Assembly: GCA_038002745.1 (NCBI GenBank)
Contig: JBBODD010000001.1
Coordinates: forward strand, 3,720,001-3,784,000
Direction: 5' to 3'
Length of the DNA: 64,000 bases
Origin: Bacillus sp. FSL H8-0547
GTDB lineage: Bacteria; Bacillota; Bacilli; Bacillales; Bacillaceae
Shown here in pieces: positions 1 through 64,000 of the stretch; position 1 is the first letter of the stretch; each line of letters starts with the position of its first letter. Made by a program: the position numbers and the translations under genes. The notes under the pieces are model-generated. The model was given only the letters and a program-made list of their open reading frames with translations, was not told the DNA's origin and made no database searches.

Positions 1-69
1 AAACCTGAAACTTTTGTTCTCGCGGAACGTATGAAAAGAGCAGGAACTTTTAACGAAAGAGGGATTGTC

Positions 70-234
70 ATGCTGAAAAAATTGATTAAATCGTTTCTCG
101 GAAAAAAATCGCACCGCAGATACAGCAGCAGCGACCGAAGAAGCAGACCATACGGAAATCCTTCAAAATACGGCTATAAGCACTACAAACGCAAATCAAA
201 ATCGAGCAGATTTTCAGGATCCTACAGCAGCTGA
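70..234 (+). CDS. small basic Ser/Arg/Tyr-rich protein upstream of kinase
   Basis: This 54-residue protein is not a family I recognise. After a short amphipathic start (MLKKLIKSFLGKK) it is almost entirely Lys, Arg, Ser, Tyr and Gly, with no predicted membrane segment. I chose the ATG at 70 because GAAAGAGGG lies about 7 bases upstream; an in-frame ATG at 31 has no comparable site. Its stop codon shares one base with the ATG of the kinase gene (TGATG), so the two are probably translationally coupled. The composition resembles phosphorylatable basic spore-coat proteins such as CotG or CotB tails, so it may be a substrate or partner of that kinase. That role is inference only. Confidence 0.7.
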   Translation: MLKKLIKSFLGKKSHRRYSSSDRRSRPYGNPSKYGYKHYKRKSKSSRFSGSYSS

Positions 235-1049
235 TGAAGAACCTTCTCCTAAAATACGGAGAGCGGCCACTAAAGGCCGGTGATGTAATTGATCATCGAT
301 ATACCATACAGAAAGTCCTTGGAAAAGGAAGCTACGGCATCACATATCTTGCTTTAACAAAAAGAGATGAGCCGCTTGTGCTCAAACAGCTTAGGGCATA
401 TAAGGCTGCAACAGACAGCGGCCTGTTGTCATTCAGGCTTGAAAAAGAACTGCTGGCAGAACTCAGCAGTCGGTATTTTCCGGCTTATTCAGGCTCATTT
501 TTTTGGAACAACAAGCATTTCATTGCAATGGAGTATATGGGGGGAGATACGTTTGAAGATTTAATCTTCCTGAAAAAAGAATCATTCGGAGAGAAGGAAT
601 CTTTCCGTATTTTGTTGAAAGTAATAGAGGCTGTAGAGGTTCTTCATGCAAAAGGGATTGTGCACAGGGACTTGAGGATTCCAAATATCCTCTTGAAGCA
701 TGACTCCATCAGAATCATTGATTTCGGACTTGCGGCAAGAATTGGTGAGGGACCGGATCCGGCAGAATTGGGAAAGTCTTTTTCCCGTGAAAAAAGACTT
801 TACAGAGAACGTTCTTTTCAAAGCGACTTTTATGCGCTTGGCCACTTTGTTCTTTTTCTGCTGTATTCGCAATATGTTCCTGTTACGAAAAAGAACAGAA
901 GCTGGGAAGAAGAACTTGCAATAACTCAGCACTCAAAAGATACGATTAAACGGATGCTCAAGCTTCAGCAGCCATATGACAGGATTGAAGACCTGAAAGC
1001 TGATGTTTTGAAGTGTGCAGATGGGGGAGAAGAAAATGTCATTTTTTAA
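234..1049 (+). CDS. Ser/Thr protein kinase-like protein (YrzF-like)
   Basis: A 271-residue stand-alone eukaryotic-type kinase domain with no transmembrane or extracellular part, so probably cytosolic. Visible catalytic features are the glycine-rich loop GKGSYG (residues 30-35), the VAIK-type lysine K51, the catalytic loop HRDLRIPN (144-151) and DFG (163-165). All residues needed for activity are therefore present. The C-terminal lobe is short compared with full Hanks kinases, as in Bacillus YrzF-type proteins. The start overlaps the stop of the small basic protein upstream, and the 3' end overlaps the spo0M start by 14 bases, which makes a three-gene unit. The substrate is unknown; the neighbouring basic protein is the obvious candidate. 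Confidence 0.85.
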   Translation: MKNLLLKYGERPLKAGDVIDHRYTIQKVLGKGSYGITYLALTKRDEPLVLKQLRAYKAATDSGLLSFRLEKELLAELSSRYFPAYSGSFFWNNKHFIAMEYMGGDTFEDLIFLKKESFGEKESFRILLKVIEAVEVLHAKGIVHRDLRIPNILLKHDSIRIIDFGLAARIGEGPDPAELGKSFSREKRLYRERSFQSDFYALGHFVLFLLYSQYVPVTKKNRSWEEELAITQHSKDTIKRMLKLQQPYDRIEDLKADVLKCADGGEENVIF

Positions 1050-1806
1050 TAAAATTTTATCAAGTGTAGGAATTGGGGCTGCAAAAGTGGATGCAAGACT
1101 TGCATCTGACAGGATTGCTCTTATGGATGAAGTAAAAGGCATCATTCATGTTCAGGGGGGAAATGTTGAACAGCAGATTGATGAGATTTATCTGTCCCTC
1201 CAAACAAGTTACTTAAAAGAGACAGATGATAAAAAGTATTATCAAAACGCCACAATCACCAAAATCAAAATCAATGAGCCATTTGTCATCATGGCAAATG
1301 AAGTGAAAGAAATACCGTTTGCGTTTCAGCTTCCTTCGGATACGCCGATTACTCTCGGTTCATCAAAAGTGTGGCTCGAAACAGGGCTGGATATTAAAGG
1401 GGCCGTTGATCCAAGTGATAAAGACCGGATTGAAGTCCTTCCACCCGCTATTGTTCAAACCGTATTTGCCGCTTTAAGAGATCTCGGATTCAATTTGCGC
1501 AAAGCAGAAAACGAGGCAGCTCCATACCATTTGAGAAAAAGGCTGCCGTTCATACAGGAATTTGAATTTTATCCGACTGCAGGTCCGTTCAGAGGGAAAT
1601 TAGATGAACTGGAGGTCGTGATTTCAAATATCAGTCCGCAGGGAGTAGAGCTAATGCTTGAGATCGACAGGAGAGCAAGAGGTCTGGGAGGATTTTTGTC
1701 AGAAGCGCTTGAAATGGATGAATCTCTTGTTAAAGTGATGATTCCAAATGCGGATCAGCAGGCCATCCGCAGAACATTGGAAGATGTTATCCATAGATAC
1801 AGCTGA
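1036..1806 (+). CDS. spo0M: sporulation-control protein Spo0M
   Basis: A 256-residue protein that matches Spo0M along its whole length; the family has an arrestin-like beta-sandwich N-terminal domain. The protein opens MSFFNKILSSVGIGAAKVD and ends with an acidic helical tail, as in the family. Spo0M affects early sporulation and cell morphology in B. subtilis; the mechanism is unresolved. I chose the ATG at 1036 because GGGGGAGAAG lies just upstream; it starts inside the 3' end of the kinase gene, so the two are coupled. An intrinsic terminator follows. The link of spo0M to a protein kinase and a basic peptide is noteworthy. Confidence 0.92.
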   Translation: MSFFNKILSSVGIGAAKVDARLASDRIALMDEVKGIIHVQGGNVEQQIDEIYLSLQTSYLKETDDKKYYQNATITKIKINEPFVIMANEVKEIPFAFQLPSDTPITLGSSKVWLETGLDIKGAVDPSDKDRIEVLPPAIVQTVFAALRDLGFNLRKAENEAAPYHLRKRLPFIQEFEFYPTAGPFRGKLDELEVVISNISPQGVELMLEIDRRARGLGGFLSEALEMDESLVKVMIPNADQQAIRRTLEDVIHRYS

Positions 1807-1811
1807 TTTTA

Positions 1812-1843
1812 AAAGCGGCAAGTTCATCTTGCTGCTTTTTTTA
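1812..1843 (+). terminator. intrinsic terminator after spo0M
   Basis: Stem AAAGCGGCAAG / CTTGCTGCTTT (one G-T pair) with a 5-base loop, followed by a run of seven T. It closes the basic protein-kinase-spo0M unit. Confidence 0.85.
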
Positions 1844-1979
1844 TTTGATGAAGCCATTTTTTAACCAGACTGGTATCAGTTACTGCATAAGGTTTCAGGA
1901 CAGTCAGAAAATGACCATGCCCGTTCGAATAGTATAGCGAGAAATCGGTCAGAAAAGAGAGAAATGAGGAGGATGCAGC

Positions 1980-2270
1980 ATGATTTACGAAATAGAAATA
2001 GGCACGGATAAGGGAAAACTGTCATTAATAACCCTTGGAAAAGAAAAAGAAGAAGTCATTGAATGTCTGCAGACAGACCGCTTCTTTATCGGATACACCT
2101 ATACTGGCCTTACATTCGGCCTTAATGCAAATGAAATCGTTTCATTTGATATTCAAAAGCGGGAAACACTGCCGACTATGCTTGTTGAAGCATTAAAAGA
2201 TGAGTACGGAGAAGGAATGACTGAAACGTTTCCGTTTTTGACTACTTTGCTTTATGAAGAAGTGAACTAA
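1980..2270 (+). CDS. hypothetical protein, 96 aa
   Basis: A soluble acidic 96-residue protein with alternating beta-like segments; I do not recognise a family. The ATG at 1980 is preceded by GAGGAGG at good spacing, and codon use resembles its neighbours, so it is very likely a real gene. It has no signal peptide or membrane segment. The next small gene lies 37 bases downstream with its own ribosome binding site, so the two may be co-transcribed and end at the terminator near 2560. Confidence 0.7.
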   Translation: MIYEIEIGTDKGKLSLITLGKEKEEVIECLQTDRFFIGYTYTGLTFGLNANEIVSFDIQKRETLPTMLVEALKDEYGEGMTETFPFLTTLLYEEVN

Positions 2271-2307
2271 ACATATTGGCTAAGAAAGAGGGAAGGGATG
2301 GATAGAT

Positions 2308-2529
2308 ATGAACGAGAATCTCTGGATAAAAAAGTATACAGTCCTGGATAAAACAAGAGAGCAGCTGATTCAAGATCTGGAAATACCGGCTTCTTATTTT
2401 CCATACATAGATGCTGCAAAATTAAGGATTCAGGAAACGGGAAATAATGGACCCGTTTATGATGCAGGAGATCAATTTCTGCAGTTTTTGAAGGATGAGT
2501 ATTATTCTTCAGAGGGCACAGCAGGCTGA
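2308..2529 (+). CDS. hypothetical protein, 73 aa
   Basis: A 73-residue soluble acidic protein beginning MNENLWIKKY, family not recognised. GAGGGAAGGG lies about 10 bases before the ATG; an out-of-frame ATG at 2298 sits closer to that site, which leaves slight doubt about the start. It follows the 96-residue hypothetical gene by 37 bases and is itself followed by a terminator, so the pair looks like a two-gene unit of unknown function. Confidence 0.6.
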   Translation: MNENLWIKKYTVLDKTREQLIQDLEIPASYFPYIDAAKLRIQETGNNGPVYDAGDQFLQFLKDEYYSSEGTAG

Positions 2530-2539
2530 GAGCACAGAA

Positions 2540-2566
2540 AGGCGTTTCCTATGAAGCGTCTTTTTG
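2540..2566 (+). terminator. intrinsic terminator
   Basis: Stem GCGTTTC / GAAGCGT (two G-U pairs in RNA) with a CTAT loop, then CTTTTTG. It ends the two small hypothetical genes. Confidence 0.65.
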
Positions 2567-2592
2567 TATAAAAGAGGTTGGAACACAACAAA

Positions 2593-2625
2593 ACGCTGTC
2601 TATGTATACCGGACATAAACAGCGT
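2593..2625. repeat. imperfect inverted repeat (hairpin)
   Basis: ACGCTGT / ACAGCGT arms with an extra ATGT/ACAT inner pairing. There is no strong T-run on either side, so it may be a weak terminator or a structural element. Confidence 0.5.
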
Positions 2626-2853
2626 CTTATTTCAATCCAAACATATTCACTTTTAAGTTCGATCCTTTCTTACTAAAACCCATTCGCTGCTTTCCATCAA
2701 TTGATTTGTTTCAATTAACATAGTGCACGATGAATCAGTTTATTCCCATTGCTCTTTAACTCAAGTCTAACGAATTGCGTTACCATCACACTTTTGAATC
2801 AGATTTCTTTTCTTACTAACTCATCCTGTTATATTGCTTTCCTGCTCTGGCTT

Positions 2854-2951
2854 CCCCGCATATCCACATGCGCCGAAAATAGTTTTCACCGGCTATTTTC
2901 CTGCGGCAGCATGATTACAATATGCTTCGCTAACGGCAGTCATTGGAATCA
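2854..2951. repeat. structured intergenic element, copy A
   Basis: First of two tandem copies of an element of about 97 bp. Nested dyads are visible: outer GCATAT (2858-2863) with ATATGC (2920-2925), then ATGC-GCCG-AAAATAG (2868-2882) with CTATTTT, a CCTG bulge, CGGC, one extra A and GCAT (2893-2912). The apical loop is TTTTCACCGG. The element ends with a conserved TCATTGGAATCA. It explains most of the gene-free stretch 2567-3311; no coding sequence is supported there. Confidence 0.75.
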
Positions 2952-2981
2952 TCCCCTTTAATAAGTCGGATTCACTGATAT

Positions 2982-3077
2982 CCCGCATATCCACACATCT
3001 CAAAATCAGTTTTCACGGACTGATTTTTTCCGAGATGGGCTACTGATATGCTTCGCTGACCATCTTCATTGGAATCA
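2982..3077. repeat. structured intergenic element, copy B
   Basis: Second copy, offset 127 bp from copy A in the same orientation. The outer GCATAT/ATATGC pairing is identical (2985-2990 with 3046-3051). The inner stem is CATCTC-AAAATCAG (2996-3009) with CTGATTTT, a TTCC bulge and GAGATG (3020-3037). The arms differ from copy A on both sides yet still pair, while the loop TTTTCACGGA, the bulge position and the tail TCATTGGAATCA are kept. Confidence 0.75.
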
Positions 3078-3311
3078 CGCCTTCCCTTGATTGAGTAAAT
3101 TCATCTTAACAAAGTCTTTACATAATTTAAAGATTCAGAATTATCTGTATAAGGCTTAATATAGTCATTTTACCTACCTCATCTCTCTCTCACTCGCTTT
3201 TTCGAAGTATTTCAGCTTTTTTCAAAAAAGCATAATTGGACAAAGTGATTGATTCAGCAGATAATCGTTGTTAGAATGAATGTAAAATTCTGACTAAAAA
3301 GAGGTGCTGCA

Positions 3312-4346
3312 ATGATCACCGCACATCGGCCGTTTACAGAAGAGGATCTGGGTAAAACAGCTTTAACAGAAAGCTTTAAAATTGACTTGCGCACATATAC
3401 AGATGAAGAGAAAGATGCGTTCTTTACGTCAAATGTCGTAAGTGACTGGTCGCAGCTCTCCTGGAAAGAGACAGGAAAACCGTATGAAGTTAAAACCGTA
3501 TCAAAGGACCGGAAGGAATGGGAAAAAGAAAACGGGTTGTCCATGCCGGTGCACACATCTTGGGAATATTTCAATAAATCATTTCACGAGTGGTTCATAA
3601 AAGATGTGCCGGGAGAAATGGAGGAGCTCAGCCGGGAATTAAGGATGCATTTTTCTGCTTTTCGTCCTGCAGAGGTCAGGGAAGTACTCGGCCGGTCATT
3701 TAAACTAAGGCTCTGGAATTACATCCACAGGATGGAGGACGGCATTTGGGATCCTCGGGGAAAACGCGCATTGTTTGAAGGGCTGGATGTAAGCAAACCA
3801 AAAATACTGTTTCTCGGCGCGGCAGAAGGGTATGAGGGTATGCAGCTTGCAGCCATGTATCCTGGTGCAGAAGTGGTTATGGTGGATTATGATGCGTACT
3901 GCAGGGACAGCAGGTTTGCCGAATTTCCGGAGCATTATCCTTTTTTAGGTCAAAACCCTCAGACGGGCAGCCACAGAGTCTATTACAAAAATGACTTTAC
4001 CATCACCTATTTGGTCGATGACATTCGCAATCTTACTTTCGGAAAAGAATTCGATATTGTGATCAGCGTTGGAATGATTGAGCATTTCCCCGATGAGCAA
4101 AAGCCAGAAGCCATCGACTGGCACAGGAAGTTTTTAAAGGACGGCGGTTATGCCATTCTGACAACGCCAAGGGCACAGGCTAAATCAAAACTGTACTATC
4201 AGATTATGGCGGATGTCATGAATCATACGTACAGAGAATTAATGACGATTCAGCAAATGGGACTGTATATTTATGAAAGCGGTTTCGATATCCTGCGCCA
4301 CGGCTTTATTAAAGTTCATAATGGTATAATCGCACGGCCAAGGTGA
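3312..4346 (+). CDS. class I SAM-dependent methyltransferase
   Basis: A 344-residue protein with a Rossmann methyltransferase core in its C-terminal half: motif I LFLGAAEGYE at 167-176, an acidic residue after strand 2 in VMVDYD (189-194) and motif III/post-I segments around DIVISVGMIEHF. The N-terminal 150 residues are family-specific and not recognised. The substrate cannot be told from sequence. AGAGGTG lies at good spacing before the ATG. It stands alone between the structured repeat pair and the TauE-type gene. Confidence 0.75.
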   Translation: MITAHRPFTEEDLGKTALTESFKIDLRTYTDEEKDAFFTSNVVSDWSQLSWKETGKPYEVKTVSKDRKEWEKENGLSMPVHTSWEYFNKSFHEWFIKDVPGEMEELSRELRMHFSAFRPAEVREVLGRSFKLRLWNYIHRMEDGIWDPRGKRALFEGLDVSKPKILFLGAAEGYEGMQLAAMYPGAEVVMVDYDAYCRDSRFAEFPEHYPFLGQNPQTGSHRVYYKNDFTITYLVDDIRNLTFGKEFDIVISVGMIEHFPDEQKPEAIDWHRKFLKDGGYAILTTPRAQAKSKLYYQIMADVMNHTYRELMTIQQMGLYIYESGFDILRHGFIKVHNGIIARPR

Positions 4347-4410
4347 AGTTGAAAGATTCTGATTACAAGGCATACCTTTTATTTTCTCCCCAGGACCGAT
4401 AAAATAGGAA

Positions 4411-5304
4411 TTGACGGCTATTTTTACCAGAGGTGTGATTCTTATTTTTATCTTATACGCAGGACTCGGTTTACTGATTGGTGTTTTGTCTGGGTTCTTC
4501 GGCGTTGGAGGCGGATTTATCCTTACTCCGGTACTCCTGCTGCTCTCAGTTGATCCGATTACTGCCATCACCATAAGTTTGATGTATACAATCGGAACAT
4601 CGGTTTCCGGTGTATTCGCACATTTGAAAATGAAAAATGTCAAATGGAAGGAGGCAGCCCTGATTGGCGCGAGCGGAGCGGCAGCTACACAGGCTGCCAA
4701 TCCATTTGTTTTCTTTTTAAGTGATCATCAGTTGGATGAAACAGTGATTCCGCTTGCTTATGTTCTTCTCCTTGGTTATTTTTCTTGGAGTCTGCTTCTC
4801 AGGAAGGATAAGAAAGCATCATCAGGCAGAAAAAAGGGCATGAAATTGCTGATTCTGGTGTTTACAGGCGCGACCGGAGGTTTTGTTTCAACTCTTCTAG
4901 GGGTTGGAGGGGGCTTTATACTTGTGCCGCTTTTGATTTCCCTGTCCGGATTTAAACCGAGGGAAGCAGTGGGGACAAGTCTTATGAGTGTTCTTTTCAT
5001 TGTTACGGCCGGTTTTATTACATATTTCGCAAAATCACCGATTAACCTGTCAGTTGGTGCCATGCTGATAGCAGGGGGACTTGCAGGTGCGCAGGCTGGA
5101 GCATACTTGACATCGAGGTTTGAACAGGCGGAGATCAGGACACTTCTTGGAAGTTTGTACATCATTACCGCGATGAGCACCGGCTTGAAGCTTGCTGGCC
5201 TTGAATATGTGGGGATGATTGTTCTTATCGTTTTTATAGGAGGACTCTATGTGAAAATGGGTCTTAAAATTGGAAAGCAGCTTAAGGAAATCCGTTCAAG
5301 GTGA
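4411..5304 (+). CDS. TauE/SafE-family membrane permease
   Basis: A polytopic membrane protein of up to 297 residues with the duplicated signature of this family: GVGGGFI occurs at 31-37 and again at 164-170, each inside a half of about four transmembrane helices. The family exports sulfite, sulfonates or other organic anions; the substrate here is unknown. The start is uncertain. A TTG at 4411 has a poorly spaced GGAA; a GTG at 4435 overlaps an AGAGGTG motif. The stop codon lies inside the stem of the following terminator. Confidence 0.82.
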   Translation: MTAIFTRGVILIFILYAGLGLLIGVLSGFFGVGGGFILTPVLLLLSVDPITAITISLMYTIGTSVSGVFAHLKMKNVKWKEAALIGASGAAATQAANPFVFFLSDHQLDETVIPLAYVLLLGYFSWSLLLRKDKKASSGRKKGMKLLILVFTGATGGFVSTLLGVGGGFILVPLLISLSGFKPREAVGTSLMSVLFIVTAGFITYFAKSPINLSVGAMLIAGGLAGAQAGAYLTSRFEQAEIRTLLGSLYIITAMSTGLKLAGLEYVGMIVLIVFIGGLYVKMGLKIGKQLKEIRSR

Positions 5305-5316
5305 ACGGATTTTTTT
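5288..5316 (+). terminator. intrinsic terminator overlapping the stop codon
   Basis: Perfect stem AAATCCGTTCA / TGAACGGATTT with a 3-base loop and a T-run. The stop TGA of the permease gene (5302-5304) is in the right arm. Confidence 0.9.
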
Positions 5317-5467
5317 GCTGTATGAAAAAGGAAAACCAGAATGACCCGCGTCTTTTTGAGAGACAGGCAGCATATTTATGGAAAGAATGGCTCCGGAACA
5401 CATGAATGGCTGCCGTATTTTCAGCAAAAATAAGAAGGCATCTATTTATTATCAGGAGGAATGATTC

Positions 5468-5614
5468 ATGGCACACAAACATCAGAACAGCGCTGAGCAA
5501 AAAGCAAAAAAACAAGCTCCGGGTCAATATAAAGAAGAATTCTCAACCGAAGTCGCACATAAACCCCAGCCTGCTCCAGGGCATAAGGAACATAAAAGAA
5601 ACAAAATGAATTAA
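5468..5614 (+). CDS. small hydrophilic protein, 48 aa
   Basis: An unrecognised 48-residue protein, beginning MAHKHQNSAEQKAKKQ and ending HKRNKMN, very rich in Lys, His, Gln, Ala and Pro and without hydrophobic segments. AGGAGG is 9-10 bases before the ATG at 5468; an ATG at 5461 is out of frame and too close to that site. Such composition is typical of minor small spore proteins in Bacillus, but I cannot assign it to a named one. It lies 24 bases upstream of yodM and may share its transcript. Confidence 0.65.
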   Translation: MAHKHQNSAEQKAKKQAPGQYKEEFSTEVAHKPQPAPGHKEHKRNKMN

Positions 5615-5638
5615 GCAGTCCGTGGGAGGGGAGAAGCC

Positions 5639-6262
5639 GTGAAAAAGATAGCCGCCTTTTTTCTCCTGTTTCTTTTACTTGCATGTATTTACAGGATAGA
5701 TGGTGTTCAGCATGCTGAAAACTTCGTCGTGCAAAAAGCTGAAACATGGCGGTCAGAACCGGCAACTGCTGTATTTCTGGCAGTCAGCGATGCCGGTTCC
5801 ATAAAAGCCGAATACCCTGTGCTTTTATTTGCAACCTTTCTTCTTCTGCTGAATAAAAACGTTCTAGCTCCTGTCTTTTTATGGATTGCGTTTTATTCTG
5901 CACGCTATCTCAACATCGGGCTTAAAGATCTGTTTGAAAGGGAAAGACCATCCTTTCATGCGGTCATTGATGCAGCACATTACAGTTTTCCAAGCGGCCA
6001 TGCAATGAATTCCACCGTTTTCTATGGATTTATTTGCTACCTTTTGCTGGCAAACACATCAGCAGCGAGCCGTACAAAAAAGAAAAGGTTTTGGGCGGCT
6101 GTTTTTTTTATAGGATTCATTGGGTTAAGCAGAGTGTATTTAGGCGTTCATTATGCCATTGATGTAGCAGCAGGATTTTCTGCAGGCATTGTGGTGCTCT
6201 TAATACTGATCAGGCTGTATGAATGGATTAAAATGTTAATCGACAAAACTAGTGCAGCTTAG
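5639..6262 (+). CDS. yodM: PAP2-family phosphatase YodM
   Basis: A 207-residue membrane phosphatase with the three PAP2 signature blocks: KDLFERERP (96-104), PSGH (118-121) and SRVYLGVHYAID (164-175). It has about six transmembrane helices beginning with an N-terminal segment. In B. subtilis YodM is a type-2 phosphatidic acid phosphatase homologue with a minor role in recycling undecaprenyl pyrophosphate. The start is GTG, with GGGAGGGGAG upstream. Its place beside yodL and deoD matches the B. subtilis order. Confidence 0.88.
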   Translation: MKKIAAFFLLFLLLACIYRIDGVQHAENFVVQKAETWRSEPATAVFLAVSDAGSIKAEYPVLLFATFLLLLNKNVLAPVFLWIAFYSARYLNIGLKDLFERERPSFHAVIDAAHYSFPSGHAMNSTVFYGFICYLLLANTSAASRTKKKRFWAAVFFIGFIGLSRVYLGVHYAIDVAAGFSAGIVVLLILIRLYEWIKMLIDKTSAA

Positions 6263-6314
6263 ACGAAGGAATTAAGGCAGCAGTCACCTAATATGTAATA
6301 TGGGGGTGGCATGT

Positions 6315-6623
6315 ATGGGATTAAGTCTTTTTGCAGCGAGGCCTCAGACATATGAGGTTACCATCTTTCAAACGCCGGAATATGGACAAAAAAATGGATA
6401 CAAAGAAGTATACAGGATGAATCTGGAGGCAGCGGGCCACATTAATGCCATGCATCACATCTTTTGCATGTTTAATGTGAAAGACAGAGTCCCAAAAGAC
6501 TACAGGGCAAGGTTTATTGCCACAGGGGATATTTTGCTGATTGATGAGCCAAAGAGGGGACAGACCTTTTATAAGCTGTTTTCAGGCGGCTGGAAGAAAA
6601 TAAGCAGAATGCAGGTAAGGTAA
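6315..6623 (+). CDS. yodL: YodL-like regulator of MreB
   Basis: A soluble 102-residue protein close to B. subtilis YodL across its length (TYEVTIFQTPEYGQ near the N terminus, the ARFIATGDI segment and the GGWKKISRMQVR end). YodL of B. subtilis acts on the MreB cytoskeleton when overproduced and is expressed during sporulation. I prefer the ATG at 6315 over 6300 because GGGGGTGG then sits at normal spacing and the length agrees with the family. It follows yodM by 52 bases. Confidence 0.85.
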   Translation: MGLSLFAARPQTYEVTIFQTPEYGQKNGYKEVYRMNLEAAGHINAMHHIFCMFNVKDRVPKDYRARFIATGDILLIDEPKRGQTFYKLFSGGWKKISRMQVR

Positions 6624-6650
6624 GGGCAGCGACAGTGGCTGCCCTTTCTT
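6624..6650 (+). terminator. intrinsic terminator after yodL
   Basis: Stem GGGCAGC / GCTGCCC with a 7-base loop followed by TTTCTTATT. Confidence 0.85.
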
Positions 6651-6661
6651 ATTGATTTTCT

Positions 6662-6805
6662 TTATATGTGGTTTCCAGGACCGTTTTTGCGTTTTTTGGG
6701 GGAAGCTTCTTTTCCATGTGCATTATGCTCAGCTTCAATAGCTTCGGCCGGAATATGATTGTTTTTTTTCTGTCCATTGACTCTGTTTCGATGTTTTTTG
6801 CCCAT
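6662..6805 (-). CDS. small basic hydrophilic protein, 47 aa
   Basis: A 47-residue protein on the minus strand, beginning MGKKHRNRVNGQKKNN and ending GPGNHI. GGAGGGATACTG directly precedes the ATG, an excellent ribosome binding site. It is rich in Lys, Asn, His and Gly with an Ala/Glu-rich middle, like minor small acid-soluble or other small spore proteins, but I cannot name it. It lies between yodL (converging) and deoD (diverging). Confidence 0.7.
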   Translation of the reverse strand: MGKKHRNRVNGQKKNNHIPAEAIEAEHNAHGKEASPKKRKNGPGNHI

Positions 6806-6985
6806 CAGTATCCCTCCTTTTCCCACCTATTTTTCTCGAAATAAGCCGTTTTCACACCAGTAAATAAGTATCATGTATAGAATTGAAAGGAATCCCGAAA
6901 AATGTAGAAAGGGAAAAGATTTTTTCAGCAGGATTATGGTATATTGAAAAAGCACCTTTTTTACATAGAAACTGGAGGTATGAAA

Positions 6986-7690
6986 ATGAGTGTTCATATA
7001 GGAGCAAAACCAAATGAGATTGCGGAATCCATTCTGCTGCCTGGAGATCCGCTGCGCGCAAAATATATTGCGGAAACGTTTTTAGAAGATGCTGTCTGCT
7101 ACAATGAAGTGCGCGGTATGTTAGGATACACAGGAACTTACAAAGGCGAAAGAATTTCCGTCCAGGGTACTGGCATGGGCGTGCCATCCATCGCGATTTA
7201 TGTAAACGAACTGATTCAAAGCTATAACGTGCAAAAGCTGATCCGCGTTGGAACTTGCGGTGCGATTCAGCAGGATGTAAAGGTCCGTGACGTTATTCTT
7301 GCGATGAGCGCATCAACAGATTCGCAAATGAACAGATTGACATTTGGCGGAGTTGATTATGCTCCGACGGCTGACTTTGACCTTCTGCGCTTTGCTTATG
7401 AAGCAGGAAATGAAAAAGGCTTGAAATTGAAAGTAGGCAACGTGTTCACCGCCGATATGTTCTACAACGACAATTCAGAGCTTGAGAAATGGGCGAAATA
7501 CGGCGTACTGGCCATCGAAATGGAATCCGCCGCCCTTTACACACTTGCTGCTAAATTTGGCCGCCAGGCTCTTTCTGTTCTGACAGTAAGCGATCACATT
7601 CTTACAGGGGAAGAAACGACATCTGAAGAGCGCCAAACAACATTCAATGAAATGATGGAAATTGCGCTTGAAGCAGCGATCAAAAAATAA
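6986..7690 (+). CDS. deoD: purine nucleoside phosphorylase DeoD
   Basis: A 234-residue trimeric/hexameric-type purine nucleoside phosphorylase that splits purine nucleosides with phosphate in salvage. The family features are clear: [15 protein letters not shown] near the N terminus, the phosphate-binding RVGTCG segment, and the nucleoside-site EMESAALY followed by VSDHI. I chose the second ATG because GGAGG is then 8 bases away; the ATG at 6980 is too close. An extended -10 like element (TGGTATATT, 6937-6945) lies upstream, and a terminator follows. Confidence 0.96.
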
Positions 7691-7702
7691 TGTACAAAAA
7701 AG

Positions 7703-7730
7703 ACGCGCGAAATTTTTTCGTGCGTTTTTC
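7703..7730 (+). terminator. intrinsic terminator after deoD
   Basis: Stem ACGCGCGAA / TTCGTGCGT with one G-U pair, then a T-rich tail. Confidence 0.85.
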
Positions 7731-7835
7731 TTATTTTTCGACAAAATCTGTCACAAATGACAGATATAGTTTTCCTCATTTTAGGCAATAGTGATAAAAT
7801 AAAAGCTATGAAATGTCAAAATGCAGGTAAGGTGA

Positions 7836-8657
7836 ATGAAATTGAGTGCAACTAAAAAAACAATGGCTGCTGTTTTGCCGCTGACACTGATGCTTTCAGC
7901 ATGTTCCGGCTTGGATTTTTCCAAAAGCCTGAACCCTTTTAAAGAAGGACAGGCAAAGACACAGGAGCATCAAGAAAAAATAGAGCCGGAAAAAGAAGTT
8001 AAAGAAGAAATTCTGACATTAGAAGAGCCGTTTTTCAATCAAATTAAAGAGGTTAATGGAAAGCAAACGATTGCGAACCCAGAGAACAGGATGGTACTCG
8101 TAAATAAAGAGTTCTCCCTGCCGGCTGACTACGAGCCTGCTGATCTGGTCTCCCCGAATGTTCCATTTTCTTTTGGCGATGCAGAGGTTCCGCAGCGCTA
8201 TATTCGAAAAGAAGCAGCTGCAGCCCTTGAACGATTGTTCGCACAGGCAGCTTCAGAGGGAGTAGAATTATTTGCAGTCTCCGGTTACCGGTCATATGAA
8301 CGCCAGACCGGCATCTTAAATGTAGAAAAGGAACGAAAAGGAGACACAACAGCACTTGAGACGGTTGCGCTTCCGGGCCAAAGCGAACATCAAACAGGAC
8401 TTGCGATGGATATTACAAGCAAAAGCGCCGATATGGATATTACGGAAAAATTCGGAGATACTCCCGAAGGAAAATGGGTACAGGCGAACGCGCATAAATT
8501 CGGATTTATCATCCGCTATCAAAAAGGCAAAGAAGAGATCACAAAGTTCTCATATGAACCTTGGCACCTGCGTTATGTAGGGGTAAAAGAAGCGACAGAA
8601 ATAGTTGAAAACCAGCTGACTCTTGAAGAATACTTTAAAAAAGTGAAGAAAATCTGA
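7836..8657 (+). CDS. yodJ: VanY/M15B D-Ala-D-Ala carboxypeptidase lipoprotein YodJ
   Basis: A 273-residue exported lipoprotein: signal peptide with lipobox LSAC (lipidated Cys23), a charged linker (residues 35-65), then a zinc M15B domain. The SGYRSYERQ block (149-157), the SEHQTGLAMDI motif with zinc ligands H185 and D192, and the EPWHLRYVG block with H244 are all present. The enzyme trims D-Ala from peptidoglycan stem peptides outside the membrane. AAGGTGA precedes the ATG. Its stop codon overlaps the start of the next gene (TGATG), suggesting coupled translation. Confidence 0.92.
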   Translation: MKLSATKKTMAAVLPLTLMLSACSGLDFSKSLNPFKEGQAKTQEHQEKIEPEKEVKEEILTLEEPFFNQIKEVNGKQTIANPENRMVLVNKEFSLPADYEPADLVSPNVPFSFGDAEVPQRYIRKEAAAALERLFAQAASEGVELFAVSGYRSYERQTGILNVEKERKGDTTALETVALPGQSEHQTGLAMDITSKSADMDITEKFGDTPEGKWVQANAHKFGFIIRYQKGKEEITKFSYEPWHLRYVGVKEATEIVENQLTLEEYFKKVKKI

Positions 8658-9181
8658 TGAGCGGGTCTGAGCTCGACCGAATCAGACACGGACTGGATCT
8701 TTTGTTCATTGGCTTCAATCCAAGCCTGTATTCAGCAGAGGTCATGCATCATTATGCGGGCAAAAACAACCGTTTCTACCGGATTCTATATGAGGCGGGA
8801 ATTACAGACAGACTGTTTTCCCCTTTTGAAGACAAGGATCTGCTTGACCAGGGAATCGGTTTCACAAACATTGTTCACCGTCCGACTAAAACGGCTGCTG
8901 AAATTACTCCAGGCGAATACAGAGCAGGCAGAGTGCAGCTGCTTAATAAGCTCCAAACCTATCAGCCCAAGCTTGCCTGTTTTGTTGGAAAAGGAGTTTA
9001 CCTCGCATACAGCGGCAAGAAAAAAGCCGCTTGGGGTCTCCAGCCCGATCCGCTTGCCATGGGTGTACTTGAATTTGCGGCACCATCTTCCAGCGGACTT
9101 GTCAGGATGAAAATCAGCGAAATTGTTGAAATATACAATGAAATCCCAATCATTATGAAGAAAAAGCAGGCCATCTCTTAA
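8657..9181 (+). CDS. mug: mismatch-specific uracil-DNA glycosylase (Mug/TDG-like)
   Basis: A 174-residue protein of the uracil-DNA glycosylase superfamily, MUG/TDG branch. Motif GFNPS (19-23) carries the catalytic Asn region, and FTNIVHRPT (69-77) matches the family, followed by the PKLACFVGKG strand. MUG enzymes remove U or T opposite G. The gene starts in the stop codon of yodJ. Its sequence resembles short Bacillus homologues that are usually unlinked to yodJ, so the coupling is unusual. The gene call is certain; glycosylase activity is inferred from family. Confidence 0.82.
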   Translation: MSGSELDRIRHGLDLLFIGFNPSLYSAEVMHHYAGKNNRFYRILYEAGITDRLFSPFEDKDLLDQGIGFTNIVHRPTKTAAEITPGEYRAGRVQLLNKLQTYQPKLACFVGKGVYLAYSGKKKAAWGLQPDPLAMGVLEFAAPSSSGLVRMKISEIVEIYNEIPIIMKKKQAIS

Positions 9182-9217
9182 ATGTGATGAACTGCTTTTT
9201 TAATTACCTTAATTTTT

Positions 9218-9478
9218 TTACCAGAACAGCAAACCGCCAAGAACAACACCTGTTACAAATGCCAGACCGATCCCGTATGGGTATCCGTAGCCTGGTCCGT
9301 ATCCGCCATAATAGCCCATGCCGTATCCGCCGCGTCCGCGTCCGCCAAGCGGCTGGATAAATACACGCTGTCTTGTAACATTTGTAATTCTTCCAACGTG
9401 CTGTCTGCCGAAACGATCGCTGATGCGTACTACCTGCCCGTTATATTGGCAGCATAGATTATAATGATTTTGCGACAT
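9218..9478 (-). CDS. yodI: YodI-like Gly/Tyr-rich protein
   Basis: An 86-residue protein with an N-terminal basic beta-rich part (MSQNHYNLCCQYNGQVV, then a GRQHVGRITNVTR segment) that resembles small RNA- or wall-binding beta folds, and a C-terminal Gly/Tyr/Pro-rich stretch ending in a hydrophobic segment. I start at 9478, where GGGAGG precedes the ATG at 8-9 bases; an earlier in-frame ATG lacks a site. The gene sits between yodJ and yodH as yodI does in B. subtilis. Spore-coat type composition is suggestive; the function is unknown. Confidence 0.7.
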   Translation of the reverse strand: MSQNHYNLCCQYNGQVVRISDRFGRQHVGRITNVTRQRVFIQPLGGRGRGGYGMGYYGGYGPGYGYPYGIGLAFVTGVVLGGLLFW

Positions 9479-9557
9479 TTTTTTTCCTCCCTTCACCTGC
9501 TTCACCATAAACTATGAAAAAACAGCAGGAAGGGTTTGTACGAATACCCCGGTGCCT

Positions 9558-10253
9558 TTATTTTACGCACCTGAAAATGCGAAATTGGACGGCGCGGTGA
9601 AAGATTTCCCTGAGACTTTCATGCTTTGCAAGCATATCAAAGTAGGTTTCTGGAATATTCTCCGACATATCAAATTCGGTTGTTGGTTCATTCTCTTCTA
9701 TTAAAAAGTCTTCTTGAGATTTTACGGTTATGCTTGTGAATCCTGTGTTTTTAAAAAGATTGATCCACTCATTTTCAGTTAACAGCGATTTGAATCCATA
9801 AAACGCTTCAATTTCTTCTGCCATCAGCTTCTCGGCACTTTCCGATTTTACAATTTCAATGGCAAGAAGAATGCCTTCTTCTTTTAAAGCCCTGTATGCT
9901 TCCTTGATGGAAGTTTCTGCATCAGTAAAGCTTAAAACCGATTCGCAAAAAACGTAATCAAATTTGCGGCTCTTAAAAGGCAGCTCCTCGAGCGATCCTT
10001 TGATGAGGCAGGAAGAATCGTTTAACCTTTTTGCTGCTTTTTGAAGCATGACAGGATCAGGATCAAGTCCTTTAACATCCTTAATCATGGACTTTAAAAA
10101 CTGCATGGTCTGCCCCGTTCCGCATCCGGCATCAAGAACAGCTGCTGATTCGGGAATTATCTCAAGTTCAATGATTTCCTTTGTCAGCAAAAAACCCCCT
10201 GGGTGGGCGCCGCCAACGCCGAGCTGTGCCAGCAGATCCAGATAAGTCGGCAT
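9558..10253 (-). CDS. yodH: SAM-dependent methyltransferase YodH
   Basis: A 231-residue class I methyltransferase with motif I VLDAGCGTGQT, an acidic GLDPDP after strand 2 and the FDYVFCESVLSF motif IV region. It corresponds in size and position to B. subtilis YodH; its substrate is unknown. The ATG at 10253 is preceded by AAGGAGTGG at proper spacing, while a TTG two codons upstream is too close. It is divergent from ctpA, with a promoter for ctpA in between. Confidence 0.85.
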   Translation of the reverse strand: MPTYLDLLAQLGVGGAHPGGFLLTKEIIELEIIPESAAVLDAGCGTGQTMQFLKSMIKDVKGLDPDPVMLQKAAKRLNDSSCLIKGSLEELPFKSRKFDYVFCESVLSFTDAETSIKEAYRALKEEGILLAIEIVKSESAEKLMAEEIEAFYGFKSLLTENEWINLFKNTGFTSITVKSQEDFLIEENEPTTEFDMSENIPETYFDMLAKHESLREIFHRAVQFRIFRCVK

Positions 10254-10379
10254 CTTCAACCACTCCTTTCTGATTAGGATATGATGGCTTTGCTTTTGGT
10301 GTGAGAAGGCATGCCGAAAGAATGGATTTTCATATATAGAGCATACTGTTTGAGGGAATCTGTTTCATGGTGATTTTAG

Positions 10380-10408
10380 TTGACGTTTTTCTCTCTGTTA
10401 CTCATAAT
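10380..10408 (+). promoter_or_regulatory. sigma-A type promoter of ctpA
   Basis: TTGACG, 17-bp spacer, CATAAT, 27 bases before the TTG start of ctpA. Confidence 0.65.
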
Positions 10409-10434
10409 GATTACATAACGAGGGTGGTGTTACT

Positions 10435-11838
10435 TTGTCCAATAACAAACTGAAATTTTTGTTCGCAATCCTGCTGACGGCTGTCATCAGTGCCGGAATT
10501 ACGTTTGCCGTAGTTCAAAAAGGCACAGGAGTAAGCGGGGCTGAGAGAACCGGCGGTGATCCGTTTGAAAAGCTCTATTCTACATACGACACGCTTCAGG
10601 GCGAATTTTATCAGAATACTAATGAAGAAAAGCTTGTAGACGGAGCCATTAAAGGAATGCTTCAGTCACTTGGAGATCCATACTCAGCCTATATGGATCA
10701 GGAAGAAGCAAAAGGCTTCAATGAAAACATTTCATCCTCTTTTGAAGGAATCGGGGCAGAGGTTCAGGAATCTGACGGCAAAATCATGATTGTTTCCCCA
10801 ATTAAAGGTTCCCCTGCTGAAAAGGCGGGACTTAAGCCAAAAGATAAAATTCTTAAAGTGGATGATAAAAGTGTGGAAGGAATGACAGTCAATGAAGCTG
10901 TCATGCTGATCCGCGGCGAAAAAGGGTCAAAGGTTCAGCTTGTCATTGAACGCGACGGAGTCGGACAGCTTGATTTTAATTTGACGAGAGATACCATTCC
11001 GCTCGAAACGGTTTACACGGAAGTAGAAGATGGTATCGGAAAAGTTCAGATTACCAAGTTTTCTGAAACAACCGGAAAAGAGCTCGCAGATGCATTAAAC
11101 GAATTGAATGACCAGAACGTTAAGGGTCTTGTTCTCGATTTGCGTCAGAATCCTGGCGGACTGCTTGATCAAGCCATTGCCATGAGCGATATTTTCGTTC
11201 CAAAAGGCAAAACGATTATGCAGATTGAAAATAAGGATGGAACAAAAGAAGTTCAAAAATCACAAAACGATTCAGCCGTTAACGTACCTGTTGTCGTAGT
11301 CGTCGATAATGGAACAGCAAGTGCAGCTGAAATTATGGCAGGAGCCCTTAATCAGTCTGCAGGCATCCCGATTGTCGGTGAAAAAACCTTCGGCAAAGGA
11401 ACGATTCAGACTGCCAAAAGCTTTGAAGACGGATCTTCTATTAAATACACGATCGCAAAATGGCTGACGCCGGATGGGTCCTGGATTCATGAAAAAGGGA
11501 TAGAGCCCCAGCACAAAGCAGCACTTCCGGCTTACGCCAATCTCCCGTATCTAAATCCTGAAAAAGAACTGAAACAGGGAGACTCATCAGCAGAAGTAAA
11601 AGCAGCACAGCAGATGCTGCAGGCACTGGGCTATGAGGACATTAAAACAGAAGGATTCTTTGAGGAAACAACCAAAAAAGCAGTTACCAGGTTCCAGACT
11701 GAAAACAACCTCAGCCAAACAGGAACAATAAAAGGAGAAACCACCATTAAAATGCTGGAACTCCTGCAGGCAAAACTGAAGGAAAACGACACGCAGATGT
11801 CTAAAGCGCTCGAAGTGCTGAATGAACAAATGAAGTAA
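10435..11838 (+). CDS. ctpA: carboxyl-terminal processing protease CtpA
   Basis: A 467-residue S41 protease anchored by an N-terminal membrane helix (8-27). A PDZ domain spans about 100-175 and the protease core 190-360, with Ser296 in DNGTASAAE and Lys321 in FGKGT as the catalytic dyad. A peptidoglycan-binding type 1 domain follows (about 385-445). Such proteases act on exported proteins outside the membrane. The start codon is TTG with GAGGGTGG upstream. Position next to yodH matches ctpA rather than the paralogue ctpB of B. subtilis. Confidence 0.92.
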   Translation: MSNNKLKFLFAILLTAVISAGITFAVVQKGTGVSGAERTGGDPFEKLYSTYDTLQGEFYQNTNEEKLVDGAIKGMLQSLGDPYSAYMDQEEAKGFNENISSSFEGIGAEVQESDGKIMIVSPIKGSPAEKAGLKPKDKILKVDDKSVEGMTVNEAVMLIRGEKGSKVQLVIERDGVGQLDFNLTRDTIPLETVYTEVEDGIGKVQITKFSETTGKELADALNELNDQNVKGLVLDLRQNPGGLLDQAIAMSDIFVPKGKTIMQIENKDGTKEVQKSQNDSAVNVPVVVVVDNGTASAAEIMAGALNQSAGIPIVGEKTFGKGTIQTAKSFEDGSSIKYTIAKWLTPDGSWIHEKGIEPQHKAALPAYANLPYLNPEKELKQGDSSAEVKAAQQMLQALGYEDIKTEGFFEETTKKAVTRFQTENNLSQTGTIKGETTIKMLELLQAKLKENDTQMSKALEVLNEQMK

Positions 11839-11860
11839 AGAAACGAATATGAAAAAGAGA

Positions 11861-11888
11861 AACCGGACTATTCATTAGTTCGGTTTTT
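11861..11888 (+). terminator. intrinsic terminator after ctpA
   Basis: Stem AACCGGACTA / TAGTTCGGTT with a short loop and a run of T. Confidence 0.85.
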
Positions 11889-11943
11889 TCTATGTGAAGA
11901 ATTTTGCTGACTGACAGGGGTTGTGCTTCACTTGATGAAGGGG

Positions 11944-12375
11944 AGAAAGTGTTAAAGGAGGGGTTAACAGCATTTCGTCATGGTTTAGAACAGGAGAAAG
12001 TGTTCTGAGAAGGAGTTAGCAGCACTAAGTTATGGATTCGGCCAGCAGAAAGTGTTCTTAACTTGAGTTAGCAGCATTTTGTCAAGGCTCTGAACAAGAG
12101 AAAATGTTCTAAACCGGAGTTAGCAACACTTAGTTATGGATTCGGCCAGCAGAAAGTGTTCTAAACCGAAGTTAACAACATTTAGTAATGGATTCGATTG
12201 ACAGAAAATGTTCTTAACTTGAGTTAGCAGCACTTTGTCAGGCATTTGAACAGGAGAAAGTGTTCTAAACCGGAGTTAACAACACTTAGTTATGGATTCG
12301 GCCAGCAGAAAGTGTTCTTAACTTGAGTTAACAACGCTTTGTCAGGAATCCCAACCTCAGAAAGTGTTCTAAACC
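11944..12375. repeat. tandem array 1, 52-bp period, about 8.3 copies
   Basis: Units starting AGAAAGTGTT (or AGAAAATGTT) begin at 11944, 11995, 12047, 12099, 12151, 12203, 12255, 12307 and 12359, so the spacing is 52 bp (51 once). Two unit types nearly alternate: one contains CTAAACCGGAGTTA followed by GGATTCGGCCAGC, the other CTTAACTTGAGTTA followed by TTTGTCAGG and GAACAGG, giving a 104-bp higher order. Each unit has a dyad AACACTT / AAGTGTT around a loop of about 22 bases. The period is not a multiple of three and stops occur in all frames, so it is non-coding. It fills the gap between the ctpA terminator and the wrbA promoter. Confidence 0.92.
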
Positions 12376-12464
12376 ATAGCTCGCCAACTTAACCTTAACA
12401 AACTGAAAAAAACACGTTTTCTCCCTGTATTCATGGGTATATTACCTATAGAAACTGTTAATTG

Positions 12465-12493
12465 TTGACTTTTTTATGCGGTCAGCATATAAT
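12465..12493 (+). promoter_or_regulatory. sigma-A promoter of the wrbA-like/mhqD unit
   Basis: TTGACT at 12465-12470, exactly 17 bp, then a consensus TATAAT at 12488-12493. Confidence 0.85.
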
Positions 12494-12511
12494 TAATTCG
12501 ACTTCGAGATA
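12494..12511. promoter_or_regulatory. MhqR-like operator overlapping the start point
   Basis: Imperfect palindrome TAATTCGAC-TTCGAGATA immediately downstream of the -10 box. Its right half matches the half-site I recall for the MarR-type repressor MhqR (palindrome of TATCTCGAA and TTCGAGATA) exactly, the left half at 6 of 9 positions. The downstream genes fit that regulon. Confidence 0.5.
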
Positions 12512-12556
12512 TATTACTTAAAGATAAAATTCGAACCGAAATGAGGAGAGACCGGA

Positions 12557-13168
12557 ATGTCAAATGTAAAATTAGCCGTCATCTACTACAGTTCTACAGG
12601 TACAAATTACAAGCTTGCTTCATGGGCTGAAGAGGGAGCAAAGGAAGCGGGAGCGGAAGTAAAAGTGTTAAAAGTTCCTGAACTGGCTCCGCAGTCTGCG
12701 ATTGAGTCCAATGAAGCATGGAAAGCGCATCTCGAAGCTACTCAGCATGTACCTGAAGTTACGCTTGACGATCTTGAATGGGCAGATGCCATCATCTTCA
12801 GCGTTCCGACCCGGTTTGGAAACGTACCTGCTCAAATGAAGCAGTTTCTTGATACAACTGGAGGACTATGGTTCCAGGGGAAGCTTGCTAATAAAGTAGT
12901 AAGTGCAATGGCATCGGCAAGTAATCCTCATGGCGGTCAGGAAGCAACCATTTTAAGCCTTTATACAACGATGTACCATTGGGGTGCAATTGTTGCTGCT
13001 CCGGGATACACAGACCAGGTTCTGTTCGAGGCTGGAGGAAATCCGTACGGCACTTCTGTTACAGCAGATCAGGACGGGAATTTAAAAGAGAATGTTGAAC
13101 CGGCCGTTAAGCATCAGGCTAAGCGGACAGTTATGGTAGCTGATTCTATTAAAAAAGGAATGCAATAA
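12557..13168 (+). CDS. WrbA-family NAD(P)H:quinone oxidoreductase
   Basis: A 203-residue flavodoxin-fold protein with the FMN phosphate loop YYSSTGTNYK, the PTRFGNVPAQMKQFLD segment typical of WrbA and the SASNPHGGQEAT block. WrbA enzymes reduce quinones by two electrons using FMN. AGGAGAG precedes the ATG. It precedes mhqD by 61 bases with no terminator between, so the two probably form an operon. In B. subtilis the partner of mhqD is the dioxygenase gene mhqE; a quinone reductase here is functionally coherent with quinone defence. Confidence 0.88.
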   Translation: MSNVKLAVIYYSSTGTNYKLASWAEEGAKEAGAEVKVLKVPELAPQSAIESNEAWKAHLEATQHVPEVTLDDLEWADAIIFSVPTRFGNVPAQMKQFLDTTGGLWFQGKLANKVVSAMASASNPHGGQEATILSLYTTMYHWGAIVAAPGYTDQVLFEAGGNPYGTSVTADQDGNLKENVEPAVKHQAKRTVMVADSIKKGMQ

Positions 13169-13229
13169 TTTTCAAAAATAAGGGGTTTGGCGTGCAGCCA
13201 GACCCTGTCATCATGGAAGGGGACACATC

Positions 13230-13835
13230 ATGAAACACCTTTTTGAAAAAGGAAAGAACCGAAACAGAACTCTTCTGCTGCTTCACGGCACTGGCGGAGA
13301 TGAAAATGATCTTATACCGCTCGCCAAACATATTGATTCTGAAGCAAATATTCTTAGTGTAAGGGGAAACGTGCTCGAGAATGGCATGCCGAGGTTTTTT
13401 AAAAGACTCGCTGAAGGTGTATTTGATGAAGAAGATTTGATTTTCAGAACGAATGAACTGAATGCCTTTTTATCTGAAGCAGCAGAAACATATTCATTTG
13501 ACCGTTCAGAAGTAACAGCAATCGGGTATTCGAATGGGGCAAATATAGCAGGGAGCCTGTTATTCCACTTTGAACGGCCGTTAAAAGCAGCGATCCTTCA
13601 TCATCCGATGGTGCCAAGACGTGGCGTAGCCATTCCTGAACTGAGTGATATGCCAATTTTTATCGGGGCAGGCATGAACGATCCAATCTGCCGTCCGGAA
13701 GAAACAGAGGAGCTCTCGGATCTATTGAAAGGTGCAGGGGGAAATGTCTTGGTGCACTGGGAAAACCACGGCCATCAGCTGACATCCTCTGAGGTGGAAG
13801 CAGCGGCTGCATGGTACAGGGAAAAAATCATATAA
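13230..13835 (+). CDS. mhqD: alpha/beta hydrolase MhqD
   Basis: A 201-residue alpha/beta hydrolase of the phospholipase/carboxylesterase type. The oxyanion HGTGGDEND block, nucleophile elbow GYSNGAN, an acid within AGMNDPI and the late histidine in NHGHQLT form a complete catalytic set. It matches B. subtilis MhqD (YodD), a putative carboxylesterase induced by methylhydroquinone and catechol. GGAAGGGG precedes the ATG. It probably shares the promoter and MhqR-like operator upstream of the WrbA gene, and ends at a strong terminator. Confidence 0.85.
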   Translation: MKHLFEKGKNRNRTLLLLHGTGGDENDLIPLAKHIDSEANILSVRGNVLENGMPRFFKRLAEGVFDEEDLIFRTNELNAFLSEAAETYSFDRSEVTAIGYSNGANIAGSLLFHFERPLKAAILHHPMVPRRGVAIPELSDMPIFIGAGMNDPICRPEETEELSDLLKGAGGNVLVHWENHGHQLTSSEVEAAAAWYREKII

Positions 13836-13873
13836 AAAATGCCTGGATTCAAACAGAATCCAGGCATTTTTTC
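13834..13873. terminator. bidirectional terminator between mhqD and bdh
   Basis: Perfect stem of about 17 bp (core ATGCCTGGATTC / GAATCCAGGCAT) with A-run and T-run flanks; serves both converging units. Confidence 0.92.
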
Positions 13874-13876
13874 TTG

Positions 13877-14653
13877 TTACTGAGCCGTATAACCGCCATC
13901 AAGAAGCACGGCCTGTCCGGTCACGCCTTTCGCTTTATCACTTGCCAGAAAAACGGCATAATCAGCAATTTCATCAACTGAAAGCAGACGTTTTTGAGGA
14001 ACGAGAGGGTAGATGACTTCTTCCAGCACCTTTTCCAGTTCCACGTTTCTCGTTTTGGCAAGATCCTGAAGCTGGTTGCGTACGAGAGGAGTGTCAACAT
14101 ATCCTGGGCAAAGGGCATTGACGGTAATGCCATCTGCAGCTCCTTCAAGCGCTGAAACCTTTGTAAGTCCGATGACTCCGTGTTTGGCTGAGTTGTAGGC
14201 AGCTTTTCCGGCAAATCCGATGACTCCGTTAATGGATGCCATGTTAATGATGCGTCCGTATTTTTGTTTTTTCATATGCGGAAAAACATGCTTTGTAGCA
14301 AGAAACGGTGCCGTCAGCATAATTTTGATCAACAGCTCAAATTTTTCTGTAGGGAATTCCTCAATTGGTGATACATATTGAAGACCTGCATTATTAATAA
14401 GGATGTGAAATGCGCCAAAATGGGCAACGGTGTCATCAATGGCCTTTTTGATTTCGTCTTCGTTTGTCACATCACATTTCAGGCCGAGTGTTTCATAGCC
14501 TTTTTGGGCAAGCTGTTCGGCTGCTTTTTTTACCCCTTCTTCATTTACATCTGTTAAAACAACTTTTGCTCCGTTTTCAGCAAACCGCTCGCCAACCTCA
14601 TAGCCGATTCCCTGTGCAGCTCCTGTAATAAATACAACTTTATCCTTTAACAT
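13877..14653 (-). CDS. bdhA: 3-hydroxybutyrate dehydrogenase
   Basis: A 258-residue short-chain dehydrogenase. Cofactor motif TGAAQGIG, NNAG and the YNSAKHG active-site Tyr/Lys are present, and the sequence (for example LINNAGLQYVSPIEEFP and the C-terminal VTGQAVLLDGGYTAQ) is that of D-3-hydroxybutyrate dehydrogenases such as YxjF. It oxidises 3-hydroxybutyrate to acetoacetate with NAD. The ATG at 14653 has AAAGGAG at good spacing; a TTG two codons upstream is too close. It follows the GntP-type permease gene by 21 bases, so the two are one operon. Confidence 0.88.
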   Translation of the reverse strand: MLKDKVVFITGAAQGIGYEVGERFAENGAKVVLTDVNEEGVKKAAEQLAQKGYETLGLKCDVTNEDEIKKAIDDTVAHFGAFHILINNAGLQYVSPIEEFPTEKFELLIKIMLTAPFLATKHVFPHMKKQKYGRIINMASINGVIGFAGKAAYNSAKHGVIGLTKVSALEGAADGITVNALCPGYVDTPLVRNQLQDLAKTRNVELEKVLEEVIYPLVPQKRLLSVDEIADYAVFLASDKAKGVTGQAVLLDGGYTAQ

Positions 14654-14674
14654 AGTCAACCGCTCCTTTATTCT

Positions 14675-15961
14675 TTAATATAATCCCATGGATGCAAGTG
14701 CAATTGCTGCAATGACAGCTATGATCGGAATGATTAGTCCTACTACGGCAACATCCAGGTAGGTTTGTTTGTGTTTGAGTCCTGTAACCGCAAGGAGTGT
14801 AAGCAGAGCTCCATTATGCGGAAGGATTGAGGCGCCGGAAGCAACTGCTGCAACCCTGTGAAAAGCTTCAGGGGAAATACCTGTGCTTTTGGCAAGCTCC
14901 ATATATTGACTTCCCAGAGCCTCAAGAGCAATTCCCATTCCTCCGGAGGCTGAACCGGTTATACTGGCCAAAAGCTGAACGGCAATTGCCTCTGAAATAA
15001 GCGGATTCCCTTTCACTCCAAGAATTAGATCAGTAAGCTGTTCAAAGCTCGGTACAGCTGTCACTACTGCTCCGAAACCAACTGCAGCGCTTGTGTTGAC
15101 AATGGCCATCACAGAACCTGCAGCTCCGCCGTTAATTGATTTGATAAACATCTTAAATTTAGTAATGGAAAGAAGCATGATGGATAAAATCCCAATGACA
15201 AGTGCAAGCAGAATATCCAATTTAAACACATTCAGAACGACTACAACAACAATCAGGGGGATAATCGAAAGATAGGCGTTTGGAAGCTGTGACGGATCAA
15301 TGTCCTTTACTTTGTCGCCGCCATTGGGCTCTGTAAATTTCTCACCTTTGTTTTGGAGCTTTTTGCCTCGCCAGGCTAAATAGAAATAGCCTCCCGCAGC
15401 CATGATGAGACCGGAAACAATCCCCATAATCGGACCTGCGGTCGGAGTTGTGCCGAAATAATCGGTTGGAATGATATTTTGAATCTGCGGTGTTCCCGGC
15501 AGGGCAGTCATCGTAAAGGTAAATGCACCTAACACAATCGTTGCAGGTATCAGGTTTCTGGACACATCTGCAGAACGGAAAAGGGCGATTGCAAGCGGGT
15601 AGATGGCAAAAACGACGACAAACAGACTGACACCGCCGTATGTAAGAACGGCTGCTCCGACTAAAACGCCTAACACAGCTCGTTTCTTTCCGATGAACTG
15701 CGTGATTTTAAAGGCGACAGACTGCGCCATGCCGGTTTCTTCCATCAGTTTTCCGAATATAGCCCCAAGCAGGAAAATAGGAAACCATTTAAAGGTAAAA
15801 TCGACAAACCCTTTCATATACGTTTCCGTATAGGCAGGAAGCAGGTCAACTCCTTCAAGGCCGGCTACAACTAAAGCAATAAGCGGCGCAATCCAGATGA
15901 TGGACCAGCCAAGATAGGCAAGCGCCATCAGCAAAACCAATCCGATGATGATGTTTATCAT
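14675..15961 (-). CDS. GntP-family permease, probable hydroxybutyrate transporter
   Basis: A 428-residue membrane protein with about 12 helices and the GntP-family blocks GSASGGMGIAL and AVASGASILPHNGA. It resembles B. subtilis YxjC, which stands beside the hydroxybutyrate dehydrogenase gene yxjF, so 3-hydroxybutyrate or acetoacetate uptake is the likely job. AAGGAGC precedes the ATG. It is followed directly by the dehydrogenase gene. CoA-transferase genes (scoAB) that accompany this pair in B. subtilis are absent here. Confidence 0.85.
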   Translation of the reverse strand: MINIIIGLVLLMALAYLGWSIIWIAPLIALVVAGLEGVDLLPAYTETYMKGFVDFTFKWFPIFLLGAIFGKLMEETGMAQSVAFKITQFIGKKRAVLGVLVGAAVLTYGGVSLFVVVFAIYPLAIALFRSADVSRNLIPATIVLGAFTFTMTALPGTPQIQNIIPTDYFGTTPTAGPIMGIVSGLIMAAGGYFYLAWRGKKLQNKGEKFTEPNGGDKVKDIDPSQLPNAYLSIIPLIVVVVVLNVFKLDILLALVIGILSIMLLSITKFKMFIKSINGGAAGSVMAIVNTSAAVGFGAVVTAVPSFEQLTDLILGVKGNPLISEAIAVQLLASITGSASGGMGIALEALGSQYMELAKSTGISPEAFHRVAAVASGASILPHNGALLTLLAVTGLKHKQTYLDVAVVGLIIPIIAVIAAIALASMGLY

Positions 15962-16023
15962 GCTGCATTAGCTCCTTAAGTAGATTTATCTGACCTTACT
16001 TTCCCCAAAAGAAGCTGAAAAAA

Positions 16024-16056
16024 ACGAAAAACCGGCAAGTTTTTATAACCGCCGGT
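16024..16056 (-). terminator. intrinsic terminator after yodC
   Basis: Read on the minus strand: stem ACCGGC / GCCGGT with a 14-base loop followed by TTTTTCGTTTTTTTC. Confidence 0.7.
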
Positions 16057-16063
16057 CTTTTCC

Positions 16064-16687
16064 TTATAAAAATGTGCTTAGTTCATCAATGCTGATTCGC
16101 GAGCTTTGGTGAGCTGGCTTAGCTGCTTTTCCGATTGTAATCAGCATAACAGGAACGTAACGATCCTCAATTTTAAATGTTTCTGAAAGCTGAGATGCAT
16201 TAAAGCCTCCGATAGCACAAGTGTCATACCCTTTTGCTTTAGCCGTCAGCATGAGCTGCATGGCTGCAAGAGACGCGTTGCTGAACGCTGCATCGCGTGC
16301 GAATACAGGATTTTGATATGCTCCGTGAATCTGCCCTGCCAATGTATCTTTAATTTCTTCTTTCATGAAACCTGCTGATACAAGAGGATTATATACTTTA
16401 TCTGTGTTTTTGTTTGCTTCAAGGTCGCCGAGAATGGCAACTACAGCAGACGCTTCTGTGATCTGGCTTTGATTGTATGCAATAGGAAGAAGTCTTTCTT
16501 TCGATTCATCGCTGTGGAAAACCATGAACTTCCAGTGCTGCAGGTTCCATGCAGATGGAGCTTTTCCCGTCAGTTCCAGAATTTCTTTTAACTCGTCCTT
16601 GCTGATTTTTGCGGATGGATCATATTTGCGCACAGAACTGCGTTCAGACATAATAGATAAGATGCTTTCAGTTGTTGCTGCTGTCAT
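16064..16687 (-). CDS. yodC: NAD(P)H nitroreductase YodC
   Basis: A 207-residue FMN-dependent nitroreductase family protein. The RSSVRKYD motif near the N terminus binds the FMN phosphate, and APSAWNLQHW and GGFN segments are typical. B. subtilis YodC is induced by quinones and diamide and is repressed by YodB. The ATG at 16687 is preceded by GGAGG with 8 bases spacing. It is divergent from yodB with 147 bases between, the arrangement known from B. subtilis. Confidence 0.9.
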   Translation of the reverse strand: MTAATTESILSIMSERSSVRKYDPSAKISKDELKEILELTGKAPSAWNLQHWKFMVFHSDESKERLLPIAYNQSQITEASAVVAILGDLEANKNTDKVYNPLVSAGFMKEEIKDTLAGQIHGAYQNPVFARDAAFSNASLAAMQLMLTAKAKGYDTCAIGGFNASQLSETFKIEDRYVPVMLITIGKAAKPAHQSSRISIDELSTFL

Positions 16688-16737
16688 GTGAAAAACCTCC
16701 AAAGTTGAATAAGTATTTTAAATAAGGTATAATATAC

Positions 16738-16768
16738 AAAAAGTTACAAACTAACTTTTAGTAAGTGT
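16738..16768. promoter_or_regulatory. candidate YodB operator in the yodC-yodB gap
   Basis: Around TTACAAACTAACTTTTAGTAAG (16745-16766) there is an imperfect palindrome, including ACTAA-3-TTAGT. It overlaps the probable yodC promoter (minus strand TTTGTAAC then TATATTATAC). Similar TTAC...GTAA boxes are bound by HxlR-type redox repressors. I have not matched it base by base to the YodB consensus. Confidence 0.4.
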
Positions 16769-16834
16769 TGATAGTAAAATCATAATATGGTGATGAATAG
16801 ATGTCAAGAAATAAGCTGGTAAAGGAGATTCGCT

Positions 16835-17158
16835 ATGGAATCTAACTTGTGCCCAAAAATGGAAAAAGCTTTCGGTTTTCTAGGCAAGCGGTGGACAGGC
16901 TTAATTGTCCACGTGCTGCTTGACGGACCTAAACGGTTTAAAGATCTGACAGATACTATTCCTAGTATTAGTCAAAAAATGCTTGTTGAAAGGCTGAAAG
17001 AACTGGAATCGGCTGGCATTGTCGAGAGAGTTGTCATCCCCGATACTCCTGTAAAAGTGACATATAAGCTCACAGAAATGGGCTATTCTCTTGAAAAGGT
17101 TATGGATGAGGTAAAAGAATGGGCGGATAAATACTGTCTTGGGGAGGAAATGAAATGA
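16835..17158 (+). CDS. yodB: HxlR/MarR-type thiol-sensing repressor YodB
   Basis: A 107-residue winged-helix repressor. It closely matches B. subtilis YodB, including the sensor Cys6 in LCPKM and a second cysteine at exactly residue 101, near the C terminus. B. subtilis YodB also has Cys108; the protein here ends at 107 and lacks it. Oxidation or alkylation of Cys6 relieves repression of yodC and azoreductase genes in B. subtilis. GTAAAGGAG precedes the ATG. The following SDR gene overlaps its end by four bases (ATGA). Confidence 0.93.
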   Translation: MESNLCPKMEKAFGFLGKRWTGLIVHVLLDGPKRFKDLTDTIPSISQKMLVERLKELESAGIVERVVIPDTPVKVTYKLTEMGYSLEKVMDEVKEWADKYCLGEEMK

Positions 17159-17883
17159 GCCGAACTGTTATCATTACCGGTGGAGCAAATGGAATTGGCG
17201 AGGAGCTTGTCAGGCAATATGCAGAAAAAGGAGACCGCGTTTTTCTGGCAGATTTTGACGCAGCAAAAGGGAAAGCCATTTCCGACAGCTCTGATAACAT
17301 TCACTTTGTTCAAACAGATGTCAGAAAGATTGAAGATATTCAGATACTGGTGAAAACGGCTGTCCGTGAAACCGGCAAAATCGATATCCTTATAAACAAT
17401 GCCGGTGTCTCCCGTTTTAAGCCATTTTACGAATTAACCATTGAAGACTGGGATGATGTGCTGAATACAAATTTAAGAAGTGTTTTTCTCGCTTCTCAGG
17501 AAGCTGCCAGAGTGATGAAAAAAAATGAAGCTGGCGGTTTTATTGTGAACATAGCATCGACAAGAGCGCAAATGTCTGAGCCGAATTCAGAGGCATATGC
17601 AGCGACAAAAGGAGGCATCGTGGCCATTACTCATGCGCTTGCCGCCTCGCTTGGCGATGACCGTATCAAAGTAAACTGCATCTCACCCGGCTGGATTGAG
17701 ACAAAGGAATACGATCAGCTGAGATCTGTTGACCACGAGCAGCATTTATCTAAAAGGGTAGGAAAGCCTGCGGATATTGCGAAAGCCTGCTTTTATCTGA
17801 CAGACCCCGAAAATGATTTCGTCACAGGAGCAAACCTGGTGGTCGACGGGGGCATGACCCGAAAAATGATCTATGAGCATTAA
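17155..17883 (+). CDS. short-chain dehydrogenase/reductase
   Basis: A 242-residue SDR with the complete classical motifs: TGGANGIG cofactor loop, NNAG, catalytic Tyr and Lys in YAATKGG, and the PGWIET segment after strand 6. The substrate is not predictable. GGGGAGGAAATG spans its start, which overlaps yodB by four bases, so it is co-transcribed with the redox repressor and may handle a carbonyl product of quinone or electrophile stress. That link is inferred from operon structure only. Confidence 0.88.
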   Translation: MSRTVIITGGANGIGEELVRQYAEKGDRVFLADFDAAKGKAISDSSDNIHFVQTDVRKIEDIQILVKTAVRETGKIDILINNAGVSRFKPFYELTIEDWDDVLNTNLRSVFLASQEAARVMKKNEAGGFIVNIASTRAQMSEPNSEAYAATKGGIVAITHALAASLGDDRIKVNCISPGWIETKEYDQLRSVDHEQHLSKRVGKPADIAKACFYLTDPENDFVTGANLVVDGGMTRKMIYEH

Positions 17884-17885
17884 GG

Positions 17886-17909
17886 GACTGTGTTAAACAG
17901 TCTTTTTTT
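17886..17909 (+). terminator. intrinsic terminator after the yodB operon
   Basis: Stem GACTGT / ACAGTC with a 5-base loop and a run of seven T. Confidence 0.85.
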
Positions 17910-17944
17910 ATGTTCTTTTATAGAGAGTGAAATTGAAGGACTCT

Positions 17945-17969
17945 GTTTGCAATCAAGCAGGGCGGGTAA
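17945..17969 (+). promoter_or_regulatory. candidate sigma-B promoter
   Basis: GTTTGC, 13-bp spacer, GGGTAA, close to the sigma-B consensus GTTTAA-N13/14-GGGTAT, 36 bases before the start of the YdaT-like gene, whose B. subtilis homologue is a general-stress gene. Confidence 0.5.
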
Positions 17970-18004
17970 TAGATAAGAAAAAATAACAGAAAGGAATGAA
18001 GAAT

Positions 18005-18385
18005 ATGCCATGGACAAAAGAGGATTATCCTCAATCAATGAAAAATTTACCCGCAAAGACGCGTGATAAAGCAATTGAAATTGGAAATGCACTGGTAGAT
18101 GACGGGTACGATGAGGGCCGCGCCATACCGATTGCCGTGTCGCAGGCTGAAAAATGGGCTGACGGCAGCAGTTCGGATAACAGCAATTCAAAAGAAGAAT
18201 ATCATGTTGTTTCAGACGAACAAGGATGGATGGTTAAAAAAGAAGGCAGCAAGAGGGCAAGCTACAGATTTGACACCAAGCAGGAAGCTGTTGAAAAAGG
18301 CAGGGAGCTTGTTAAGAACAACGACTGTTCATTGGTTGTACACAAAATGGACGGCTCTGTTGAAAACACCGTAAACAGCAGATGA
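18005..18385 (+). CDS. YdaT-like general stress protein with DUF2188 tail
   Basis: A 126-residue protein. Residues 1-50 (MPWTKEDYPQSMKNL start, YDEGRAIPIA motif) are the YdaT/ChaB-like helical module. Residues 60-120 match the DUF2188 type (YHVV...GWMVKKEG...ASYRFDTKQEA). I start at the second ATG, where AAAGGA is 9-10 bases away and the protein begins MPW as in relatives. A candidate sigma-B promoter lies upstream. The molecular function is unknown. Confidence 0.75.
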   Translation: MPWTKEDYPQSMKNLPAKTRDKAIEIGNALVDDGYDEGRAIPIAVSQAEKWADGSSSDNSNSKEEYHVVSDEQGWMVKKEGSKRASYRFDTKQEAVEKGRELVKNNDCSLVVHKMDGSVENTVNSR

Positions 18386-18474
18386 TTATTTTCGTTTTTT
18401 TAAGACATGCGCCCACTCCAAAACCTTTTAGGTGAATACCCTTATAAGGTAAGCAATAAAGAGGAGGGGAATGC

Positions 18475-18714
18475 ATGTACCCGTACTATCCAGCCAGAGG
18501 CTACCGAGGCGGAGGCAACAGAGGACCATTCTTTTTTGGATTTGGAGCGCCGCTTGTAGGAGGATTGCTAGGAGGATTTCTTGGCAGTGCCTTGTTTAAC
18601 TATCCTAGACCCTATTATTATCCGCCACCGCCGCCACCATTTTATGGAGGATACCCAGGACCGGGCGGCTATCCAGGCTATCCGGGAGGACCTTACCCGG
18701 GAGGGCCATACTGA
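18475..18714 (+). CDS. Gly/Pro/Tyr-rich probable spore protein
   Basis: A 79-residue low-complexity protein: an N-terminal Tyr/Arg/Gly part (MYPYYPARGYRGGG), a short hydrophobic Gly-rich segment (residues 25-42) and a C-terminal Pro/Gly/Tyr tail with PGG repeats. GAGGAGGGG precedes the ATG. Proteins of this composition next to gerT are typical of spore coat or surface proteins; by position it corresponds to yojB of B. subtilis, but the composition prevents a firm sequence-based assignment. Confidence 0.65.
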   Translation: MYPYYPARGYRGGGNRGPFFFGFGAPLVGGLLGGFLGSALFNYPRPYYYPPPPPPFYGGYPGPGGYPGYPGGPYPGGPY

Positions 18715-18734
18715 CGAAATCGATTCTGCAGATA

Positions 18735-18774
18735 AATAATGGACCAGAGAGCCTGTATTCTCTGGTCCATTATT
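18735..18774. terminator. bidirectional terminator
   Basis: Stem AATAATGGACCAGAGA / TCTCTGGTCCATTATT, perfect, between two converging genes. Confidence 0.85.
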
Positions 18775-18785
18775 GTGCAGTGATT

Positions 18786-19253
18786 TTAGTTTTCTGGCAC
18801 AACATCAATTTCCGACATTTGAAGATCTTCATTTTTTTGCAGACGGATCTCCAGAACACCGTTTTTGTAGGAGGCTTTTGTGCCTTTTCTCCTGACAAGT
18901 GACGGCAGGATAATTTTCTCCTGCTTTCCATTCTCCGGGTAGTTCATAATAAAGAGCTGATTGCTGTTGTGCTGTATTCTGAGGGTTGAAGCCTGTTCTT
19001 CAGATGCGCTGATTTTTACAAAAATGTGATCGTTCGTTTCAAACAGTTCAGGCTTCCGGGAGACAGTCTGCTGTGTTTTTGCCGGCGCTACATTGCCCTG
19101 ATAGGGAAATTGAGTTTGAAATCCTTCGCCAAAAACGTTGCCCATAATGGTTTGAATATAATCCTCCACATTTTTCGGGTTCATGTTTTTAAAGGCATCC
19201 GGCATCTGTCCGTCTGACTGATTGAAGGGGAATTTCTTATTCCAGGGAAACAT
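18786..19253 (-). CDS. gerT: Hsp20-like spore germination/coat protein GerT
   Basis: A 155-residue protein with an alpha-crystallin (Hsp20) fold core in residues 65-150 (ELFETNDHIFVKI strand and YKNGVLEIRL beta-8/9 region) and a Met/Pro/Phe-rich N terminus opening MFPWNKKFPF. That opening and the place next to yojE agree with B. subtilis GerT (YojC), a coat-associated protein needed for normal germination. AAAGGGCG lies before the ATG. The assignment rests on similarity recalled from memory plus synteny; another coat Hsp20 (CotM/CotP) is the alternative. Confidence 0.72.
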   Translation of the reverse strand: MFPWNKKFPFNQSDGQMPDAFKNMNPKNVEDYIQTIMGNVFGEGFQTQFPYQGNVAPAKTQQTVSRKPELFETNDHIFVKISASEEQASTLRIQHNSNQLFIMNYPENGKQEKIILPSLVRRKGTKASYKNGVLEIRLQKNEDLQMSEIDVVPEN

Positions 19254-19389
19254 GCTTGTCACGCCCTTTTTTGCAGGTATAGTTCACTATATGAATGATT
19301 CAGGGCAACGGTTAAGATTTTTTTCTTGTCGCAATCCTTGTTTCAGGATTATAATTGGCATGTTGCTTGTAAAGGAAGGTGCTGTAAAA

Positions 19390-20322
19390 ATGAAGCAAAA
19401 ACAATATGATGCATACCACACAGGCTTGATGCATACGGCACTCGCCTATTTTTTATGGGGGATTCTCCCTGTTTACTGGAAGCTGATTGAGCATGTTGGA
19501 TCTGAGGAAATTCTGGCACACCGTGTTTTCTGGTCGTTCTTGTTCATGATGTTCCTCATTCAGATGAAAAAGCAGTGGGGACAGCTCGCAGATGTGATCA
19601 AACGCATGCTGAGAAAACCGCTCCTGCTCCTGTCTCTCGTTCTTTCGTCTGTACTGATCAGCATAAACTGGTATCTCTATATTTGGGCTGTGAACCACAA
19701 CCATATTCTTGAAACGAGCCTCGGTTATTATATTAATCCTTTAATAAGCGTCCTCCTCGGAATGATTTTCCTGAAAGAGCGACTGAATAAGTGGCAATAT
19801 GCTTCATTTGGCCTTGCAGCTGCAGGCGTGCTGTTTATGACGCTTCAGTACGGGAAGTTTCCATTTGTTGCTCTTGTACTCGCTTTAAGTTTTGGTTTTT
19901 ACGGCCTGACGAAAAAAGTAACCAAGCTTGATGCGTCGATCGGGCTTACACTTGAAACACTGATGGTGATGCCGGCAGCTCTGATCTATATTTTCTCGAT
20001 TGCGGCAAAAGGCAATTCAGCCTTTTTTGACTGGTCGCCTTCAACAAATGCCTTTTTAATTGGAGCGGGCATCGTCACGGCTGTTCCTCTTTTGCTGTTT
20101 GCAAAAGGAGCACAGCACATTCCTTTATTCATGGTCGGTATTCTGCAGTATATCGCCCCGACAATTACACTGCTTCTAGGGGTGCTTGTTTACAATGAAT
20201 CATTTTCTGGAACGGAAATGATTACTTTCTCACTCATTTGGTCTGCGCTTGTTCTGTTCTCTTTTTCACACGTGAAGGGAAGCGCATGGAAATGGAAGAA
20301 AAAGAAAACAATGGGATTGTAG
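19390..20322 (+). CDS. yojE: EamA/RarD-family transporter YojE
   Basis: A 310-residue ten-helix membrane protein of the RarD branch of the drug/metabolite transporter superfamily (AYFLWGILPVYWK near the N terminus, SCxLISINWYLYIWA-like helix 3, and NPLISVLLG). The substrate is unknown. The ATG at 19390 follows GGAAGGTG at normal spacing; upstream in-frame codons run antisense to gerT and have no site. It is divergent from gerT, as in B. subtilis. Confidence 0.87.
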   Translation: MKQKQYDAYHTGLMHTALAYFLWGILPVYWKLIEHVGSEEILAHRVFWSFLFMMFLIQMKKQWGQLADVIKRMLRKPLLLLSLVLSSVLISINWYLYIWAVNHNHILETSLGYYINPLISVLLGMIFLKERLNKWQYASFGLAAAGVLFMTLQYGKFPFVALVLALSFGFYGLTKKVTKLDASIGLTLETLMVMPAALIYIFSIAAKGNSAFFDWSPSTNAFLIGAGIVTAVPLLLFAKGAQHIPLFMVGILQYIAPTITLLLGVLVYNESFSGTEMITFSLIWSALVLFSFSHVKGSAWKWKKKKTMGL

Positions 20323-20323
20323 G

Positions 20324-20354
20324 AAAGCCTGCCCTTGTGCGAGGCTTTTTTCTT
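20324..20354 (+). terminator. intrinsic terminator after yojE
   Basis: Stem AAAGCCT / AGGCTTT with an 11-base loop and a T-run. Confidence 0.8.
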
Positions 20355-20408
20355 TCATTGAAATGATTTTTAGGTATACAATAAGACATGCAGGAAGGGT
20401 TGAAGAAG

Positions 20409-20681
20409 ATGAGTTTTGACAGAAGCTTGCTTGAAGCATACAGAAACCTTTGGTCAAACCGGAGTCTTGAGGCGTCATCAGACGAAATGAAGACTCTTTG
20501 TGACGCCATTGAAAGAGACCTTAAGGATGAACACACTCATCCCAGGCTCCGCAAAAAGCCGGAGCAGAAATTCTTTTCTGCTATGAAGCGCATTTCAGCA
20601 TCCGGACTCAGTGATCAGGAGAAAATCGCCCTGATGGACCTGCATGTAAAAGTAGCAGAAGAACGGATAGTACTTACATAA
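20409..20681 (+). CDS. hypothetical protein, 90 aa
   Basis: A soluble, charged, all-helical 90-residue protein opening MSFDRSLLEAYRNLW; not a family I can name. AGGAAGGG is about 10 bases before the ATG. It lies 13 bases upstream of yojF and probably heads a three-gene unit with yojF and bshB2, which suggests some link to bacillithiol or is simply accidental co-transcription. No such gene stands at this position in the B. subtilis order I recall. Confidence 0.65.
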   Translation: MSFDRSLLEAYRNLWSNRSLEASSDEMKTLCDAIERDLKDEHTHPRLRKKPEQKFFSAMKRISASGLSDQEKIALMDLHVKVAEERIVLT

Positions 20682-20693
20682 AGGAGCAATCAC

Positions 20694-21044
20694 ATGGTCC
20701 CAATTTCCAAAGAAGATATTCAGAAACACCTGGATGTTTTAGTAAACAAAGAAGTTTATGTGCATCTTGAAACAACAACCGGCGCATATTCTGCCCATAT
20801 GAATGAAAATAACATGACGGTCGTTGCTTTTATCCGAAATGCAAAAGTCTCGTTTAACCAGGCAAAAATTACAGGACAGGGCCCATACCGGGTCGGACTT
20901 AAAATGGATCATGGCTGGATTTATGCAGAAGGCCTGACAGACTGGGTATACAATGAAAACAATCAGCTGCTGATGGCTGGGCATGACCGCGACGGAAAGC
21001 TTGCCATCGCGCTTCAGATCAGCGAAACACCGTTTGCTGAGTAG
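20694..21044 (+). CDS. yojF: YojF, DUF1806 partner of BshB2
   Basis: A 116-residue soluble beta-rich protein that matches B. subtilis YojF in length and sequence (MVPISKEDIQKHLD start, KEVYVHLETTTGAYSAH). YojF is always adjacent to the bacillithiol deacetylase gene bshB2, but its biochemical role is unclear. AAAGGAG precedes the ATG. The bshB2 start is 16 bases downstream, so the two are co-translated. Confidence 0.9.
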   Translation: MVPISKEDIQKHLDVLVNKEVYVHLETTTGAYSAHMNENNMTVVAFIRNAKVSFNQAKITGQGPYRVGLKMDHGWIYAEGLTDWVYNENNQLLMAGHDRDGKLAIALQISETPFAE

Positions 21045-21060
21045 AAGGAGAGAAGAAAAG

Positions 21061-21726
21061 ATGAGAGAACATGTATTAGTTGTCCTGCCTCATCCCGATG
21101 ATGAATCATTCGGCGTAGGGGGATTAATGTCTTTAAAACGAAAAGAAGGAATTCCGGTTACTTATGCTTGTGCAACACTCGGGCAAATGGGCCGGAACAT
21201 GGGAAGTCCTCTCTTTGCCAACAGAGAAGTGCTGCCTGAAATCCGAAAAAAAGAATTGAAGGATGCATGTGATGCACTCAATGTGCAGGATTTAAGAATG
21301 CTTGGCCTTCGCGATAAAACGCTTGAATTTGAAGACATTGACACATTTGCGGATATCATTGAAAACATCATCGATGAAGTAAAACCGACGCTTGTTGTAA
21401 CATTTTATCCCGGTCACGGGGTTCATCCGGATCATGATGCAACTGGGGAAGCAGTCATTCATGCCCTGAAGAGAAAGCCGATTGAAGAAAGGCCGGAAAC
21501 ATACTGCATCGCCATTACCCGTAATCGTACGGAGGTTCTTGGCGAGCATGATGTGACAGTTGATATTACAAGTGTTGCCGAGATGAAGCTGAACGCGCTG
21601 CGTGCTCACCGCAGCCAGACAGAGGGCATGCTGAAGCAAATGGAAGAGAAGTTCAAAAACAAAGATCCTGAAGTTTCACAATGGATTGAGAAAGAAATCT
21701 TCTGGACATATAAATGGAATGACTAA
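21061..21726 (+). CDS. bshB2: bacillithiol biosynthesis deacetylase BshB2
   Basis: A 221-residue LmbE-type zinc deacetylase that removes the acetyl group from GlcNAc-malate (and possibly bacillithiol conjugates) in bacillithiol synthesis. The metal motif PHPDDESFG is at 10-18, and the later HPDHD supplies the third ligand and catalytic residues. Length and sequence match B. subtilis BshB2 (YojG). AAGGAGAG precedes the ATG. It fits the electrophile-defence theme of the neighbouring yodB and mhqD regions. Confidence 0.93.
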   Translation: MREHVLVVLPHPDDESFGVGGLMSLKRKEGIPVTYACATLGQMGRNMGSPLFANREVLPEIRKKELKDACDALNVQDLRMLGLRDKTLEFEDIDTFADIIENIIDEVKPTLVVTFYPGHGVHPDHDATGEAVIHALKRKPIEERPETYCIAITRNRTEVLGEHDVTVDITSVAEMKLNALRAHRSQTEGMLKQMEEKFKNKDPEVSQWIEKEIFWTYKWND

Positions 21727-21761
21727 AACGAGTGCGGATTTCATTCCGCACTCGTTTTTCT
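21725..21761. terminator. bidirectional terminator
   Basis: Perfect stem AAACGAGTGCGGA / TCCGCACTCGTTT, loop of 6, between converging bshB2 and the metallo-hydrolase gene. Confidence 0.92.
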
Positions 21762-21765
21762 GTAC

Positions 21766-22524
21766 TTAGAATTTTAGTGTTTCCCCGTCCTCCGGCACAA
21801 AAACAGTGCTGCCGAAGTTTTTCTCTGTAATCAAACGGTTAAGCTCTCTTCGGGATAAAAGGCAGTGATTTAAAGACTCCATGTGCGAAACGACGATCTC
21901 AGCCTGAGGAGCTGCTTCCTTAACAGTAAAAATGTCCTCAGCTGTCATTGTAATCGGACCGCCTTCAAGGAACCTCGCTGCGCCACCGTTTACAACCACA
22001 ACATCCGGCTGATGGAGATCAAGCGCTTCTTCAACCTCGCTGCACCAGACTGTATCTCCGGCAACATATAATGTCGGCTCTTTATCATTTTTAAAGACAA
22101 TCCCCGAAACGGGTCCTGTCATTTTGGTGATGTCTCCTCTTCCGTGCTGTCCTGATGTCCGGATCAGCCTGATGCCTTCGAAAAGCTGAACATCATCAAA
22201 CGCTGAACAATCAGTAAAGCCATATTTACGGATTTCTTCTGCATCTTCCGTACTCTGCGCGAGAATGGTCATGTCTTTAGACAAAGCTTCCGCAGCAGCT
22301 TGATCAAAATGATCAGGGTGCAAATGTGTAACAATAACGGCATCGGCTTGAGTGAGTTCTTCAACCGGTACAGGAAGATCAACAAGCGGATTTCTCACAT
22401 CCTGATTTGGTGTGTTAGGGAACGGCGGCATTGCATGTTTTTCTGCGAAAAATGGATCAATCAAAAAGGTTTTACCCGCATATTGGACTTTTAAAGTGGC
22501 GTTTCGTATTTGCTGAATGTACAT
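21766..22524 (-). CDS. metallo-beta-lactamase fold hydrolase (UlaG-like)
   Basis: A 252-residue MBL-fold protein with the zinc signature THLHPDHFD (around residue 70), a GQHGRGD histidine, YVAGDTVW with the bridging Asp, and a late SHMES histidine. It resembles UlaG/YddR-type hydrolases acting on small cyclic or phosphorylated substrates; the true substrate is unknown. AAGGAGG precedes the ATG at 22524. It is divergent from the Lrp-type gene, 116 bases apart, which might regulate it. Confidence 0.85.
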   Translation of the reverse strand: MYIQQIRNATLKVQYAGKTFLIDPFFAEKHAMPPFPNTPNQDVRNPLVDLPVPVEELTQADAVIVTHLHPDHFDQAAAEALSKDMTILAQSTEDAEEIRKYGFTDCSAFDDVQLFEGIRLIRTSGQHGRGDITKMTGPVSGIVFKNDKEPTLYVAGDTVWCSEVEEALDLHQPDVVVVNGGAARFLEGGPITMTAEDIFTVKEAAPQAEIVVSHMESLNHCLLSRRELNRLITEKNFGSTVFVPEDGETLKF

Positions 22525-22640
22525 TGTGTTCCTCCTTCTCAACTTTTCTATCTTAGTATAAAATACATGCAGAAGGTAATACATAGATGAAATCAAGTCT
22601 TAAAGCCATTTGGCTTGATTATTGAAAGGATGTTTGCCGC

Positions 22641-23048
22641 ATGCCGGATGCAACAGACCTTAAGATTATTGAGGAGCTAAGAAATAACGGAAGAATGACC
22701 ATGAAAGAACTGGGCAAAAAAGTCCATTTGACTGGTCAGGCAGCATCAGCCAGAGTACTCAAGCTTGAAGAAGAGGGCATTATTGAAGGGTATACCATCA
22801 ATTTAAATGACCAGAAAACAGGAAAAATGATTCATGCATTTATCAATGTTTTCACAAGAAACCGTAACCATAAACCTCTGCTTGAGTTTATAGAAAAAAA
22901 GAATGTCGCCAAGCTGTATAAAATAAGCGGGGAAAGCTGTTACTTAATTGAATGCAAGTTCGATAAAAATGAGGACCTGGATGAATTTTTAAATGACTTG
23001 AATTTATATGCGAACTATAAACTTTCAATCGTCATCAGGTCCAGCTGA
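22641..23048 (+). CDS. Lrp/AsnC-family transcriptional regulator
   Basis: A 135-residue regulator. Residues 5-55 form the AsnC-type winged helix (DLKIIEELRNNGRMTMKELG, then a recognition helix TGQAASARVLKLEEEG). Residues 65-135 form the RAM ligand-binding/oligomerisation domain. AAAGGA precedes the ATG. Its target is unknown; the divergent MBL hydrolase gene is the closest candidate. A strong terminator follows. Confidence 0.88.
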   Translation: MPDATDLKIIEELRNNGRMTMKELGKKVHLTGQAASARVLKLEEEGIIEGYTINLNDQKTGKMIHAFINVFTRNRNHKPLLEFIEKKNVAKLYKISGESCYLIECKFDKNEDLDEFLNDLNLYANYKLSIVIRSS

Positions 23049-23073
23049 TAAAAATGGTTTCCTGAAGATAGAC

Positions 23074-23108
23074 AAAAACCCCCGGTGCACCCGGGGGTTT
23101 TGTTTTTT
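23074..23108. terminator. bidirectional terminator
   Basis: Stem AACCCCCGG / CCGGGGGTT with flanking A- and T-rich tails, between the Lrp-type gene and converging norM. Confidence 0.9.
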
Positions 23109-23126
23109 GTATAAGAGCTGTAATGT

Positions 23127-24488
23127 TCAGCCCCGCTGTCTTTTACCATAAACTCTGTTTTGAATGAACCATAGTCTGGCGGAGAGTGCTGCAGCCGCAG
23201 CTGCAAGCCCCGCAATCAGTCCAATCCAGTATCCGAAAGCCATGAAATCTGTGTTGTTTGCAAGGTAGTATCCCGTTGGCAGCCCTATCACCCAGTAAGA
23301 GACAAGAGCCATGATAAGCGTGACATTTACATCTTTATATCCCCTCAAGGCTCCCTGAATTGGAGCAGCAATCGCATCAGAAAGCTGAAAGAAGATGGCG
23401 TAGATTAAAAACTGCGCAGACAGGGCAACGACAATCCCGTCATTTGTGTAGATTCCGGCAATTTCACTTCTGAAGAAGTAGATGACTGCTGCTGTAAGCG
23501 AAGACAGGATAACAGCAAGCACAATCCCGAGATAACTGTATATTTTTGCATCTTTATAGCGTTTGGCGCCAACCTCAAACCCGACTACGATGGTAAGGGC
23601 CATTGAGATGCTGAGCGGCAGCATATACAGAAGGGAGGCAAAATTAATAGCGATTTGGTGAGAAGCAATGGTCACCGTATCATAGTTGCTCATGAGCAGA
23701 GTGACAGCAGCGAAAATGCTTGTTTCAAAGAAAATCGCAATGCCGATAGGGATCCCGATTTTAAGCAGATCGAGCCATGCCTTGACAGAAGCCTTATACC
23801 ATCTGCTGAAAATGCCGTACTCTGCAAAGGGAACTTTTTTATAAACGACATAAACCGAGATCAGCATAATCGACCAGTACGTTATCGCTGATGCTACCCC
23901 TGCCCCCACACCTCCGAGAGCGGGAAATCCAAATTTACCGAAGACAAGCAGATAGTTAAAAACCACATTAATAGGAAGGGAAAGCAGAGTAATAAACATA
24001 GAGACTCTCGTAAAGCCAAGTGCGTCTATGAAGCAGCGCAGAACATTATATGAAAAAAGAGGAAGTATTCCAAAAGCCAGCGCTGCAAGATAGTACTTGG
24101 CTGTTTCCCGAACGTGATTTTCCAGGTTCATGGAATTCAGAATCGGATCAAGAGCAAAGAATCCCGCTATTGCAACTGCTGAGGCAAGGAGAACTGACAA
24201 ATAGAGGCCCTGTATGACCGTGAAAGGAATTTTATCCTTTTGTTTGGCTCCTGCATACTGAGAGACGATAGGAGTGACAGCAAGCAGAATTCCGCTCAGT
24301 CCTGTATATACCGGAACCCATACGCTTGAACCGATTGCAACCCCTGCAAGATCTCCCGGGCTGACCTTTCCGGACATTGTCGTATCAAAAAAATTCATCG
24401 AATAAAGCGCTACTTGTGTAATTAAAATTGGAAGAAGAATATGGAAGAACTGTTTGCTTTTATCCCATAACGTATATGTTTGTTTCAT
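23127..24488 (-). CDS. norM: MATE-family efflux protein NorM/YojI
   Basis: A 453-residue protein with twelve membrane segments of the MATE family; the N-terminal PILITQVALYSMNFFDTTMSG is the usual MATE opening. NorM-type transporters export drugs and cationic dyes with Na+ or H+. GGAGAAAG precedes the ATG. Its place between bshB2 and cdaS matches yojI of B. subtilis. Confidence 0.9.
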   Translation of the reverse strand: MKQTYTLWDKSKQFFHILLPILITQVALYSMNFFDTTMSGKVSPGDLAGVAIGSSVWVPVYTGLSGILLAVTPIVSQYAGAKQKDKIPFTVIQGLYLSVLLASAVAIAGFFALDPILNSMNLENHVRETAKYYLAALAFGILPLFSYNVLRCFIDALGFTRVSMFITLLSLPINVVFNYLLVFGKFGFPALGGVGAGVASAITYWSIMLISVYVVYKKVPFAEYGIFSRWYKASVKAWLDLLKIGIPIGIAIFFETSIFAAVTLLMSNYDTVTIASHQIAINFASLLYMLPLSISMALTIVVGFEVGAKRYKDAKIYSYLGIVLAVILSSLTAAVIYFFRSEIAGIYTNDGIVVALSAQFLIYAIFFQLSDAIAAPIQGALRGYKDVNVTLIMALVSYWVIGLPTGYYLANNTDFMAFGYWIGLIAGLAAAAAALSARLWFIQNRVYGKRQRG

Positions 24489-24553
24489 GGCTGCTTTCTC
24501 CGTTTCTGTAGAGTAACGAAAGAATTATACCACGAAAAGAGAATGGCCAGTCA

Positions 24554-24673
24554 TTATTTCGGTTTCTGTTCCACCTCTTTTTTTTGCGGCTTAAACATTT
24601 GATAGTAGAAGAAACTCAAGATGACAATACCCATTCCAGAGAACAAATATTGAACGATTTTCATTACAGTCAC
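24554..24673 (-). CDS. small single-span membrane protein, 39 aa
   Basis: A 39-residue protein starting at GTG (GGGAGGG 7 bases upstream) and reading MTVMKIVQYLFSGMG. Residues 5-25 form one hydrophobic helix, followed by a charged tail (KPQKKEVEQKPK). A downstream ATG is 16 bases from the binding site and therefore less likely. It lies between norM and cdaS, on the norM strand and upstream of it. No function is known; a small-protein partner of the MATE pump is speculative. Confidence 0.6.
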   Translation of the reverse strand: MTVMKIVQYLFSGMGIVILSFFYYQMFKPQKKEVEQKPK

Positions 24674-24788
24674 TATTGACCCTCCCCAAATATTTTTTAT
24701 TAGTATTAACCGTTTTTGGGAATTTCTTGCATGAGATGACTCTTCGTTTCAAACACTAAAAAAGATTTACCGGAGAGGAGAGTGCGGA

Positions 24789-25391
24789 GTGGAACAAGAA
24801 CCGCTGGACCCGATTAAAAAACATATTTATCATCAGCTTGGCGTGATCATAAAAGAATCAGAGCAGCTAATGTCATCGCTGCATGTGAAAAATTATTGCC
24901 TTCTTTGCGAACTCGAAGAGCTGCATAAAACCTTCCAGCAGCTTCAGGCACAGGCATCGTCCTATTATCTTCAGGCCTATTTGTCAGCATACACGCCGCA
25001 CTATGAGGTGCTTTCCAAAGTCATCCAGGAGCTTGCAAAGCACAAGCACGGCGGATTAATCGTAATTGAACGGGAAAATCCGCTGCAGGGGATTCTCCAA
25101 AACGGAGTTCAGATAAATGCAGAGCTCACAGCGTCACTTCTTGAGAGCATTTTTTATCCCGGAAATCCTCTTCATGACGGGGCAGTGCTGATTTCGGGTA
25201 CAAGGATCTTTTCAGCAGCAAATGTGCTCCCTCTATCCATTAAAAATTCCGGAACAAAGATGGGGACAAGACACCGTGCGGCAATCGGCATAACAGAAAA
25301 AACAGATGCCATCGCTTTAGTTGTATCAGAGGAAACGGGGAAAATGTCCTTTGCGATTGACGGGGGGCTGTATCCGTTCAGCTCGGATTAA
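24789..25391 (+). CDS. cdaS: sporulation diadenylate cyclase CdaS
   Basis: A 200-residue c-di-AMP synthase. The first 70 residues are the two-helix autoinhibitory region typical of CdaS and are not membrane spanning. The DAC domain carries DGA (130-132) and RHR (161-163), the catalytic motifs. In B. subtilis CdaS is made late in sporulation and supports germination. The start is GTG with GAGGAGAG upstream. Synteny with yojJ agrees. Confidence 0.93.
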   Translation: MEQEPLDPIKKHIYHQLGVIIKESEQLMSSLHVKNYCLLCELEELHKTFQQLQAQASSYYLQAYLSAYTPHYEVLSKVIQELAKHKHGGLIVIERENPLQGILQNGVQINAELTASLLESIFYPGNPLHDGAVLISGTRIFSAANVLPLSIKNSGTKMGTRHRAAIGITEKTDAIALVVSEETGKMSFAIDGGLYPFSSD

Positions 25392-25517
25392 GGCTTTTCT
25401 TTTTTCAGAAAAAAGCATATAATATAGTTTTTAATTGACGAGCTTTGCCTTTATTCTTTGATTGAACTTTCATCATAGTAAGACAGCGCTCTTCAAAATT
25501 TGAGGAGGAGAATAGAC

Positions 25518-26852
25518 ATGAAAGACAGCAGCAAACCCCGTTCACTCCTGAATGATTACTTCAAGCTTGATGAACGGAATACATCCGTTAAGACGGAATT
25601 TCTGGCAGCTTTGACTACTTTTATGACTGTCAGTTATATCATATTAGTCAACCCGATTATTCTGTCAGAAGCGGGGATGCCGAAAGAGGCAGCACTTGCG
25701 GGTACCATTTTGGCTATCGTCTTAACAACAATGCTCATGGGTCTATGGGCTAATTTGCCGATCGTCATCGGCCCGGGGATGGGGCTCAACGCCTTTTTTA
25801 CATACACGGTGGTGCTTGGACAGGGCCTGTCGTGGGAAACAGCACTTGGCGCTGTGTTTATATCGGGACTCGTTTTCTTTTTGCTTTCGGTTACCGGGGT
25901 AAGTTCTAAAGTCGTTTCGGCTATCCCAAAAACGCTTAAAGCATCGATAACAGCCGGAATCGGCCTTTTTGTCGCGTTTATAGGCCTGAAAAACGGAGGA
26001 ATTATTGTACCTGATGAATCCACTTATGTTGCACTGGGAAACATCGCGGATAAAGGTACATGGCTTTCACTTCTTGGACTTATTCTCGCTGCCGCTCTCG
26101 TTTCGAGAAACATTAAAGGCGGTTTGATCTTGAGCATTTTTGTCATTACCATTCTTTCAATGGCAACCGGCCACTCGCCTGTTCCGGCATCAGCTGGCGA
26201 CATTTTTTCGACGGACTGGCCCTCTGTTGAACTGACGTTTTTAAAGCTCGATATTATGGCAGCCATCGGATACGGCATTTTCTCTGTCATTTTTTCATTC
26301 ACGATTGTTGAACTTTTTGACACGCTCGCTACGTTAATCGGGCTGACGAAAAAAGCCGATCTGAACGATGAAAACGGTGAAACACCGCATATGAAGCGTG
26401 CCCTTACAACTGGTGCACTCGGCACAATGATAAGCGCCGTTTTCGGCAGCACAGCCATGAACACCTATATTGAAAATGCGACCGGAATCGCTGAAGGCGG
26501 AAGAACGGGTCTGAAAGCAGTCTTTGCCGCGCTGCTGTTTTTGCTGACACTGCTGTTCACACCGCTTATTCAGTTCATTCCAAATGCGGCAACTGCTCCT
26601 GTACTTGTCATCATCGGTGCCTTCATGCTGACAGAGCTAGAGGAAATTCACTTTGATGATCTGACAGAATTGATACCTGCATTTTTAACAATTATTATGA
26701 TGCCTCTTACATTCAGCATCGCAGAAGGGGTAGCTTTCGGATTTATTTCCTATACGCTGCTTAAAGTATTTACAGGCAGGGTGAGAGAGCTTCACTGGAT
26801 GATGTATGTCATTACGGCTGCGTTCCTAATCAACTTTTATACAATGATTTAA
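25518..26852 (+). CDS. NCS2/AzgA-family purine permease (PbuG/PbuO-like)
   Basis: A 444-residue membrane protein of the AzgA branch of NCS2 nucleobase transporters (FKLDERNTSVKTEFLAALTTF opening region, GPGMGLNAFF, GSTAMNTYIENATGIAEGGRTG). Members import adenine, guanine or hypoxanthine by proton symport. The start is set by GAGGAGGAG 8 bases before the ATG at 25518. I see no purine riboswitch in the 120 bases upstream, unlike pbuG of B. subtilis, so PbuO-like is as likely. A terminator follows. Confidence 0.88.
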   Translation: MKDSSKPRSLLNDYFKLDERNTSVKTEFLAALTTFMTVSYIILVNPIILSEAGMPKEAALAGTILAIVLTTMLMGLWANLPIVIGPGMGLNAFFTYTVVLGQGLSWETALGAVFISGLVFFLLSVTGVSSKVVSAIPKTLKASITAGIGLFVAFIGLKNGGIIVPDESTYVALGNIADKGTWLSLLGLILAAALVSRNIKGGLILSIFVITILSMATGHSPVPASAGDIFSTDWPSVELTFLKLDIMAAIGYGIFSVIFSFTIVELFDTLATLIGLTKKADLNDENGETPHMKRALTTGALGTMISAVFGSTAMNTYIENATGIAEGGRTGLKAVFAALLFLLTLLFTPLIQFIPNAATAPVLVIIGAFMLTELEEIHFDDLTELIPAFLTIIMMPLTFSIAEGVAFGFISYTLLKVFTGRVRELHWMMYVITAAFLINFYTMI

Positions 26853-26863
26853 AGGAGACCGAA

Positions 26864-26889
26864 TAAGGTCTCTTTTTTTCGTATGAAAA
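26864..26889 (+). terminator. intrinsic terminator after purine permease
   Basis: Stem GAGACC / GGTCTC with a 6-base loop and a T-run. Confidence 0.85.
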
Positions 26890-26980
26890 GCAGCTTTTTT
26901 CGTGTGGCGAAATAAATCAGCCGGTGCTATAGTATAGATAGAGAAAATTCAGCTGGTTCAGCTAAGAAAACGGGGACAAT

Positions 26981-28180
26981 ATGATGTGGAAAAATAAAAA
27001 TGTCTGGATTGTGCTCAGCGGGGAGTTCGTTGCCGGACTTGGACTGTGGTTCGGAATTATTGGAAACCTTGAATTCATGCAGAAAAATGTGCCATCCGAC
27101 TTTATGAAATCGCTTATTCTGTTTACTGGTCTGCTTGCCGGAGTGCTGGTCGGTCCTTTGGCGGGAAGGCTGATTGACAGCTGTTCAAAAAAAACGGTGC
27201 TGATCTACTCCGGACTTGGGCGAATGGTAAGTGTCGTGTTTATGTTTATCGCAATCGGGCTTGATTCTCTTTTGTTTATGGTTCTGTTTATGATCAGCAT
27301 TCAGCTGTCGGCTGCTTTTTATTTTCCTGCTTTGCAGGCTGTTATTCCGATTATCGTCAAGGATCAGGATCTGATACAGATGAACGGGGTGCATATGAAC
27401 GTTGCGACCATTGCAAGGGTCATTGGAACGGCACTGGCAGGGGCACTGCTCGTCTTTATGAGTTTAACATCCATCTATGCTCTTTCTATGGCTGCCTATG
27501 CCATACTATTCGGAGCAACGTTCCTGCTTGATTTCGAGGAAGAGAAAAAAGAAAAGAACGGTACGGGAAGTTCGGGTTCCTTCAGAGAAGTGCTTCCGGT
27601 GCTGAAGGCCGCGCCTATAGCGATCACAGCGCTTGTCCTGACAATCATTCCAGTGTTATTTATCGGCGGTTTTAATCTAATGGTCATCAACATCAGCGAA
27701 CTGCAGGACAGTACATCCATTAAAGGACTGCTGTATACGGTAGAGGGGATTGCTTTTATGATCGGCGCTTTTTTCGTGAAGAAAATTACGCACCGCTTTT
27801 CATCTGTTCACATGCTGTTTGTCTTTGCGCTCGTCATCTCCATTGCTCATTTAAGTTTATTTTTCAGCGATATCATGTGGATGTCACTTGTTTCGTTTGG
27901 GGTATTCGGACTTGGTGTCGGCTGTTTCTTCCCGATTGTTTCAACCATCTTTCAGACAAAAATACCAAAAGAGTATCATGGACGCTTCTTTTCATTCAGG
28001 AATATGCTCGACCGGGTCATGTTTCAGATCGTATTGCTCGGTACTGGGCTGTTTCTTGATACGATTGGACTGCAATTTATGGTCCTTATATTCGGCACGC
28101 TCTCGCTCCTGCTCGTCATTTTGTACGGTATGAAGTATTTTCAGAGAAACGAGATTGCTGGTTTAAGTGAAAGCAAGTAA
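26981..28180 (+). CDS. MFS transporter
   Basis: A 399-residue twelve-helix major facilitator of the MFS_3-like group (related to enterobactin or macrolide exporters in overall pattern). The loop 2-3 motif appears as GPLAGRLIDSCSKKT. The substrate cannot be told. A moderate site (CGGGGAC) precedes tandem ATG codons. It lies alone between two terminators. Confidence 0.82.
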   Translation: MMWKNKNVWIVLSGEFVAGLGLWFGIIGNLEFMQKNVPSDFMKSLILFTGLLAGVLVGPLAGRLIDSCSKKTVLIYSGLGRMVSVVFMFIAIGLDSLLFMVLFMISIQLSAAFYFPALQAVIPIIVKDQDLIQMNGVHMNVATIARVIGTALAGALLVFMSLTSIYALSMAAYAILFGATFLLDFEEEKKEKNGTGSSGSFREVLPVLKAAPIAITALVLTIIPVLFIGGFNLMVINISELQDSTSIKGLLYTVEGIAFMIGAFFVKKITHRFSSVHMLFVFALVISIAHLSLFFSDIMWMSLVSFGVFGLGVGCFFPIVSTIFQTKIPKEYHGRFFSFRNMLDRVMFQIVLLGTGLFLDTIGLQFMVLIFGTLSLLLVILYGMKYFQRNEIAGLSESK

Positions 28181-28208
28181 AAAGAGAGGGGATACCTCTC
28201 TTTTTTTT
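28181..28208 (+). terminator. intrinsic terminator after MFS gene
   Basis: Stem AAGAGAGG / CCTCTCTT and a run of eight T. Confidence 0.88.
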
Positions 28209-28212
28209 CGGT

Positions 28213-28368
28213 TTATTTATTTCTGCATTTTTTGCAGACTGTTACCTTCTGCCCGTCCAGAAGGCTCGGGTAAAGGAGCTTTATACGCTGTGTTCCGCAT
28301 ACAGGACACGTTCCTCTGGCCCGTGATGCCATTCTCCATAAAGTCTTGCCTCTTGATCTTTTCGCCAT
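28213..28368 (-). CDS. two-CxxC zinc-ribbon small protein, 51 aa
   Basis: A 51-residue protein on the minus strand, opening MAKRSRGKTLWRMASRARG, with CPVC at 21-24 and CKKC at 45-48 and ending RNK. The four cysteines can bind one zinc in a ribbon-like fold; the basic N terminus suggests nucleic-acid binding. AGGGTG lies 6 bases before the ATG. A longer overlapping frame on the same strand lacks these features and is a shadow. It converges on the MFS gene. No named family is recognised. Confidence 0.72.
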   Translation of the reverse strand: MAKRSRGKTLWRMASRARGTCPVCGTQRIKLLYPSLLDGQKVTVCKKCRNK

Positions 28369-28524
28369 CCAAAACACCCTGTTTCCTTTTAAATAGTATA
28401 TGTACTTGAGACAGAAGGTGCTCCAGGGAAAAAAGCATCAGTATGTCATTTTACGGGGATTTTTCGGGATAAAATTGACATTTTCCGTCGTAAAAAGTAA
28501 GAAAATCATACTATTTTTAGAAAT

Positions 28525-28553
28525 TTGTAGTAATTAATGCCCTAATCTATTAA
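28525..28553 (+). promoter_or_regulatory. possible promoter of cwlS
   Basis: TTGTAG, 17 bp, TATTAA, 39 bases before the cwlS start. A weak match; TTGACA at 28475-28480 is a better -35 but lacks a good -10. Confidence 0.3.
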
Positions 28554-28591
28554 AATAGTGAAGTAAGAAAAAAGGAGGTACATAGCAGAAG

Positions 28592-29620
28592 ATGAAAAAG
28601 AAGATTCTCGGGTTGACTGCTTCAGCTGTCATAGGCTCAGGCCTCATTGGTTCTGCAGCTTCAGCAGCAAGTGTAACCATACAAAAAGGCGATTCGCTGT
28701 GGAAATTGTCACGTGACTATAAAACAACGATTCAAACAATTAAACAAACAAATAAATTAACGAGTGAAGTGATTTACCCTGGACAAGTCCTTCAAATCTC
28801 AGGTGCTCAAAATGCAAAACCGTCAGCCCCAAAACCTGCATCAGTAAAAAAACCAGCGTCTGCCGCTGCATACACTGTGAAGTCAGGTGATTCACTTTGG
28901 GTTATTGCGTCAAAACATAAAGTATCGGTAAATGAACTGAAAAGCTGGAACAGCCTTAAATCAGATTTGATCCGGCCGGGTCAGGTTTTAAAAGTCAGCA
29001 AAGCATCATCAGCACCTGCACCGCAAGCTCCTGTGCAAAGTCCAAAACCAGCAGCCCAGACACCTCAAACGTCTACATATAAGGTTCAGCTTGGCGACTA
29101 TCTTGGGAAAATTGCGAATAAGTTTGATTTAACGGTCTCTGAACTGAAAGCAATGAATAATCTGAAATCTGATACCATATATGCAGGACAGGTTCTCAAA
29201 GTTAAAGGTTCAGGAGCACAGCCGCCTAAAGAAGTGGAAGAAACAAAGCCATCTGCAAGCAGTAAAATAGATACAATGATTGCCGAAGCTAAAAAACACA
29301 TCGGAGTTCCGTACCGCTGGGGCGGAAATACCCCGTCAGGTTTTGACTGCAGCGGCTATATGTACTATGTACTGAACAAAGTAACGTCCGTATCCCGCCT
29401 GAGCACTGCAGGCTACTGGGATATTATGACGTCTGTAAGCTCTCCGCAAAAAGGTGACTTCGTTTATTTCACTACTTATAAAGCAGGTCCATCCCATATG
29501 GGGATCTACCTTGGCAATGGTGAATTTATTCACGCAAGCTCATCGGGTGTAACGGTTTCGAAGATGGACAACTCCTACTGGAAAGCAAGGTACCTGGGAG
29601 CTAAAAGATATTTGAAATAA
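28592..29620 (+). CDS. cwlS: LysM-NlpC/P60 peptidoglycan endopeptidase (CwlS-like)
   Basis: A 342-residue secreted D,L-endopeptidase. It has a signal peptide (cut after ASAA near 26), three LysM domains (about 27-70, 93-136, 162-205) separated by Pro/Ala/Lys linkers, and an NlpC/P60 domain (225-342) with Cys253 in FDCSGY, His302 in SHMGIY and His314 in FIHASS. B. subtilis CwlS (YojL) has four LysM domains and separates daughter cells. AAAGGAGG precedes the ATG. Position upstream of sodC agrees with yojL. Confidence 0.92.
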
Positions 29621-29638
29621 GAAGCCGCTGTGGTTCAT

Positions 29639-29676
29639 GAAATCCGTTCCTTTTAAAAGAGGGAGCGGATTTTTTG
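29639..29676 (+). terminator. intrinsic terminator after cwlS
   Basis: Stem AAATCCGTTCC / GGGAGCGGATTT (near perfect) followed by a T-run. Confidence 0.85.
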
Positions 29677-29734
29677 TTTTTATTATTGTGATGTTTACAA
29701 AAGATGTTATATATATGCATTTCAGCAATAAATT

Positions 29735-30030
29735 ATGACCCTTCAGTATGGGGGAGAGTGTGTGAAGGGTCATAAGCAGGCGTGTTATGACCTTTCAGTA
29801 TGGGGGAGAGCGAGTGAAGGGTCATAAGCAGCCGTGATATGACCCTTCAACATGAAAGAGAGTGAGTGCAAGGTCATAAATAGCCGTGATATGACCCTTT
29901 AGCATGAGGGAGAGCGAGTGAAGGGTCATAAGCAGCCGTGATATGACCCTTCAATATAGAAGAGAGGAGTGAAAGGTCATAAGCAGTCGATACATAACCC
30001 TCCAGCATAAAAGAAGCCATACAAAAGGTT
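29735..30030. repeat. tandem array 2, 52-bp period, five units plus a remnant
   Basis: Units starting ATGACC begin at 29735, 29787, 29839, 29891 and 29943, exactly 52 bp apart; a decayed sixth starts ATAACCC at 29994. Each unit is ATGACCCTTCA, a 17-base purine-rich loop (GTATGGGGGAGAGTGTG type), TGAAGGGTCAT and a 13-base linker (AAGCAGCCGTGAT type). The 11-bp arms pair perfectly in unit 1 and with wobbles or one to two mismatches in the others. It is the main content of the gene-free stretch 29677-30159. Its sequence is unrelated to array 1. Confidence 0.93.
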
Positions 30031-30159
30031 CTCTCTATAACCCCGCACATCTCCAAAAAGAAAAAGCAAACACTTATGTTCACATAATCACTTCCTCCGT
30101 TTTAAATTTCCTCCATTATGCACAACCTACTAGAGAATTTTTGAAATGGAGGCTGAATC

Positions 30160-30714
30160 ATGAAAAAACATATTGTATCAGCGGTTTTACTGTCTGCTGT
30201 CACGGCGCTTAGCGGCTGCACAGCTTCAAGTGAAGAGTCAGCACCTGCGAGCGGGAGTGCTGCTGCTCCGGTTACAGCAGAAATGATAAACAGCGAGGGG
30301 ATTAAAATTGGAACCGCGGTTTTTACTGAAGCAGGCAAAGGGGTATCAATCAGGCTTAAGGCTGAAGGGCTGCCGCCCGGCATAAAAGCCATTCATATCC
30401 ATGAAACCGGAAAGTGCGATAAACCGGATTTTAAAACGGCAGGAGGACATTATAATCCGAAGAAAAAACAGCATGGATTCGATAATCCAAAAGGTTATCA
30501 TGCAGGAGATCTTCCTAACATTGAAGTTAACGAGAAGGGGAAGGTGGATGTGGAACTGCAGACTGCAGATGTTACCTTGATGCAGGGGAAAAAGAATTCC
30601 CTGCTTGATGAGGATGGAAGTTCGCTGATTATCCACGAGTCGAAAGACGATTATCAGACGGATCCGGCAGGAAATGCAGGAAACCGGATTGCCTGCGGAG
30701 CTGTCGTGAACTGA
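30160..30714 (+). CDS. sodC: Cu/Zn superoxide dismutase-like lipoprotein SodC
   Basis: A 184-residue lipoprotein (lipobox LSGC, Cys20) with a Cu/Zn superoxide dismutase domain. All canonical metal ligands can be seen: H79 and H81 (HIH), bridging H97 (GGHYNP), zinc H105, H114 and D117 (HAGDLP) and copper H159 (LIIHE); Cys86 and Cys179 can form the structural disulfide. B. subtilis YojM is known to lack two copper ligands, so this version looks more competent. The ATG at 30160 follows GGAGG. A terminator shared with ltaS follows. Confidence 0.9.
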   Translation: MKKHIVSAVLLSAVTALSGCTASSEESAPASGSAAAPVTAEMINSEGIKIGTAVFTEAGKGVSIRLKAEGLPPGIKAIHIHETGKCDKPDFKTAGGHYNPKKKQHGFDNPKGYHAGDLPNIEVNEKGKVDVELQTADVTLMQGKKNSLLDEDGSSLIIHESKDDYQTDPAGNAGNRIACGAVVN

Positions 30715-30718
30715 ATAC

Positions 30719-30755
30719 AAAAAAGCTGATGAGAACAAGTTCTCATCAGCTTTTG
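30719..30755. terminator. bidirectional terminator
   Basis: Perfect stem AAAAGCTGATGAGAAC / GTTCTCATCAGCTTTT between converging sodC and ltaS. Confidence 0.95.
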
Positions 30756-30756
30756 A

Positions 30757-32691
30757 TTATTCTTCTTTTTCATCAGGACCCATGTAGCGGTACTGATTAG
30801 GATCAACTTTTTTAAAGCCTTCAGGAGTGTGGAAACGGAGAAGGTCACCGTAGACGATTTTATCTGAGATTGTCAGCTTTTTGTCTACCATTTCTTCCGT
30901 CTGTTGTATTTCTTCGTTCTCTTTTACAAGATCTCCTGTTTTTGTATCATAAAACTTGCCGTCAACAGAAGTGAATTCCGGAGTCACGAAATCACCGTTT
31001 CTGAATGGTACTACTTGCTGGTGGTCTTTTGACATCAAGTCTGTACCCATTTGGATATAGTCTTTTGTATCAACGCCAAGCAAGTTAAGAACAGTAGGGC
31101 GAATATCAACTGTGCCGCCGAATTGGTGCTGCTGTCCGCCTTTTAAGCCAGGGGCATGAATGAAGAGCGGAACTCTCTGCAGCTGAGCGTGTTCAAAGCC
31201 GTTGATTTCTTTTCCCATTACCTGAGACATCGCTTTGTTATGATTTTCTGAAATTCCGTAGTGGTCACCGTACATGACGATCATTGTATTGTCATACATA
31301 CCTGATTTCTTCAGGTCTTCAAAAAACTGCTGAAGAGATTCATCCATGTAGCGTGCCGTTTGGAAGTAGCGGTCAACTGACCCGTCTCCGGTTGTATGAG
31401 GGTCAATGGTAGCCTCATCTTCTTCAATCGGATAAGGGAAATGGTTCGTTAATGAAATGAACTTTGTGTAAAACGGCTGCTCCATTGATTTTAGGAGCGG
31501 AATGGACTCTTCAAAGAATGGTTTGTCTTTTAATCCGTAGTTCACAACATCTTCTTCTTTCATTGAGTAATACTCAGCGTCGAAGAATTGTTCATATCCC
31601 AGTGATTTATACATGACATCGCGATTCCAGAACGATTTGTAGTTGCCGTGGAATACGCCGGTTGAATAACCCTTTTGATCCATGATTGCCGGTGCTGCCT
31701 GATACGTGTTTTCAGCTTTTGTTGTAAAAACAGCTCCCTGCGGAAGTGGGTATAATGAGTTTTCAACCATAAACTCGGCGTCAGATGTTTTACCCTGGCC
31801 AGTTTGATGGAAGAAGTTATCAAAGTAAAGAGTATTCTTGTCTTTCGTCAGTGAGTTTAAGAACGGCGTTACTTCTTCGCCGTTAATTTTATAATCGATC
31901 GCAAAAGTCTGCAGCGATTCAAGTGAAATATAGATGACGTTCATGCCTTCAGCTTTGCCGAAATATTCAGGGTTTGGCTTGGCCTGTGTTGCTTTCGTAT
32001 AGTTCAGTACTTCTGTAACGTCATTGCTGTCAGCAAGTGCGCGCTGAGCGGAAGACTTAGAACTTTGAATCGCATCATAAATTGTGTAGTTGTACATTCC
32101 AAGGTATTTCACAAGGTAGTTTCGGTCAAAAGTGCGTGTCAGCAATTGTGGACGGTCCATTTCAGCAAGAGCAAGATTTGCTCCGAACAGAACAAAAGCT
32201 GAAACGATCACGGTCGCTACTCTTTTGCCTTTCATTCGAACATTTTCAGGCTTAACAAATTTCCCGAATACTAGAACCATCAAAATGACAACATCCAGGA
32301 AGTACAGGACATCATATGGTTTAACAAGAGCTCCAAGACTTTGTCCAAGGTCGCCTGCATTCTTCGTCTGCGTCAAAGTTGGAACCGTAATAAAGTCATT
32401 AAAGAAACGGTAGTAGACAAGGTTCGCATATAAAAGGAAGGACATAAGGAAATCAATAATGATGATCCAGATAAACGCCTTTTTTCCTTTTGCAAAAAGT
32501 GCTAATCCAAGAAACAGCACAGCAGAGCTGATCGGGTTAACAAACAGCAGAAATTGCTGAATGGCATTATCAATGCCTAATGAAAATTCAGTTTGATAAG
32601 CAGCATAGGTTTTAATCCACAGCAGGACTACAGCGAAAATAAAAAAGCCAAGATGCTTATTTAAAAAACCCTTAGCAAATAATTTGTTCAA
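30757..32691 (-). CDS. ltaS: lipoteichoic acid synthase-family protein
   Basis: A 644-residue glycerol-phosphate transferase: five N-terminal membrane helices (about 13-170), a linker with an ALA signal-peptidase-like site (218-220) and an extracellular sulfatase-fold domain. Catalytic Thr302 lies in GQGKTSDAEF and metal-binding Glu258 in SLES, as in LtaS enzymes. The start is TTG with GAGGTG 7 bases before. It could be the housekeeping LtaS or one of the paralogues YfnI/YqgS; the sequence is closest in feel to LtaS/YfnI, but I cannot decide. Confidence 0.9.
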   Translation of the reverse strand: MNKLFAKGFLNKHLGFFIFAVVLLWIKTYAAYQTEFSLGIDNAIQQFLLFVNPISSAVLFLGLALFAKGKKAFIWIIIIDFLMSFLLYANLVYYRFFNDFITVPTLTQTKNAGDLGQSLGALVKPYDVLYFLDVVILMVLVFGKFVKPENVRMKGKRVATVIVSAFVLFGANLALAEMDRPQLLTRTFDRNYLVKYLGMYNYTIYDAIQSSKSSAQRALADSNDVTEVLNYTKATQAKPNPEYFGKAEGMNVIYISLESLQTFAIDYKINGEEVTPFLNSLTKDKNTLYFDNFFHQTGQGKTSDAEFMVENSLYPLPQGAVFTTKAENTYQAAPAIMDQKGYSTGVFHGNYKSFWNRDVMYKSLGYEQFFDAEYYSMKEEDVVNYGLKDKPFFEESIPLLKSMEQPFYTKFISLTNHFPYPIEEDEATIDPHTTGDGSVDRYFQTARYMDESLQQFFEDLKKSGMYDNTMIVMYGDHYGISENHNKAMSQVMGKEINGFEHAQLQRVPLFIHAPGLKGGQQHQFGGTVDIRPTVLNLLGVDTKDYIQMGTDLMSKDHQQVVPFRNGDFVTPEFTSVDGKFYDTKTGDLVKENEEIQQTEEMVDKKLTISDKIVYGDLLRFHTPEGFKKVDPNQYRYMGPDEKEE

Positions 32692-32786
32692 TTTTTTTCA
32701 CCTCTAGTAATCAAGTACTATCATTTTTAAAAATCGTTAGCAGTCGGTTTGAAAATGTTGAATTTGTTCAGCAAAAGATAAGAAAA

Positions 32787-32816
32787 ATCATAACGCATTC
32801 CCTGTATAAAAGTCAA
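32787..32816 (-). promoter_or_regulatory. sigma-A promoter of ltaS
   Basis: On the minus strand TTGACT, 18-bp spacer, TATGAT, about 95 bases before the TTG start. Confidence 0.6.
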
Positions 32817-32930
32817 CTTTCTTATAATTCAATCAATCTGAAATTCTATCATGTTTTATTTCAAAAATGTTTATAAATCATACATAAAGTCATACTGTGC
32901 AGCCAATAGTAAGCAGGGGAGTGATGGTGT

Positions 32931-33803
32931 ATGAAAATGGCTTTTTTCGCTTTGCTGATTGCGCTGACTCAGCAGCCCGATCATGACAGTCTGATGATCA
33001 AAGACCAGACGGAGAGTATCGGGACAATTTCAAAGGAAGATTTGGCGCAGCTTACTGAAGAAATGTACATAATGGACGATGAAAAAATAAATCAGCTGTC
33101 AACGCGAATTGACAACGTGATGTACAAGCCCCCTGTAAATGCCCATCTAAGTAAATCAGGCGCGATTATACAGGAAAAAAAAGGCTACAGGCTGCACAAA
33201 GAAAAATTTCTTGAACTTTTATATTCCTTTTTTTACGGGAAAGGGCCGATGACGGTCCAGGCGCCAAAAATGGATTTATACCCCAGGGTGGACAGTGATC
33301 TTTTAAAAAGCATCCGTTCAGCACGGATCGGCAGCTATGCTACTTTTTTTAACAAACGAAATGTACAAAGATCAACAAACATAATCCTTGCTGCAGACGC
33401 CATTAATAATACAGTTGTTTTTCCGGGAGAAACCTTCTCGTTTAATGGTGTTGTAGGGAACAGAACGGCTGCAAAAGGCTATATGAAAGCTCCGATTATC
33501 ATTAGAGGCGAGCTTGCGGAAGGAATTGGCGGCGGAATCTGCCAGGTTTCTTCTACCTTATTTAATGCGACAGACAATGCAGGCCTAAAAATAATTGAAC
33601 GGTTTTCCCATTCCAGAAATGTTCCCTATGTGCCTAAGGGAAGGGATGCGACGGTCAGCTGGTATGGTCCTGATTTCAAGTTCACCAACAAGTACAGCGA
33701 GCCTGTTCTCATCATGGCTGCTGTTTACAGCTCAAGTGTGACGGTGACGATTTATTCCACAAAGGAAGTGCTCTACGAAAAGAGTGCAGAAAGGAAGAAG
33801 TAA
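32931..33803 (+). CDS. VanW-family protein
   Basis: A 290-residue protein with a VanW domain (about 130-275) marked by FPGETFSFNGVVG, GIGGGICQVSSTLFNA and HSRNVPYVPKG-type motifs. A short hydrophobic N terminus (FFALLIALT) suggests export or membrane attachment; residues 20-120 are family-specific. VanW proteins are cell-wall linked with unknown activity. B. subtilis has the relative YoaR. GGGGAG precedes the ATG. Confidence 0.85.
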   Translation: MKMAFFALLIALTQQPDHDSLMIKDQTESIGTISKEDLAQLTEEMYIMDDEKINQLSTRIDNVMYKPPVNAHLSKSGAIIQEKKGYRLHKEKFLELLYSFFYGKGPMTVQAPKMDLYPRVDSDLLKSIRSARIGSYATFFNKRNVQRSTNIILAADAINNTVVFPGETFSFNGVVGNRTAAKGYMKAPIIIRGELAEGIGGGICQVSSTLFNATDNAGLKIIERFSHSRNVPYVPKGRDATVSWYGPDFKFTNKYSEPVLIMAAVYSSSVTVTIYSTKEVLYEKSAERKK

Positions 33804-33896
33804 CGATTTGCGGCGGTTGATTTTGCCGGTCTGAAAAAGATGCTTCTGAAAGAATATGCCTGGACATATAGTTAGAAGACTCTTTTCTTAGGCAAG

Positions 33897-34472
33897 GTGA
33901 TGCTTATCACACAGAAGATAGCCGCCATTATAATAGGAAGTTTGCTGATCGGCATAGGCATTAACGGGTTTCTTGTCCCTCACCATCTGATTGACGGCGG
34001 TGTGGATGGTGCGGCGCTTATTATGCATTATTACTTTGATTTTAAGACTGGATTATGCATTTTATTGTTCAGCATTCCGCTATGCATGTATGCCTGGTTT
34101 TATAAGCCGGCGTATTTTTACAGCAGCTTTCATGGTTTGCTCGTTTCCGCGTTCTTTATTGATCTGCTTGATCCTCTTAGGACGTCTTTTGATCTGCCAA
34201 TCTTTTTAAGTTCATTAATAGGCGGATGCGTTATAGGAATAGGAATCGGGATTATGCTCAGAAATGATACAAGCACCGGGGGGACAGATCTGCTTGCACG
34301 GCTGATTTCAGACTATACCAGCTTAAATATCGGCATCGCAATCCTTTTAGTAGACGGGCTTGTCGTTCTTGCGGGATATAAAACACTGGAATTGAGGAGT
34401 TTTGTTTTTTCCTGTATAACCATCGCTGTGGTTGGGCTTGTTACTTCGATTGTCATGAAGCCGGAAGAATAG
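33897..34472 (+). CDS. YitT-family membrane protein
   Basis: A 191-residue protein with five to six membrane helices of the YitT/DUF161 type (GINGFLVPHHLIDGGVDGAALIMHY is the family hallmark region; NDTSTGGTD follows later). It lacks the C-terminal cytosolic DUF2179 domain of full-length members, which are about 280 residues. Function is unknown. The start is not clear: GTG at 33897 and ATG at 33900 are both close to the only purine-rich motif. A terminator follows. Confidence 0.8.
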   Translation: MMLITQKIAAIIIGSLLIGIGINGFLVPHHLIDGGVDGAALIMHYYFDFKTGLCILLFSIPLCMYAWFYKPAYFYSSFHGLLVSAFFIDLLDPLRTSFDLPIFLSSLIGGCVIGIGIGIMLRNDTSTGGTDLLARLISDYTSLNIGIAILLVDGLVVLAGYKTLELRSFVFSCITIAVVGLVTSIVMKPEE

Positions 34473-34479
34473 CAGAATG

Positions 34480-34507
34480 CAGGTCCTGAGGGATCTGTTT
34501 TTGTTTT
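34480..34507 (+). terminator. intrinsic terminator
   Basis: Stem CAGGTCC / GGATCTG (one G-U pair) with a short loop and TTTTTGTTTT. Confidence 0.6.
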
Positions 34508-34615
34508 CAGACAGTTCAAATGTTTGATTTTTAAAGACCGCTGCGGTAAATCTATTGAGAGGGATGCATTTTCTTCAGCATAAGCGAAATTACACCAGTG
34601 GGAGGAGCAGATGCA

Positions 34616-35638
34616 ATGAAACTTAGTATATTAGACCAGTCACCCATTTCAGAAGGGTTTACAGCCAAAGATGCGCTTGCACAATCCCTTCACCTTGTAA
34701 AAGAGGCTGAAAAGCTGGGCTATTGCCGGTATTGGTTTGCAGAACATCACAACACGAGCGGTCTTGCAAGCACAGCGCCGGAAATTTTGATGGCACATGC
34801 TGCCTCTCATACGGAACGGATAAAAGTCGGATCCGGGGGTGTGCTGCTCCCTCAGTACAGTCCGCTGAAAGTAGCTGAAACGTTTCGTACTCTTGAAACG
34901 CTTTTTCCAAACAGGATTGACCTTGGCATTGGACGTTCTCCGGGAGGCTCGGCAGAAACACGTCTTGCACTGACAGATGGCCTTCGAAAGAGCATGAACG
35001 AATTTCCAAGACAGCTAAAGGACTTACGGGGTTACTTAAGCAGCGGCCTGCCGGAGGATCATGCTTTTTCTGGTGTACAGGCGATGCCGGATCCGCTGTC
35101 GTCCTCTCCGGATTTGTGGCTGCTCGGAATATCGCACAGAGGAGCCAGAGTGGCAGCTGAACACGGGATGGCTTTTACATACGGGCACTTTATCAACCCG
35201 GTCGGCGGGGAAAAAGCTATGGAAGATTACAGAAAGCAGTTTAAGCCAGTGGGCAATTTAAAAGAACCGAAGACAAATTTCTGCATTTTTGCAGTCTGTG
35301 CTGAATCTCAGGAGAAGGCAGAGTATCTGGCAAGCAGTCAGGATGCCTGGCTGCTCCAGGTTGAAAGCGGGGGAGACACAAGAATCATTTCTCCGGATCA
35401 AGCCCGAAAGATAACGTTTAATGAGGATCAAAAGAGCAAAATACGAATGAACCGCAAGCGAATGCTGATCGGCACTCCGGAAAGGATAAAGGAGGACCTT
35501 CTGCGGATAGCGGATGACTATAAGACAGATGAAGCCCTTATCCTGACCAACATTTACGATTTCAAAGAAAAACGTGAGTCGTACAGGCTGCTTGCAGAAG
35601 CATTTCAAACCGGAAGCTGCCGACTGGAGTCGAATTAG
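34616..35638 (+). CDS. luciferase-like FMN-dependent monooxygenase
   Basis: A 340-residue TIM-barrel flavin-dependent oxidoreductase of the LLM class (MKLSILDQSPISEG start, RYWFAEHHNTSGLAS, VGSGGVLLPQYSPLKVAE and DLGIGRSPGG). The start at 34616 has GGGAGGAG at 8 bases. It is paralogous to the next gene, from which it is separated by 107 bases containing a palindrome. Substrate unknown; such enzymes use reduced FMN and oxygen. Confidence 0.88.
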   Translation: MKLSILDQSPISEGFTAKDALAQSLHLVKEAEKLGYCRYWFAEHHNTSGLASTAPEILMAHAASHTERIKVGSGGVLLPQYSPLKVAETFRTLETLFPNRIDLGIGRSPGGSAETRLALTDGLRKSMNEFPRQLKDLRGYLSSGLPEDHAFSGVQAMPDPLSSSPDLWLLGISHRGARVAAEHGMAFTYGHFINPVGGEKAMEDYRKQFKPVGNLKEPKTNFCIFAVCAESQEKAEYLASSQDAWLLQVESGGDTRIISPDQARKITFNEDQKSKIRMNRKRMLIGTPERIKEDLLRIADDYKTDEALILTNIYDFKEKRESYRLLAEAFQTGSCRLESN

Positions 35639-35685
35639 TTTCTTTTATCCTTCTTCCTTGTTAAAATAGAAACCAATCACACGTG

Positions 35686-35700
35686 CTTACTTTTTGTAAG
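35686..35700. promoter_or_regulatory. palindromic box upstream of the second LLM gene
   Basis: CTTAC-TTTTT-GTAAG, a perfect 5-bp palindrome with a 5-bp centre, followed 5 bases later by a TATAAA that could be a -10. It resembles TTAC/GTAA boxes of HxlR-type regulators and has some likeness to the yodC-yodB box. Confidence 0.4.
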
Positions 35701-35745
35701 TTTCTATAAATTCGTCTTTAAGATGTACTAGAAGGAGGACTTTTT

Positions 35746-36744
35746 ATGTCCAATACAAAAAAAGATGTAAAGCTTTCAATTCTGGATCTTGCTCCTGTTG
35801 TAGAAGGGAGCACGCCATCAGGTGCTTTTAAAAACACACTGGATCTTGCCCAGCACGCGGAGAAGTGGGGATATAACCGTTTCTGGCTGGCAGAGCATCA
35901 TAATATGGAAGGAATCGCAAGCTCTGCAACTGCTGTGCTGATCGGCCATGTTGCCGGAGGAACCTCCACCATACGTGTTGGGTCAGGCGGGATTATGCTG
36001 CCGAATCATTCGCCTCTTGTCATCGCAGAGCAATTTGGAACGCTAGAATCGCTTTACCCTGGAAGAATTGATCTTGGGCTTGGACGGGCTCCGGGAACTG
36101 ACCAGTTAACAGCACGGGCACTGCGTAGAGAAAACATGAGCAATGGGGAAGATTTCCCTGAACAGCTTGATGAATTAAGAGAATACTTTAATCCGACAGA
36201 GGCAGCTCATGTTAAAGCTGTGCCGGGAAAAGGCCTGAATGTGCCAATTTGGCTTTTGGGTTCAAGCGGCTTCAGCGCACAGCTTGCAGGGAGACTTGGC
36301 CTGCCGTTTGCTTTTGCCAGTCATTTTTCTCCAGAGCATACGGTGCCCGCAATGAATTTGTATAGAAGCAGCTTCAGGCCGTCAGAAGTCCTTGACGAAC
36401 CTTACGCAATGGTGGGCGCCAACATCATCGCTGCTGATACAGATGAAAGAGCAGCCTATCTGGCGACTTCCATGCAGCAGCAGTTTTTGAATCTTGTCCG
36501 CAATCGTCCCGGAAAAATGCAGCCTCCGGTTGAAAATATGGAAGAACTGTGGACGCCATATGAAAAAGCTGCCATTCATCAGCAGCTTGGTTCATCCATT
36601 GTCGGCAGTGAAAGCACGGTAAAAGAGAAACTTGAAACATTCATAGAAGAAACCGGCGCAAACGAAATTATGGTCAATGCCTCTATTTACGACCATCACG
36701 AACGCCTGCGGTCATTCGAGATTGTATCCGGACTGTTTCGCTGA
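35746..36744 (+). CDS. luciferase-like FMN-dependent monooxygenase, paralogue
   Basis: A 332-residue LLM-class oxidoreductase, clearly paralogous to the preceding gene ([55 protein letters not shown]). The pair probably arose by tandem duplication that has since diverged. AAGGAGG lies before the ATG. A palindromic box in front suggests separate control. The substrate is unknown. Confidence 0.9.
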
Positions 36745-36762
36745 ATAAGCTTTTTTGAAACG

Positions 36763-36793
36763 AGGGTGAAGGGGTCTTCACCCTTATTTTTTT
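36763..36793. terminator. bidirectional terminator
   Basis: Stem AGGGTGAAG / CTTCACCCT with a 4-base loop and T-run; lies between the LLM gene and the converging membrane protein gene. Confidence 0.85.
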
Positions 36794-37377
36794 TCTTTTA
36801 GAAGCAGCAAACAAAGCGGACCCAGAACGGGAATAAAAGAATAGAAGGCTCTTCTGCCCATTTTGTATTCATGTTTAAGCACAAACCACGAAAGCCATGT
36901 TAAAACAAACAGGTCAGCTGTCATCACACTGACCAGCTGCGAAGATTGAAAGGCCTCTGAATATCTCTCTATTGACCCCATAAAGATGCCGAAAAGGTAT
37001 AGACCGGCAGTAAGCACGGCAAGAATCAAAATCACCAACTTTGAATCACGAAGCCTTTTCGTTTTTTCTGAGAATTTCCTTTCTATATGCTTACGCTCTT
37101 TTCTCAAAAAGAAGTAAGGAAGCAGCGAAAAAGCTCCCAGTGCAAATGAACCGAGAACAAAAGGCCAGGCCGGAAGCTTCCGGGTATCATTCGGCAAAAT
37201 TAAAAGAGCAAAGATCATTGGGAAAATCCCTAAAAATGAAAACACCATAACAACGAGCGGATCTGCCTGTTCAAAAGAACCAGTCAAAAGGTGTTTCATG
37301 ATGTCATCTTCCTCGCCGTCCTTTCCCGGCGCAAAAAATACAGCATAAGCTATAAGAGCTGCCCACAAACTAAACAT
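36784..37377 (-). CDS. membrane protein of unknown function
   Basis: A 197-residue membrane protein with about five hydrophobic helices. The pattern is an N-terminal helix, a short acidic loop (GKDGEEDD), two helices, a strongly basic loop with RKERKHIERKF, and two or three C-terminal helices. I do not recognise a named family, though DUF2834-like proteins have a similar layout. AGAGGTG precedes the ATG. Its 3' end overlaps the terminator stem. Confidence 0.7.
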   Translation of the reverse strand: MFSLWAALIAYAVFFAPGKDGEEDDIMKHLLTGSFEQADPLVVMVFSFLGIFPMIFALLILPNDTRKLPAWPFVLGSFALGAFSLLPYFFLRKERKHIERKFSEKTKRLRDSKLVILILAVLTAGLYLFGIFMGSIERYSEAFQSSQLVSVMTADLFVLTWLSWFVLKHEYKMGRRAFYSFIPVLGPLCLLLLKEKK

Positions 37378-37547
37378 AGATTCACCTCTTTTTTATCATT
37401 TAATGTAGCACTTCCGACCAGCAATCCACCAGTTATAATCGGTTTTTTCTTTGAACGCGCTTGCAAAAGACAATCCCTTTGAGTCATGCGTTTTTTTCTA
37501 GTATACTGGGGCAGAGAAATTTGAACGAGAGAAGGGAACAACCTACA

Positions 37548-38438
37548 ATGACCTTACAATTAGAAGCCATGAACCTTCCGCAGCAGCTTTTGGCAGATAT
37601 CAGGAAGCGGGCAGAATCCTATAAAAACAGCGGGGACTCATACTTGATCGGAACAGGAGGCTATATGCCTTCAGAGGATGCGGTCCTCTTTGATGCGATG
37701 ATTGCCCTCTCGCTTGGGAAAAATGTTCTATTAAAAGGACCTACAGGCTCTGGAAAAACCAAGCTTGCCGAAACCCTTTCCAATTTGTTCGGACAGCCGA
37801 TGCACAGCATCAACTGCAGTGTCGACCTTGATGCCGAGGCGCTCCTTGGCTATAAAACCATTTCGCAGGAGGGGGCGAAAACATCAATTGAGTTTATAGA
37901 GGGGCCTGTCATCCATGCGATGAAAAAAGGCCATCTACTTTATATAGATGAAATCAATATGGCGAAGCCTGAAACGCTTCCTATCTTAAACGGAGTGCTT
38001 GATTACCGTAAGATGATCACGAACCCGTTTACCGGGGAAGTCATCCGGGCCTCAGAAGGCTTTGGCACAGTTGCTGCCATTAATGAAGGATATGTCGGCA
38101 CGGTACCTCTGAATGAAGCACTCAAAAACCGTTTTGTTGTCATAGAAGTTCCGTATATTCAGGGAGACCAGCTGAAATCCGTTCTTCGCACACAGTCGAA
38201 ATTGAAAGATGAAAAACTTCTGTCCCAATTTGTCACTTTGTCATCTGATTTACTCTTACAGGTGCAAAACGGACAAATTTCAGAAGAAGCCGCTTCAGTA
38301 CGGGCCTTGATTGATACATGCGACCTTGCCGTCTATCTTCCGCCTTTGCGTGCGATCTCACGCGGAATTACTGAGAAACTTGAAGATGACAGGGAAAAGG
38401 CAGCGATCCGTAATATTGCAGAAACGCTGTTTGCATAA
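37548..38438 (+). CDS. yojN: MoxR/NorQ-type AAA ATPase YojN
   Basis: A 296-residue AAA+ ATPase with Walker A GPTGSGKT (64-71) and Walker B LLYIDE (130-135). It matches B. subtilis YojN. MoxR/NorQ ATPases work with VWA-domain partners as chaperones that insert metals or remodel protein complexes. The ATG at 37548 has AAGGGA upstream. The VWA partner yojO begins 12 bases after its stop, so they form an operon. Confidence 0.92.
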
Positions 38439-38450
38439 AGGGGATCTGTC

Positions 38451-40376
38451 ATGAAATACATTAAATTCAATGATAAACGGGTAGATTCCTTTCTTTTTAT
38501 GGAGCTGTCGGATCTTGCAAAAACACTGACACGCAGCGATGAGACAGAAGTTGAATTTGCCGTGCAGTCCTATTTTGACCCGTTCACTAAAAAAGTGCAT
38601 ATCAGCCATTTCTGGGACAATCGTCCCCGCAAGGATATGGTGAACGGACTGAAAAGCGATGTGTTTCTCCGGAGCATCGGCAGCAGCAGGTATACGGATT
38701 ATCAAGCTGTTGATTCCTTTGTAAAAGCTGCACAGAACCTTTCGCTTTCAAGCTTTGCCAAGCAGCTTTTCGTCATGCTTGAGGATTTGCGCCTCGAGGA
38801 AGCCTGCAAAAAAGAAAGACCCGGCACTGTGCGTGTATTTGCGGCAAGAAGGGAAATGTACAGGCGGTTTTTTAAAAGCCAGCTGATTATAAATCAGGAA
38901 CGGACCATTTTAACAGATGCACTTTACAACGCTTTCTATTTAAAAGCTACATCGGATTCACCCCTGGAGGTTTTTCCGTCACTAAGTGAGTCCATTGACC
39001 TTGCCGTTCCTTTTTTAGAAAGAGAGATCTTATCTTTTTACGAGGCAAAAGAAACAGCAGCCATCAGCAAAATTGTTCTCTCTGTCACAGAGGTGCTTGA
39101 GGATCTTCTCGAGGCTGATATGCTGAACATGTATTTTCATCTTCCGGTTCTTGACTATGCGGCGGCCGATGAGGCTATGACATTTGATGAAATGAAAAGA
39201 AAATCAAAACTTAAAAATGATGATATTCTCAAGCAAAAAAGAGAAGATGATGATGAGGATGTCCATGAAGACAAGCTTCCAACATGGCACCGGGAAACAA
39301 GCGAGGCAACGAAAAGTTTTCTTCAGTTTGATCTTGAGCAGGGAACGAAAACTGACCTGCTGGGTGAAGGTGTAAGGGAGGGGGATGATGGAGATCAGGC
39401 ACTGGGAATGGTGCAGGGGTCATCCAAAAAGACAGCCCGAAACGATTATTCGCAGCTCGAAGCCCTGGAGAATGCAGAAAACAGGGAGGAAAAAGGCGGA
39501 AATGAAGCATTTGGCAAAGAAAACAAATATGCCTTTCCTGTTTTTACAGTTCCGGACTTGCCTTCTGCTGATGAACAGGTCTCCTACCGCGAGAAAAAAG
39601 AAATCATCGCTCCTTATCAAAAAAAATTAAAGCAAATGATTGAAAAAACCCTGGAACATAAAAAAATTTCCCCAAGAAGCGATTTGCATACAGGGAGATT
39701 GAGCAAGAAACTGCTGAAGCTTTTAACGGATGATAATCCTCGTCTGTTCTATAAGAAAAATCAGCCTTCGGCGCAGATTGATGCTGCCTTCTGCCTGCTC
39801 GTTGACTGCTCTGCTTCTATGTTTGACAAAATGGAGCAGACGAAGCTCGGGATTACACTGTTTCATGAAGCCCTTAAATCTGTATCTGTCGTCCATCAAG
39901 TAACCGGTTTTTGGGAAGATACAAATGAAGCCACCGAAACAAGCCAGCCAAACCACTTTAAGACGGTCATTGACTTTGGTTCGTCTCTTCAAAAAAAGAG
40001 GGGGCCGGAGATCCTCCAGCTGCAGCCGGAAGAGGATAATCGCGACGGCTATGCGATTCGCCATATGACCAAACAGCTGATGCAAAGAAGTGAGAGCCAA
40101 AAATTTATGCTAGTTTTCTCAGACGGTGAACCGGCCGCTTCAGGATATGAGCAGAACGGGATCATCGACACACATGAAGCGGTGCTTGAAGCCAGAAAGC
40201 GCGGAATTGAAGTGATAAATATTTTCCTTTCAAACGGCGAAATTGATGAGGGACAGCAGAAAACAATCCAGAACATATATGGAAAGTTCAGCATTGTTGT
40301 TCCTGATATTGACACGCTTCCGGAAGTCTTGTTTCCTGTTTTGAAAAAATTGCTACAAAAAAGTATTCATGCCTGA
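38451..40376 (+). CDS. yojO: VWA-domain protein YojO (NorD/CobT-like)
   Basis: A 641-residue protein with a long helical N-terminal region, an acidic central linker (around residues 255-330, including a DDDEDVHED stretch) and a C-terminal von Willebrand A domain starting near 445. The MIDAS motif DCSAS is at 452-456. With YojN it forms a MoxR-VWA pair like NorQ-NorD. The complex it matures is unknown. Co-location with odhA is conserved in B. subtilis. GGGGATC lies before the ATG. A terminator follows. Confidence 0.9.
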   Translation: MKYIKFNDKRVDSFLFMELSDLAKTLTRSDETEVEFAVQSYFDPFTKKVHISHFWDNRPRKDMVNGLKSDVFLRSIGSSRYTDYQAVDSFVKAAQNLSLSSFAKQLFVMLEDLRLEEACKKERPGTVRVFAARREMYRRFFKSQLIINQERTILTDALYNAFYLKATSDSPLEVFPSLSESIDLAVPFLEREILSFYEAKETAAISKIVLSVTEVLEDLLEADMLNMYFHLPVLDYAAADEAMTFDEMKRKSKLKNDDILKQKREDDDEDVHEDKLPTWHRETSEATKSFLQFDLEQGTKTDLLGEGVREGDDGDQALGMVQGSSKKTARNDYSQLEALENAENREEKGGNEAFGKENKYAFPVFTVPDLPSADEQVSYREKKEIIAPYQKKLKQMIEKTLEHKKISPRSDLHTGRLSKKLLKLLTDDNPRLFYKKNQPSAQIDAAFCLLVDCSASMFDKMEQTKLGITLFHEALKSVSVVHQVTGFWEDTNEATETSQPNHFKTVIDFGSSLQKKRGPEILQLQPEEDNRDGYAIRHMTKQLMQRSESQKFMLVFSDGEPAASGYEQNGIIDTHEAVLEARKRGIEVINIFLSNGEIDEGQQKTIQNIYGKFSIVVPDIDTLPEVLFPVLKKLLQKSIHA

Positions 40377-40377
40377 T

Positions 40378-40406
40378 AAGCGTCTCGCGATGAGGCGCTT
40401 TTTTCT
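40378..40406 (+). terminator. intrinsic terminator after yojO
   Basis: Stem AAGCGTCTC / GAGGCGCTT with a 5-base loop and a T-run. Confidence 0.85.
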
Positions 40407-40642
40407 TTCAAATATTATTATGAAATACTCAAATCTAAACAATATTCATCCTTGTATGGAGGGTCTGATCTGACGGGAAAGTATACAAAAGAAAGAACAT
40501 TCCAAAAATGCGGGTGCGGTTGGCTGTAAGAAAAGAAAATTGGTAAGAATATGGGGATTTTTGTCGGATGACAAGCTATTTTTTGGCAGTCAGTCGAAAT
40601 TAAGGGCTGCGGTCTCATGAAGAATCATTATTAATTTTTGTT

Positions 40643-40672
40643 TTTCACTATTATTTTTAATTTTCTTATGAT
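40643..40672 (+). promoter_or_regulatory. probable odhA promoter
   Basis: TTTCAC, 18 bp, TATGAT in an AT-rich stretch; predicted start about 40680. Confidence 0.45.
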
Positions 40673-40712
40673 ACTCCTTTGATAAAAAAGCCAGGGAGTG
40701 TTAAAATGGAAA

Positions 40713-40726
40713 TGGAAGCGTTTTAA
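40713..40726. promoter_or_regulatory. candidate cre site in odhA leader
   Basis: TGGAAGCGTTTTAA agrees with the cre consensus except near the last positions. It lies downstream of the predicted start point, a position where bound CcpA would act as a roadblock. Confidence 0.55.
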
Positions 40727-40829
40727 TCCAAACCTATCATTCTTTGAATGAAAGGATAGTATATTACAATAATATCCAATTGGATCTGCGTGAAAGCAGA
40801 TTCACTACCATTGCTGGGGGTAATGTAAG

Positions 40830-43670
40830 ATGTCAGGAACAACAACAAAGCGCAAGATTCGACTTGAAGATTTTCATGGCCCGAACCTTGGCTATGTCCT
40901 GGAACTGTTTGATCAGTATAAACAGGATCCGGAATCGGTTGACGCCGAATTGCGAGAAATGTTTAACGGCTGGGATGAATCACCGCAGCAGGCAGCATCA
41001 GAGGCTGTTCCGGCTGCAGGGGGCGTGCCTAGTGCGGACAAGATGAAGAAGATTGCCTATGCAGTCAAGCTCGCTGATGATATCCGCACTTACGGACACT
41101 TAAACGCTTCTATTTATCCTTTTGAAAACCCTGGAAAAGAGTTTCTTAAGCTGAAGGATTACGGGCTTACAGAAGCAGATCTTGAAGAAATTCCAGCGTC
41201 GATTCTGTGTGCGGATGCACCGCAGGATGTGACGAACGGACTTCAGGCAATTACTTACTTAAAAGAAGTTTATACAAAAACCATTGCTTTTGAATTTTCC
41301 CATGTTCACCGTTTTGAAGAAAAATACTGGCTTAAAAAAATGGTTGAATCAGGAGAAATCTTCAAAAGCCACACAAACGAAAAGCGTCTTTCCATACTTC
41401 GCCGTCTTTCTGAAGTTGAAGGATTTGAAAAATTCCTTCACCGCACGTTTGTCGGACAGAAGCGGTTCTCAATTGAAGGGCTTGATATGCTTGTTCCGAT
41501 GCTTGATGAACTTATCTCCAATGCAGTTCACGCAGGCACACACAATGTAAACATCGGAATGGCGCACAGAGGACGTCTGAATGTTCTTGCCCATGTCCTT
41601 AAAAAACCGTATGAAATTATTTTTTCGGAATTTCAGCATTCTCCAAACAAGGAGCTTGTGCCATCTGAAGGTTCTGTAGGCATTAACTATGGCTGGAGCG
41701 GAGATGTAAAATATCATCTTGGCGCTGACAGACAGATTACAGATGAAAGCACGAAGAGGGCGAGACTGACTCTAGCAAACAACCCAAGCCATTTGGAGTA
41801 TGTTGATCCTATTGTCATGGGATATACGCGTGCCGCACAGGATAACCGCAAAACAGCCGGCTACCCAGAGCATGACGTAAAAGAATCTATGGCAATTATC
41901 ATTCATGGGGATGCAGCGTTTCCTGGAGAAGGAATTGTAGCGGAGACACTGAACCTGAACTCGCTGAAAGGCTACCAGACAGGCGGATCCATTCACATTA
42001 TTGCAAATAACATGATCGGCTTTACGACAGAAAGCATGGATTCAAGGTCGACTAAGTATGCAAGTGACCTTGCCAAAGGGTATGAAATTCCGATCGTTCA
42101 CGTTAATGCAGATGATCCGGAGGCTTGCCTTGCAGCTGTTCTAATGGCGATTGAATACCGCAAACTGTTTAACCGCGACTTCCTGATTGACCTGATCGGC
42201 TACCGCCGCTTCGGCCACAACGAGATGGATGAGCCGATGACGACGCAGCCGCAGCTTTACGAAAAAATCCGCAAGCATCCTACTGCACGGGCTCTTTATG
42301 CGAAGAAGCTTGAAGAAGCAGGATATGCAACGAAAGAAAAAATTGAAGAAATTGATCAGCAAGTACTGGATAAATTCGATGCAGCGTACCAAAAAGTACC
42401 TTCTAAAAAAGTTACTCAGGTACATGATATAGAACTTCCTGAAATCGTTATCAACGGGCTGCCGGCTATTGAAACGGCTGTTGAGAAAGAAGCGCTGCTC
42501 AGAATTAATGATGAACTTGTAAAATGGCCGGAAGATTTTCATGTGTTTGATAAGCTTAAGCGCATTTTAGAGCGCCGGGCGAACATCTTTGCAGGTGAGC
42601 AAAAGGCTGACTGGGCTCTTGCTGAAACGCTTGCGTTTGCAACGATCCTTGAAGACGGAACACCGATCCGCCTCTCAGGACAGGATTCAGAGCGCGGCAC
42701 ATTCTCCCAAAGACATCTTGTCCTGCATGACAGCGAGACAGGCAATGTTTATGCACCGCTGCATAAACTTAGTAAATCAAACGTATCATTTGCCGTTCAT
42801 AATAGTCCGCTTTCTGAGGGGTCTGTGCTCGGATTTGAATACGGATATAACGTCTTTGCTCCAGAAACACTTGTGCTCTGGGAAGCACAGTACGGAGATT
42901 TTGCCAATGCCGCCCAGGTATTCTTTGACCAGTTCATCTCTGCAGGCCGCGCAAAATGGGGACAAAAATCAGGTCTTGTGATGCTTCTTCCGCACGGGTA
43001 CGAAGGACAGGGGCCAGAGCATTCAAGTGCGAGACTTGAGCGCTATCTTCAGCTTGCAGCAGAAAACAACTGGACAGTTGCCAACCTGACAAGCGCAGCG
43101 CAATATTTCCATATTTTAAGAAGACAGGCAGCTCTGCTCAAACGCGAGGAAGTGCGTCCGCTTGTCATCATGACGCCAAAGAGCCTGCTGCGAAACGCAC
43201 AGACTATTTCAACTATCGATGAAATGAGCGCTGGTGGATTCCGTTCGGTTATTGAACAGCCCGGACTCGGCCTGAACCATTCAGAAGTGAAGCGAATTGT
43301 CCTTTGCAGCGGAAAAATCGCGACAGACTTAACGGACAAACTGAACGCAATGGAAAACAAAGCTGACAGTATTCACCTTGTAAGAGTGGAAGAACTGTAT
43401 CCTTTCCCGAAAAAAGAAATAGCAGCTATTTTGGGAAGATATGAAGCTCTTGAAGAGATTGTATGGGTACAGGAAGAGCCAATGAACATGGGTGCATGGA
43501 CATACATTGAACCGGAACTCCGGGAAGTTTCGCCAGCACAGACAAAAGTGAAGTATATCGGCAGAAAGAGAAGATCTTCAACCGCAGAGGGAGATCCAAA
43601 CGTTCATAAAAAAGATCAGGAACGCATCGTGACTGAAGCATTGACGTGGAAAAACGAAGGGAGAATTTAA
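40830..43670 (+). CDS. odhA: 2-oxoglutarate dehydrogenase E1 component
   Basis: A 946-residue thiamine-diphosphate enzyme that decarboxylates 2-oxoglutarate and passes the succinyl group to OdhB in the TCA cycle. The N-terminal 40 residues include the E2-contact DFHGPN segment; HRGRLNVL, the ThDP motif GDAAFPGEG (around residue 360) and the C-terminal transketolase-like domain ([23 protein letters not shown]) follow. GGGGGT precedes the ATG. OdhB starts 2 bases after the stop. A cre site upstream suggests carbon control. Confidence 0.97.
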
Positions 43671-43672
43671 TC

Positions 43673-44938
43673 ATGGCACAAGTAATCGTACCAGAATTAG
43701 CTGAATCCATCTCAGAAGGAACCATCGCACAATGGCTGAAACAGCCGGGAGACTACGTTGAAAAAGGGGAATATCTGGTTGAACTTGAAACCGATAAAGT
43801 AAACGTTGAACTGACAGCTGATTATTCTGGTGTGCTGAAAGATGTTGTTAAAGATTCAGGAGACACTGTTCAAGTGGGTGAAGTGATCGCTGAAATTGAT
43901 GAAAACGGCGGAGCTTCTTCTGGCGAGGAACAAAAAACTCCTGAGGCAAAACCTGAAGAACCTAAACAAGAAGCGAAAACGGAAGAGCAGCCGAAACCGT
44001 CTGCACCTGTAAAGCAAGAACAGCAGGAAGCGAAGTCACAGCGTCCGATTGCTTCTCCGTCTGCCCGCAAGCTTGCGAGGGAAAAAGGGATTGACCTTTC
44101 CCAGGTTCCATCAGGAGATCCGCTTGGAAGATTGCGCAAGCATGATGTAGAGGCCTATTCGCCTGAAGCTAAGCCGCAGGCGCCAGCTGCTCCTAAACCT
44201 GAAGCGAAACCTGCTGTTACAGCAGATTCTTATGACAAGCCGGTAGAAATTGAGCGCATGTCAAGACGCAGACAAACGATCGCAAAACGTCTTGTAGAAG
44301 TTCAGCAGACAGCAGCGATGCTGACTACGTTTAATGAAGTGGACATGACTGCTGTTATGGACATCCGCAAGCGCCGTAAAGACAAATTCTTCGAACAGCA
44401 CGATGTGCGTCTTGGATTTATGTCATTCTTTACAAAGGCAGTAATCGCAGCTCTTAAAAAATACCCGCTTCTCAACGCTGAGATTCAGGGAGATCAGCTG
44501 ATCATCAAAAAATTCTATGATATCGGCATTGCTGTCTCTGCTCCTGAAGGCCTTGTCGTGCCTGTTGTCCGCGATGCAGACCGCAAATCATTCGCCCAAA
44601 TTGAAGGGGATATCAGTGATCTTGCCGGTAAAGCACAGAAAAACAAGCTGACAATTGCTGACCTTTCAGGAGGCACATTCACGATTACAAACGGAGGCGT
44701 TTTCGGCTCCCTGATGTCAACACCAATCCTTAACGGACCGCAGGTTGGAATTTTGGGCATGCATAAAATCCAGCTTCGCCCTGTGGCAATCGATAAGGAT
44801 ACAATGGAAAACCGTCCAATGATGTACATTGCACTTTCCTACGATCACCGCATCGTCGACGGAAAAGAAGCCGTAAGCTTCCTTGCGACAATCAAAGACC
44901 TTCTTGAAGATCCAGAGTCGCTGCTGATTGAAGGGTAA
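43673..44938 (+). CDS. odhB: dihydrolipoyllysine succinyltransferase (E2)
   Basis: A 421-residue E2 protein. A lipoyl domain (1-78) has the lipoylated Lys42 in [11 protein letters not shown] long Pro/Glu/Lys/Ala linker follows, then the E3/E1-binding domain (about 125-160; [11 protein letters not shown]) and the catalytic domain with His392 and Asp396 in HRIVDG. It transfers succinyl to CoA. GAAGGGAG lies inside the odhA end, and the ATG follows 2 bases after the stop. The dispersed 121-bp repeat begins 2 bases after the odhB stop and supplies its terminator. Confidence 0.97.
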
Positions 44939-44940
44939 AA

Positions 44941-45226
44941 AGAAAAGCGGAGCCGACTGTTCAGGCCTGACAGTCAGATAAGAAATCACCGAAAAAGTCC
45001 GGTCTTGACTTTTTCGGTGATTTTGTTCTGGCAGAGGAGTTGGGCGATGGAACTGGACACTAGAAAAGTGGAATCAGCCGTTTAGCTCCGATAGGCAGAT
45101 AAGAAATCTCCGGAAAAGTCCGGTTTTGACTTTTTCGGGGATTTTGTTCTGACAGAGGAGTTGGCTGATGGAACTGGACACCAGAAAAGCGGAATCGCCT
45201 GTTCAGCACCATGCTGAACCCTGAAA
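44941..45226 (+). repeat. 121-bp dispersed repeat, about 2.4 tandem copies
   Basis: Units starting GAAAAGCGG or GAAAAGTGG begin at 44942, 45063 and 45184 (period 121). Each full unit contains a long hairpin (for example ATCACCGAAAAAGTC / GACTTTTTCGGTGAT at 44985-45021) with a T-run, then GGAACTGGACAC. It belongs to the group of GAAAAGCGGA...GGAGCTGGACA intergenic repeats I remember as common in Bacillaceae. The same family appears reversed at 63100-63481. Confidence 0.88.
44985..45026 (+). terminator. repeat-borne terminator after odhB
   Basis: ATCACCGAAAAAGTC / GACTTTTTCGGTGAT, 7-base loop, then TTTTGTT. It is the first clear terminator downstream of odhAB and lies within the 121-bp repeat. 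Confidence 0.75.
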
Positions 45227-45246
45227 ATAAGGCATATAGACTCCAC

Positions 45247-45280
45247 AAAAAAGAGCATCTGCAAAAGATGCTCTTTTTGT
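45247..45280. terminator. bidirectional terminator
   Basis: Stem AAAAAGAGCATCT / AGATGCTCTTTTT, loop of 5; also the end of the OYE gene on the minus strand. Confidence 0.88.
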
Positions 45281-45287
45281 GTTCATT

Positions 45288-46424
45288 CTATTCTTTAACA
45301 GGAAACCAGCCAGGCGTGTTGATAATCGCCTGCCACAGCGGATCAGGAACAACAAGACGATCCTGCGCCTGTTTATCAAGCTGGGTATCAATTTTATCTT
45401 CCTGTCCTTCTTCAATCTTTTGTACCCAGTCAGGGTCGATAATCAGCTCTCTGCCAAGTGCAACAAGAGGAACACCGGTATTCATTGCTTTTACCGCGTC
45501 ATCAGGGGTGTATATGGACCCTACGCCAATAAGGGGAACGCTGTCGCCAACCCGTTCCTGAATAATTTCAAGCCTTGAGCGGGTATCATCAATTCCTCTT
45601 CTTGGAGCTGACCAGTATTCCATTAATGAAATATGAAGATAATCAAGATTCTTCTCTTTCAGGGCATCAACCAGTGCGAGCGTATCTTCCATCGTAATCC
45701 CAGGCGTTTCCGGTTCTTCAGGAGAAAATCTGTATCCTACTAGAAAGTTCTCATCACCAAATTCGGCTGCTGCTTTTTTAACAGAATCAACTACAGCCAA
45801 AGGAAAGGCAAGTCTCTTCTCAAGTGAACCTCCGAATTCGTCTTCGCGCCGATTGCTGTGAGGCGATACGAACTGCTGAATCAGGTATCCATTTGCGCCG
45901 TGAATTTCAACGCCGTCAAATCCTGCCTGAATGGCGCGGCGCGTTGATTCTCCAAAGTCATCGATGATGGAGCGGATCTCATCTATTGTTAAAGCACGCG
46001 GCACAGGCGCCTCGCCAGATGGGTGTCCCTGCTCGGCCGGCACATCGCTTGCGCTCACAACATCTCCTCCTGGAACCAGTTCAGCGGGGACCATTCGTCC
46101 TCCGTGGAAGATTTGCATGATGGCTTTTGCGCCTTTTTCTTTAATGGCTGCAGCCAGCTGTTTTAAGGAAGGAATCATATCGTCAGTGTCACTTCCGAAC
46201 TCTCCCGGGAAGCCCTTTCCGCTTGGAGTCACATACGCGCATGCAGTAATGACCATCCCGGGTCCGCCTGAACGGCGGCTGTAGTAATCCGTTTCTGCTT
46301 TTGTCACAGTGCCGTCATCGTTTGAGGAAAAATTTGTCATGGGGGCCATGACAATCCTGTTCTTTAACTGAACGCCATTCTTAAATGAAAATGGCTGAAG
46401 GAGCTGCTTATACTCTGAATTCAT
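45288..46424 (-). CDS. NADH-dependent flavin oxidoreductase (old yellow enzyme family)
   Basis: A 378-residue FMN TIM-barrel protein of the OYE family (LKNRIVMAPMTNFSS start region, QIFHGGRM, GVEIHGANGYLIQQFVSPHS with the family HxxN, and RREDEFGGS). It resembles B. subtilis YqiG rather than YqjM. It reduces activated C=C bonds of unknown natural substrates. The ATG at 46424 has CGGAGG at 9 bases. It stands alone, converging on the 121-bp repeats. Confidence 0.88.
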   Translation of the reverse strand: MNSEYKQLLQPFSFKNGVQLKNRIVMAPMTNFSSNDDGTVTKAETDYYSRRSGGPGMVITACAYVTPSGKGFPGEFGSDTDDMIPSLKQLAAAIKEKGAKAIMQIFHGGRMVPAELVPGGDVVSASDVPAEQGHPSGEAPVPRALTIDEIRSIIDDFGESTRRAIQAGFDGVEIHGANGYLIQQFVSPHSNRREDEFGGSLEKRLAFPLAVVDSVKKAAAEFGDENFLVGYRFSPEEPETPGITMEDTLALVDALKEKNLDYLHISLMEYWSAPRRGIDDTRSRLEIIQERVGDSVPLIGVGSIYTPDDAVKAMNTGVPLVALGRELIIDPDWVQKIEEGQEDKIDTQLDKQAQDRLVVPDPLWQAIINTPGWFPVKE

Positions 46425-46558
46425 TATTCTCAACCTCCGTATGTTTTCGTTCATCTATCATCATACTTCCGCTTTCGCACAAAATCATTAAATCTGCTCA
46501 TTAGAATTTGTTTCTGCCGATAAAATCATTCATGATAGAGTAACGGAGAGTGATCGTT

Positions 46559-47602
46559 ATGACAAAAATCGAAGTGGAAATTATCCAGGGAAGAGGCACT
46601 TATTTTGACCTTGGCGTGAAGCAGGGAAAGATCCACAGGGGATCAAACCTTTTTGAAAATCATAAAAAGAGACGCGTGAAATCTGCAAAGTCCTACAGCA
46701 CAGAATTAAAGGAGGCAAAACGCCTTATGGAATCTTTTTCCCCGGGTTTGTGGACGGAGCTTGAAGGGCTTTCAGAGGGAATGGAGTGGCCTCTTGCGGA
46801 TGTCATCCATGAATACAGCGGCTATCAGGGAGACTGGAAAAAATCAGGTTGCAGCGCACTGATGCAGGATGGAATTTACGCGAGAAACTACGATTATCAC
46901 CCAAAGACGTATGAAGGCAGGTTTTTAATCTGGCAGCCTGAAACCGCCTATGCAAGCATAGGGTTTGCGACGCGGATGATCGGACGCATGGACGGAATGA
47001 ATGAAAAGGGTCTTGCAGTCGGCTATCACTTTGTGAACCGTCTCAAGCCGGGCGACGGGTTTATTTGCTGCAGCATTGCAAGAATGCTGCTCGATACGTG
47101 CAAATCAACCGAAGAAGCCATTTGGCTGCTGAAAGAAATCCCTCACCGCCACGCATTCAACTACTCCCTCTATGACTCGTCAGGGCATGCGGCAATTGCT
47201 GAAGCGTCAAGCAAAGGCGTTCAGGTGAAAAGAGGGCAAAAGCTTGCCTGCACCAATCATTTTGAATTGGGTGATAAACGTTCTGAAAACAGGAATCGTC
47301 TTGAAGAAACCATGCAAAGAAAGAAGTGGATAGAGGGGCGATTTCATACAGAGCTGAACCCGAAAGACGCTTTTGCTTTTTTCAACCGGACAGATGGTGC
47401 CATATTCAAAAAAGAGTACGGCAACTGGGCTGGAACTCTTCATACAGCTGTATATGTACCTGAAACACTCCAAGTCCTTATAGGCGCAGGGGGAGACAGG
47501 GAGCCGGTTTCAATTGACTTCAAAGATTGGCTGAACGGAAAGGACAGCTTCCTGAAAAGAATAAAAGGAACAATAGAGTCAGATTTAGAATTTCCCTACT
47601 AA
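46559..47602 (+). CDS. C45-family acyltransferase/hydrolase (Ntn-type)
   Basis: A 347-residue protein of the C45/linear-amide hydrolase group (isopenicillin-N acyltransferase-like). The probable nucleophile is Cys98 in SGCSALMQDG, followed by the characteristic YARNYDYHP. The family matures by self-cleavage just before this Cys and then splits or transfers amide-linked acyl groups. The ATG at 46559 follows ACGGAGAG. The natural substrate is unknown. It is transcribed alone or with the downstream RsbR-like gene. Confidence 0.82.
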   Translation: MTKIEVEIIQGRGTYFDLGVKQGKIHRGSNLFENHKKRRVKSAKSYSTELKEAKRLMESFSPGLWTELEGLSEGMEWPLADVIHEYSGYQGDWKKSGCSALMQDGIYARNYDYHPKTYEGRFLIWQPETAYASIGFATRMIGRMDGMNEKGLAVGYHFVNRLKPGDGFICCSIARMLLDTCKSTEEAIWLLKEIPHRHAFNYSLYDSSGHAAIAEASSKGVQVKRGQKLACTNHFELGDKRSENRNRLEETMQRKKWIEGRFHTELNPKDAFAFFNRTDGAIFKKEYGNWAGTLHTAVYVPETLQVLIGAGGDREPVSIDFKDWLNGKDSFLKRIKGTIESDLEFPY

Positions 47603-47678
47603 AAAGCTTGTACACAGCGTTTGAGAGAGATGCTCCAGAGGGTACGGTACAAGAGCAAAGAAAGTTGGGGGAATGTAT

Positions 47679-48434
47679 ATGCAGCAAGTAATTGACATGA
47701 TGAACCGGAACGAGGAGCTGCTTTTTCAGAGATGGGAAGGAAAGGTAGCCAGCCCGAATTTTTTAACGGAAGAGGATAAGCGGAGAACGTTCCAGATCAT
47801 TTTCAGTCAAATCAGCCAATCGGAAAATGAGGCTGTTCATTTCTTTAAAGAATGGATTGACAGGCACTTCAGCGAAGAAGAGTGTTTAAAGTATTTGGTC
47901 ACGTCCATTCAGCAGTTTAAACGAACAATTATTGATGCAATGGAGGATTCGGCCAGTGCAGATGAGCTTTATGAGAAAACGGACAGCTGGTTTGATCCGA
48001 TGATTGCAGAGCTCGTTAAGATCTGCACGGACTGCTGGAATAAAGCATACAGAAAACAGGACAGCATGATTAATGAGCTTTCGGCACCGATTATCCCTAT
48101 ATCAAAAGATGTTTGCATCCTACCGTTAATCGGTGCGGTTCATGATGAACGCGCTGCCGTTATTACCGAAAATCTGCTGCACAGTGTGGAAACCTATCAA
48201 TGCCGTTACGTCATTATTGAGATAACAGGGGTTCCCGTTGTTGATACATATGTGGCGAATCATCTGATTCAGGCAGCTGAAGCGGTAAAACTCCTCGGTG
48301 CACAGTGCATGATTGTCGGGATCAGGCCGGAGATCGCCCAGACCCTTATCAATCTTGGTGTTTCAATGGACAGTATTCAGACGTTTTCCAATTTGCAGAC
48401 CGGCTTAAGATTCATTCAGATGAAAGAAAAATAA
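47679..48434 (+). CDS. RsbR-family STAS-domain protein
   Basis: A 251-residue stressosome-type protein: an N-terminal helical (non-haem globin-like) sensor domain (1-125) and a C-terminal STAS domain (about 135-250), which contains the conserved VVDTYVANHLI motif with the phosphorylatable Thr. RsbR paralogues control sigma-B through RsbS/RsbT. I start at the second ATG (TTGGGGGA at 7-8 bases). No rsbS/rsbT lies nearby. It is not at the place where rsbRC (yojH) is found in B. subtilis. Confidence 0.85.
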   Translation: MQQVIDMMNRNEELLFQRWEGKVASPNFLTEEDKRRTFQIIFSQISQSENEAVHFFKEWIDRHFSEEECLKYLVTSIQQFKRTIIDAMEDSASADELYEKTDSWFDPMIAELVKICTDCWNKAYRKQDSMINELSAPIIPISKDVCILPLIGAVHDERAAVITENLLHSVETYQCRYVIIEITGVPVVDTYVANHLIQAAEAVKLLGAQCMIVGIRPEIAQTLINLGVSMDSIQTFSNLQTGLRFIQMKEK

Positions 48435-48564
48435 GGTCCTGGAAGGGGCCTTTAAATACGCCTTTAAGTTTACATAATAAAATTATTTTGCACTAATACG
48501 ATGAAGGAATTTATTTCTTTTTGTCGAATAAGAACACGAAATGATTTTTTGAGGGGTGTACATA

Positions 48565-50352
48565 ATGATTACTTTTAATCAGCCGGATGTCGAGCAATTT
48601 TTGAACGTGCTGTCCATTCAGGATTTCATCGTTTCACCTGATGGCAATCAGCTCGTTTTCAGTACAAATATCGGAGGCCATTACAATCTGTGGGCGATGG
48701 ATCTTCCAAACCACTATCCATATCCTCTGACAACCGTAAATCAGGCATGCGGCAGTCTGGCTTATAACAGCCGGGCGGATTTTATCCTTGCAGGCTTTGA
48801 CAGGGACGGGGATGAAAATACGCAGCTTTATGCCTTGTCCAAAAAGGGAGGTGCCCAGAGCCCGCTGCGTCTGGCTGAAGGCGAACGCCATATGCAGCCG
48901 TTTTTTTCAAAGGACGAAAAATCGCTGTATTACACATCAACTAAAAATGGCCATGAAAAAAACCTTGCAGTATACCGCTATGAAATTGATAGCGGAAAAG
49001 AGGAACTGATGCTCAAGGGCACAGATGCGCCCATTTATTTGCTTGCTGTGTCACCGCAAGAAACAAGCTTTGCATTTATAAAGAATTTCAGCAATACGTC
49101 ATCTCTCCTCTATGTTGGAAAAGACGGAGAAAACATACTAGCTGCACCGGAAAGCGAAGTCTCTTACACGCAGAATGATGCTGTATACATATCAGAGGAT
49201 GACCTCTATTTTCTGACGAACTATGAATCAGACTTTTCCTATCTGGCAAAGTTTCACCTTCCTTCAAAGAGTTTTGCAAAGGTTCTGCAGCTTGAAGGCA
49301 AAGACTTCAGTACTCTGAAATATGATTCTTTTTCCGGCAAATTCTATATCATTGCAGAAAAAGGGGTCAAGGATGAGCTCTATAGCTTTAATCTGTCGGA
49401 TCAATCCTATGAGCAGCTTAACGTACCTGCCGACCGCATCAGCAAACTGCAAATCACAAAGGAAGGCAAGCTCTTCCTCCTTGGACAGTCTGCCATAATG
49501 CCGCTGAATATCTTCAGCAGAACACCGTCACACTCATGGCAGCAAGTAACCAATCACGGTGTGCCTGGACTCTCACCGGAGGATCTGGTAAATCCGGAGA
49601 CCGTAACCTATCCTTCTTTCGACGGGATGGCCATTGAAGCTTCTCTTTACAGGGCACATTCTGAAGTAAGCAACCACCACATGATTATCTGGCCTCATGG
49701 CGGTCCTCAATCTGCTGAGACCAATGCATTCAGGGCTTTGTTTCAATATCTTCTGAAAAGCGGCTACAGCATTTTTGCACCCAATTTCAGAGGATCAACA
49801 CGATATGGCCTATCTTTTTCAAAATTGGTTGAAGGAGACTGGGGAAATGGGCCGCGATTTGACATGACGGCCGGAATTGACTGGCTGATTGGGGAAGGGC
49901 TTGCTGATAAAGAGAAAATCTTTCTGATGGGCGGAAGCTATGGCGGCTATATGGCTCTGCTGCTGCACGGACGTCACGCTGACTACTTCAAAGCGGTAGT
50001 GGATATTTTCGGGCCGAGCGATCTTTTTTCGTTTATTGAGAGTGTACCGGAATTCTGGAAGCCGGCAATGGATCAGTGGGTAGGCAATCCTGAACGCGAC
50101 CGTGAAAAACTGATTGATTTTTCACCGATTACTCATATTGATGGCATGACAAAGCCGATGCTCGTGATCCAAGGGGCAAACGATCCCCGTGTTGTCAAAG
50201 CAGAGTCTGATAAGATTGTAGAAGCATTGCGGCAAAAAGGAAGAAAGACAGACTATATAGTGCTTGAAAACGAAGGACATGGATTTTCGAAAAAAGAAAA
50301 TGAGATTCTTGTATACAAAGCAATTGCTGATTTCTTGAATCAGCATCTCTAA
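48565..50352 (+). CDS. S9-family prolyl oligopeptidase-like serine peptidase
   Basis: A 595-residue protein with an N-terminal beta-propeller (about 20-330) and a C-terminal alpha/beta-hydrolase domain. The nucleophile Ser458 is in GGSYGG, the acid lies in QGANDPRV and the His in ENEGHGF. There is no signal peptide, so it is likely cytosolic. The ATG at 48565 is preceded by TGAGGGG at 8-9 bases. The SDR gene begins 15 bases after its end, suggesting an operon with the next genes. Confidence 0.87.
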   Translation: MITFNQPDVEQFLNVLSIQDFIVSPDGNQLVFSTNIGGHYNLWAMDLPNHYPYPLTTVNQACGSLAYNSRADFILAGFDRDGDENTQLYALSKKGGAQSPLRLAEGERHMQPFFSKDEKSLYYTSTKNGHEKNLAVYRYEIDSGKEELMLKGTDAPIYLLAVSPQETSFAFIKNFSNTSSLLYVGKDGENILAAPESEVSYTQNDAVYISEDDLYFLTNYESDFSYLAKFHLPSKSFAKVLQLEGKDFSTLKYDSFSGKFYIIAEKGVKDELYSFNLSDQSYEQLNVPADRISKLQITKEGKLFLLGQSAIMPLNIFSRTPSHSWQQVTNHGVPGLSPEDLVNPETVTYPSFDGMAIEASLYRAHSEVSNHHMIIWPHGGPQSAETNAFRALFQYLLKSGYSIFAPNFRGSTRYGLSFSKLVEGDWGNGPRFDMTAGIDWLIGEGLADKEKIFLMGGSYGGYMALLLHGRHADYFKAVVDIFGPSDLFSFIESVPEFWKPAMDQWVGNPERDREKLIDFSPITHIDGMTKPMLVIQGANDPRVVKAESDKIVEALRQKGRKTDYIVLENEGHGFSKKENEILVYKAIADFLNQHL

Positions 50353-50367
50353 AAAGCAGGTGTAGGA

Positions 50368-51138
50368 ATGAATAACAGAAAAATGGCGATTGTCACCGGA
50401 GCAAGCAGACAATCAGGCATCGGGGCAGCCATATGCGTTGAGCTTGCTGAGGCAGGCATCGATATCTTTTTTACTTACTATAGACCCTATGATTCCGAGC
50501 AGCCGTGGGGTTCTTTGAAGGAAGACATAGAAAAACTGGAAGAGAGCATCGTTCAAAAGGGAGTCCGCTGCGCCAGCATGGAGCTTGATTTAACAGATCC
50601 AGCATCTTTTTCCATGCTGTTTGACAAGGCGGAGAGAACGCTTGGCGAGGCTGCCGTTCTTATTAACAATGCAGCCTACTCTGTCTATAGCGATGCAGAA
50701 ACACTTACATCTGCTATTCTGGATCGTCACTATCTACTAAATGTGCGGGCTCCAATCATGCTGAGCACCGAGTTTGCGAGGAGATTTACAAAAGGACGGG
50801 GAGGAAGAGTGATCACCCTCACTTCCGGACAGTCGCTTGGCCCGATGCCCGGTGAGCTTGCTTATGCGGCAACAAAAGCATGTATACCAGACATGACAAA
50901 AACGCTGGCAGCTGAAATCGGCCATAAGGGGATCACAGTCAATGCCGTGAATCCCGGTCCGACAGATACTGGCTGGATGACGGATGAAATAAAGGCTTCT
51001 CTGCTTTTGAAATTTCCGGCGGGGAGAATCGGCAAGCCTGAGGATGCTGCCAGGCTTATTGCCTTTTTGGCAAGTGAGCAAAGCGAGTGGATCACCGGCC
51101 AGACGATACATTCAGAAGGCGGATTTATCCGATCATGA
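50368..51138 (+). CDS. short-chain dehydrogenase/reductase
   Basis: A 256-residue SDR with an unusual cofactor loop VTGASRQSGIG (one or two residues longer than the classical TGxxxGIG), NNAA in place of NNAG, and catalytic YAATK. The longer loop resembles SDRs of the 3-ketoacyl or aminoglycoside-gene-neighbour group. Substrate unknown. AGGTGTAGGA precedes the ATG. It is followed by the Eis-like acetyltransferase gene 17 bases downstream. Confidence 0.85.
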   Translation: MNNRKMAIVTGASRQSGIGAAICVELAEAGIDIFFTYYRPYDSEQPWGSLKEDIEKLEESIVQKGVRCASMELDLTDPASFSMLFDKAERTLGEAAVLINNAAYSVYSDAETLTSAILDRHYLLNVRAPIMLSTEFARRFTKGRGGRVITLTSGQSLGPMPGELAYAATKACIPDMTKTLAAEIGHKGITVNAVNPGPTDTGWMTDEIKASLLLKFPAGRIGKPEDAARLIAFLASEQSEWITGQTIHSEGGFIRS

Positions 51139-51155
51139 AAGAGGGGACTATCAAG

Positions 51156-52307
51156 ATGACAGTCGTGAAACTGACAAAAGAGCATTATAAAGAAGCAATG
51201 AAATTATCAGAATATGCTTTTCAGTACAAAGTACCTGAGGAGAAGGTGGAAGAACGGCTGGATTTGATGGATAAACATCATCAGCTGTATGGTGTCTTTT
51301 CAGGAGAAGAGCTTGCAGCAAAGCTTCATTTGCTGCCTTTAGAGGTGTATATCGGAGGACGGACAGTAAAAATGGGCGGAGTCGCCGGTGTAGCGACATA
51401 TCCTGAATACCGCAGAAGCGGGTTTGTCCGGGAAATGCTGACGGATCTGCTGGAAACGATGAAAAATGAAGGCTGTACGATTTCCATGCTTCATCCCTTT
51501 TCTGTTCCTTTTTACCGGAAATACGGGTGGGAACTTTTCAGCAGCCATTTAAAAGCATCTTTAAAATCTGAGAGTCTTGTCATGAAAAAACAGGTTCCTG
51601 GAACTGTAAAGCGTCATGCCGGAAAGGATGGTCATTCCGAAGAAATTGAGAAGGTTTATGATCAGTTTGCTTCGAGATTTTCAGGCATGCTGAAAAGGGA
51701 AACGAGATGGTGGCAGCAATCCATATACAGCGAAGATACCTATGCAGCAGTCTATTACAATGAAAGCGGTACGGCAGAAGGGTATCTCCTATATGAAGTG
51801 AAGGATTCCAAAATGACCGTGGAAGAGTTTGTTCCGCTGACACCTTCAGCGAGAACGGGTTTATGGAATTTTATCTGCCAGCATGACTCGATGATCAAAG
51901 ACCTTGAAATCACCACGTTTGAAAGCGATCCTCTTTTCTATTCATTAAAAGAGCCAAGAATCAAAGCAGAAGTGACTCCTTACTTTATGGCAAGAATTGT
52001 AGATGCTGAAGCCTTTTTAAAAGACTATGAATTTGCTTCACAAGAACGCACAGTCCTCACGATCAAGGATGAACATGCTCCGTGGAATAATGGGACGTAC
52101 GAGATCAGCGATGGAAACGTGACGAAAACAGACGCTGAGAAAGGCGAAATCAGCCTTTCCATTAATGCGCTGACAGCAGCATTACTTGGATATAAGCGGC
52201 CGTCGGTTTTATATGATATTGGGGAAATGGAAGGCAGTGAAGAGGCTGCAATCCGTCTCGAACGGCTGATTCCGGAGAGAAAATCGTTTTTCTATGATTT
52301 CTTTTAA
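51156..52307 (+). CDS. Eis-like GNAT N-acetyltransferase
   Basis: A 383-residue protein of the Eis group: an N-terminal GNAT domain with VAGVATYPEYRRSGF acetyl-CoA loop, a second GNAT-like fold and a C-terminal SCP2-like domain ending in the carboxylate-proximal FFYDFF. Eis enzymes acetylate amines on several substrates, including aminoglycosides in mycobacteria; Bacillus members have unknown targets. The ATG at 51156 is about 10 bases after GAGGGG. It closes the S9 peptidase-SDR-Eis gene string. Confidence 0.86.
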   Translation: MTVVKLTKEHYKEAMKLSEYAFQYKVPEEKVEERLDLMDKHHQLYGVFSGEELAAKLHLLPLEVYIGGRTVKMGGVAGVATYPEYRRSGFVREMLTDLLETMKNEGCTISMLHPFSVPFYRKYGWELFSSHLKASLKSESLVMKKQVPGTVKRHAGKDGHSEEIEKVYDQFASRFSGMLKRETRWWQQSIYSEDTYAAVYYNESGTAEGYLLYEVKDSKMTVEEFVPLTPSARTGLWNFICQHDSMIKDLEITTFESDPLFYSLKEPRIKAEVTPYFMARIVDAEAFLKDYEFASQERTVLTIKDEHAPWNNGTYEISDGNVTKTDAEKGEISLSINALTAALLGYKRPSVLYDIGEMEGSEEAAIRLERLIPERKSFFYDFF

Positions 52308-52336
52308 CAGGCACGACTCTGAAATAAAGGATTCTC

Positions 52337-52651
52337 ATGAAAAGGAGGTCAACGACGCTGGCGGATAAAACATTGAGGACTTGTAAAAATGGCCACAATT
52401 ATGTTAAAAGCTCGGATTGCCCAATTTGCCCTGTGTGCGAATCGGAGATAGAGATTGAGAGTGATTTTCTTTCAAAGATAGGTGCACCTGCCAGAAGAGC
52501 TCTCGAACGGAACAATATTACCTCACTTCAGCGCCTGTCAGAGTATAGTGAACCGGATATTTTGAAACTGCATGGAGTGGGTCCGAGTACAATTCCAAAG
52601 TTAAGAGCCGCTTTGGAAGATGCTGGTTTATCATTTAAGAGTACGAAATAA
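52337..52651 (+). CDS. zinc-ribbon plus alpha-CTD/HhH-like small protein
   Basis: A small protein of up to 104 residues. The N-terminal part has a Cys/His cluster (TCKNGHNY, CPICPVCE) that can hold zinc. The C-terminal 60 residues look like the RNA polymerase alpha C-terminal/helix-hairpin-helix fold (RRALERNNITSLQRLSEYS, LHGVGPSTIPKLRAAL). The start is doubtful: ATG 52337 has AAAGGA before it, but a perfect AAGGAGG sits 9 bases before a CTG at 52358, which would give a start at ADKTLRTCKNGH, where relatives seem to begin. It may bind DNA or RNA; function unknown. Confidence 0.78.
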   Translation: MKRRSTTLADKTLRTCKNGHNYVKSSDCPICPVCESEIEIESDFLSKIGAPARRALERNNITSLQRLSEYSEPDILKLHGVGPSTIPKLRAALEDAGLSFKSTK

Positions 52652-52693
52652 CATATAGGTCAAGTGAAGTCTGACAGCGTAAGCAGCGTGCAA

Positions 52694-52725
52694 AAGAGGA
52701 GCCTTAAGGAAAAGGCTCCTTTTCT
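52694..52725. terminator. bidirectional terminator
   Basis: Stem AGGAGCC / GGCTCCT with a 10-base loop and T-rich or A-rich flanks, between converging genes. Confidence 0.85.
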
Positions 52726-54598
52726 AATTCATTTTCAGGTAACGACTTAAAGCAAGCAGCGGAAAAATTCTGCCATAGCTGTGATAGCGAATGTAAAATT
52801 GTTTTGGCAGACCGATTCCGGTTGGATATTCATCGCTTTGTTGATCAAATGGCAGCAGCAGACGGTTCACGGCAAGCTGAACGGCCTCATGCTCTTTATC
52901 GAGAACGGTGAGAAGGGCATCAAGTGCCCACGCCGTTTGAGATGGTGTGCTGTACCCAAGAGACACATAGGATTTAACCTCGCAGCTTCTGCAGGATTCT
53001 CCAAATCCTCCATCCTCATTTTGAATGCTGAGCAGCCAGGTCACGGCCTTCTGAATGGAGGCGTTGTTAGTAGATACACCTGCAGCTCTCATTCCTGTAA
53101 TGGCTGCCCATGTGCCGTAAATGTAGCAGACTCCCCAGCGTCCATACCAGGAACCGTCTTTTTCCTGATTGCTTTTGAGCCAGTTGATTGCAGCTTTTAC
53201 TGAAGGATGATTCTTTTTAAGTCCGGCAAACGATCCCAAGTATTCAAGCACGCGCCCTGTGAGATCTGCTGTAGAAGGATCGGCTGCAGCATCGCCTGCA
53301 TTTTCAAGAGGAAGCATGGCAGCCAAGGCACTGTCCGTATTTTTTTCAAATGCAGCAAAACCTCCGTCACGGTTTTGCATGGAAAGCAGCCAGGAGGTTC
53401 CTCTGTTCCAGCTGGAAAACATGATGGGATCATATACCGCTGCAGGTGTTAAGGCCCGGAGAGCTGCTGCGGTGTCATCGTTATCAGGATGATTGGTGTT
53501 GATGTCAGAAAATCCCCATCCGCCAGCTTCTGATTTAGAATTATGAACCGCCCATTCAGCTTTTTTGGCGTGCTGTCTTTTCAGCAAGAAACGAGAAGCC
53601 GCAGCAATCATCGGATCCCGGCAGCTTACACCAGAAGCTTGAATGCTGTAGCTGAGAAGGGCTGTGTCCCATAGAGTAGATGTCGAGTTTTCAAGAGTGG
53701 CAAGGCCGTCCTGTTCATAAATTAGTGATTTTAATCCTGATATGGCACGCTGGATTTGCGACGATTGCTCTTTATATCCGGTGGCAAGCAATCCGTAAAT
53801 CATAAAAAAAGTGGCGCTTGCATAGCTGAAAAGGGTTCCGTCTGCTTCAACCCGGTCAAGGATGTATCTTTCTGCTGTCTGATAACCTGATTTGTGAAGA
53901 TAGGCTGGATAGGCTGCGATAGAGCGTATCATCTGCAGGAAAAGATTTGGACGGGACCGCTCATCACGTTGAAGGGACAGCCAGTCGATTGATTTGGGTT
54001 TAGATGCATAAAGGTGTGAAAAGTCAGCTGTTTCAAGTCCCTTATGAATATACTTTTTATTCATGGCGAGAATCATCGGCATAAAATGAATTCTTGCATA
54101 AGAACTTAACTGGTACATACTGAAGGGGGAAGATGCCGGGAGCAGCAAATATGACAGCGGAAACCTGAATCGCTTCGGCCACGGATAAAGACCGTTGACT
54201 GCAAGCATCCATTTTGTCATGAAATGAACGTCAGACAGGCCGCCGTTTGCGAGAATGAATGTCTCTGCACGCTGAAGTTCAGGGCTTGCAGCGGTAAAGT
54301 GTCCTGAAATAACAAGCGCCGTGTAGGCCTGAACAGTTGCTGTCAGATTTCCTTCCTTTTCATCCTCATACAGTCTCCATACCCCGTCATGAGATTGAAT
54401 CTTTATAAGCCTTCGGACAAGTTTTTCTATCAGCTGTTCATCCTGATCTCCAAGGGATCTGAGCGTAATAATCATAAAAGCATCAGTCATAGGTCCGCCC
54501 TCAAAACAGTAGCGAAAGGAACCATCCGTCCTTTGAACGCCTCTAAGTTCTGCAATCCGCTTTTGTACTTCATCTTCTGTCCGTCTAAATAGGTTCAC
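52724..54598 (-). CDS. sqhC: squalene-hopene cyclase-family terpene cyclase (SqhC-like)
   Basis: A 624-residue class II triterpene/sesquarterpene cyclase. The protonating DxDD motif appears as DNDD near residue 372, and several QW repeats (for example WLLSMQNRDGGF, WLKSNQEKDGSW, WLLSIQNEDGGFGE) are present. In B. subtilis SqhC cyclises tetraprenyl-beta-curcumene to baciterpenol and leads to spore sporulenes. The best start is a GTG at 54598 (GAGGTG 6 bases upstream); a GTG at 54607 is possible. It stands alone, without prenyl synthase genes. Confidence 0.88.
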   Translation of the reverse strand: MNLFRRTEDEVQKRIAELRGVQRTDGSFRYCFEGGPMTDAFMIITLRSLGDQDEQLIEKLVRRLIKIQSHDGVWRLYEDEKEGNLTATVQAYTALVISGHFTAASPELQRAETFILANGGLSDVHFMTKWMLAVNGLYPWPKRFRFPLSYLLLPASSPFSMYQLSSYARIHFMPMILAMNKKYIHKGLETADFSHLYASKPKSIDWLSLQRDERSRPNLFLQMIRSIAAYPAYLHKSGYQTAERYILDRVEADGTLFSYASATFFMIYGLLATGYKEQSSQIQRAISGLKSLIYEQDGLATLENSTSTLWDTALLSYSIQASGVSCRDPMIAAASRFLLKRQHAKKAEWAVHNSKSEAGGWGFSDINTNHPDNDDTAAALRALTPAAVYDPIMFSSWNRGTSWLLSMQNRDGGFAAFEKNTDSALAAMLPLENAGDAAADPSTADLTGRVLEYLGSFAGLKKNHPSVKAAINWLKSNQEKDGSWYGRWGVCYIYGTWAAITGMRAAGVSTNNASIQKAVTWLLSIQNEDGGFGESCRSCEVKSYVSLGYSTPSQTAWALDALLTVLDKEHEAVQLAVNRLLLPFDQQSDEYPTGIGLPKQFYIRYHSYGRIFPLLALSRYLKMN

Positions 54599-54715
54599 AT
54601 GTTTCACCTCATCTTCACCAGTCTATTCGGGGAAGTGAAGGTTATTACTCAGCGGGTGGCGGCACTTACATTTCTATAGTATAATGAGGTCAAAATGCGC
54701 AAAGGAGAATCACGG

Positions 54716-54919
54716 ATGATTCATCAGGACTGGCTTAACAGAGAAACATTCAAAACGGTTACCTGCAAACATACAAATGCCGAGAAGTATATGGTCAACA
54801 GAGTGTTAACGGCGGGAAATACATATGAAGTGAAAAATGAAACAGAAGAATTTTACTTTGTGATCGACAATAATGGGAAAGTAAGCGGTTTTTACAAAGA
54901 TTATTTCGAGGAAAAGTAA
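54716..54919 (+). CDS. conserved small protein, 67 aa
   Basis: A 67-residue soluble protein beginning MIHQDWLNRETFKTVTC and ending YKDYFEEK. Similar proteins are widespread in Bacillaceae, possibly the DUF6501 group, but the family name is from memory and the function is unknown. AAAGGAG is 8 bases before the ATG at 54716; an earlier ATG lacks a site. A terminator follows directly. Confidence 0.72.
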   Translation: MIHQDWLNRETFKTVTCKHTNAEKYMVNRVLTAGNTYEVKNETEEFYFVIDNNGKVSGFYKDYFEEK

Positions 54920-54924
54920 GAAGC

Positions 54925-54959
54925 AGCACCGTCTGGCTTGATCAGGCGGTGTTTTTTTA
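54925..54959 (+). terminator. intrinsic terminator
   Basis: Stem CACCGTCTG / CAGGCGGTG with a 7-base loop and a T-run. Confidence 0.85.
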
Positions 54960-54983
54960 TTGGCTTTTAACTTGAGTGCAAAA

Positions 54984-55025
54984 TAAAAAACTGCCCGCTG
55001 AGGCAAAATGGCCTCAAGCGGGCAG
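54984..55025 (-). terminator. intrinsic terminator after dhaS
   Basis: Minus-strand stem CTGCCCGCTT-GAGGC / GCCTC-AGCGGGCAG, followed by TTTTTTATTTTG. Confidence 0.88.
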
Positions 55026-55040
55026 GGGAGGATGAAAGCA

Positions 55041-56528
55041 TTAACGCTGCAGATTGATCCAGACACTCTTTACTTCAGTATAATTATCAAGTGCATACGA
55101 GCCCATTTCCCGTCCAAGACCGGATTGTTTGTAGCCTCCAAAAGGAGAAGCGGCATCAAATGCGTTGTAGCAGTTAACCCAGACCGTTCCGGCTTTCAGT
55201 TTGCCTGCCACATAATGCGCGTTTGCAATGTCGCGCGTCCAGAGTCCTGCTGCCAGGCCGTATTCGCTCTGGTTGGCACGGTTGATCACTTCATCAAGAT
55301 CATCATAAGGCATAGCAGCGATAACCGGACCGAAAATCTCTTCTCTTGCAATCGTCATTTCATCTTTTACGGCAGAGAAGATCGTTGGGGATACAAAGTA
55401 TCCATTTTCAGATGGCGAGCTTCCGCCGGTCAGGATTTCGGCTCCTTCTTCGACGCCGCGCTGGATGTAGTTCAGCACGCGGTTCTGCTGTTCGTCAGAT
55501 ACGAGCGGCCCGATTTGCGTTTCCGGCTCGATTCCTGCTCCCTGACGGATGTTTTTCGCGTGCGACACCATATCTGCCACGACATTATCATAATGTTTTT
55601 TCTGAATAAAGACGCGGGATCCTGCGCAGCAGACTTGTCCCTGGTTAAACATAACGCCAGTCAGCGCACCTGGAACCGCTGCTGACAGGTCAGCATCCGG
55701 AAGAATGATGTTTGGAGATTTCCCTCCAAGCTCAAGTGTAACGCGCTTTAAGGATTTTGCCGCTTTTTCCATGATCATTTTTCCGACAGGGGTCGATCCT
55801 GTGAAAGCAATCTTATCAACATCAGGATGCATGACAAGAGCATCTCCTGCAGTCTCGCCGAATCCAGGTACAATATTCACAACACCTTCAGGGAAGCCGG
55901 CTTCTGCAATGAGTTCTGCCAGATACAAGGCAGAAAGCGGTGTTTGTTCTGCAGGCTTCAGGACCACTGTACAGCCGGTTGCAAGAGCAGCACCAAGCTT
56001 CCACATCGCCATGAGCAGCGGGAAGTTCCACGGGATGATCTGTCCGACAACCCCTAATGCTTCATGTCTTGTATAGTTGAAATATTGTCCGCTGACAGGA
56101 ATCGTCTGTCCGACAATTTTTGTTGACCAGCCGGCATAATAGCGCATATGCTCAATCGCGAGCGGAACATCAGCGTTAGTTGTTTCATTAATTGGTTTCC
56201 CGTTATCGAGTGTTTCAAGCTGGGCCAGCTCTTCTTTATTGGCTTCCATGAGATCAGCAAGCTTGTACATTAATCGGCTGCGCTCAGCCGCGCTCATTTT
56301 TGACCATGGACCGCTGTCAAATGCTTTTCTTGCGGCTTTAACAGCAAGATCGATGTCTGCTTTATCTCCTTCATACACGGAAGCGAGCGTTTTACCGGTT
56401 GCCGGGTTAGGTGTATTAAATGTCTTTTTAGAAACGCTTTCTACAAATTCCCCGTTTATAAACAGCTTTTTGTTTCCCTGCAGAAATTTCTCCAGTTTTT
56501 CTCCAGCCTTCAGTGTAGCTTGACTCAT
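55041..56528 (-). CDS. dhaS: NAD-dependent aldehyde dehydrogenase DhaS
   Basis: A 495-residue class 1-type aldehyde dehydrogenase, the same length as B. subtilis DhaS. The motifs are IPWNFPLLMAMWKLG, the Glu of LELGGKSPN and the nucleophile in NQGQVCCAGSR. It oxidises aldehydes to acids; DhaS has been linked to general aldehyde and 3-hydroxypropionaldehyde oxidation. GGAGG (in minus AGGAGGCTGATGAA) precedes the ATG. The promoter 100 bases upstream carries a perfect cre palindrome, so CcpA control is likely. Confidence 0.92.
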   Translation of the reverse strand: MSQATLKAGEKLEKFLQGNKKLFINGEFVESVSKKTFNTPNPATGKTLASVYEGDKADIDLAVKAARKAFDSGPWSKMSAAERSRLMYKLADLMEANKEELAQLETLDNGKPINETTNADVPLAIEHMRYYAGWSTKIVGQTIPVSGQYFNYTRHEALGVVGQIIPWNFPLLMAMWKLGAALATGCTVVLKPAEQTPLSALYLAELIAEAGFPEGVVNIVPGFGETAGDALVMHPDVDKIAFTGSTPVGKMIMEKAAKSLKRVTLELGGKSPNIILPDADLSAAVPGALTGVMFNQGQVCCAGSRVFIQKKHYDNVVADMVSHAKNIRQGAGIEPETQIGPLVSDEQQNRVLNYIQRGVEEGAEILTGGSSPSENGYFVSPTIFSAVKDEMTIAREEIFGPVIAAMPYDDLDEVINRANQSEYGLAAGLWTRDIANAHYVAGKLKAGTVWVNCYNAFDAASPFGGYKQSGLGREMGSYALDNYTEVKSVWINLQR

Positions 56529-56620
56529 TTCATCAGCCTCCTAAATATTTGTGGTGAAAACCTATGTAGAAAATCGTGCTGAAGACCCGCCAACAAGATG
56601 CAGGTCATTGCCTGCTGTTG

Positions 56621-56634
56621 TGTAAGCGGTTACA
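56621..56634. promoter_or_regulatory. cre site at the dhaS start point
   Basis: TGTAAGCGGTTACA, a perfect 14-bp palindrome matching the CcpA cre consensus, immediately downstream of the dhaS -10 box. Confidence 0.85.
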
Positions 56635-56640
56635 AATAGA

Positions 56641-56669
56641 ATAATATATCAAAAATTCAAAATTTACAA
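56641..56669 (-). promoter_or_regulatory. sigma-A promoter of dhaS
   Basis: On the minus strand TTGTAA, 17-bp spacer, TATTAT; the predicted start overlaps the cre palindrome. Confidence 0.65.
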
Positions 56670-56722
56670 TAAATAAGGGTTTTGTATTCGAATTTTTTTG
56701 AGTTTGAAAGTTATAAATAAAT

Positions 56723-56760
56723 AGAAGAACCGGCATCATATCAAAATTGCCGGTTCTTCT
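56723..56760. terminator. hairpin terminator at the end of the small acidic gene
   Basis: Perfect stem AGAAGAACCGGCA / TGCCGGTTCTTCT with a 12-base loop. On the minus strand it is followed by ATTTATTTATAA, and the last codons of the gene lie in its first arm. Confidence 0.75.
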
Positions 56761-56944
56761 TTCTGAGAAATAAATAGAGTGGAAAGAGGGTTGAAAACTG
56801 TTCATATGATTCGTACTCAAACGTTTCAAAGAAGCCTATGAGCTCATCTTCTTCAGCCTCTTTGAGTATCCCGGATTCTTCAAGAGGGTATCTGTCTCTA
56901 AGATAGAGATCCCACACACCGTATTCAGCAAAAACATCTTCCAT
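56741..56944 (-). CDS. small acidic protein, 67 aa
   Basis: A 67-residue acidic protein opening MEDVFAEYGVWDLYL, with many Glu and aromatic residues, no membrane helix and a basic end (RKKNRQF). I do not recognise a family. The ATG at 56944 follows AAGGAGG. The last codons lie inside the stem of the terminator. It lies between dhaS and glcU with its own signals. Confidence 0.65.
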   Translation of the reverse strand: MEDVFAEYGVWDLYLRDRYPLEESGILKEAEEDELIGFFETFEYESYEQFSTLFPLYLFLRKKNRQF

Positions 56945-57124
56945 ATATGACCCTCCTTTTTCTATCCAGTATAAAAAAGCGGCGCTATTTATAAACATGC
57001 TGTTTCAATCTTTCTTATTAGTGGAATGAACTAAGGCAGGCTGTGTTATTTTCTGCATAAGGGGAAATAATACTTTCAAATGTCCAAATAGCTGCACGAC
57101 TACATAGTAGAAAGGGATATCATC

Positions 57125-57979
57125 ATGATTGGAATTTTGCTTGCTTTAATTCCCGCCGTTGCGTGGGGAAGTCTTGTGCTTGTTAGTGTAAAACTTGGCG
57201 GTAATGCATACAGCCAAACACTTGGTATTACAATAGGAGCGTTTTTGTTTTCGGTTGTTATGTTCTTTTTTTCAAATCCTGATCTCACTCCGGTTGTATG
57301 GTCAATCGGAATTATCTCGGGTATTTTCTGGACGGTCGGGCAGCTGAATCAGCTTGCCAGTGTCAAGCATATCGGCGTATCCAAAACCGTGCCGATCTCA
57401 ACAGGCATGCAGCTTATGGGGACGACACTGTTCGGCGTTCTGCTTTTTAAAGAATGGGATACAAAAATGACGGTTATCCTTGGAAGCCTAGCCATCCTCC
57501 TCATCATTACAGGAGTAGTGTTTACATCCATTGGCCAGAAGGATGAAGAAGGAGCCGGAAAGAGCCTGAAGCGTGGACTCTTCATTCTGTTTATTTCCTC
57601 AATCGGGTACATCGGCTACGTTATTATTATCCGCTACTTTGAGATTGACGGCTGGGCAGCCATTTTGCCGCAGGCGATTGGGATGGTGCTTGCTGCTATT
57701 ATTCTTACCGCGAGACATAAGCCTTTTGATAAATATGCACTGCGGAACATTCTGACAGGATTAATGTGGGCGGCAGGAAACCTTGGGCTGCTTCTCTCCC
57801 TTCCGAAAATCGGAGTTGCGACAAGCTTTTCTTTATCCCAGACAGGTATCATCATTTCCACACTGGGCGGAATCTTTCTGCTGGGTGAAAAAAAGACAAA
57901 AAAACAGATTGTGCTCGTTATTATTGGCTGCTTGCTGATTATCGGAGGCGGAGTGCTGCTTGGCTATACAAAAAGGTAA
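57125..57979 (+). CDS. glcU: glucose uptake protein GlcU
   Basis: A 284-residue ten-helix protein of the GRP/GlcU sugar transporter family (IPAVAWGSLVLVSVKLGG start, GIFWTVGQLNQL, PISTGMQLMGTTLFGV). GlcU imports glucose by proton symport. AAAGGG precedes the ATG. The glucose dehydrogenase gene follows 15 bases later, the same operon as in B. subtilis, where it is expressed in the forespore by sigma-G. CATAGTA at 57103-57109 fits a sigma-G -10, but I see no good -35. Confidence 0.93.
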   Translation: MIGILLALIPAVAWGSLVLVSVKLGGNAYSQTLGITIGAFLFSVVMFFFSNPDLTPVVWSIGIISGIFWTVGQLNQLASVKHIGVSKTVPISTGMQLMGTTLFGVLLFKEWDTKMTVILGSLAILLIITGVVFTSIGQKDEEGAGKSLKRGLFILFISSIGYIGYVIIIRYFEIDGWAAILPQAIGMVLAAIILTARHKPFDKYALRNILTGLMWAAGNLGLLLSLPKIGVATSFSLSQTGIIISTLGGIFLLGEKKTKKQIVLVIIGCLLIIGGGVLLGYTKR

Positions 57980-57994
57980 ATGGAGGAATGCTGA

Positions 57995-58780
<786 letters not shown>

Positions 58781-58782
58781 AG

Positions 58783-58830
58783 GAGGGGTCAGTCCCGCTG
58801 TGCATTAACGCACAGCGGGACTGACCCCTC
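58783..58830. repeat. perfect 21-bp inverted repeat after gdh
   Basis: Arms GAGGGGTCAGTCCCGCTGTG(C) at 58783-58803 and its complement at 58810-58830 with a 6-base ATTAAC loop. There is no T-run after it. Similar GGGGTCAGTCCC hairpins are, from memory, dispersed in Bacillus genomes. It may end transcription or be a mobile palindrome. Confidence 0.85.
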
Positions 58831-58916
58831 AGCACGTTTATTCTTTTCAAAATGGTGGAAAAGGATATAATTGTGGAATACATACAGAAAAATAGTCTTC
58901 TAGGGGGAAGAGGCAA

Positions 58917-59714
58917 GTGAAGATGAGTTCATCGATTTTAGAGGATATGAATGTTTATTCTCTGCTGGACCGGATAGGGGAAGGGCTTATTTTTGCAGAT
59001 GATGAGTACCGCATCATCTGGATGAATCATGCTGCAAAAGAGATTCTGTCAAAAGTGGGGCCGCTTGCAGGAATTACTGATCCGGAAGCATTTATCGGGT
59101 TTGATATCCGGCGCTTTCACGGGAAAAAACAAAATGACATCCTAAAAAACGGTCCGTTTCCGCACAGTGCCCAGATCAGGCTGTTTAACCGGTTCACAGC
59201 TAAAATCGTTGTGGACAAACTGAGCAATCTTCAAGGGGAACAGACAGGATTTGTCCTGACGTGGCGTGATGTAACAGAATATGAAGATGTGATAGAAGAG
59301 GGAAAAGCGCTGCTTGAGGAAATGTATACGCCAATCATCGGCACCGCACTCGACTCTGCTCTTTTGATCGCTCTGACAGGAACCCTGACAGAAGAAAGAA
59401 TGGAAAAAATGAAAGAGAAGATCCTGAAGGAAGCCGCCGAGCGGAGAGCTGAATATATGATTTTTGACTTTACAGGCATTAGCGAGACATTTGATGAAAC
59501 AATTGCTTTTCATCTTAATCAAATCGCAGAAGGCCTGCGGCTTATGGGGACCGTATCCATCTTTGCAGGGATGAACCCAAAGCTTGTGCAGCATATCACT
59601 CATCAGGGCTATATTTTGAATGTAAAAACGTTTCAGTCCTTTAAGCAGGGGATTTTTTATATCTGGAAAGAAAAAGGGTACGCACTTCAAAAAATCACGA
59701 GCCAGCCTTCTTGA
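58917..59714 (+). CDS. PAS-STAS regulatory protein
   Basis: A 265-residue protein. Residues 10-125 form a PAS domain (LLDRIGEGLIFADDEYRIIWM, then FVLTWRDVTEYE) and residues 135-250 a STAS domain like RsbR/RsbS (IGTALDSALLIALTGTLTEER, MIFDFTGISETFDETIAFHL). The usual phospho-Ser/Thr region reads SETFDETIA. It is probably a stressosome-like sensor or another partner-switch protein. Start: GTG 58917 or ATG 58923, both near GGGGGAAGAGG. Confidence 0.82.
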   Translation: MKMSSSILEDMNVYSLLDRIGEGLIFADDEYRIIWMNHAAKEILSKVGPLAGITDPEAFIGFDIRRFHGKKQNDILKNGPFPHSAQIRLFNRFTAKIVVDKLSNLQGEQTGFVLTWRDVTEYEDVIEEGKALLEEMYTPIIGTALDSALLIALTGTLTEERMEKMKEKILKEAAERRAEYMIFDFTGISETFDETIAFHLNQIAEGLRLMGTVSIFAGMNPKLVQHITHQGYILNVKTFQSFKQGIFYIWKEKGYALQKITSQPS

Positions 59715-59820
59715 TGGGGCTGGTTTTCTCATTGTCTCCCACAAGTATTTTTGTTCATCCTGCATAATCAGTTCTCAATTGCAGAAAATAAAGGGAATAA
59801 AAATTTGGGAGGCATGCTGA

Positions 59821-60312
59821 ATGAATAAGTTTCTAATGACAGGAACAGCCATTTTTTTCTCTGTTTTGATTGCCGCCGGCTGTGGAATGGATAATAACGC
59901 ACGTGAAAACGACAACATCATGAACAATGAGCTTAAGAATGTCACTTATGATGAACAAACGAATGAAAACCGCGATAACCGCATGAATGTAGCTGACGAT
60001 GCTGCAAAAAAAGTGGCAGATTTAGAAGAAATCAAATATGCGAATGTCATTGTTCTTGATAATACGGCTTATGCAGCAGTTATGCTTGAGGGAAATCCTA
60101 AAGGCAAACTGTCTGATGAATTAAAGAACAGAGTAGCTGATCAGGTACGATCAACAGACCGCAATTTGGACAATGTGTTTGTTTCGGAAAATCCTGACTT
60201 TTTTGACCGTGTAAAAGACTACGGCGATAAAATCCGAAACGGCGAACCGGTTTCAGGACTGGCAGATGAGTTCGGTGAAATGGTGAAGCGTATGTTTCCC
60301 CAGTCGAAATAA
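59821..60312 (+). CDS. YhcN/YlaJ-family sporulation lipoprotein
   Basis: A 163-residue lipoprotein with signal peptide and lipobox IAAGC (Cys21), an Asn/Asp/Glu-rich linker, and a YhcN/YlaJ domain (about 60-160; AAKKVADLEEIKYANVIVLDNTAYAAVML). Relatives are forespore or cortex-associated lipoproteins. GGGAGG precedes the ATG. It is single and followed by a terminator. A coat/cortex role is inferred from family. Confidence 0.85.
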   Translation: MNKFLMTGTAIFFSVLIAAGCGMDNNARENDNIMNNELKNVTYDEQTNENRDNRMNVADDAAKKVADLEEIKYANVIVLDNTAYAAVMLEGNPKGKLSDELKNRVADQVRSTDRNLDNVFVSENPDFFDRVKDYGDKIRNGEPVSGLADEFGEMVKRMFPQSK

Positions 60313-60323
60313 CTAATTGTACG

Positions 60324-60353
60324 GGCCGCAGCCAGTCTGCGGTCTATTTTTTT
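60324..60353 (+). terminator. intrinsic terminator after the YhcN-like gene
   Basis: Stem GGCCGCAG / CTGCGGTC (one G-U pair), loop of 5, then TATTTTTTT. Confidence 0.78.
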
Positions 60354-60424
60354 GATAAAGGTTTTTATATCAATGAAACAGGGGATATAAAGAAAGCCAT
60401 TATTCTGTTGTAGGGGGAGTTTTA

Positions 60425-61864
60425 TTGTCAAGGTTTTCGTTTGCAGGCTATAAAAAGAAACGCCTGTTTGTCATCCTGCTAATTTTTATTATTTTAACAG
60501 GTACTGTTATGTATCAAAGCTATAAGCCTCTTCCCGAAGGTCTTTCATATGAAGGGGAAGTACGCAAGGTGGAGGATGTCGATTTTTTATATGACCTGAC
60601 GTATCAGAAAGAAAACAGGGTCAAATCAGATCGGATGATATTTGATGCTGTGCTTAAAGCGATTGATGAAGCTGAAGAATTTGTTGTGATTGACTTATTT
60701 TTGTTTAACGGCTATTACAACAAGGGAGAATCCTATCCCGATATCAGTGCTCAGCTGACGGAGGCGCTGCTTCAAAAAAAGAAAGAAAACCCTGACATGC
60801 CGATTGTCTTTATTACAGACGAAATCAATACCTCATACGGGTCACACGAATCAAAGGAGCTTGAAGCTTTTAAGGATGCAGGCATAGATGTCGTTCTGTC
60901 GGATATGGAGCCTCTGCGAGATTCTAATCCGCTGTATTCCAGTGTCTGGAGAACGTTTTTTCAGTGGTTCGGCCAGTCAGGAAAAGGCTGGGTGGCCAAT
61001 CCGTTTGGGGATACTGCCCCTGGTATGACGGTAAGGTCTTATTTAAAGCTTTTTAATGTAAAGGCAAATCACAGAAAAGCAGTCGCTACGGAGAAGACAG
61101 CCATTGTCTCATCCGCTAATCCTCACGATGCAAGCGGGTTTCATTCCAATACTGCTTTTCAGGTAAGCGGAAATGTCATTGCAGACGTGCTCGAATCCGA
61201 ACAGGCTGTATCGAACTACTCCGGCGGACCCAAACTTCCTGAGTACACTGAAACGGAAAATGAGAAAGGGAATATCGGCGTGCAGGTGCTGACTGAAGGG
61301 AAAATTTACGAGCATTTGCTGTCGTCGATCAGGGCTGCAGAAAAACAGGATGTCATCTGGATGGGAATGTTTTATTTAGCTGACAGAAAAGTGATCAACT
61401 CACTCGTTGACGCATCTAACCGCGGTGTTGAGGTGAATATGATTCTTGATCCGAATCAAAATGCTTTCGGCCAGGAGAAAATAGGCCTGCCTAACCGTCC
61501 TGTTGCTGAAGAATTGATGGAAGATACGAAAAAGAAAGCGAAAATCAGATGGTATAACACAACAAATGAACAGTATCATCCGAAGCTTCTTTATATTAAA
61601 GGGAAAAATGAATCCACGATCATCAGCGGTTCGGCGAATTTCACAAAACGGAATCTTGATGACCTTAATCTTGAGAACGACTTGAAAATCACCGCTCCTC
61701 AGGATGAGGACGTTATGAAAGAAGTCGAAGCGTATTTCACAAAACTCTGGACGAATGACGGAGCTGAATATACCCTGAATGTTGAAAAATACAGAGATGA
61801 CATGCCGGTATTCAAAAGGGGCATATATGCTCTGCAGAAATTTTTCAGGTTTACAACCTTCTAA
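60425..61864 (+). CDS. membrane-anchored phospholipase D-like protein
   Basis: A 479-residue protein with one N-terminal membrane helix (13-30) and two PLD-type HxK motifs: NHRKAVATE in the middle and YHPKLLYIKG near residue 385, each followed by an SAN segment (SSANPHD, SGSANFT). It probably acts outside the membrane as a cardiolipin-synthase-like or phospholipase enzyme, but it lacks the two transmembrane helices of ClsA. The second HKD has no Asp at the usual place, so activity is not assured. Start TTG with GGGGGAG. Confidence 0.8.
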   Translation: MSRFSFAGYKKKRLFVILLIFIILTGTVMYQSYKPLPEGLSYEGEVRKVEDVDFLYDLTYQKENRVKSDRMIFDAVLKAIDEAEEFVVIDLFLFNGYYNKGESYPDISAQLTEALLQKKKENPDMPIVFITDEINTSYGSHESKELEAFKDAGIDVVLSDMEPLRDSNPLYSSVWRTFFQWFGQSGKGWVANPFGDTAPGMTVRSYLKLFNVKANHRKAVATEKTAIVSSANPHDASGFHSNTAFQVSGNVIADVLESEQAVSNYSGGPKLPEYTETENEKGNIGVQVLTEGKIYEHLLSSIRAAEKQDVIWMGMFYLADRKVINSLVDASNRGVEVNMILDPNQNAFGQEKIGLPNRPVAEELMEDTKKKAKIRWYNTTNEQYHPKLLYIKGKNESTIISGSANFTKRNLDDLNLENDLKITAPQDEDVMKEVEAYFTKLWTNDGAEYTLNVEKYRDDMPVFKRGIYALQKFFRFTTF

Positions 61865-61896
61865 ACTCCGGGATTTGCCTCGGAGTTTTTTTTTTG
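61864..61896 (+). terminator. intrinsic terminator
   Basis: Stem AACTCCG / CGGAGTT with a long T-run. Confidence 0.85.
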
Positions 61897-61966
61897 CGAA
61901 AAAAATAATTATTTTAAAGGGAAAGTGAGGGGGTGAATCTAATACAAAGATTAGAGGTGATAATGG

Positions 61967-62827
61967 ATGATGCTTAAAGAATACAAAGACCGCCGCACGT
62001 ACATTGAAAAATCAGAACCGCTGCTTATGAAGCAGGAAGCGGAAAATAATTTGGCGCTGGGACTCCTGTCTGTTTTTAAAAAGACGGTTCCGGCTTCAGA
62101 CGTATATACCGCTCTGATGGAAACAGAAGGGGCACCTGCGGCAGCGCTGCTTATGACGCCCCCTCACAATTTAATTCTTACATATAATAACGAACTAATC
62201 AGTGAAACGTTGATTGCTGAAATGGTCAGACAGCTGATATCAGCAGGGGTTTCTGTGCCGGGTGCTGTCGGTGAGAGGTACTGGACAGAAAGATTTGCCA
62301 AAGAGTGGGCCGAACAGGCGGGGATTAGAGCCGACATTGTGATGGAGCAAAAAATCTATCAGCTTCATGAGGTGCAGCCTGTAGCTGTCAGTGAAGGGAG
62401 CTTTCAAAAAGCAAAACTTGAACACCTGCCGCTTTTAACAGAGTGGATGGCGGACTTTATGACGTTTACAAATGAGCCCCCGATCACGACTCTACAGGCA
62501 GCAGAAAGAATGAAGAAATTTCTCGCTGAGGACTCTATTTACATCTGGTCGGTTGACGGAATACCTGTTTCGATGGCAAAAAAATCGCGGTCAACTCAAA
62601 ACGGCATAACGGTATCCCTTGTATACACTCCGGAAAAATTCAGGGGAAGAGGATATGCGAGCAGCTGCGTGTCCGCACTCAGCAGTGAGCTCTTGAAGGA
62701 TTATTCATTCTGCACTCTATATACAGACTTATCAAATCCTACATCAAACAGCATCTATCAGAAAATAGGCTACAAGCCGATCCAGGATTCTGTGATGATT
62801 TCATTTTCAAATCAAGGAGCAGTTTAA
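61967..62827 (+). CDS. GNAT-family N-acetyltransferase
   Basis: A 286-residue protein whose C-terminal half (about 145-280) is a GNAT domain with the acetyl-CoA loop YTPEKFRGRGYASS and NSIYQKIGY. The N-terminal half is a degenerate GNAT-like fold common in these 280-residue Bacillus proteins. Target unknown. TTAGAGGTG lies 7 bases before the ATG. A terminator follows. Confidence 0.83.
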   Translation: MMLKEYKDRRTYIEKSEPLLMKQEAENNLALGLLSVFKKTVPASDVYTALMETEGAPAAALLMTPPHNLILTYNNELISETLIAEMVRQLISAGVSVPGAVGERYWTERFAKEWAEQAGIRADIVMEQKIYQLHEVQPVAVSEGSFQKAKLEHLPLLTEWMADFMTFTNEPPITTLQAAERMKKFLAEDSIYIWSVDGIPVSMAKKSRSTQNGITVSLVYTPEKFRGRGYASSCVSALSSELLKDYSFCTLYTDLSNPTSNSIYQKIGYKPIQDSVMISFSNQGAV

Positions 62828-62849
62828 ATGTTTCCGGTTCACTTTTATA

Positions 62850-62889
62850 CTCAAGACTGCTTCTAAACAGCAGTCTTGGGTTTTTTTTT
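62850..62889 (+). terminator. intrinsic terminator
   Basis: Stem CAAGACTGCT / AGCAGTCTTG, loop of 7, then GG and a run of nine T. Confidence 0.9.
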
Positions 62890-62934
62890 GTTGGTGTGGA
62901 GCGATGCCCAGTGTATCCCCGGATGCCAGCAGTA

Positions 62935-63055
62935 AAATGGATTCCTATAAGTTGTTGTTGCAGAAATAGAGGGTACCATTTTAGCGAAATGCATCCCTGT
63001 AAATTGCTAACCGCTAAATATAGGGTAACATTCTGGGAAAAATGCTTCCCCATAC
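62935..63055. repeat. tandem array 3, 52-53-bp period, degenerate
   Basis: Units starting AAATGG/AAATGC begin at 62935, 62987 and 63040 (52 and 53 bp). Unit 1 has AAATGG(TT)CC-like arms: AAATGGATTCCTATA with TAGAGGGTACCATTTT; unit 2 AAATGCATCCCTGTA with TATAGGGTAACATT. Each has a dyad round an AT-rich loop of about 17 bases; the third is cut short. It has the same period as arrays 1 and 2 but another sequence. Confidence 0.75.
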
Positions 63056-63099
63056 AAAGCACCATTAACGCGCTTCCTTATCTGACTCCCGGAGCTAAA

Positions 63100-63481
63100 C
63101 GAGCGATTCCGCTTTTCGCATGTCCAGCTCCGTCTCCTAGTCCTTCTGTCAGAACAAAATCACTGAAAAAGTCAAACCCGGACTTTTCCGGTGATTTCTT
63201 ATCTGCCTGCCAGGCCTGAACAGTCGATTCCGCTTTTCGCATTGTCCAGCTCCATCAGCCAACTCCTCCGTCAGAACAAAATCGCCCAAAAAGGCAAACC
63301 CGGCCTTTCTGGTCAATTTCTTTTCTGCCTGTCGGAGCTAAACGGCTGATTCCGCTTTTCCCATGTCCAGCTCCGCCTCCTAGTCCTTCTGTCAGAACAA
63401 AATCACCGAAAAAGTCAAACCCGGACTTTTCCGGTGATTTCTTATCTGACTGCCAGGCCTGAACAGTCGGCTCCGCTTTTC
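63100..63481 (-). repeat. 121-bp dispersed repeat, about three inverted copies
   Basis: The CCGCTTTTC end of the unit recurs at 63109, 63230, 63352 and 63473, so the period is 121-122 bp. Units contain GTCCAGCTCC, CAGAACAAAATCAC, and a hairpin (GAAAAAGTC / GACTTTTCC type). They are the reverse of the 44941-45226 copies. With array 3 they account for the gene-free stretch 62890-63545. Confidence 0.88.
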
Positions 63482-63545
63482 TGGCGCATTCCATGGTTTC
63501 AATGTTTCCCAAATGTGGAAATGAAAGGTGAAAGGCGGTGGGAGG

Positions 63546-64000
63546 ATGAAAACACAGGTTTTAGTCATTGGCGGGGGAGTTGGAGGGTTGACCGCTGCTC
63601 TGAAGCTTGCCAAGTGCGGGATCGATGTCTGCGTGGTAGAACAGACAAAAGGCTCCCCGCATTTGTATAAAGGGGAGCTGCTTCAGCCGAAAAGTCTTGA
63701 AATCTTTGACGCTCTCGGTTTATCAGAGCCTGTTCTAAGATCAGGACACCGGATCAATGAAATTGAAATGAATGAAATGAAACGTAAGAAAGGTTCATAT
63801 AGATTGCTTGGATCAGCTGTAATGCGTTACGGAATCATTGAGAGCAAGTTCAATTTTGCTTTGATGATCCCCCATGAAAAATTAAAGGAACTCCTGCTTG
63901 AAGAAGCCAAAAAGTTTCCTTCTTTCCATTACATACAGCCCGCGCGATTCAAGGCATTCAGTGATGATTCAACAGCGATTGTATCAATGGGAAAAGAGGA
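63546..64000 (+). CDS. FAD-dependent monooxygenase, cut by window end
   Basis: The first 151 codons of an open frame that runs past the window. The protein starts MKTQVLVIGGGVGGLTAALKL-like with the GxGxxG FAD/NAD-binding fold (residues 9-14), then an acidic end of strand 2 (VVEQ) and a GELLQPKSLEIF segment. This pattern is that of aromatic-ring or polyketide FAD monooxygenases (UbiH/PHBH type). GGTGGGAGG lies directly before the ATG, so AAAGG slightly upstream may serve. The substrate cannot be judged. Confidence 0.8.
   Translation, partial: MKTQVLVIGGGVGGLTAALKLAKCGIDVCVVEQTKGSPHLYKGELLQPKSLEIFDALGLSEPVLRSGHRINEIEMNEMKRKKGSYRLLGSAVMRYGIIESKFNFALMIPHEKLKELLLEEAKKFPSFHYIQPARFKAFSDDSTAIVSMGKE

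What the first reader, a model, noticed from the sequence alone, without database searches (positions are those of the whole stretch)
11944..63055. Three unrelated arrays share one architecture: 52-bp period plus internal dyad
Sequences differ but the period (52) and layout (two arms, loop of 17-22, short linker) are the same. Fifty-two base pairs equal five turns of B-DNA at 10.4 bp, so identical sites would face the same side of the helix. This suggests a class of elements, perhaps bound cooperatively by a dimeric protein, copied by a common mechanism, or producing phased hairpins. This may be an undescribed repeat class.
Basis: partly seen in the sequence, partly recalled or inferred. Interest (0 to 1): 0.82.

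Follow-up and report, generated by a model that had tools for sequence, protein, structure and literature searches.

The report
Known 52-base satellites: tandem inverted-repeat sites
The three 52-base arrays belong to a repeat class already published for Bacillus; closer study suggests that each repeat is a symmetric docking site for an unknown DNA-binding protein, lined up on one face of the double helix in gaps between genes.

Summary
Arrays 1 and 2 are 52-bp tandem arrays with a dyad; array 3 is a 2-3-copy remnant whose M. indicus orthologue has 8 copies. The genome, a Metabacillus close to M. indicus, is rich in such arrays: 26 of 46 tandem arrays called in 858 kb have period 52 or 53. The class is not undescribed: Subirana and Messeguer (2021) catalogued it and list B. 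indicus with one family seen here.

What I add: (i) the three arrays are not unrelated; held out, each matches one diverged ~15-bp half-site (array 1 weakly, array 3 through its orthologue), laid out 15-(4-6)-15 bp plus a 16-18-bp spacer; (ii) half-sites are conserved while centre and spacer vary, within arrays and between species; (iii) half-site centres lie 20 and 32 bp apart, about 2 and 3 turns; (iv) arm changes show no RNA-pairing signature; (v) arrays are intergenic and nearer to gene 3' than 5' ends; (vi) two families that do not match this half-site have period 53; (vii) published units from 13 Bacillus species carry dyads beyond chance.

Best reading: phased sites for an unidentified dimeric DNA-binding protein. 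No protein was found; the function is inferred.

The parts
11942..12375 (.). Array 1, 52-bp tandem units (about 8), D-type half-sites GTTAAGAACACTTTC / GTTAGCAACACTTAG, intergenic between an S41 peptidase gene and a wrbA-like gene
   Evidence: held-out half-site match p=0.015 and, with families held out, p=0.045 (weak)
12046..12080 (.). one 35-bp inverted-repeat site of array 1 (others found: 11994-12028, 12098-12132, 12150-12184, 12254-12288)
   Evidence: model R1; four units of this array were in the model's training set
11860..11886 (+). hairpin followed by T residues behind the upstream gene (terminator-like)
   Evidence: read directly; the scan tool found no terminator here
12465..12493 (+). 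promoter-like TTGACT-17-TATAAT between array 1 and the next gene
   Evidence: 1 found, 1.5 expected in shuffles; 11 of 12 matches
29734..30004 (.). Array 2, about five 52-bp units, A-type half-sites CTTATGACCCTTCA, intergenic between an NlpC/P60 gene and a sodC-like gene
   Evidence: half-site match with the whole A family held out p=0.005
29815..29849 (.). one 35-bp inverted-repeat site of array 2 (others: 29763-29797, 29867-29901, 29919-29953, 29970-30004)
   Evidence: model R1; three units of this array were in the training set
29639..29673 (+). terminator-like hairpin 61 bp before array 2
62915..63058 (.). Array 3, eroded 52-bp array of 2-3 units; the M. indicus orthologue has 8 copies
   Evidence: the orthologue matches the half-site held out, p=0.005
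62967..63001 (.). best-preserved 35-bp site of array 3
   Evidence: R1 with filters off: 7.2 bits, E=0.3 for 401 bases, second of two hits (weak); no hit with default filters in the window
62849..62881 (+). terminator-like hairpin before array 3

Best explanation
Each 52-bp unit is a binding site for a sequence-specific DNA-binding protein that acts as a dimer. The unit is two ~15-bp half-sites in inverted orientation around a variable 4-6-bp centre, followed by a variable 16-18-bp spacer. Half-site centres fall 20 and 32 bp apart (about 2 and 3 turns), and units repeat every 52 bp (5 turns of 10.4), so every half-site faces the same side and a row of dimers can assemble side by side. Arrays grow and shrink by whole units and survive in gaps between genes, mostly behind gene ends. 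Shown: period, spacing, a shared half-site across the main families, the conservation pattern, position, unit-wise copy change at two loci. Inferred: the protein, its dimeric state, cooperative assembly, and the cellular role (local nucleoid structure or insulation behind genes).
For: Dyad-motif search over 35 array consensus units gives 7.85 bits against 4.1-4.3 in 10 of 10 shuffled sets (best of 24 restarts for the data, of 6 per null). With whole families held out, 12 of 19 A, B, C and G arrays reach p<=0.05 (11 at the dyad seen by eye), as do window arrays 1 and 2 and the array 3 orthologue (uncorrected). Within arrays, identity is 0.83 at 8-17 bp from the axis against 0.73 in the spacer and 0.72 in the centre; core above spacer in 24 of 28 arrays, p=1.9e-6; for A-C arrays alone 13 of 15, centre 0.67. 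Between species the consensus differs in 12 of 150 half-site columns against 27 of 111 others, p=3.6e-4; without the one E array, 9 of 120 against 24 of 88, p=1.9e-4. Symmetry on 58 sites: 62.4% paired cells, 35-48% when slid, 56.2% when partners are dealt anew. Spacing departs by more than 1 bp in 1 of 235 cases. No RNA signature: G-T 69, A-C 57, p=0.33. All 246 R1 hits lie in or at the edge of arrays. Families E and F have period 53 in 10 of 10 arrays, the others 52 in 24 of 25. Published units of other species: summed stem score 176 against 110 +/- 4.2.
Against: E and F arrays match the half-site in only 1 of 10 cases, D in 2 of 5 and C in 3 of 8, so one protein cannot be assumed for all. 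Halves are only partly complementary, and two of five measures (pairs changed on both sides, further pair types) lie below their shuffles. Adjacent arrays do not keep the 52-bp register: 41 bp between axes in L013 and 30 in L022 (read). One spacing of 66 breaks phase. No solitary high-scoring site was seen, unusual for a regulator's site; R1 would miss weak ones and finds no hit at E<=1 in seven of the 26 arrays of its sample.
Confidence: 0.6

Rival explanations
1. Neutral satellites: slippage or unequal exchange amplifies chance seeds in gaps that tolerate them, and 52 bp reflects a property of the amplification machinery, not a bound protein.
For: Copy number differs between the two species by about whole units (array 3: about 313 bp = 6 x 52; the locus at OWNCON 126 kb: 260 bp = 5 x 52; my subtraction), and two own arrays are absent in M. 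indicus. Arrays sit in gaps, none in a called gene. Copies within an own array are more alike than own and M. indicus copies at 5 of 5 loci (by 0.01-0.12), and at 4 of 5 for the M. indicus arrays, as exchange within arrays would give.
Against: Half-site columns are conserved about three-fold better than centre and spacer between species and better within arrays in 24 of 28; a neutral process has no reason to spare two symmetric blocks. Families that lack the common half-site have another period.
Confidence: 0.2
2. The arrays act as RNA: transcribed rows of hairpins or small RNAs (one proposal of Subirana and Messeguer).
For: PMC8161180 and PMC8625621 report RNA-seq reads from 52-nt repeats of B. 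coagulans. A unit of array 2 folds well as RNA on both strands (z -3.7 and -5.5).
Against: Units of arrays 1 and 3 do not fold significantly better than shuffles (z 0.5, 0.2, -1.4, -0.6). G-T changes are not favoured over A-C, and compensated doubles are 9 against 255 unpaired changes (A-C families alone 6 against 189). In B-type sites the inner parts of the halves are not complementary in consensus. 22 of 27 3' flanks have a terminator-like hairpin before the array, against 188 of 335 array-free 3' flanks (shorter stretch searched, so not a strict control).
Confidence: 0.1
3. The sites are recombinase or transposase substrates (lox/dif-like sites, or abutted insertion-sequence ends) and the arrays are products of that enzyme.
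For: Two arms around a short centre resemble such sites (recalled); 8 of 27 published units have significant dyads with arms of 8-13 around 5-7 bp.
Against: The own genome has only 3 PF00589 matches, in frames of 299, 321 and 193 aa (the first two XerC/XerD-like by size, recalled), fewer than any of the four congeners without arrays of this type (7-19). Y1 transposases are absent from own and M. idriensis. The two empty sites show no clean target duplication.
Confidence: 0.07

Closest known systems
52-nt tandem repeats (satellites) of Bacillus, Subirana and Messeguer 2021 (PMC8161180; parts 1-4 of 5 and the table section read) and 2020 (J Bacteriol, not held)
   Same: 51-53 nt period, non-coding, several sequence families per genome, species-restricted, short characteristic sequences shared by the repeats of a species and often present with their reverse in one repeat; B. 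indicus listed with 90 tandem repeats on average, 96.6% of 52 nt, and family 7_52_18 that equals family B here
   Different: They find no obvious function and stress that sequence is not conserved; their list of characteristic signals does not include indicus. The 15-5-15+17 layout, the leave-family-out test of a common half-site, the constraint map, the 3'-end bias and the period-53 families were not in the parts read.
REP/BIME elements of enterobacteria (recalled)
   Same: inverted units with fixed spacers in extragenic clusters near gene 3' ends
   Different: no Y1 (RAYT-type) transposase in the own or M. idriensis genome; strict 52-bp head-to-tail period
Plasmid centromeres and iterons such as F sopC, 43-bp tandem repeats with inverted repeats (recalled)
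   Same: works like: tandem copies of an inverted-repeat site for a dimeric protein
   Different: here 26 chromosomal arrays in a fifth of the genome, of different sequence; no cognate protein known
CRISPR arrays (recalled)
   Same: regular repetition
   Different: the spacers are themselves repeated within an array and the whole 52-bp unit is tandem; cas genes were not searched for

Membership tests
52-nt Bacillus satellites (PMC8161180) | repeat length 51-53 nt | tested here: met
   234 of 235 spacings
52-nt Bacillus satellites (PMC8161180) | at least four copies | tested here: met
   28 of 34 tracked arrays have four or more units, window arrays 1 and 2 included; window array 3 does not, its M. 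indicus orthologue does
52-nt Bacillus satellites (PMC8161180) | non-coding | tested here: met
   0 of 27 arrays overlap a called gene (simple in-house gene calls)
52-nt Bacillus satellites (PMC8161180) | several families of constant length and different sequence in one genome | tested here: met
   families A-G, grouped by eye
52-nt Bacillus satellites (PMC8161180) | restricted to the species or close relatives | tested here: met
   R1 sites at E<=0.01 in 3 of 80 genomes of the family; 1 of 159 of the order at E<=1e-4, a limit that M. idriensis itself would fail
52-nt Bacillus satellites (PMC8161180) | short sequences and their reverse in the same repeat | tested here: met
   (11 of 27 singly)
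REP/BIME with RAYT | cognate Y1 transposase in the genome | tested here: not met
   PF01797 absent in G000 and G002; 1 match in G003; 2 in G004, which lacks the arrays
Tyrosine-recombinase site arrays | dedicated recombinase beyond XerC/XerD in site-bearing genomes | tested here: inconclusive
   PF00589 matches: own 3, M. indicus 7, M. idriensis 8, the four others 7, 7, 12 and 19
RNA hairpin element | compensatory pairing in the arms | tested here: not met
   9 compensated doubles, G-T 69 versus A-C 57
Rfam family | match at gathering score | tested here: not met
   0 matches in the window
Protein-bound tandem site (sopC/iteron-like) | cognate DNA-binding protein | not testable with these tools
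   needs affinity capture or ChIP

The most novel reading that the evidence does not exclude
The 52-nt satellites of Bacilli are the docking arrays of an undiscovered, fast-evolving group of sequence-specific DNA-binding proteins. Each protein class sets its own period (52 or 53 bp) and half-site, and coats short chromosomal stretches behind genes as one-sided filaments, a bacterial analogue of satellite-bound chromatin.
Probability: 0.3. Interest if true: 0.85.

Novelty: new member of a known kind. Interest (0 to 1): 0.5.

Why it matters
Why satellites of many sequences in many Bacilli keep exactly 52 nt has been open since they were catalogued. Reducing the unit to a symmetric 15-5-15 site with a free spacer, and showing that the half-sites are the constrained part, turns that question into a direct experiment: a defined bait, defined mutations (half-site versus spacer), and a defined phase test (shift by 5 bp versus 10 bp).

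Tried and rejected
Phased RNA hairpins: not supported. REP/RAYT system: rejected. Dedicated tyrosine recombinase: not supported. Known RNA family: none in the window. Mobile source: array 2 has no match in the plasmid and phage collections at E<=1e-5. Register kept between adjacent arrays: tested and not kept. One half-site for every array: tested and not upheld for families E and F. The first pattern for solitary sites was mis-spaced by me (centre too long by 2), so one search is not a valid count; the model search replaced it. A first small sample suggested that M. idriensis lacks arrays (one 2.2-copy 52-bp array in 369,359 bases of five congeners); the model search and four targeted stretches corrected this. 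Among 80 named S41-peptidase loci (1.65 Mb) two hold a 52-bp array: M. indicus and a Bacillaceae MAG. Sampling other families of the order gave one more (L221 in G089) among 16 genomes given to (5 of which gave under 7 kb), none in ten more G089 stretches and none in ten more genomes: too few to judge.

Weak points of my own scripts: OC_52900 and OC_134097 consensus units were built without tracking indels and are smeared; the axis set is doubtful for E and F arrays and was 3 bp off for L013 D-type sites, yet these rows stayed; one search repeats the counts for A-C arrays and for the four 52-bp orthologue pairs. In one search one of the 12 significant arrays (L020_12794) scored at a place other than its visible dyad. 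Classes were drawn by eye with the periods in view, and arrays of one class may share descent, so the p of 6e-8 overstates the evidence. The 27 published units are not all independent (several per species).

Dropped rows: the 53-bp arrays except L009 and all but four copies per array were left out of the 92 listed sites, and 58 of these 92 went into alignment A1; one of six orthologue pairs (OC_52900) had one tracked copy on one side and was left out.
Full report
WHAT WAS CHECKED. Tandem Repeats Finder calls array 1 (11980-12375, 7.6 copies) and array 2 (29734-29986, 4.9 copies) at period 52. Autocorrelation over periods 15-299 gives only 52 and its multiples 104 and 156 at these two places, and 121 at two others. 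The window lies at 3720001-3784000 of a 4.11-Mb contig of a 4.23-Mb genome.

EXCESS OF THE PERIOD. In 858,546 bases (41 stretches including the window) 46 non-redundant arrays were called; 20 have period 52 and 6 have 53, seven belong to a 121-123-bp family, and no other period occurs more than twice. One order-3 Markov resample of all stretches gave no array. Successive units are 52 (176), 53 (52), 51 (6) or 66 (1) bp apart: 235 spacings in 34 arrays (26 arrays of the sample and 8 of the adjoining 180 kb). In 260 kb of M. indicus 8 arrays have these periods.

ALREADY IN PRINT. Subirana and Messeguer 2021 (PMC8161180; parts 1-4 of 5 and the table section read) report 1886 of 4029 tandem repeats in 176 Bacillus genomes with a 51-53-nt repeat, constant length and variable sequence, and several families per species. 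They note that all 52-nt repeats of a species show a few characteristic short sequences, often together with their reverse in the same repeat, and they propose a nucleoid protein or small RNAs. Table 1 lists B. indicus with 90 tandem repeats on average, 96.6% of 52 nt, and a consensus that is family B of this report. Their transcription paper (PMC8625621, two of three parts read) finds RNA-seq reads from such repeats in B. coagulans. Of their 2019 paper (PMC6749651) I saw the listing and two passages. The 2020 paper was not held. Searches with 52 nucleotides, 52-bp, 52 nt and 52 bp, together with tandem repeats and Bacillus or bacteria, gave nothing further on the class.

THE UNIT TAKEN APART. 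A dyad-motif search over 35 array consensus units (34 own, plus the M. indicus orthologue of array 3) found one half-site recurring at a fixed distance from a common axis: 7.85 bits against 4.1-4.3 in 10 shuffled sets. In 18 arrays used to build a matrix its consensus is GATTAGTACCCTCAA, with a 5-bp centre in all 18. Scoring with whole families held out is the stricter test. Reaching p<=0.05 (uncorrected) were 4 of 5 A arrays, 4 of 5 B, 3 of 8 C, 1 of 1 G (array 3 orthologue, p=0.005), 2 of 5 D (window array 1, p=0.045), 1 of 6 E, 0 of 4 F, and the one unclassified array. Window array 2 scores p=0.005. So the three arrays called unrelated share a half-site, array 1 on weak evidence, while the 53-bp families E and F do not demonstrably do so. 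In these tests the best centre is 6 bp for array 2, 5 for the array 3 orthologue and 4 for array 1.

CONSTRAINT. Aligned on the axis, unit copies are conserved in two blocks, about -17..-3 and +4..+17, and vary in the centre and the spacer: identity 0.83 at 8-17 bp from the axis, 0.72 in the centre, 0.73 in the spacer; core above spacer in 24 of 28 arrays; p=1.9e-6. Variation among copies was not used to find the axis. For A-C arrays alone: 0.84, 0.67 and 0.75; 13 of 15 arrays; p=0.0015. Between own and M. indicus orthologues (5 of 6 pairs usable) consensus differences fall in 12 of 150 half-site columns, 21 of 86 spacer columns and 6 of 25 centre columns (half-site against rest p=3.6e-4); without the E pair 9 of 120 against 24 of 88 (p=1.9e-4). 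Symmetry on 58 sites is 62.4% paired cells against 35-48% when one side is slid by 1-3 columns; when partners are dealt anew among the sites it is still 56.2%, so most pairing comes from the common half-site and little from site-by-site matching.

DNA RATHER THAN RNA. Among arm positions paired in consensus, unit copies show 1627 unchanged pairs, 9 compensated doubles, 69 G-T, 57 A-C and 129 other mismatches; G-T against A-C p=0.33. A-C families alone: 1267, 6, 47, 43, 99. Of one unit folded from each window array, only that of array 2 beats shuffles.

GEOMETRY. With half-sites at +/-3..17, centres are 20 bp apart inside a site and 32 bp to the next: 1.9 and 3.1 turns at 10.4 bp per turn, and 5 turns per unit. 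This is inference from spacing. Against it: 66 bp once, and no register between adjacent arrays (41 and 30 bp between axes). Families E and F have period 53 in 10 of 10 arrays, the others 52 in 24 of 25 (p=6e-8); classes were drawn by eye with periods in view and members may share descent, so this is suggestive only.

PLACE. None of 27 arrays overlaps a called gene. In 25 merged regions (22 with both neighbours) the median distance to a neighbouring 3' end is 87 bp (27 flanks) against 211 bp to a 5' end (17 flanks), p=2e-4. Convergent gaps hold 9 of 22 regions against 38 of 381 array-free gaps of 100 bp or more, p=3e-4; divergent gaps are not avoided (4 of 22 against 84 of 381, p=0.8). A hairpin plus T run lies between gene and array in 22 of 27 3' flanks, against 188 of 335 array-free 3' flanks searched over about 97 bp. 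Gene calls and terminator rule are my own.

DISTRIBUTION AND TURNOVER. A model of the site (R1) finds 246 matches at E<=1 in the 858 kb, both strands counted; on reading the list each lies in or at the edge of an array. Seven of the sample's 26 TRF arrays have no hit there (L013:2134, L020:16842, L026, L047, L048, L056:10907, L060:4037). At E<=0.01 it rings in 3 of 80 genomes of the family; at E<=1e-4 in 1 of 159 of the order, a limit that M. idriensis would have failed. Four targeted M. idriensis stretches each hold a 52-bp array of B type. Own and M. indicus differ by about 6 units at array 3 and 5 at another locus; two own arrays are absent in M. indicus, where short unlike sequence stands instead.

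GENERALITY. I scored dyads in the 27 consensus units printed for 13 species in PMC8161180: summed stem score 176 against 110 +/- 4.2 (maximum 122 of 300 shuffles); 13 of 27 reach p<=0.05, 14 do not. In 8 of these 13 the centre is 5-7 bp. This extends the authors' remark on reverse sequences and fits one design with species-specific half-sites.

CONCLUSION. Ordinary in class, new in anatomy. The most likely working is a row of inverted-repeat docking sites for an unidentified dimeric DNA-binding protein (0.6). The protein, its cooperativity and the purpose remain to be shown.

Noticed in passing
window 44941-45207 and 63077-63481; also L008, L023, L025, L107, L149, L153, L159, L228: A second intergenic tandem repeat of 121-128 bp with conserved sequence and a GGAAAAGTCC-type hairpin, in Metabacillus species and apparently Planomicrobium. 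The copy at 44941-45207 is missing at the orthologous place in M. indicus.
   Followed up: partly
L022:7675-7741: The only spacing in 235 that breaks phase: 66 instead of 52 bp, by a partial repetition of the linker text.
   Followed up: no
G000:C2:67162-67352: The 112-kb second contig (plasmid-like by size) also bears sites at 52-bp steps.
   Followed up: no
G000:C1:4099172-4099702: The second-best PF00589 match lies in a 321-aa frame in own and M. indicus but in a 305-aa frame in the five other congeners.
   Followed up: no
   Followed up: no
L221:6590-6903; L139:5674-6002: 52-bp arrays in other Bacillales with dyads of other dimensions: AGATTGTCAT-13-ATGACAATCT, and short arms TTCATAG/CTATGAA around 3 bp (by eye).
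   Followed up: partly
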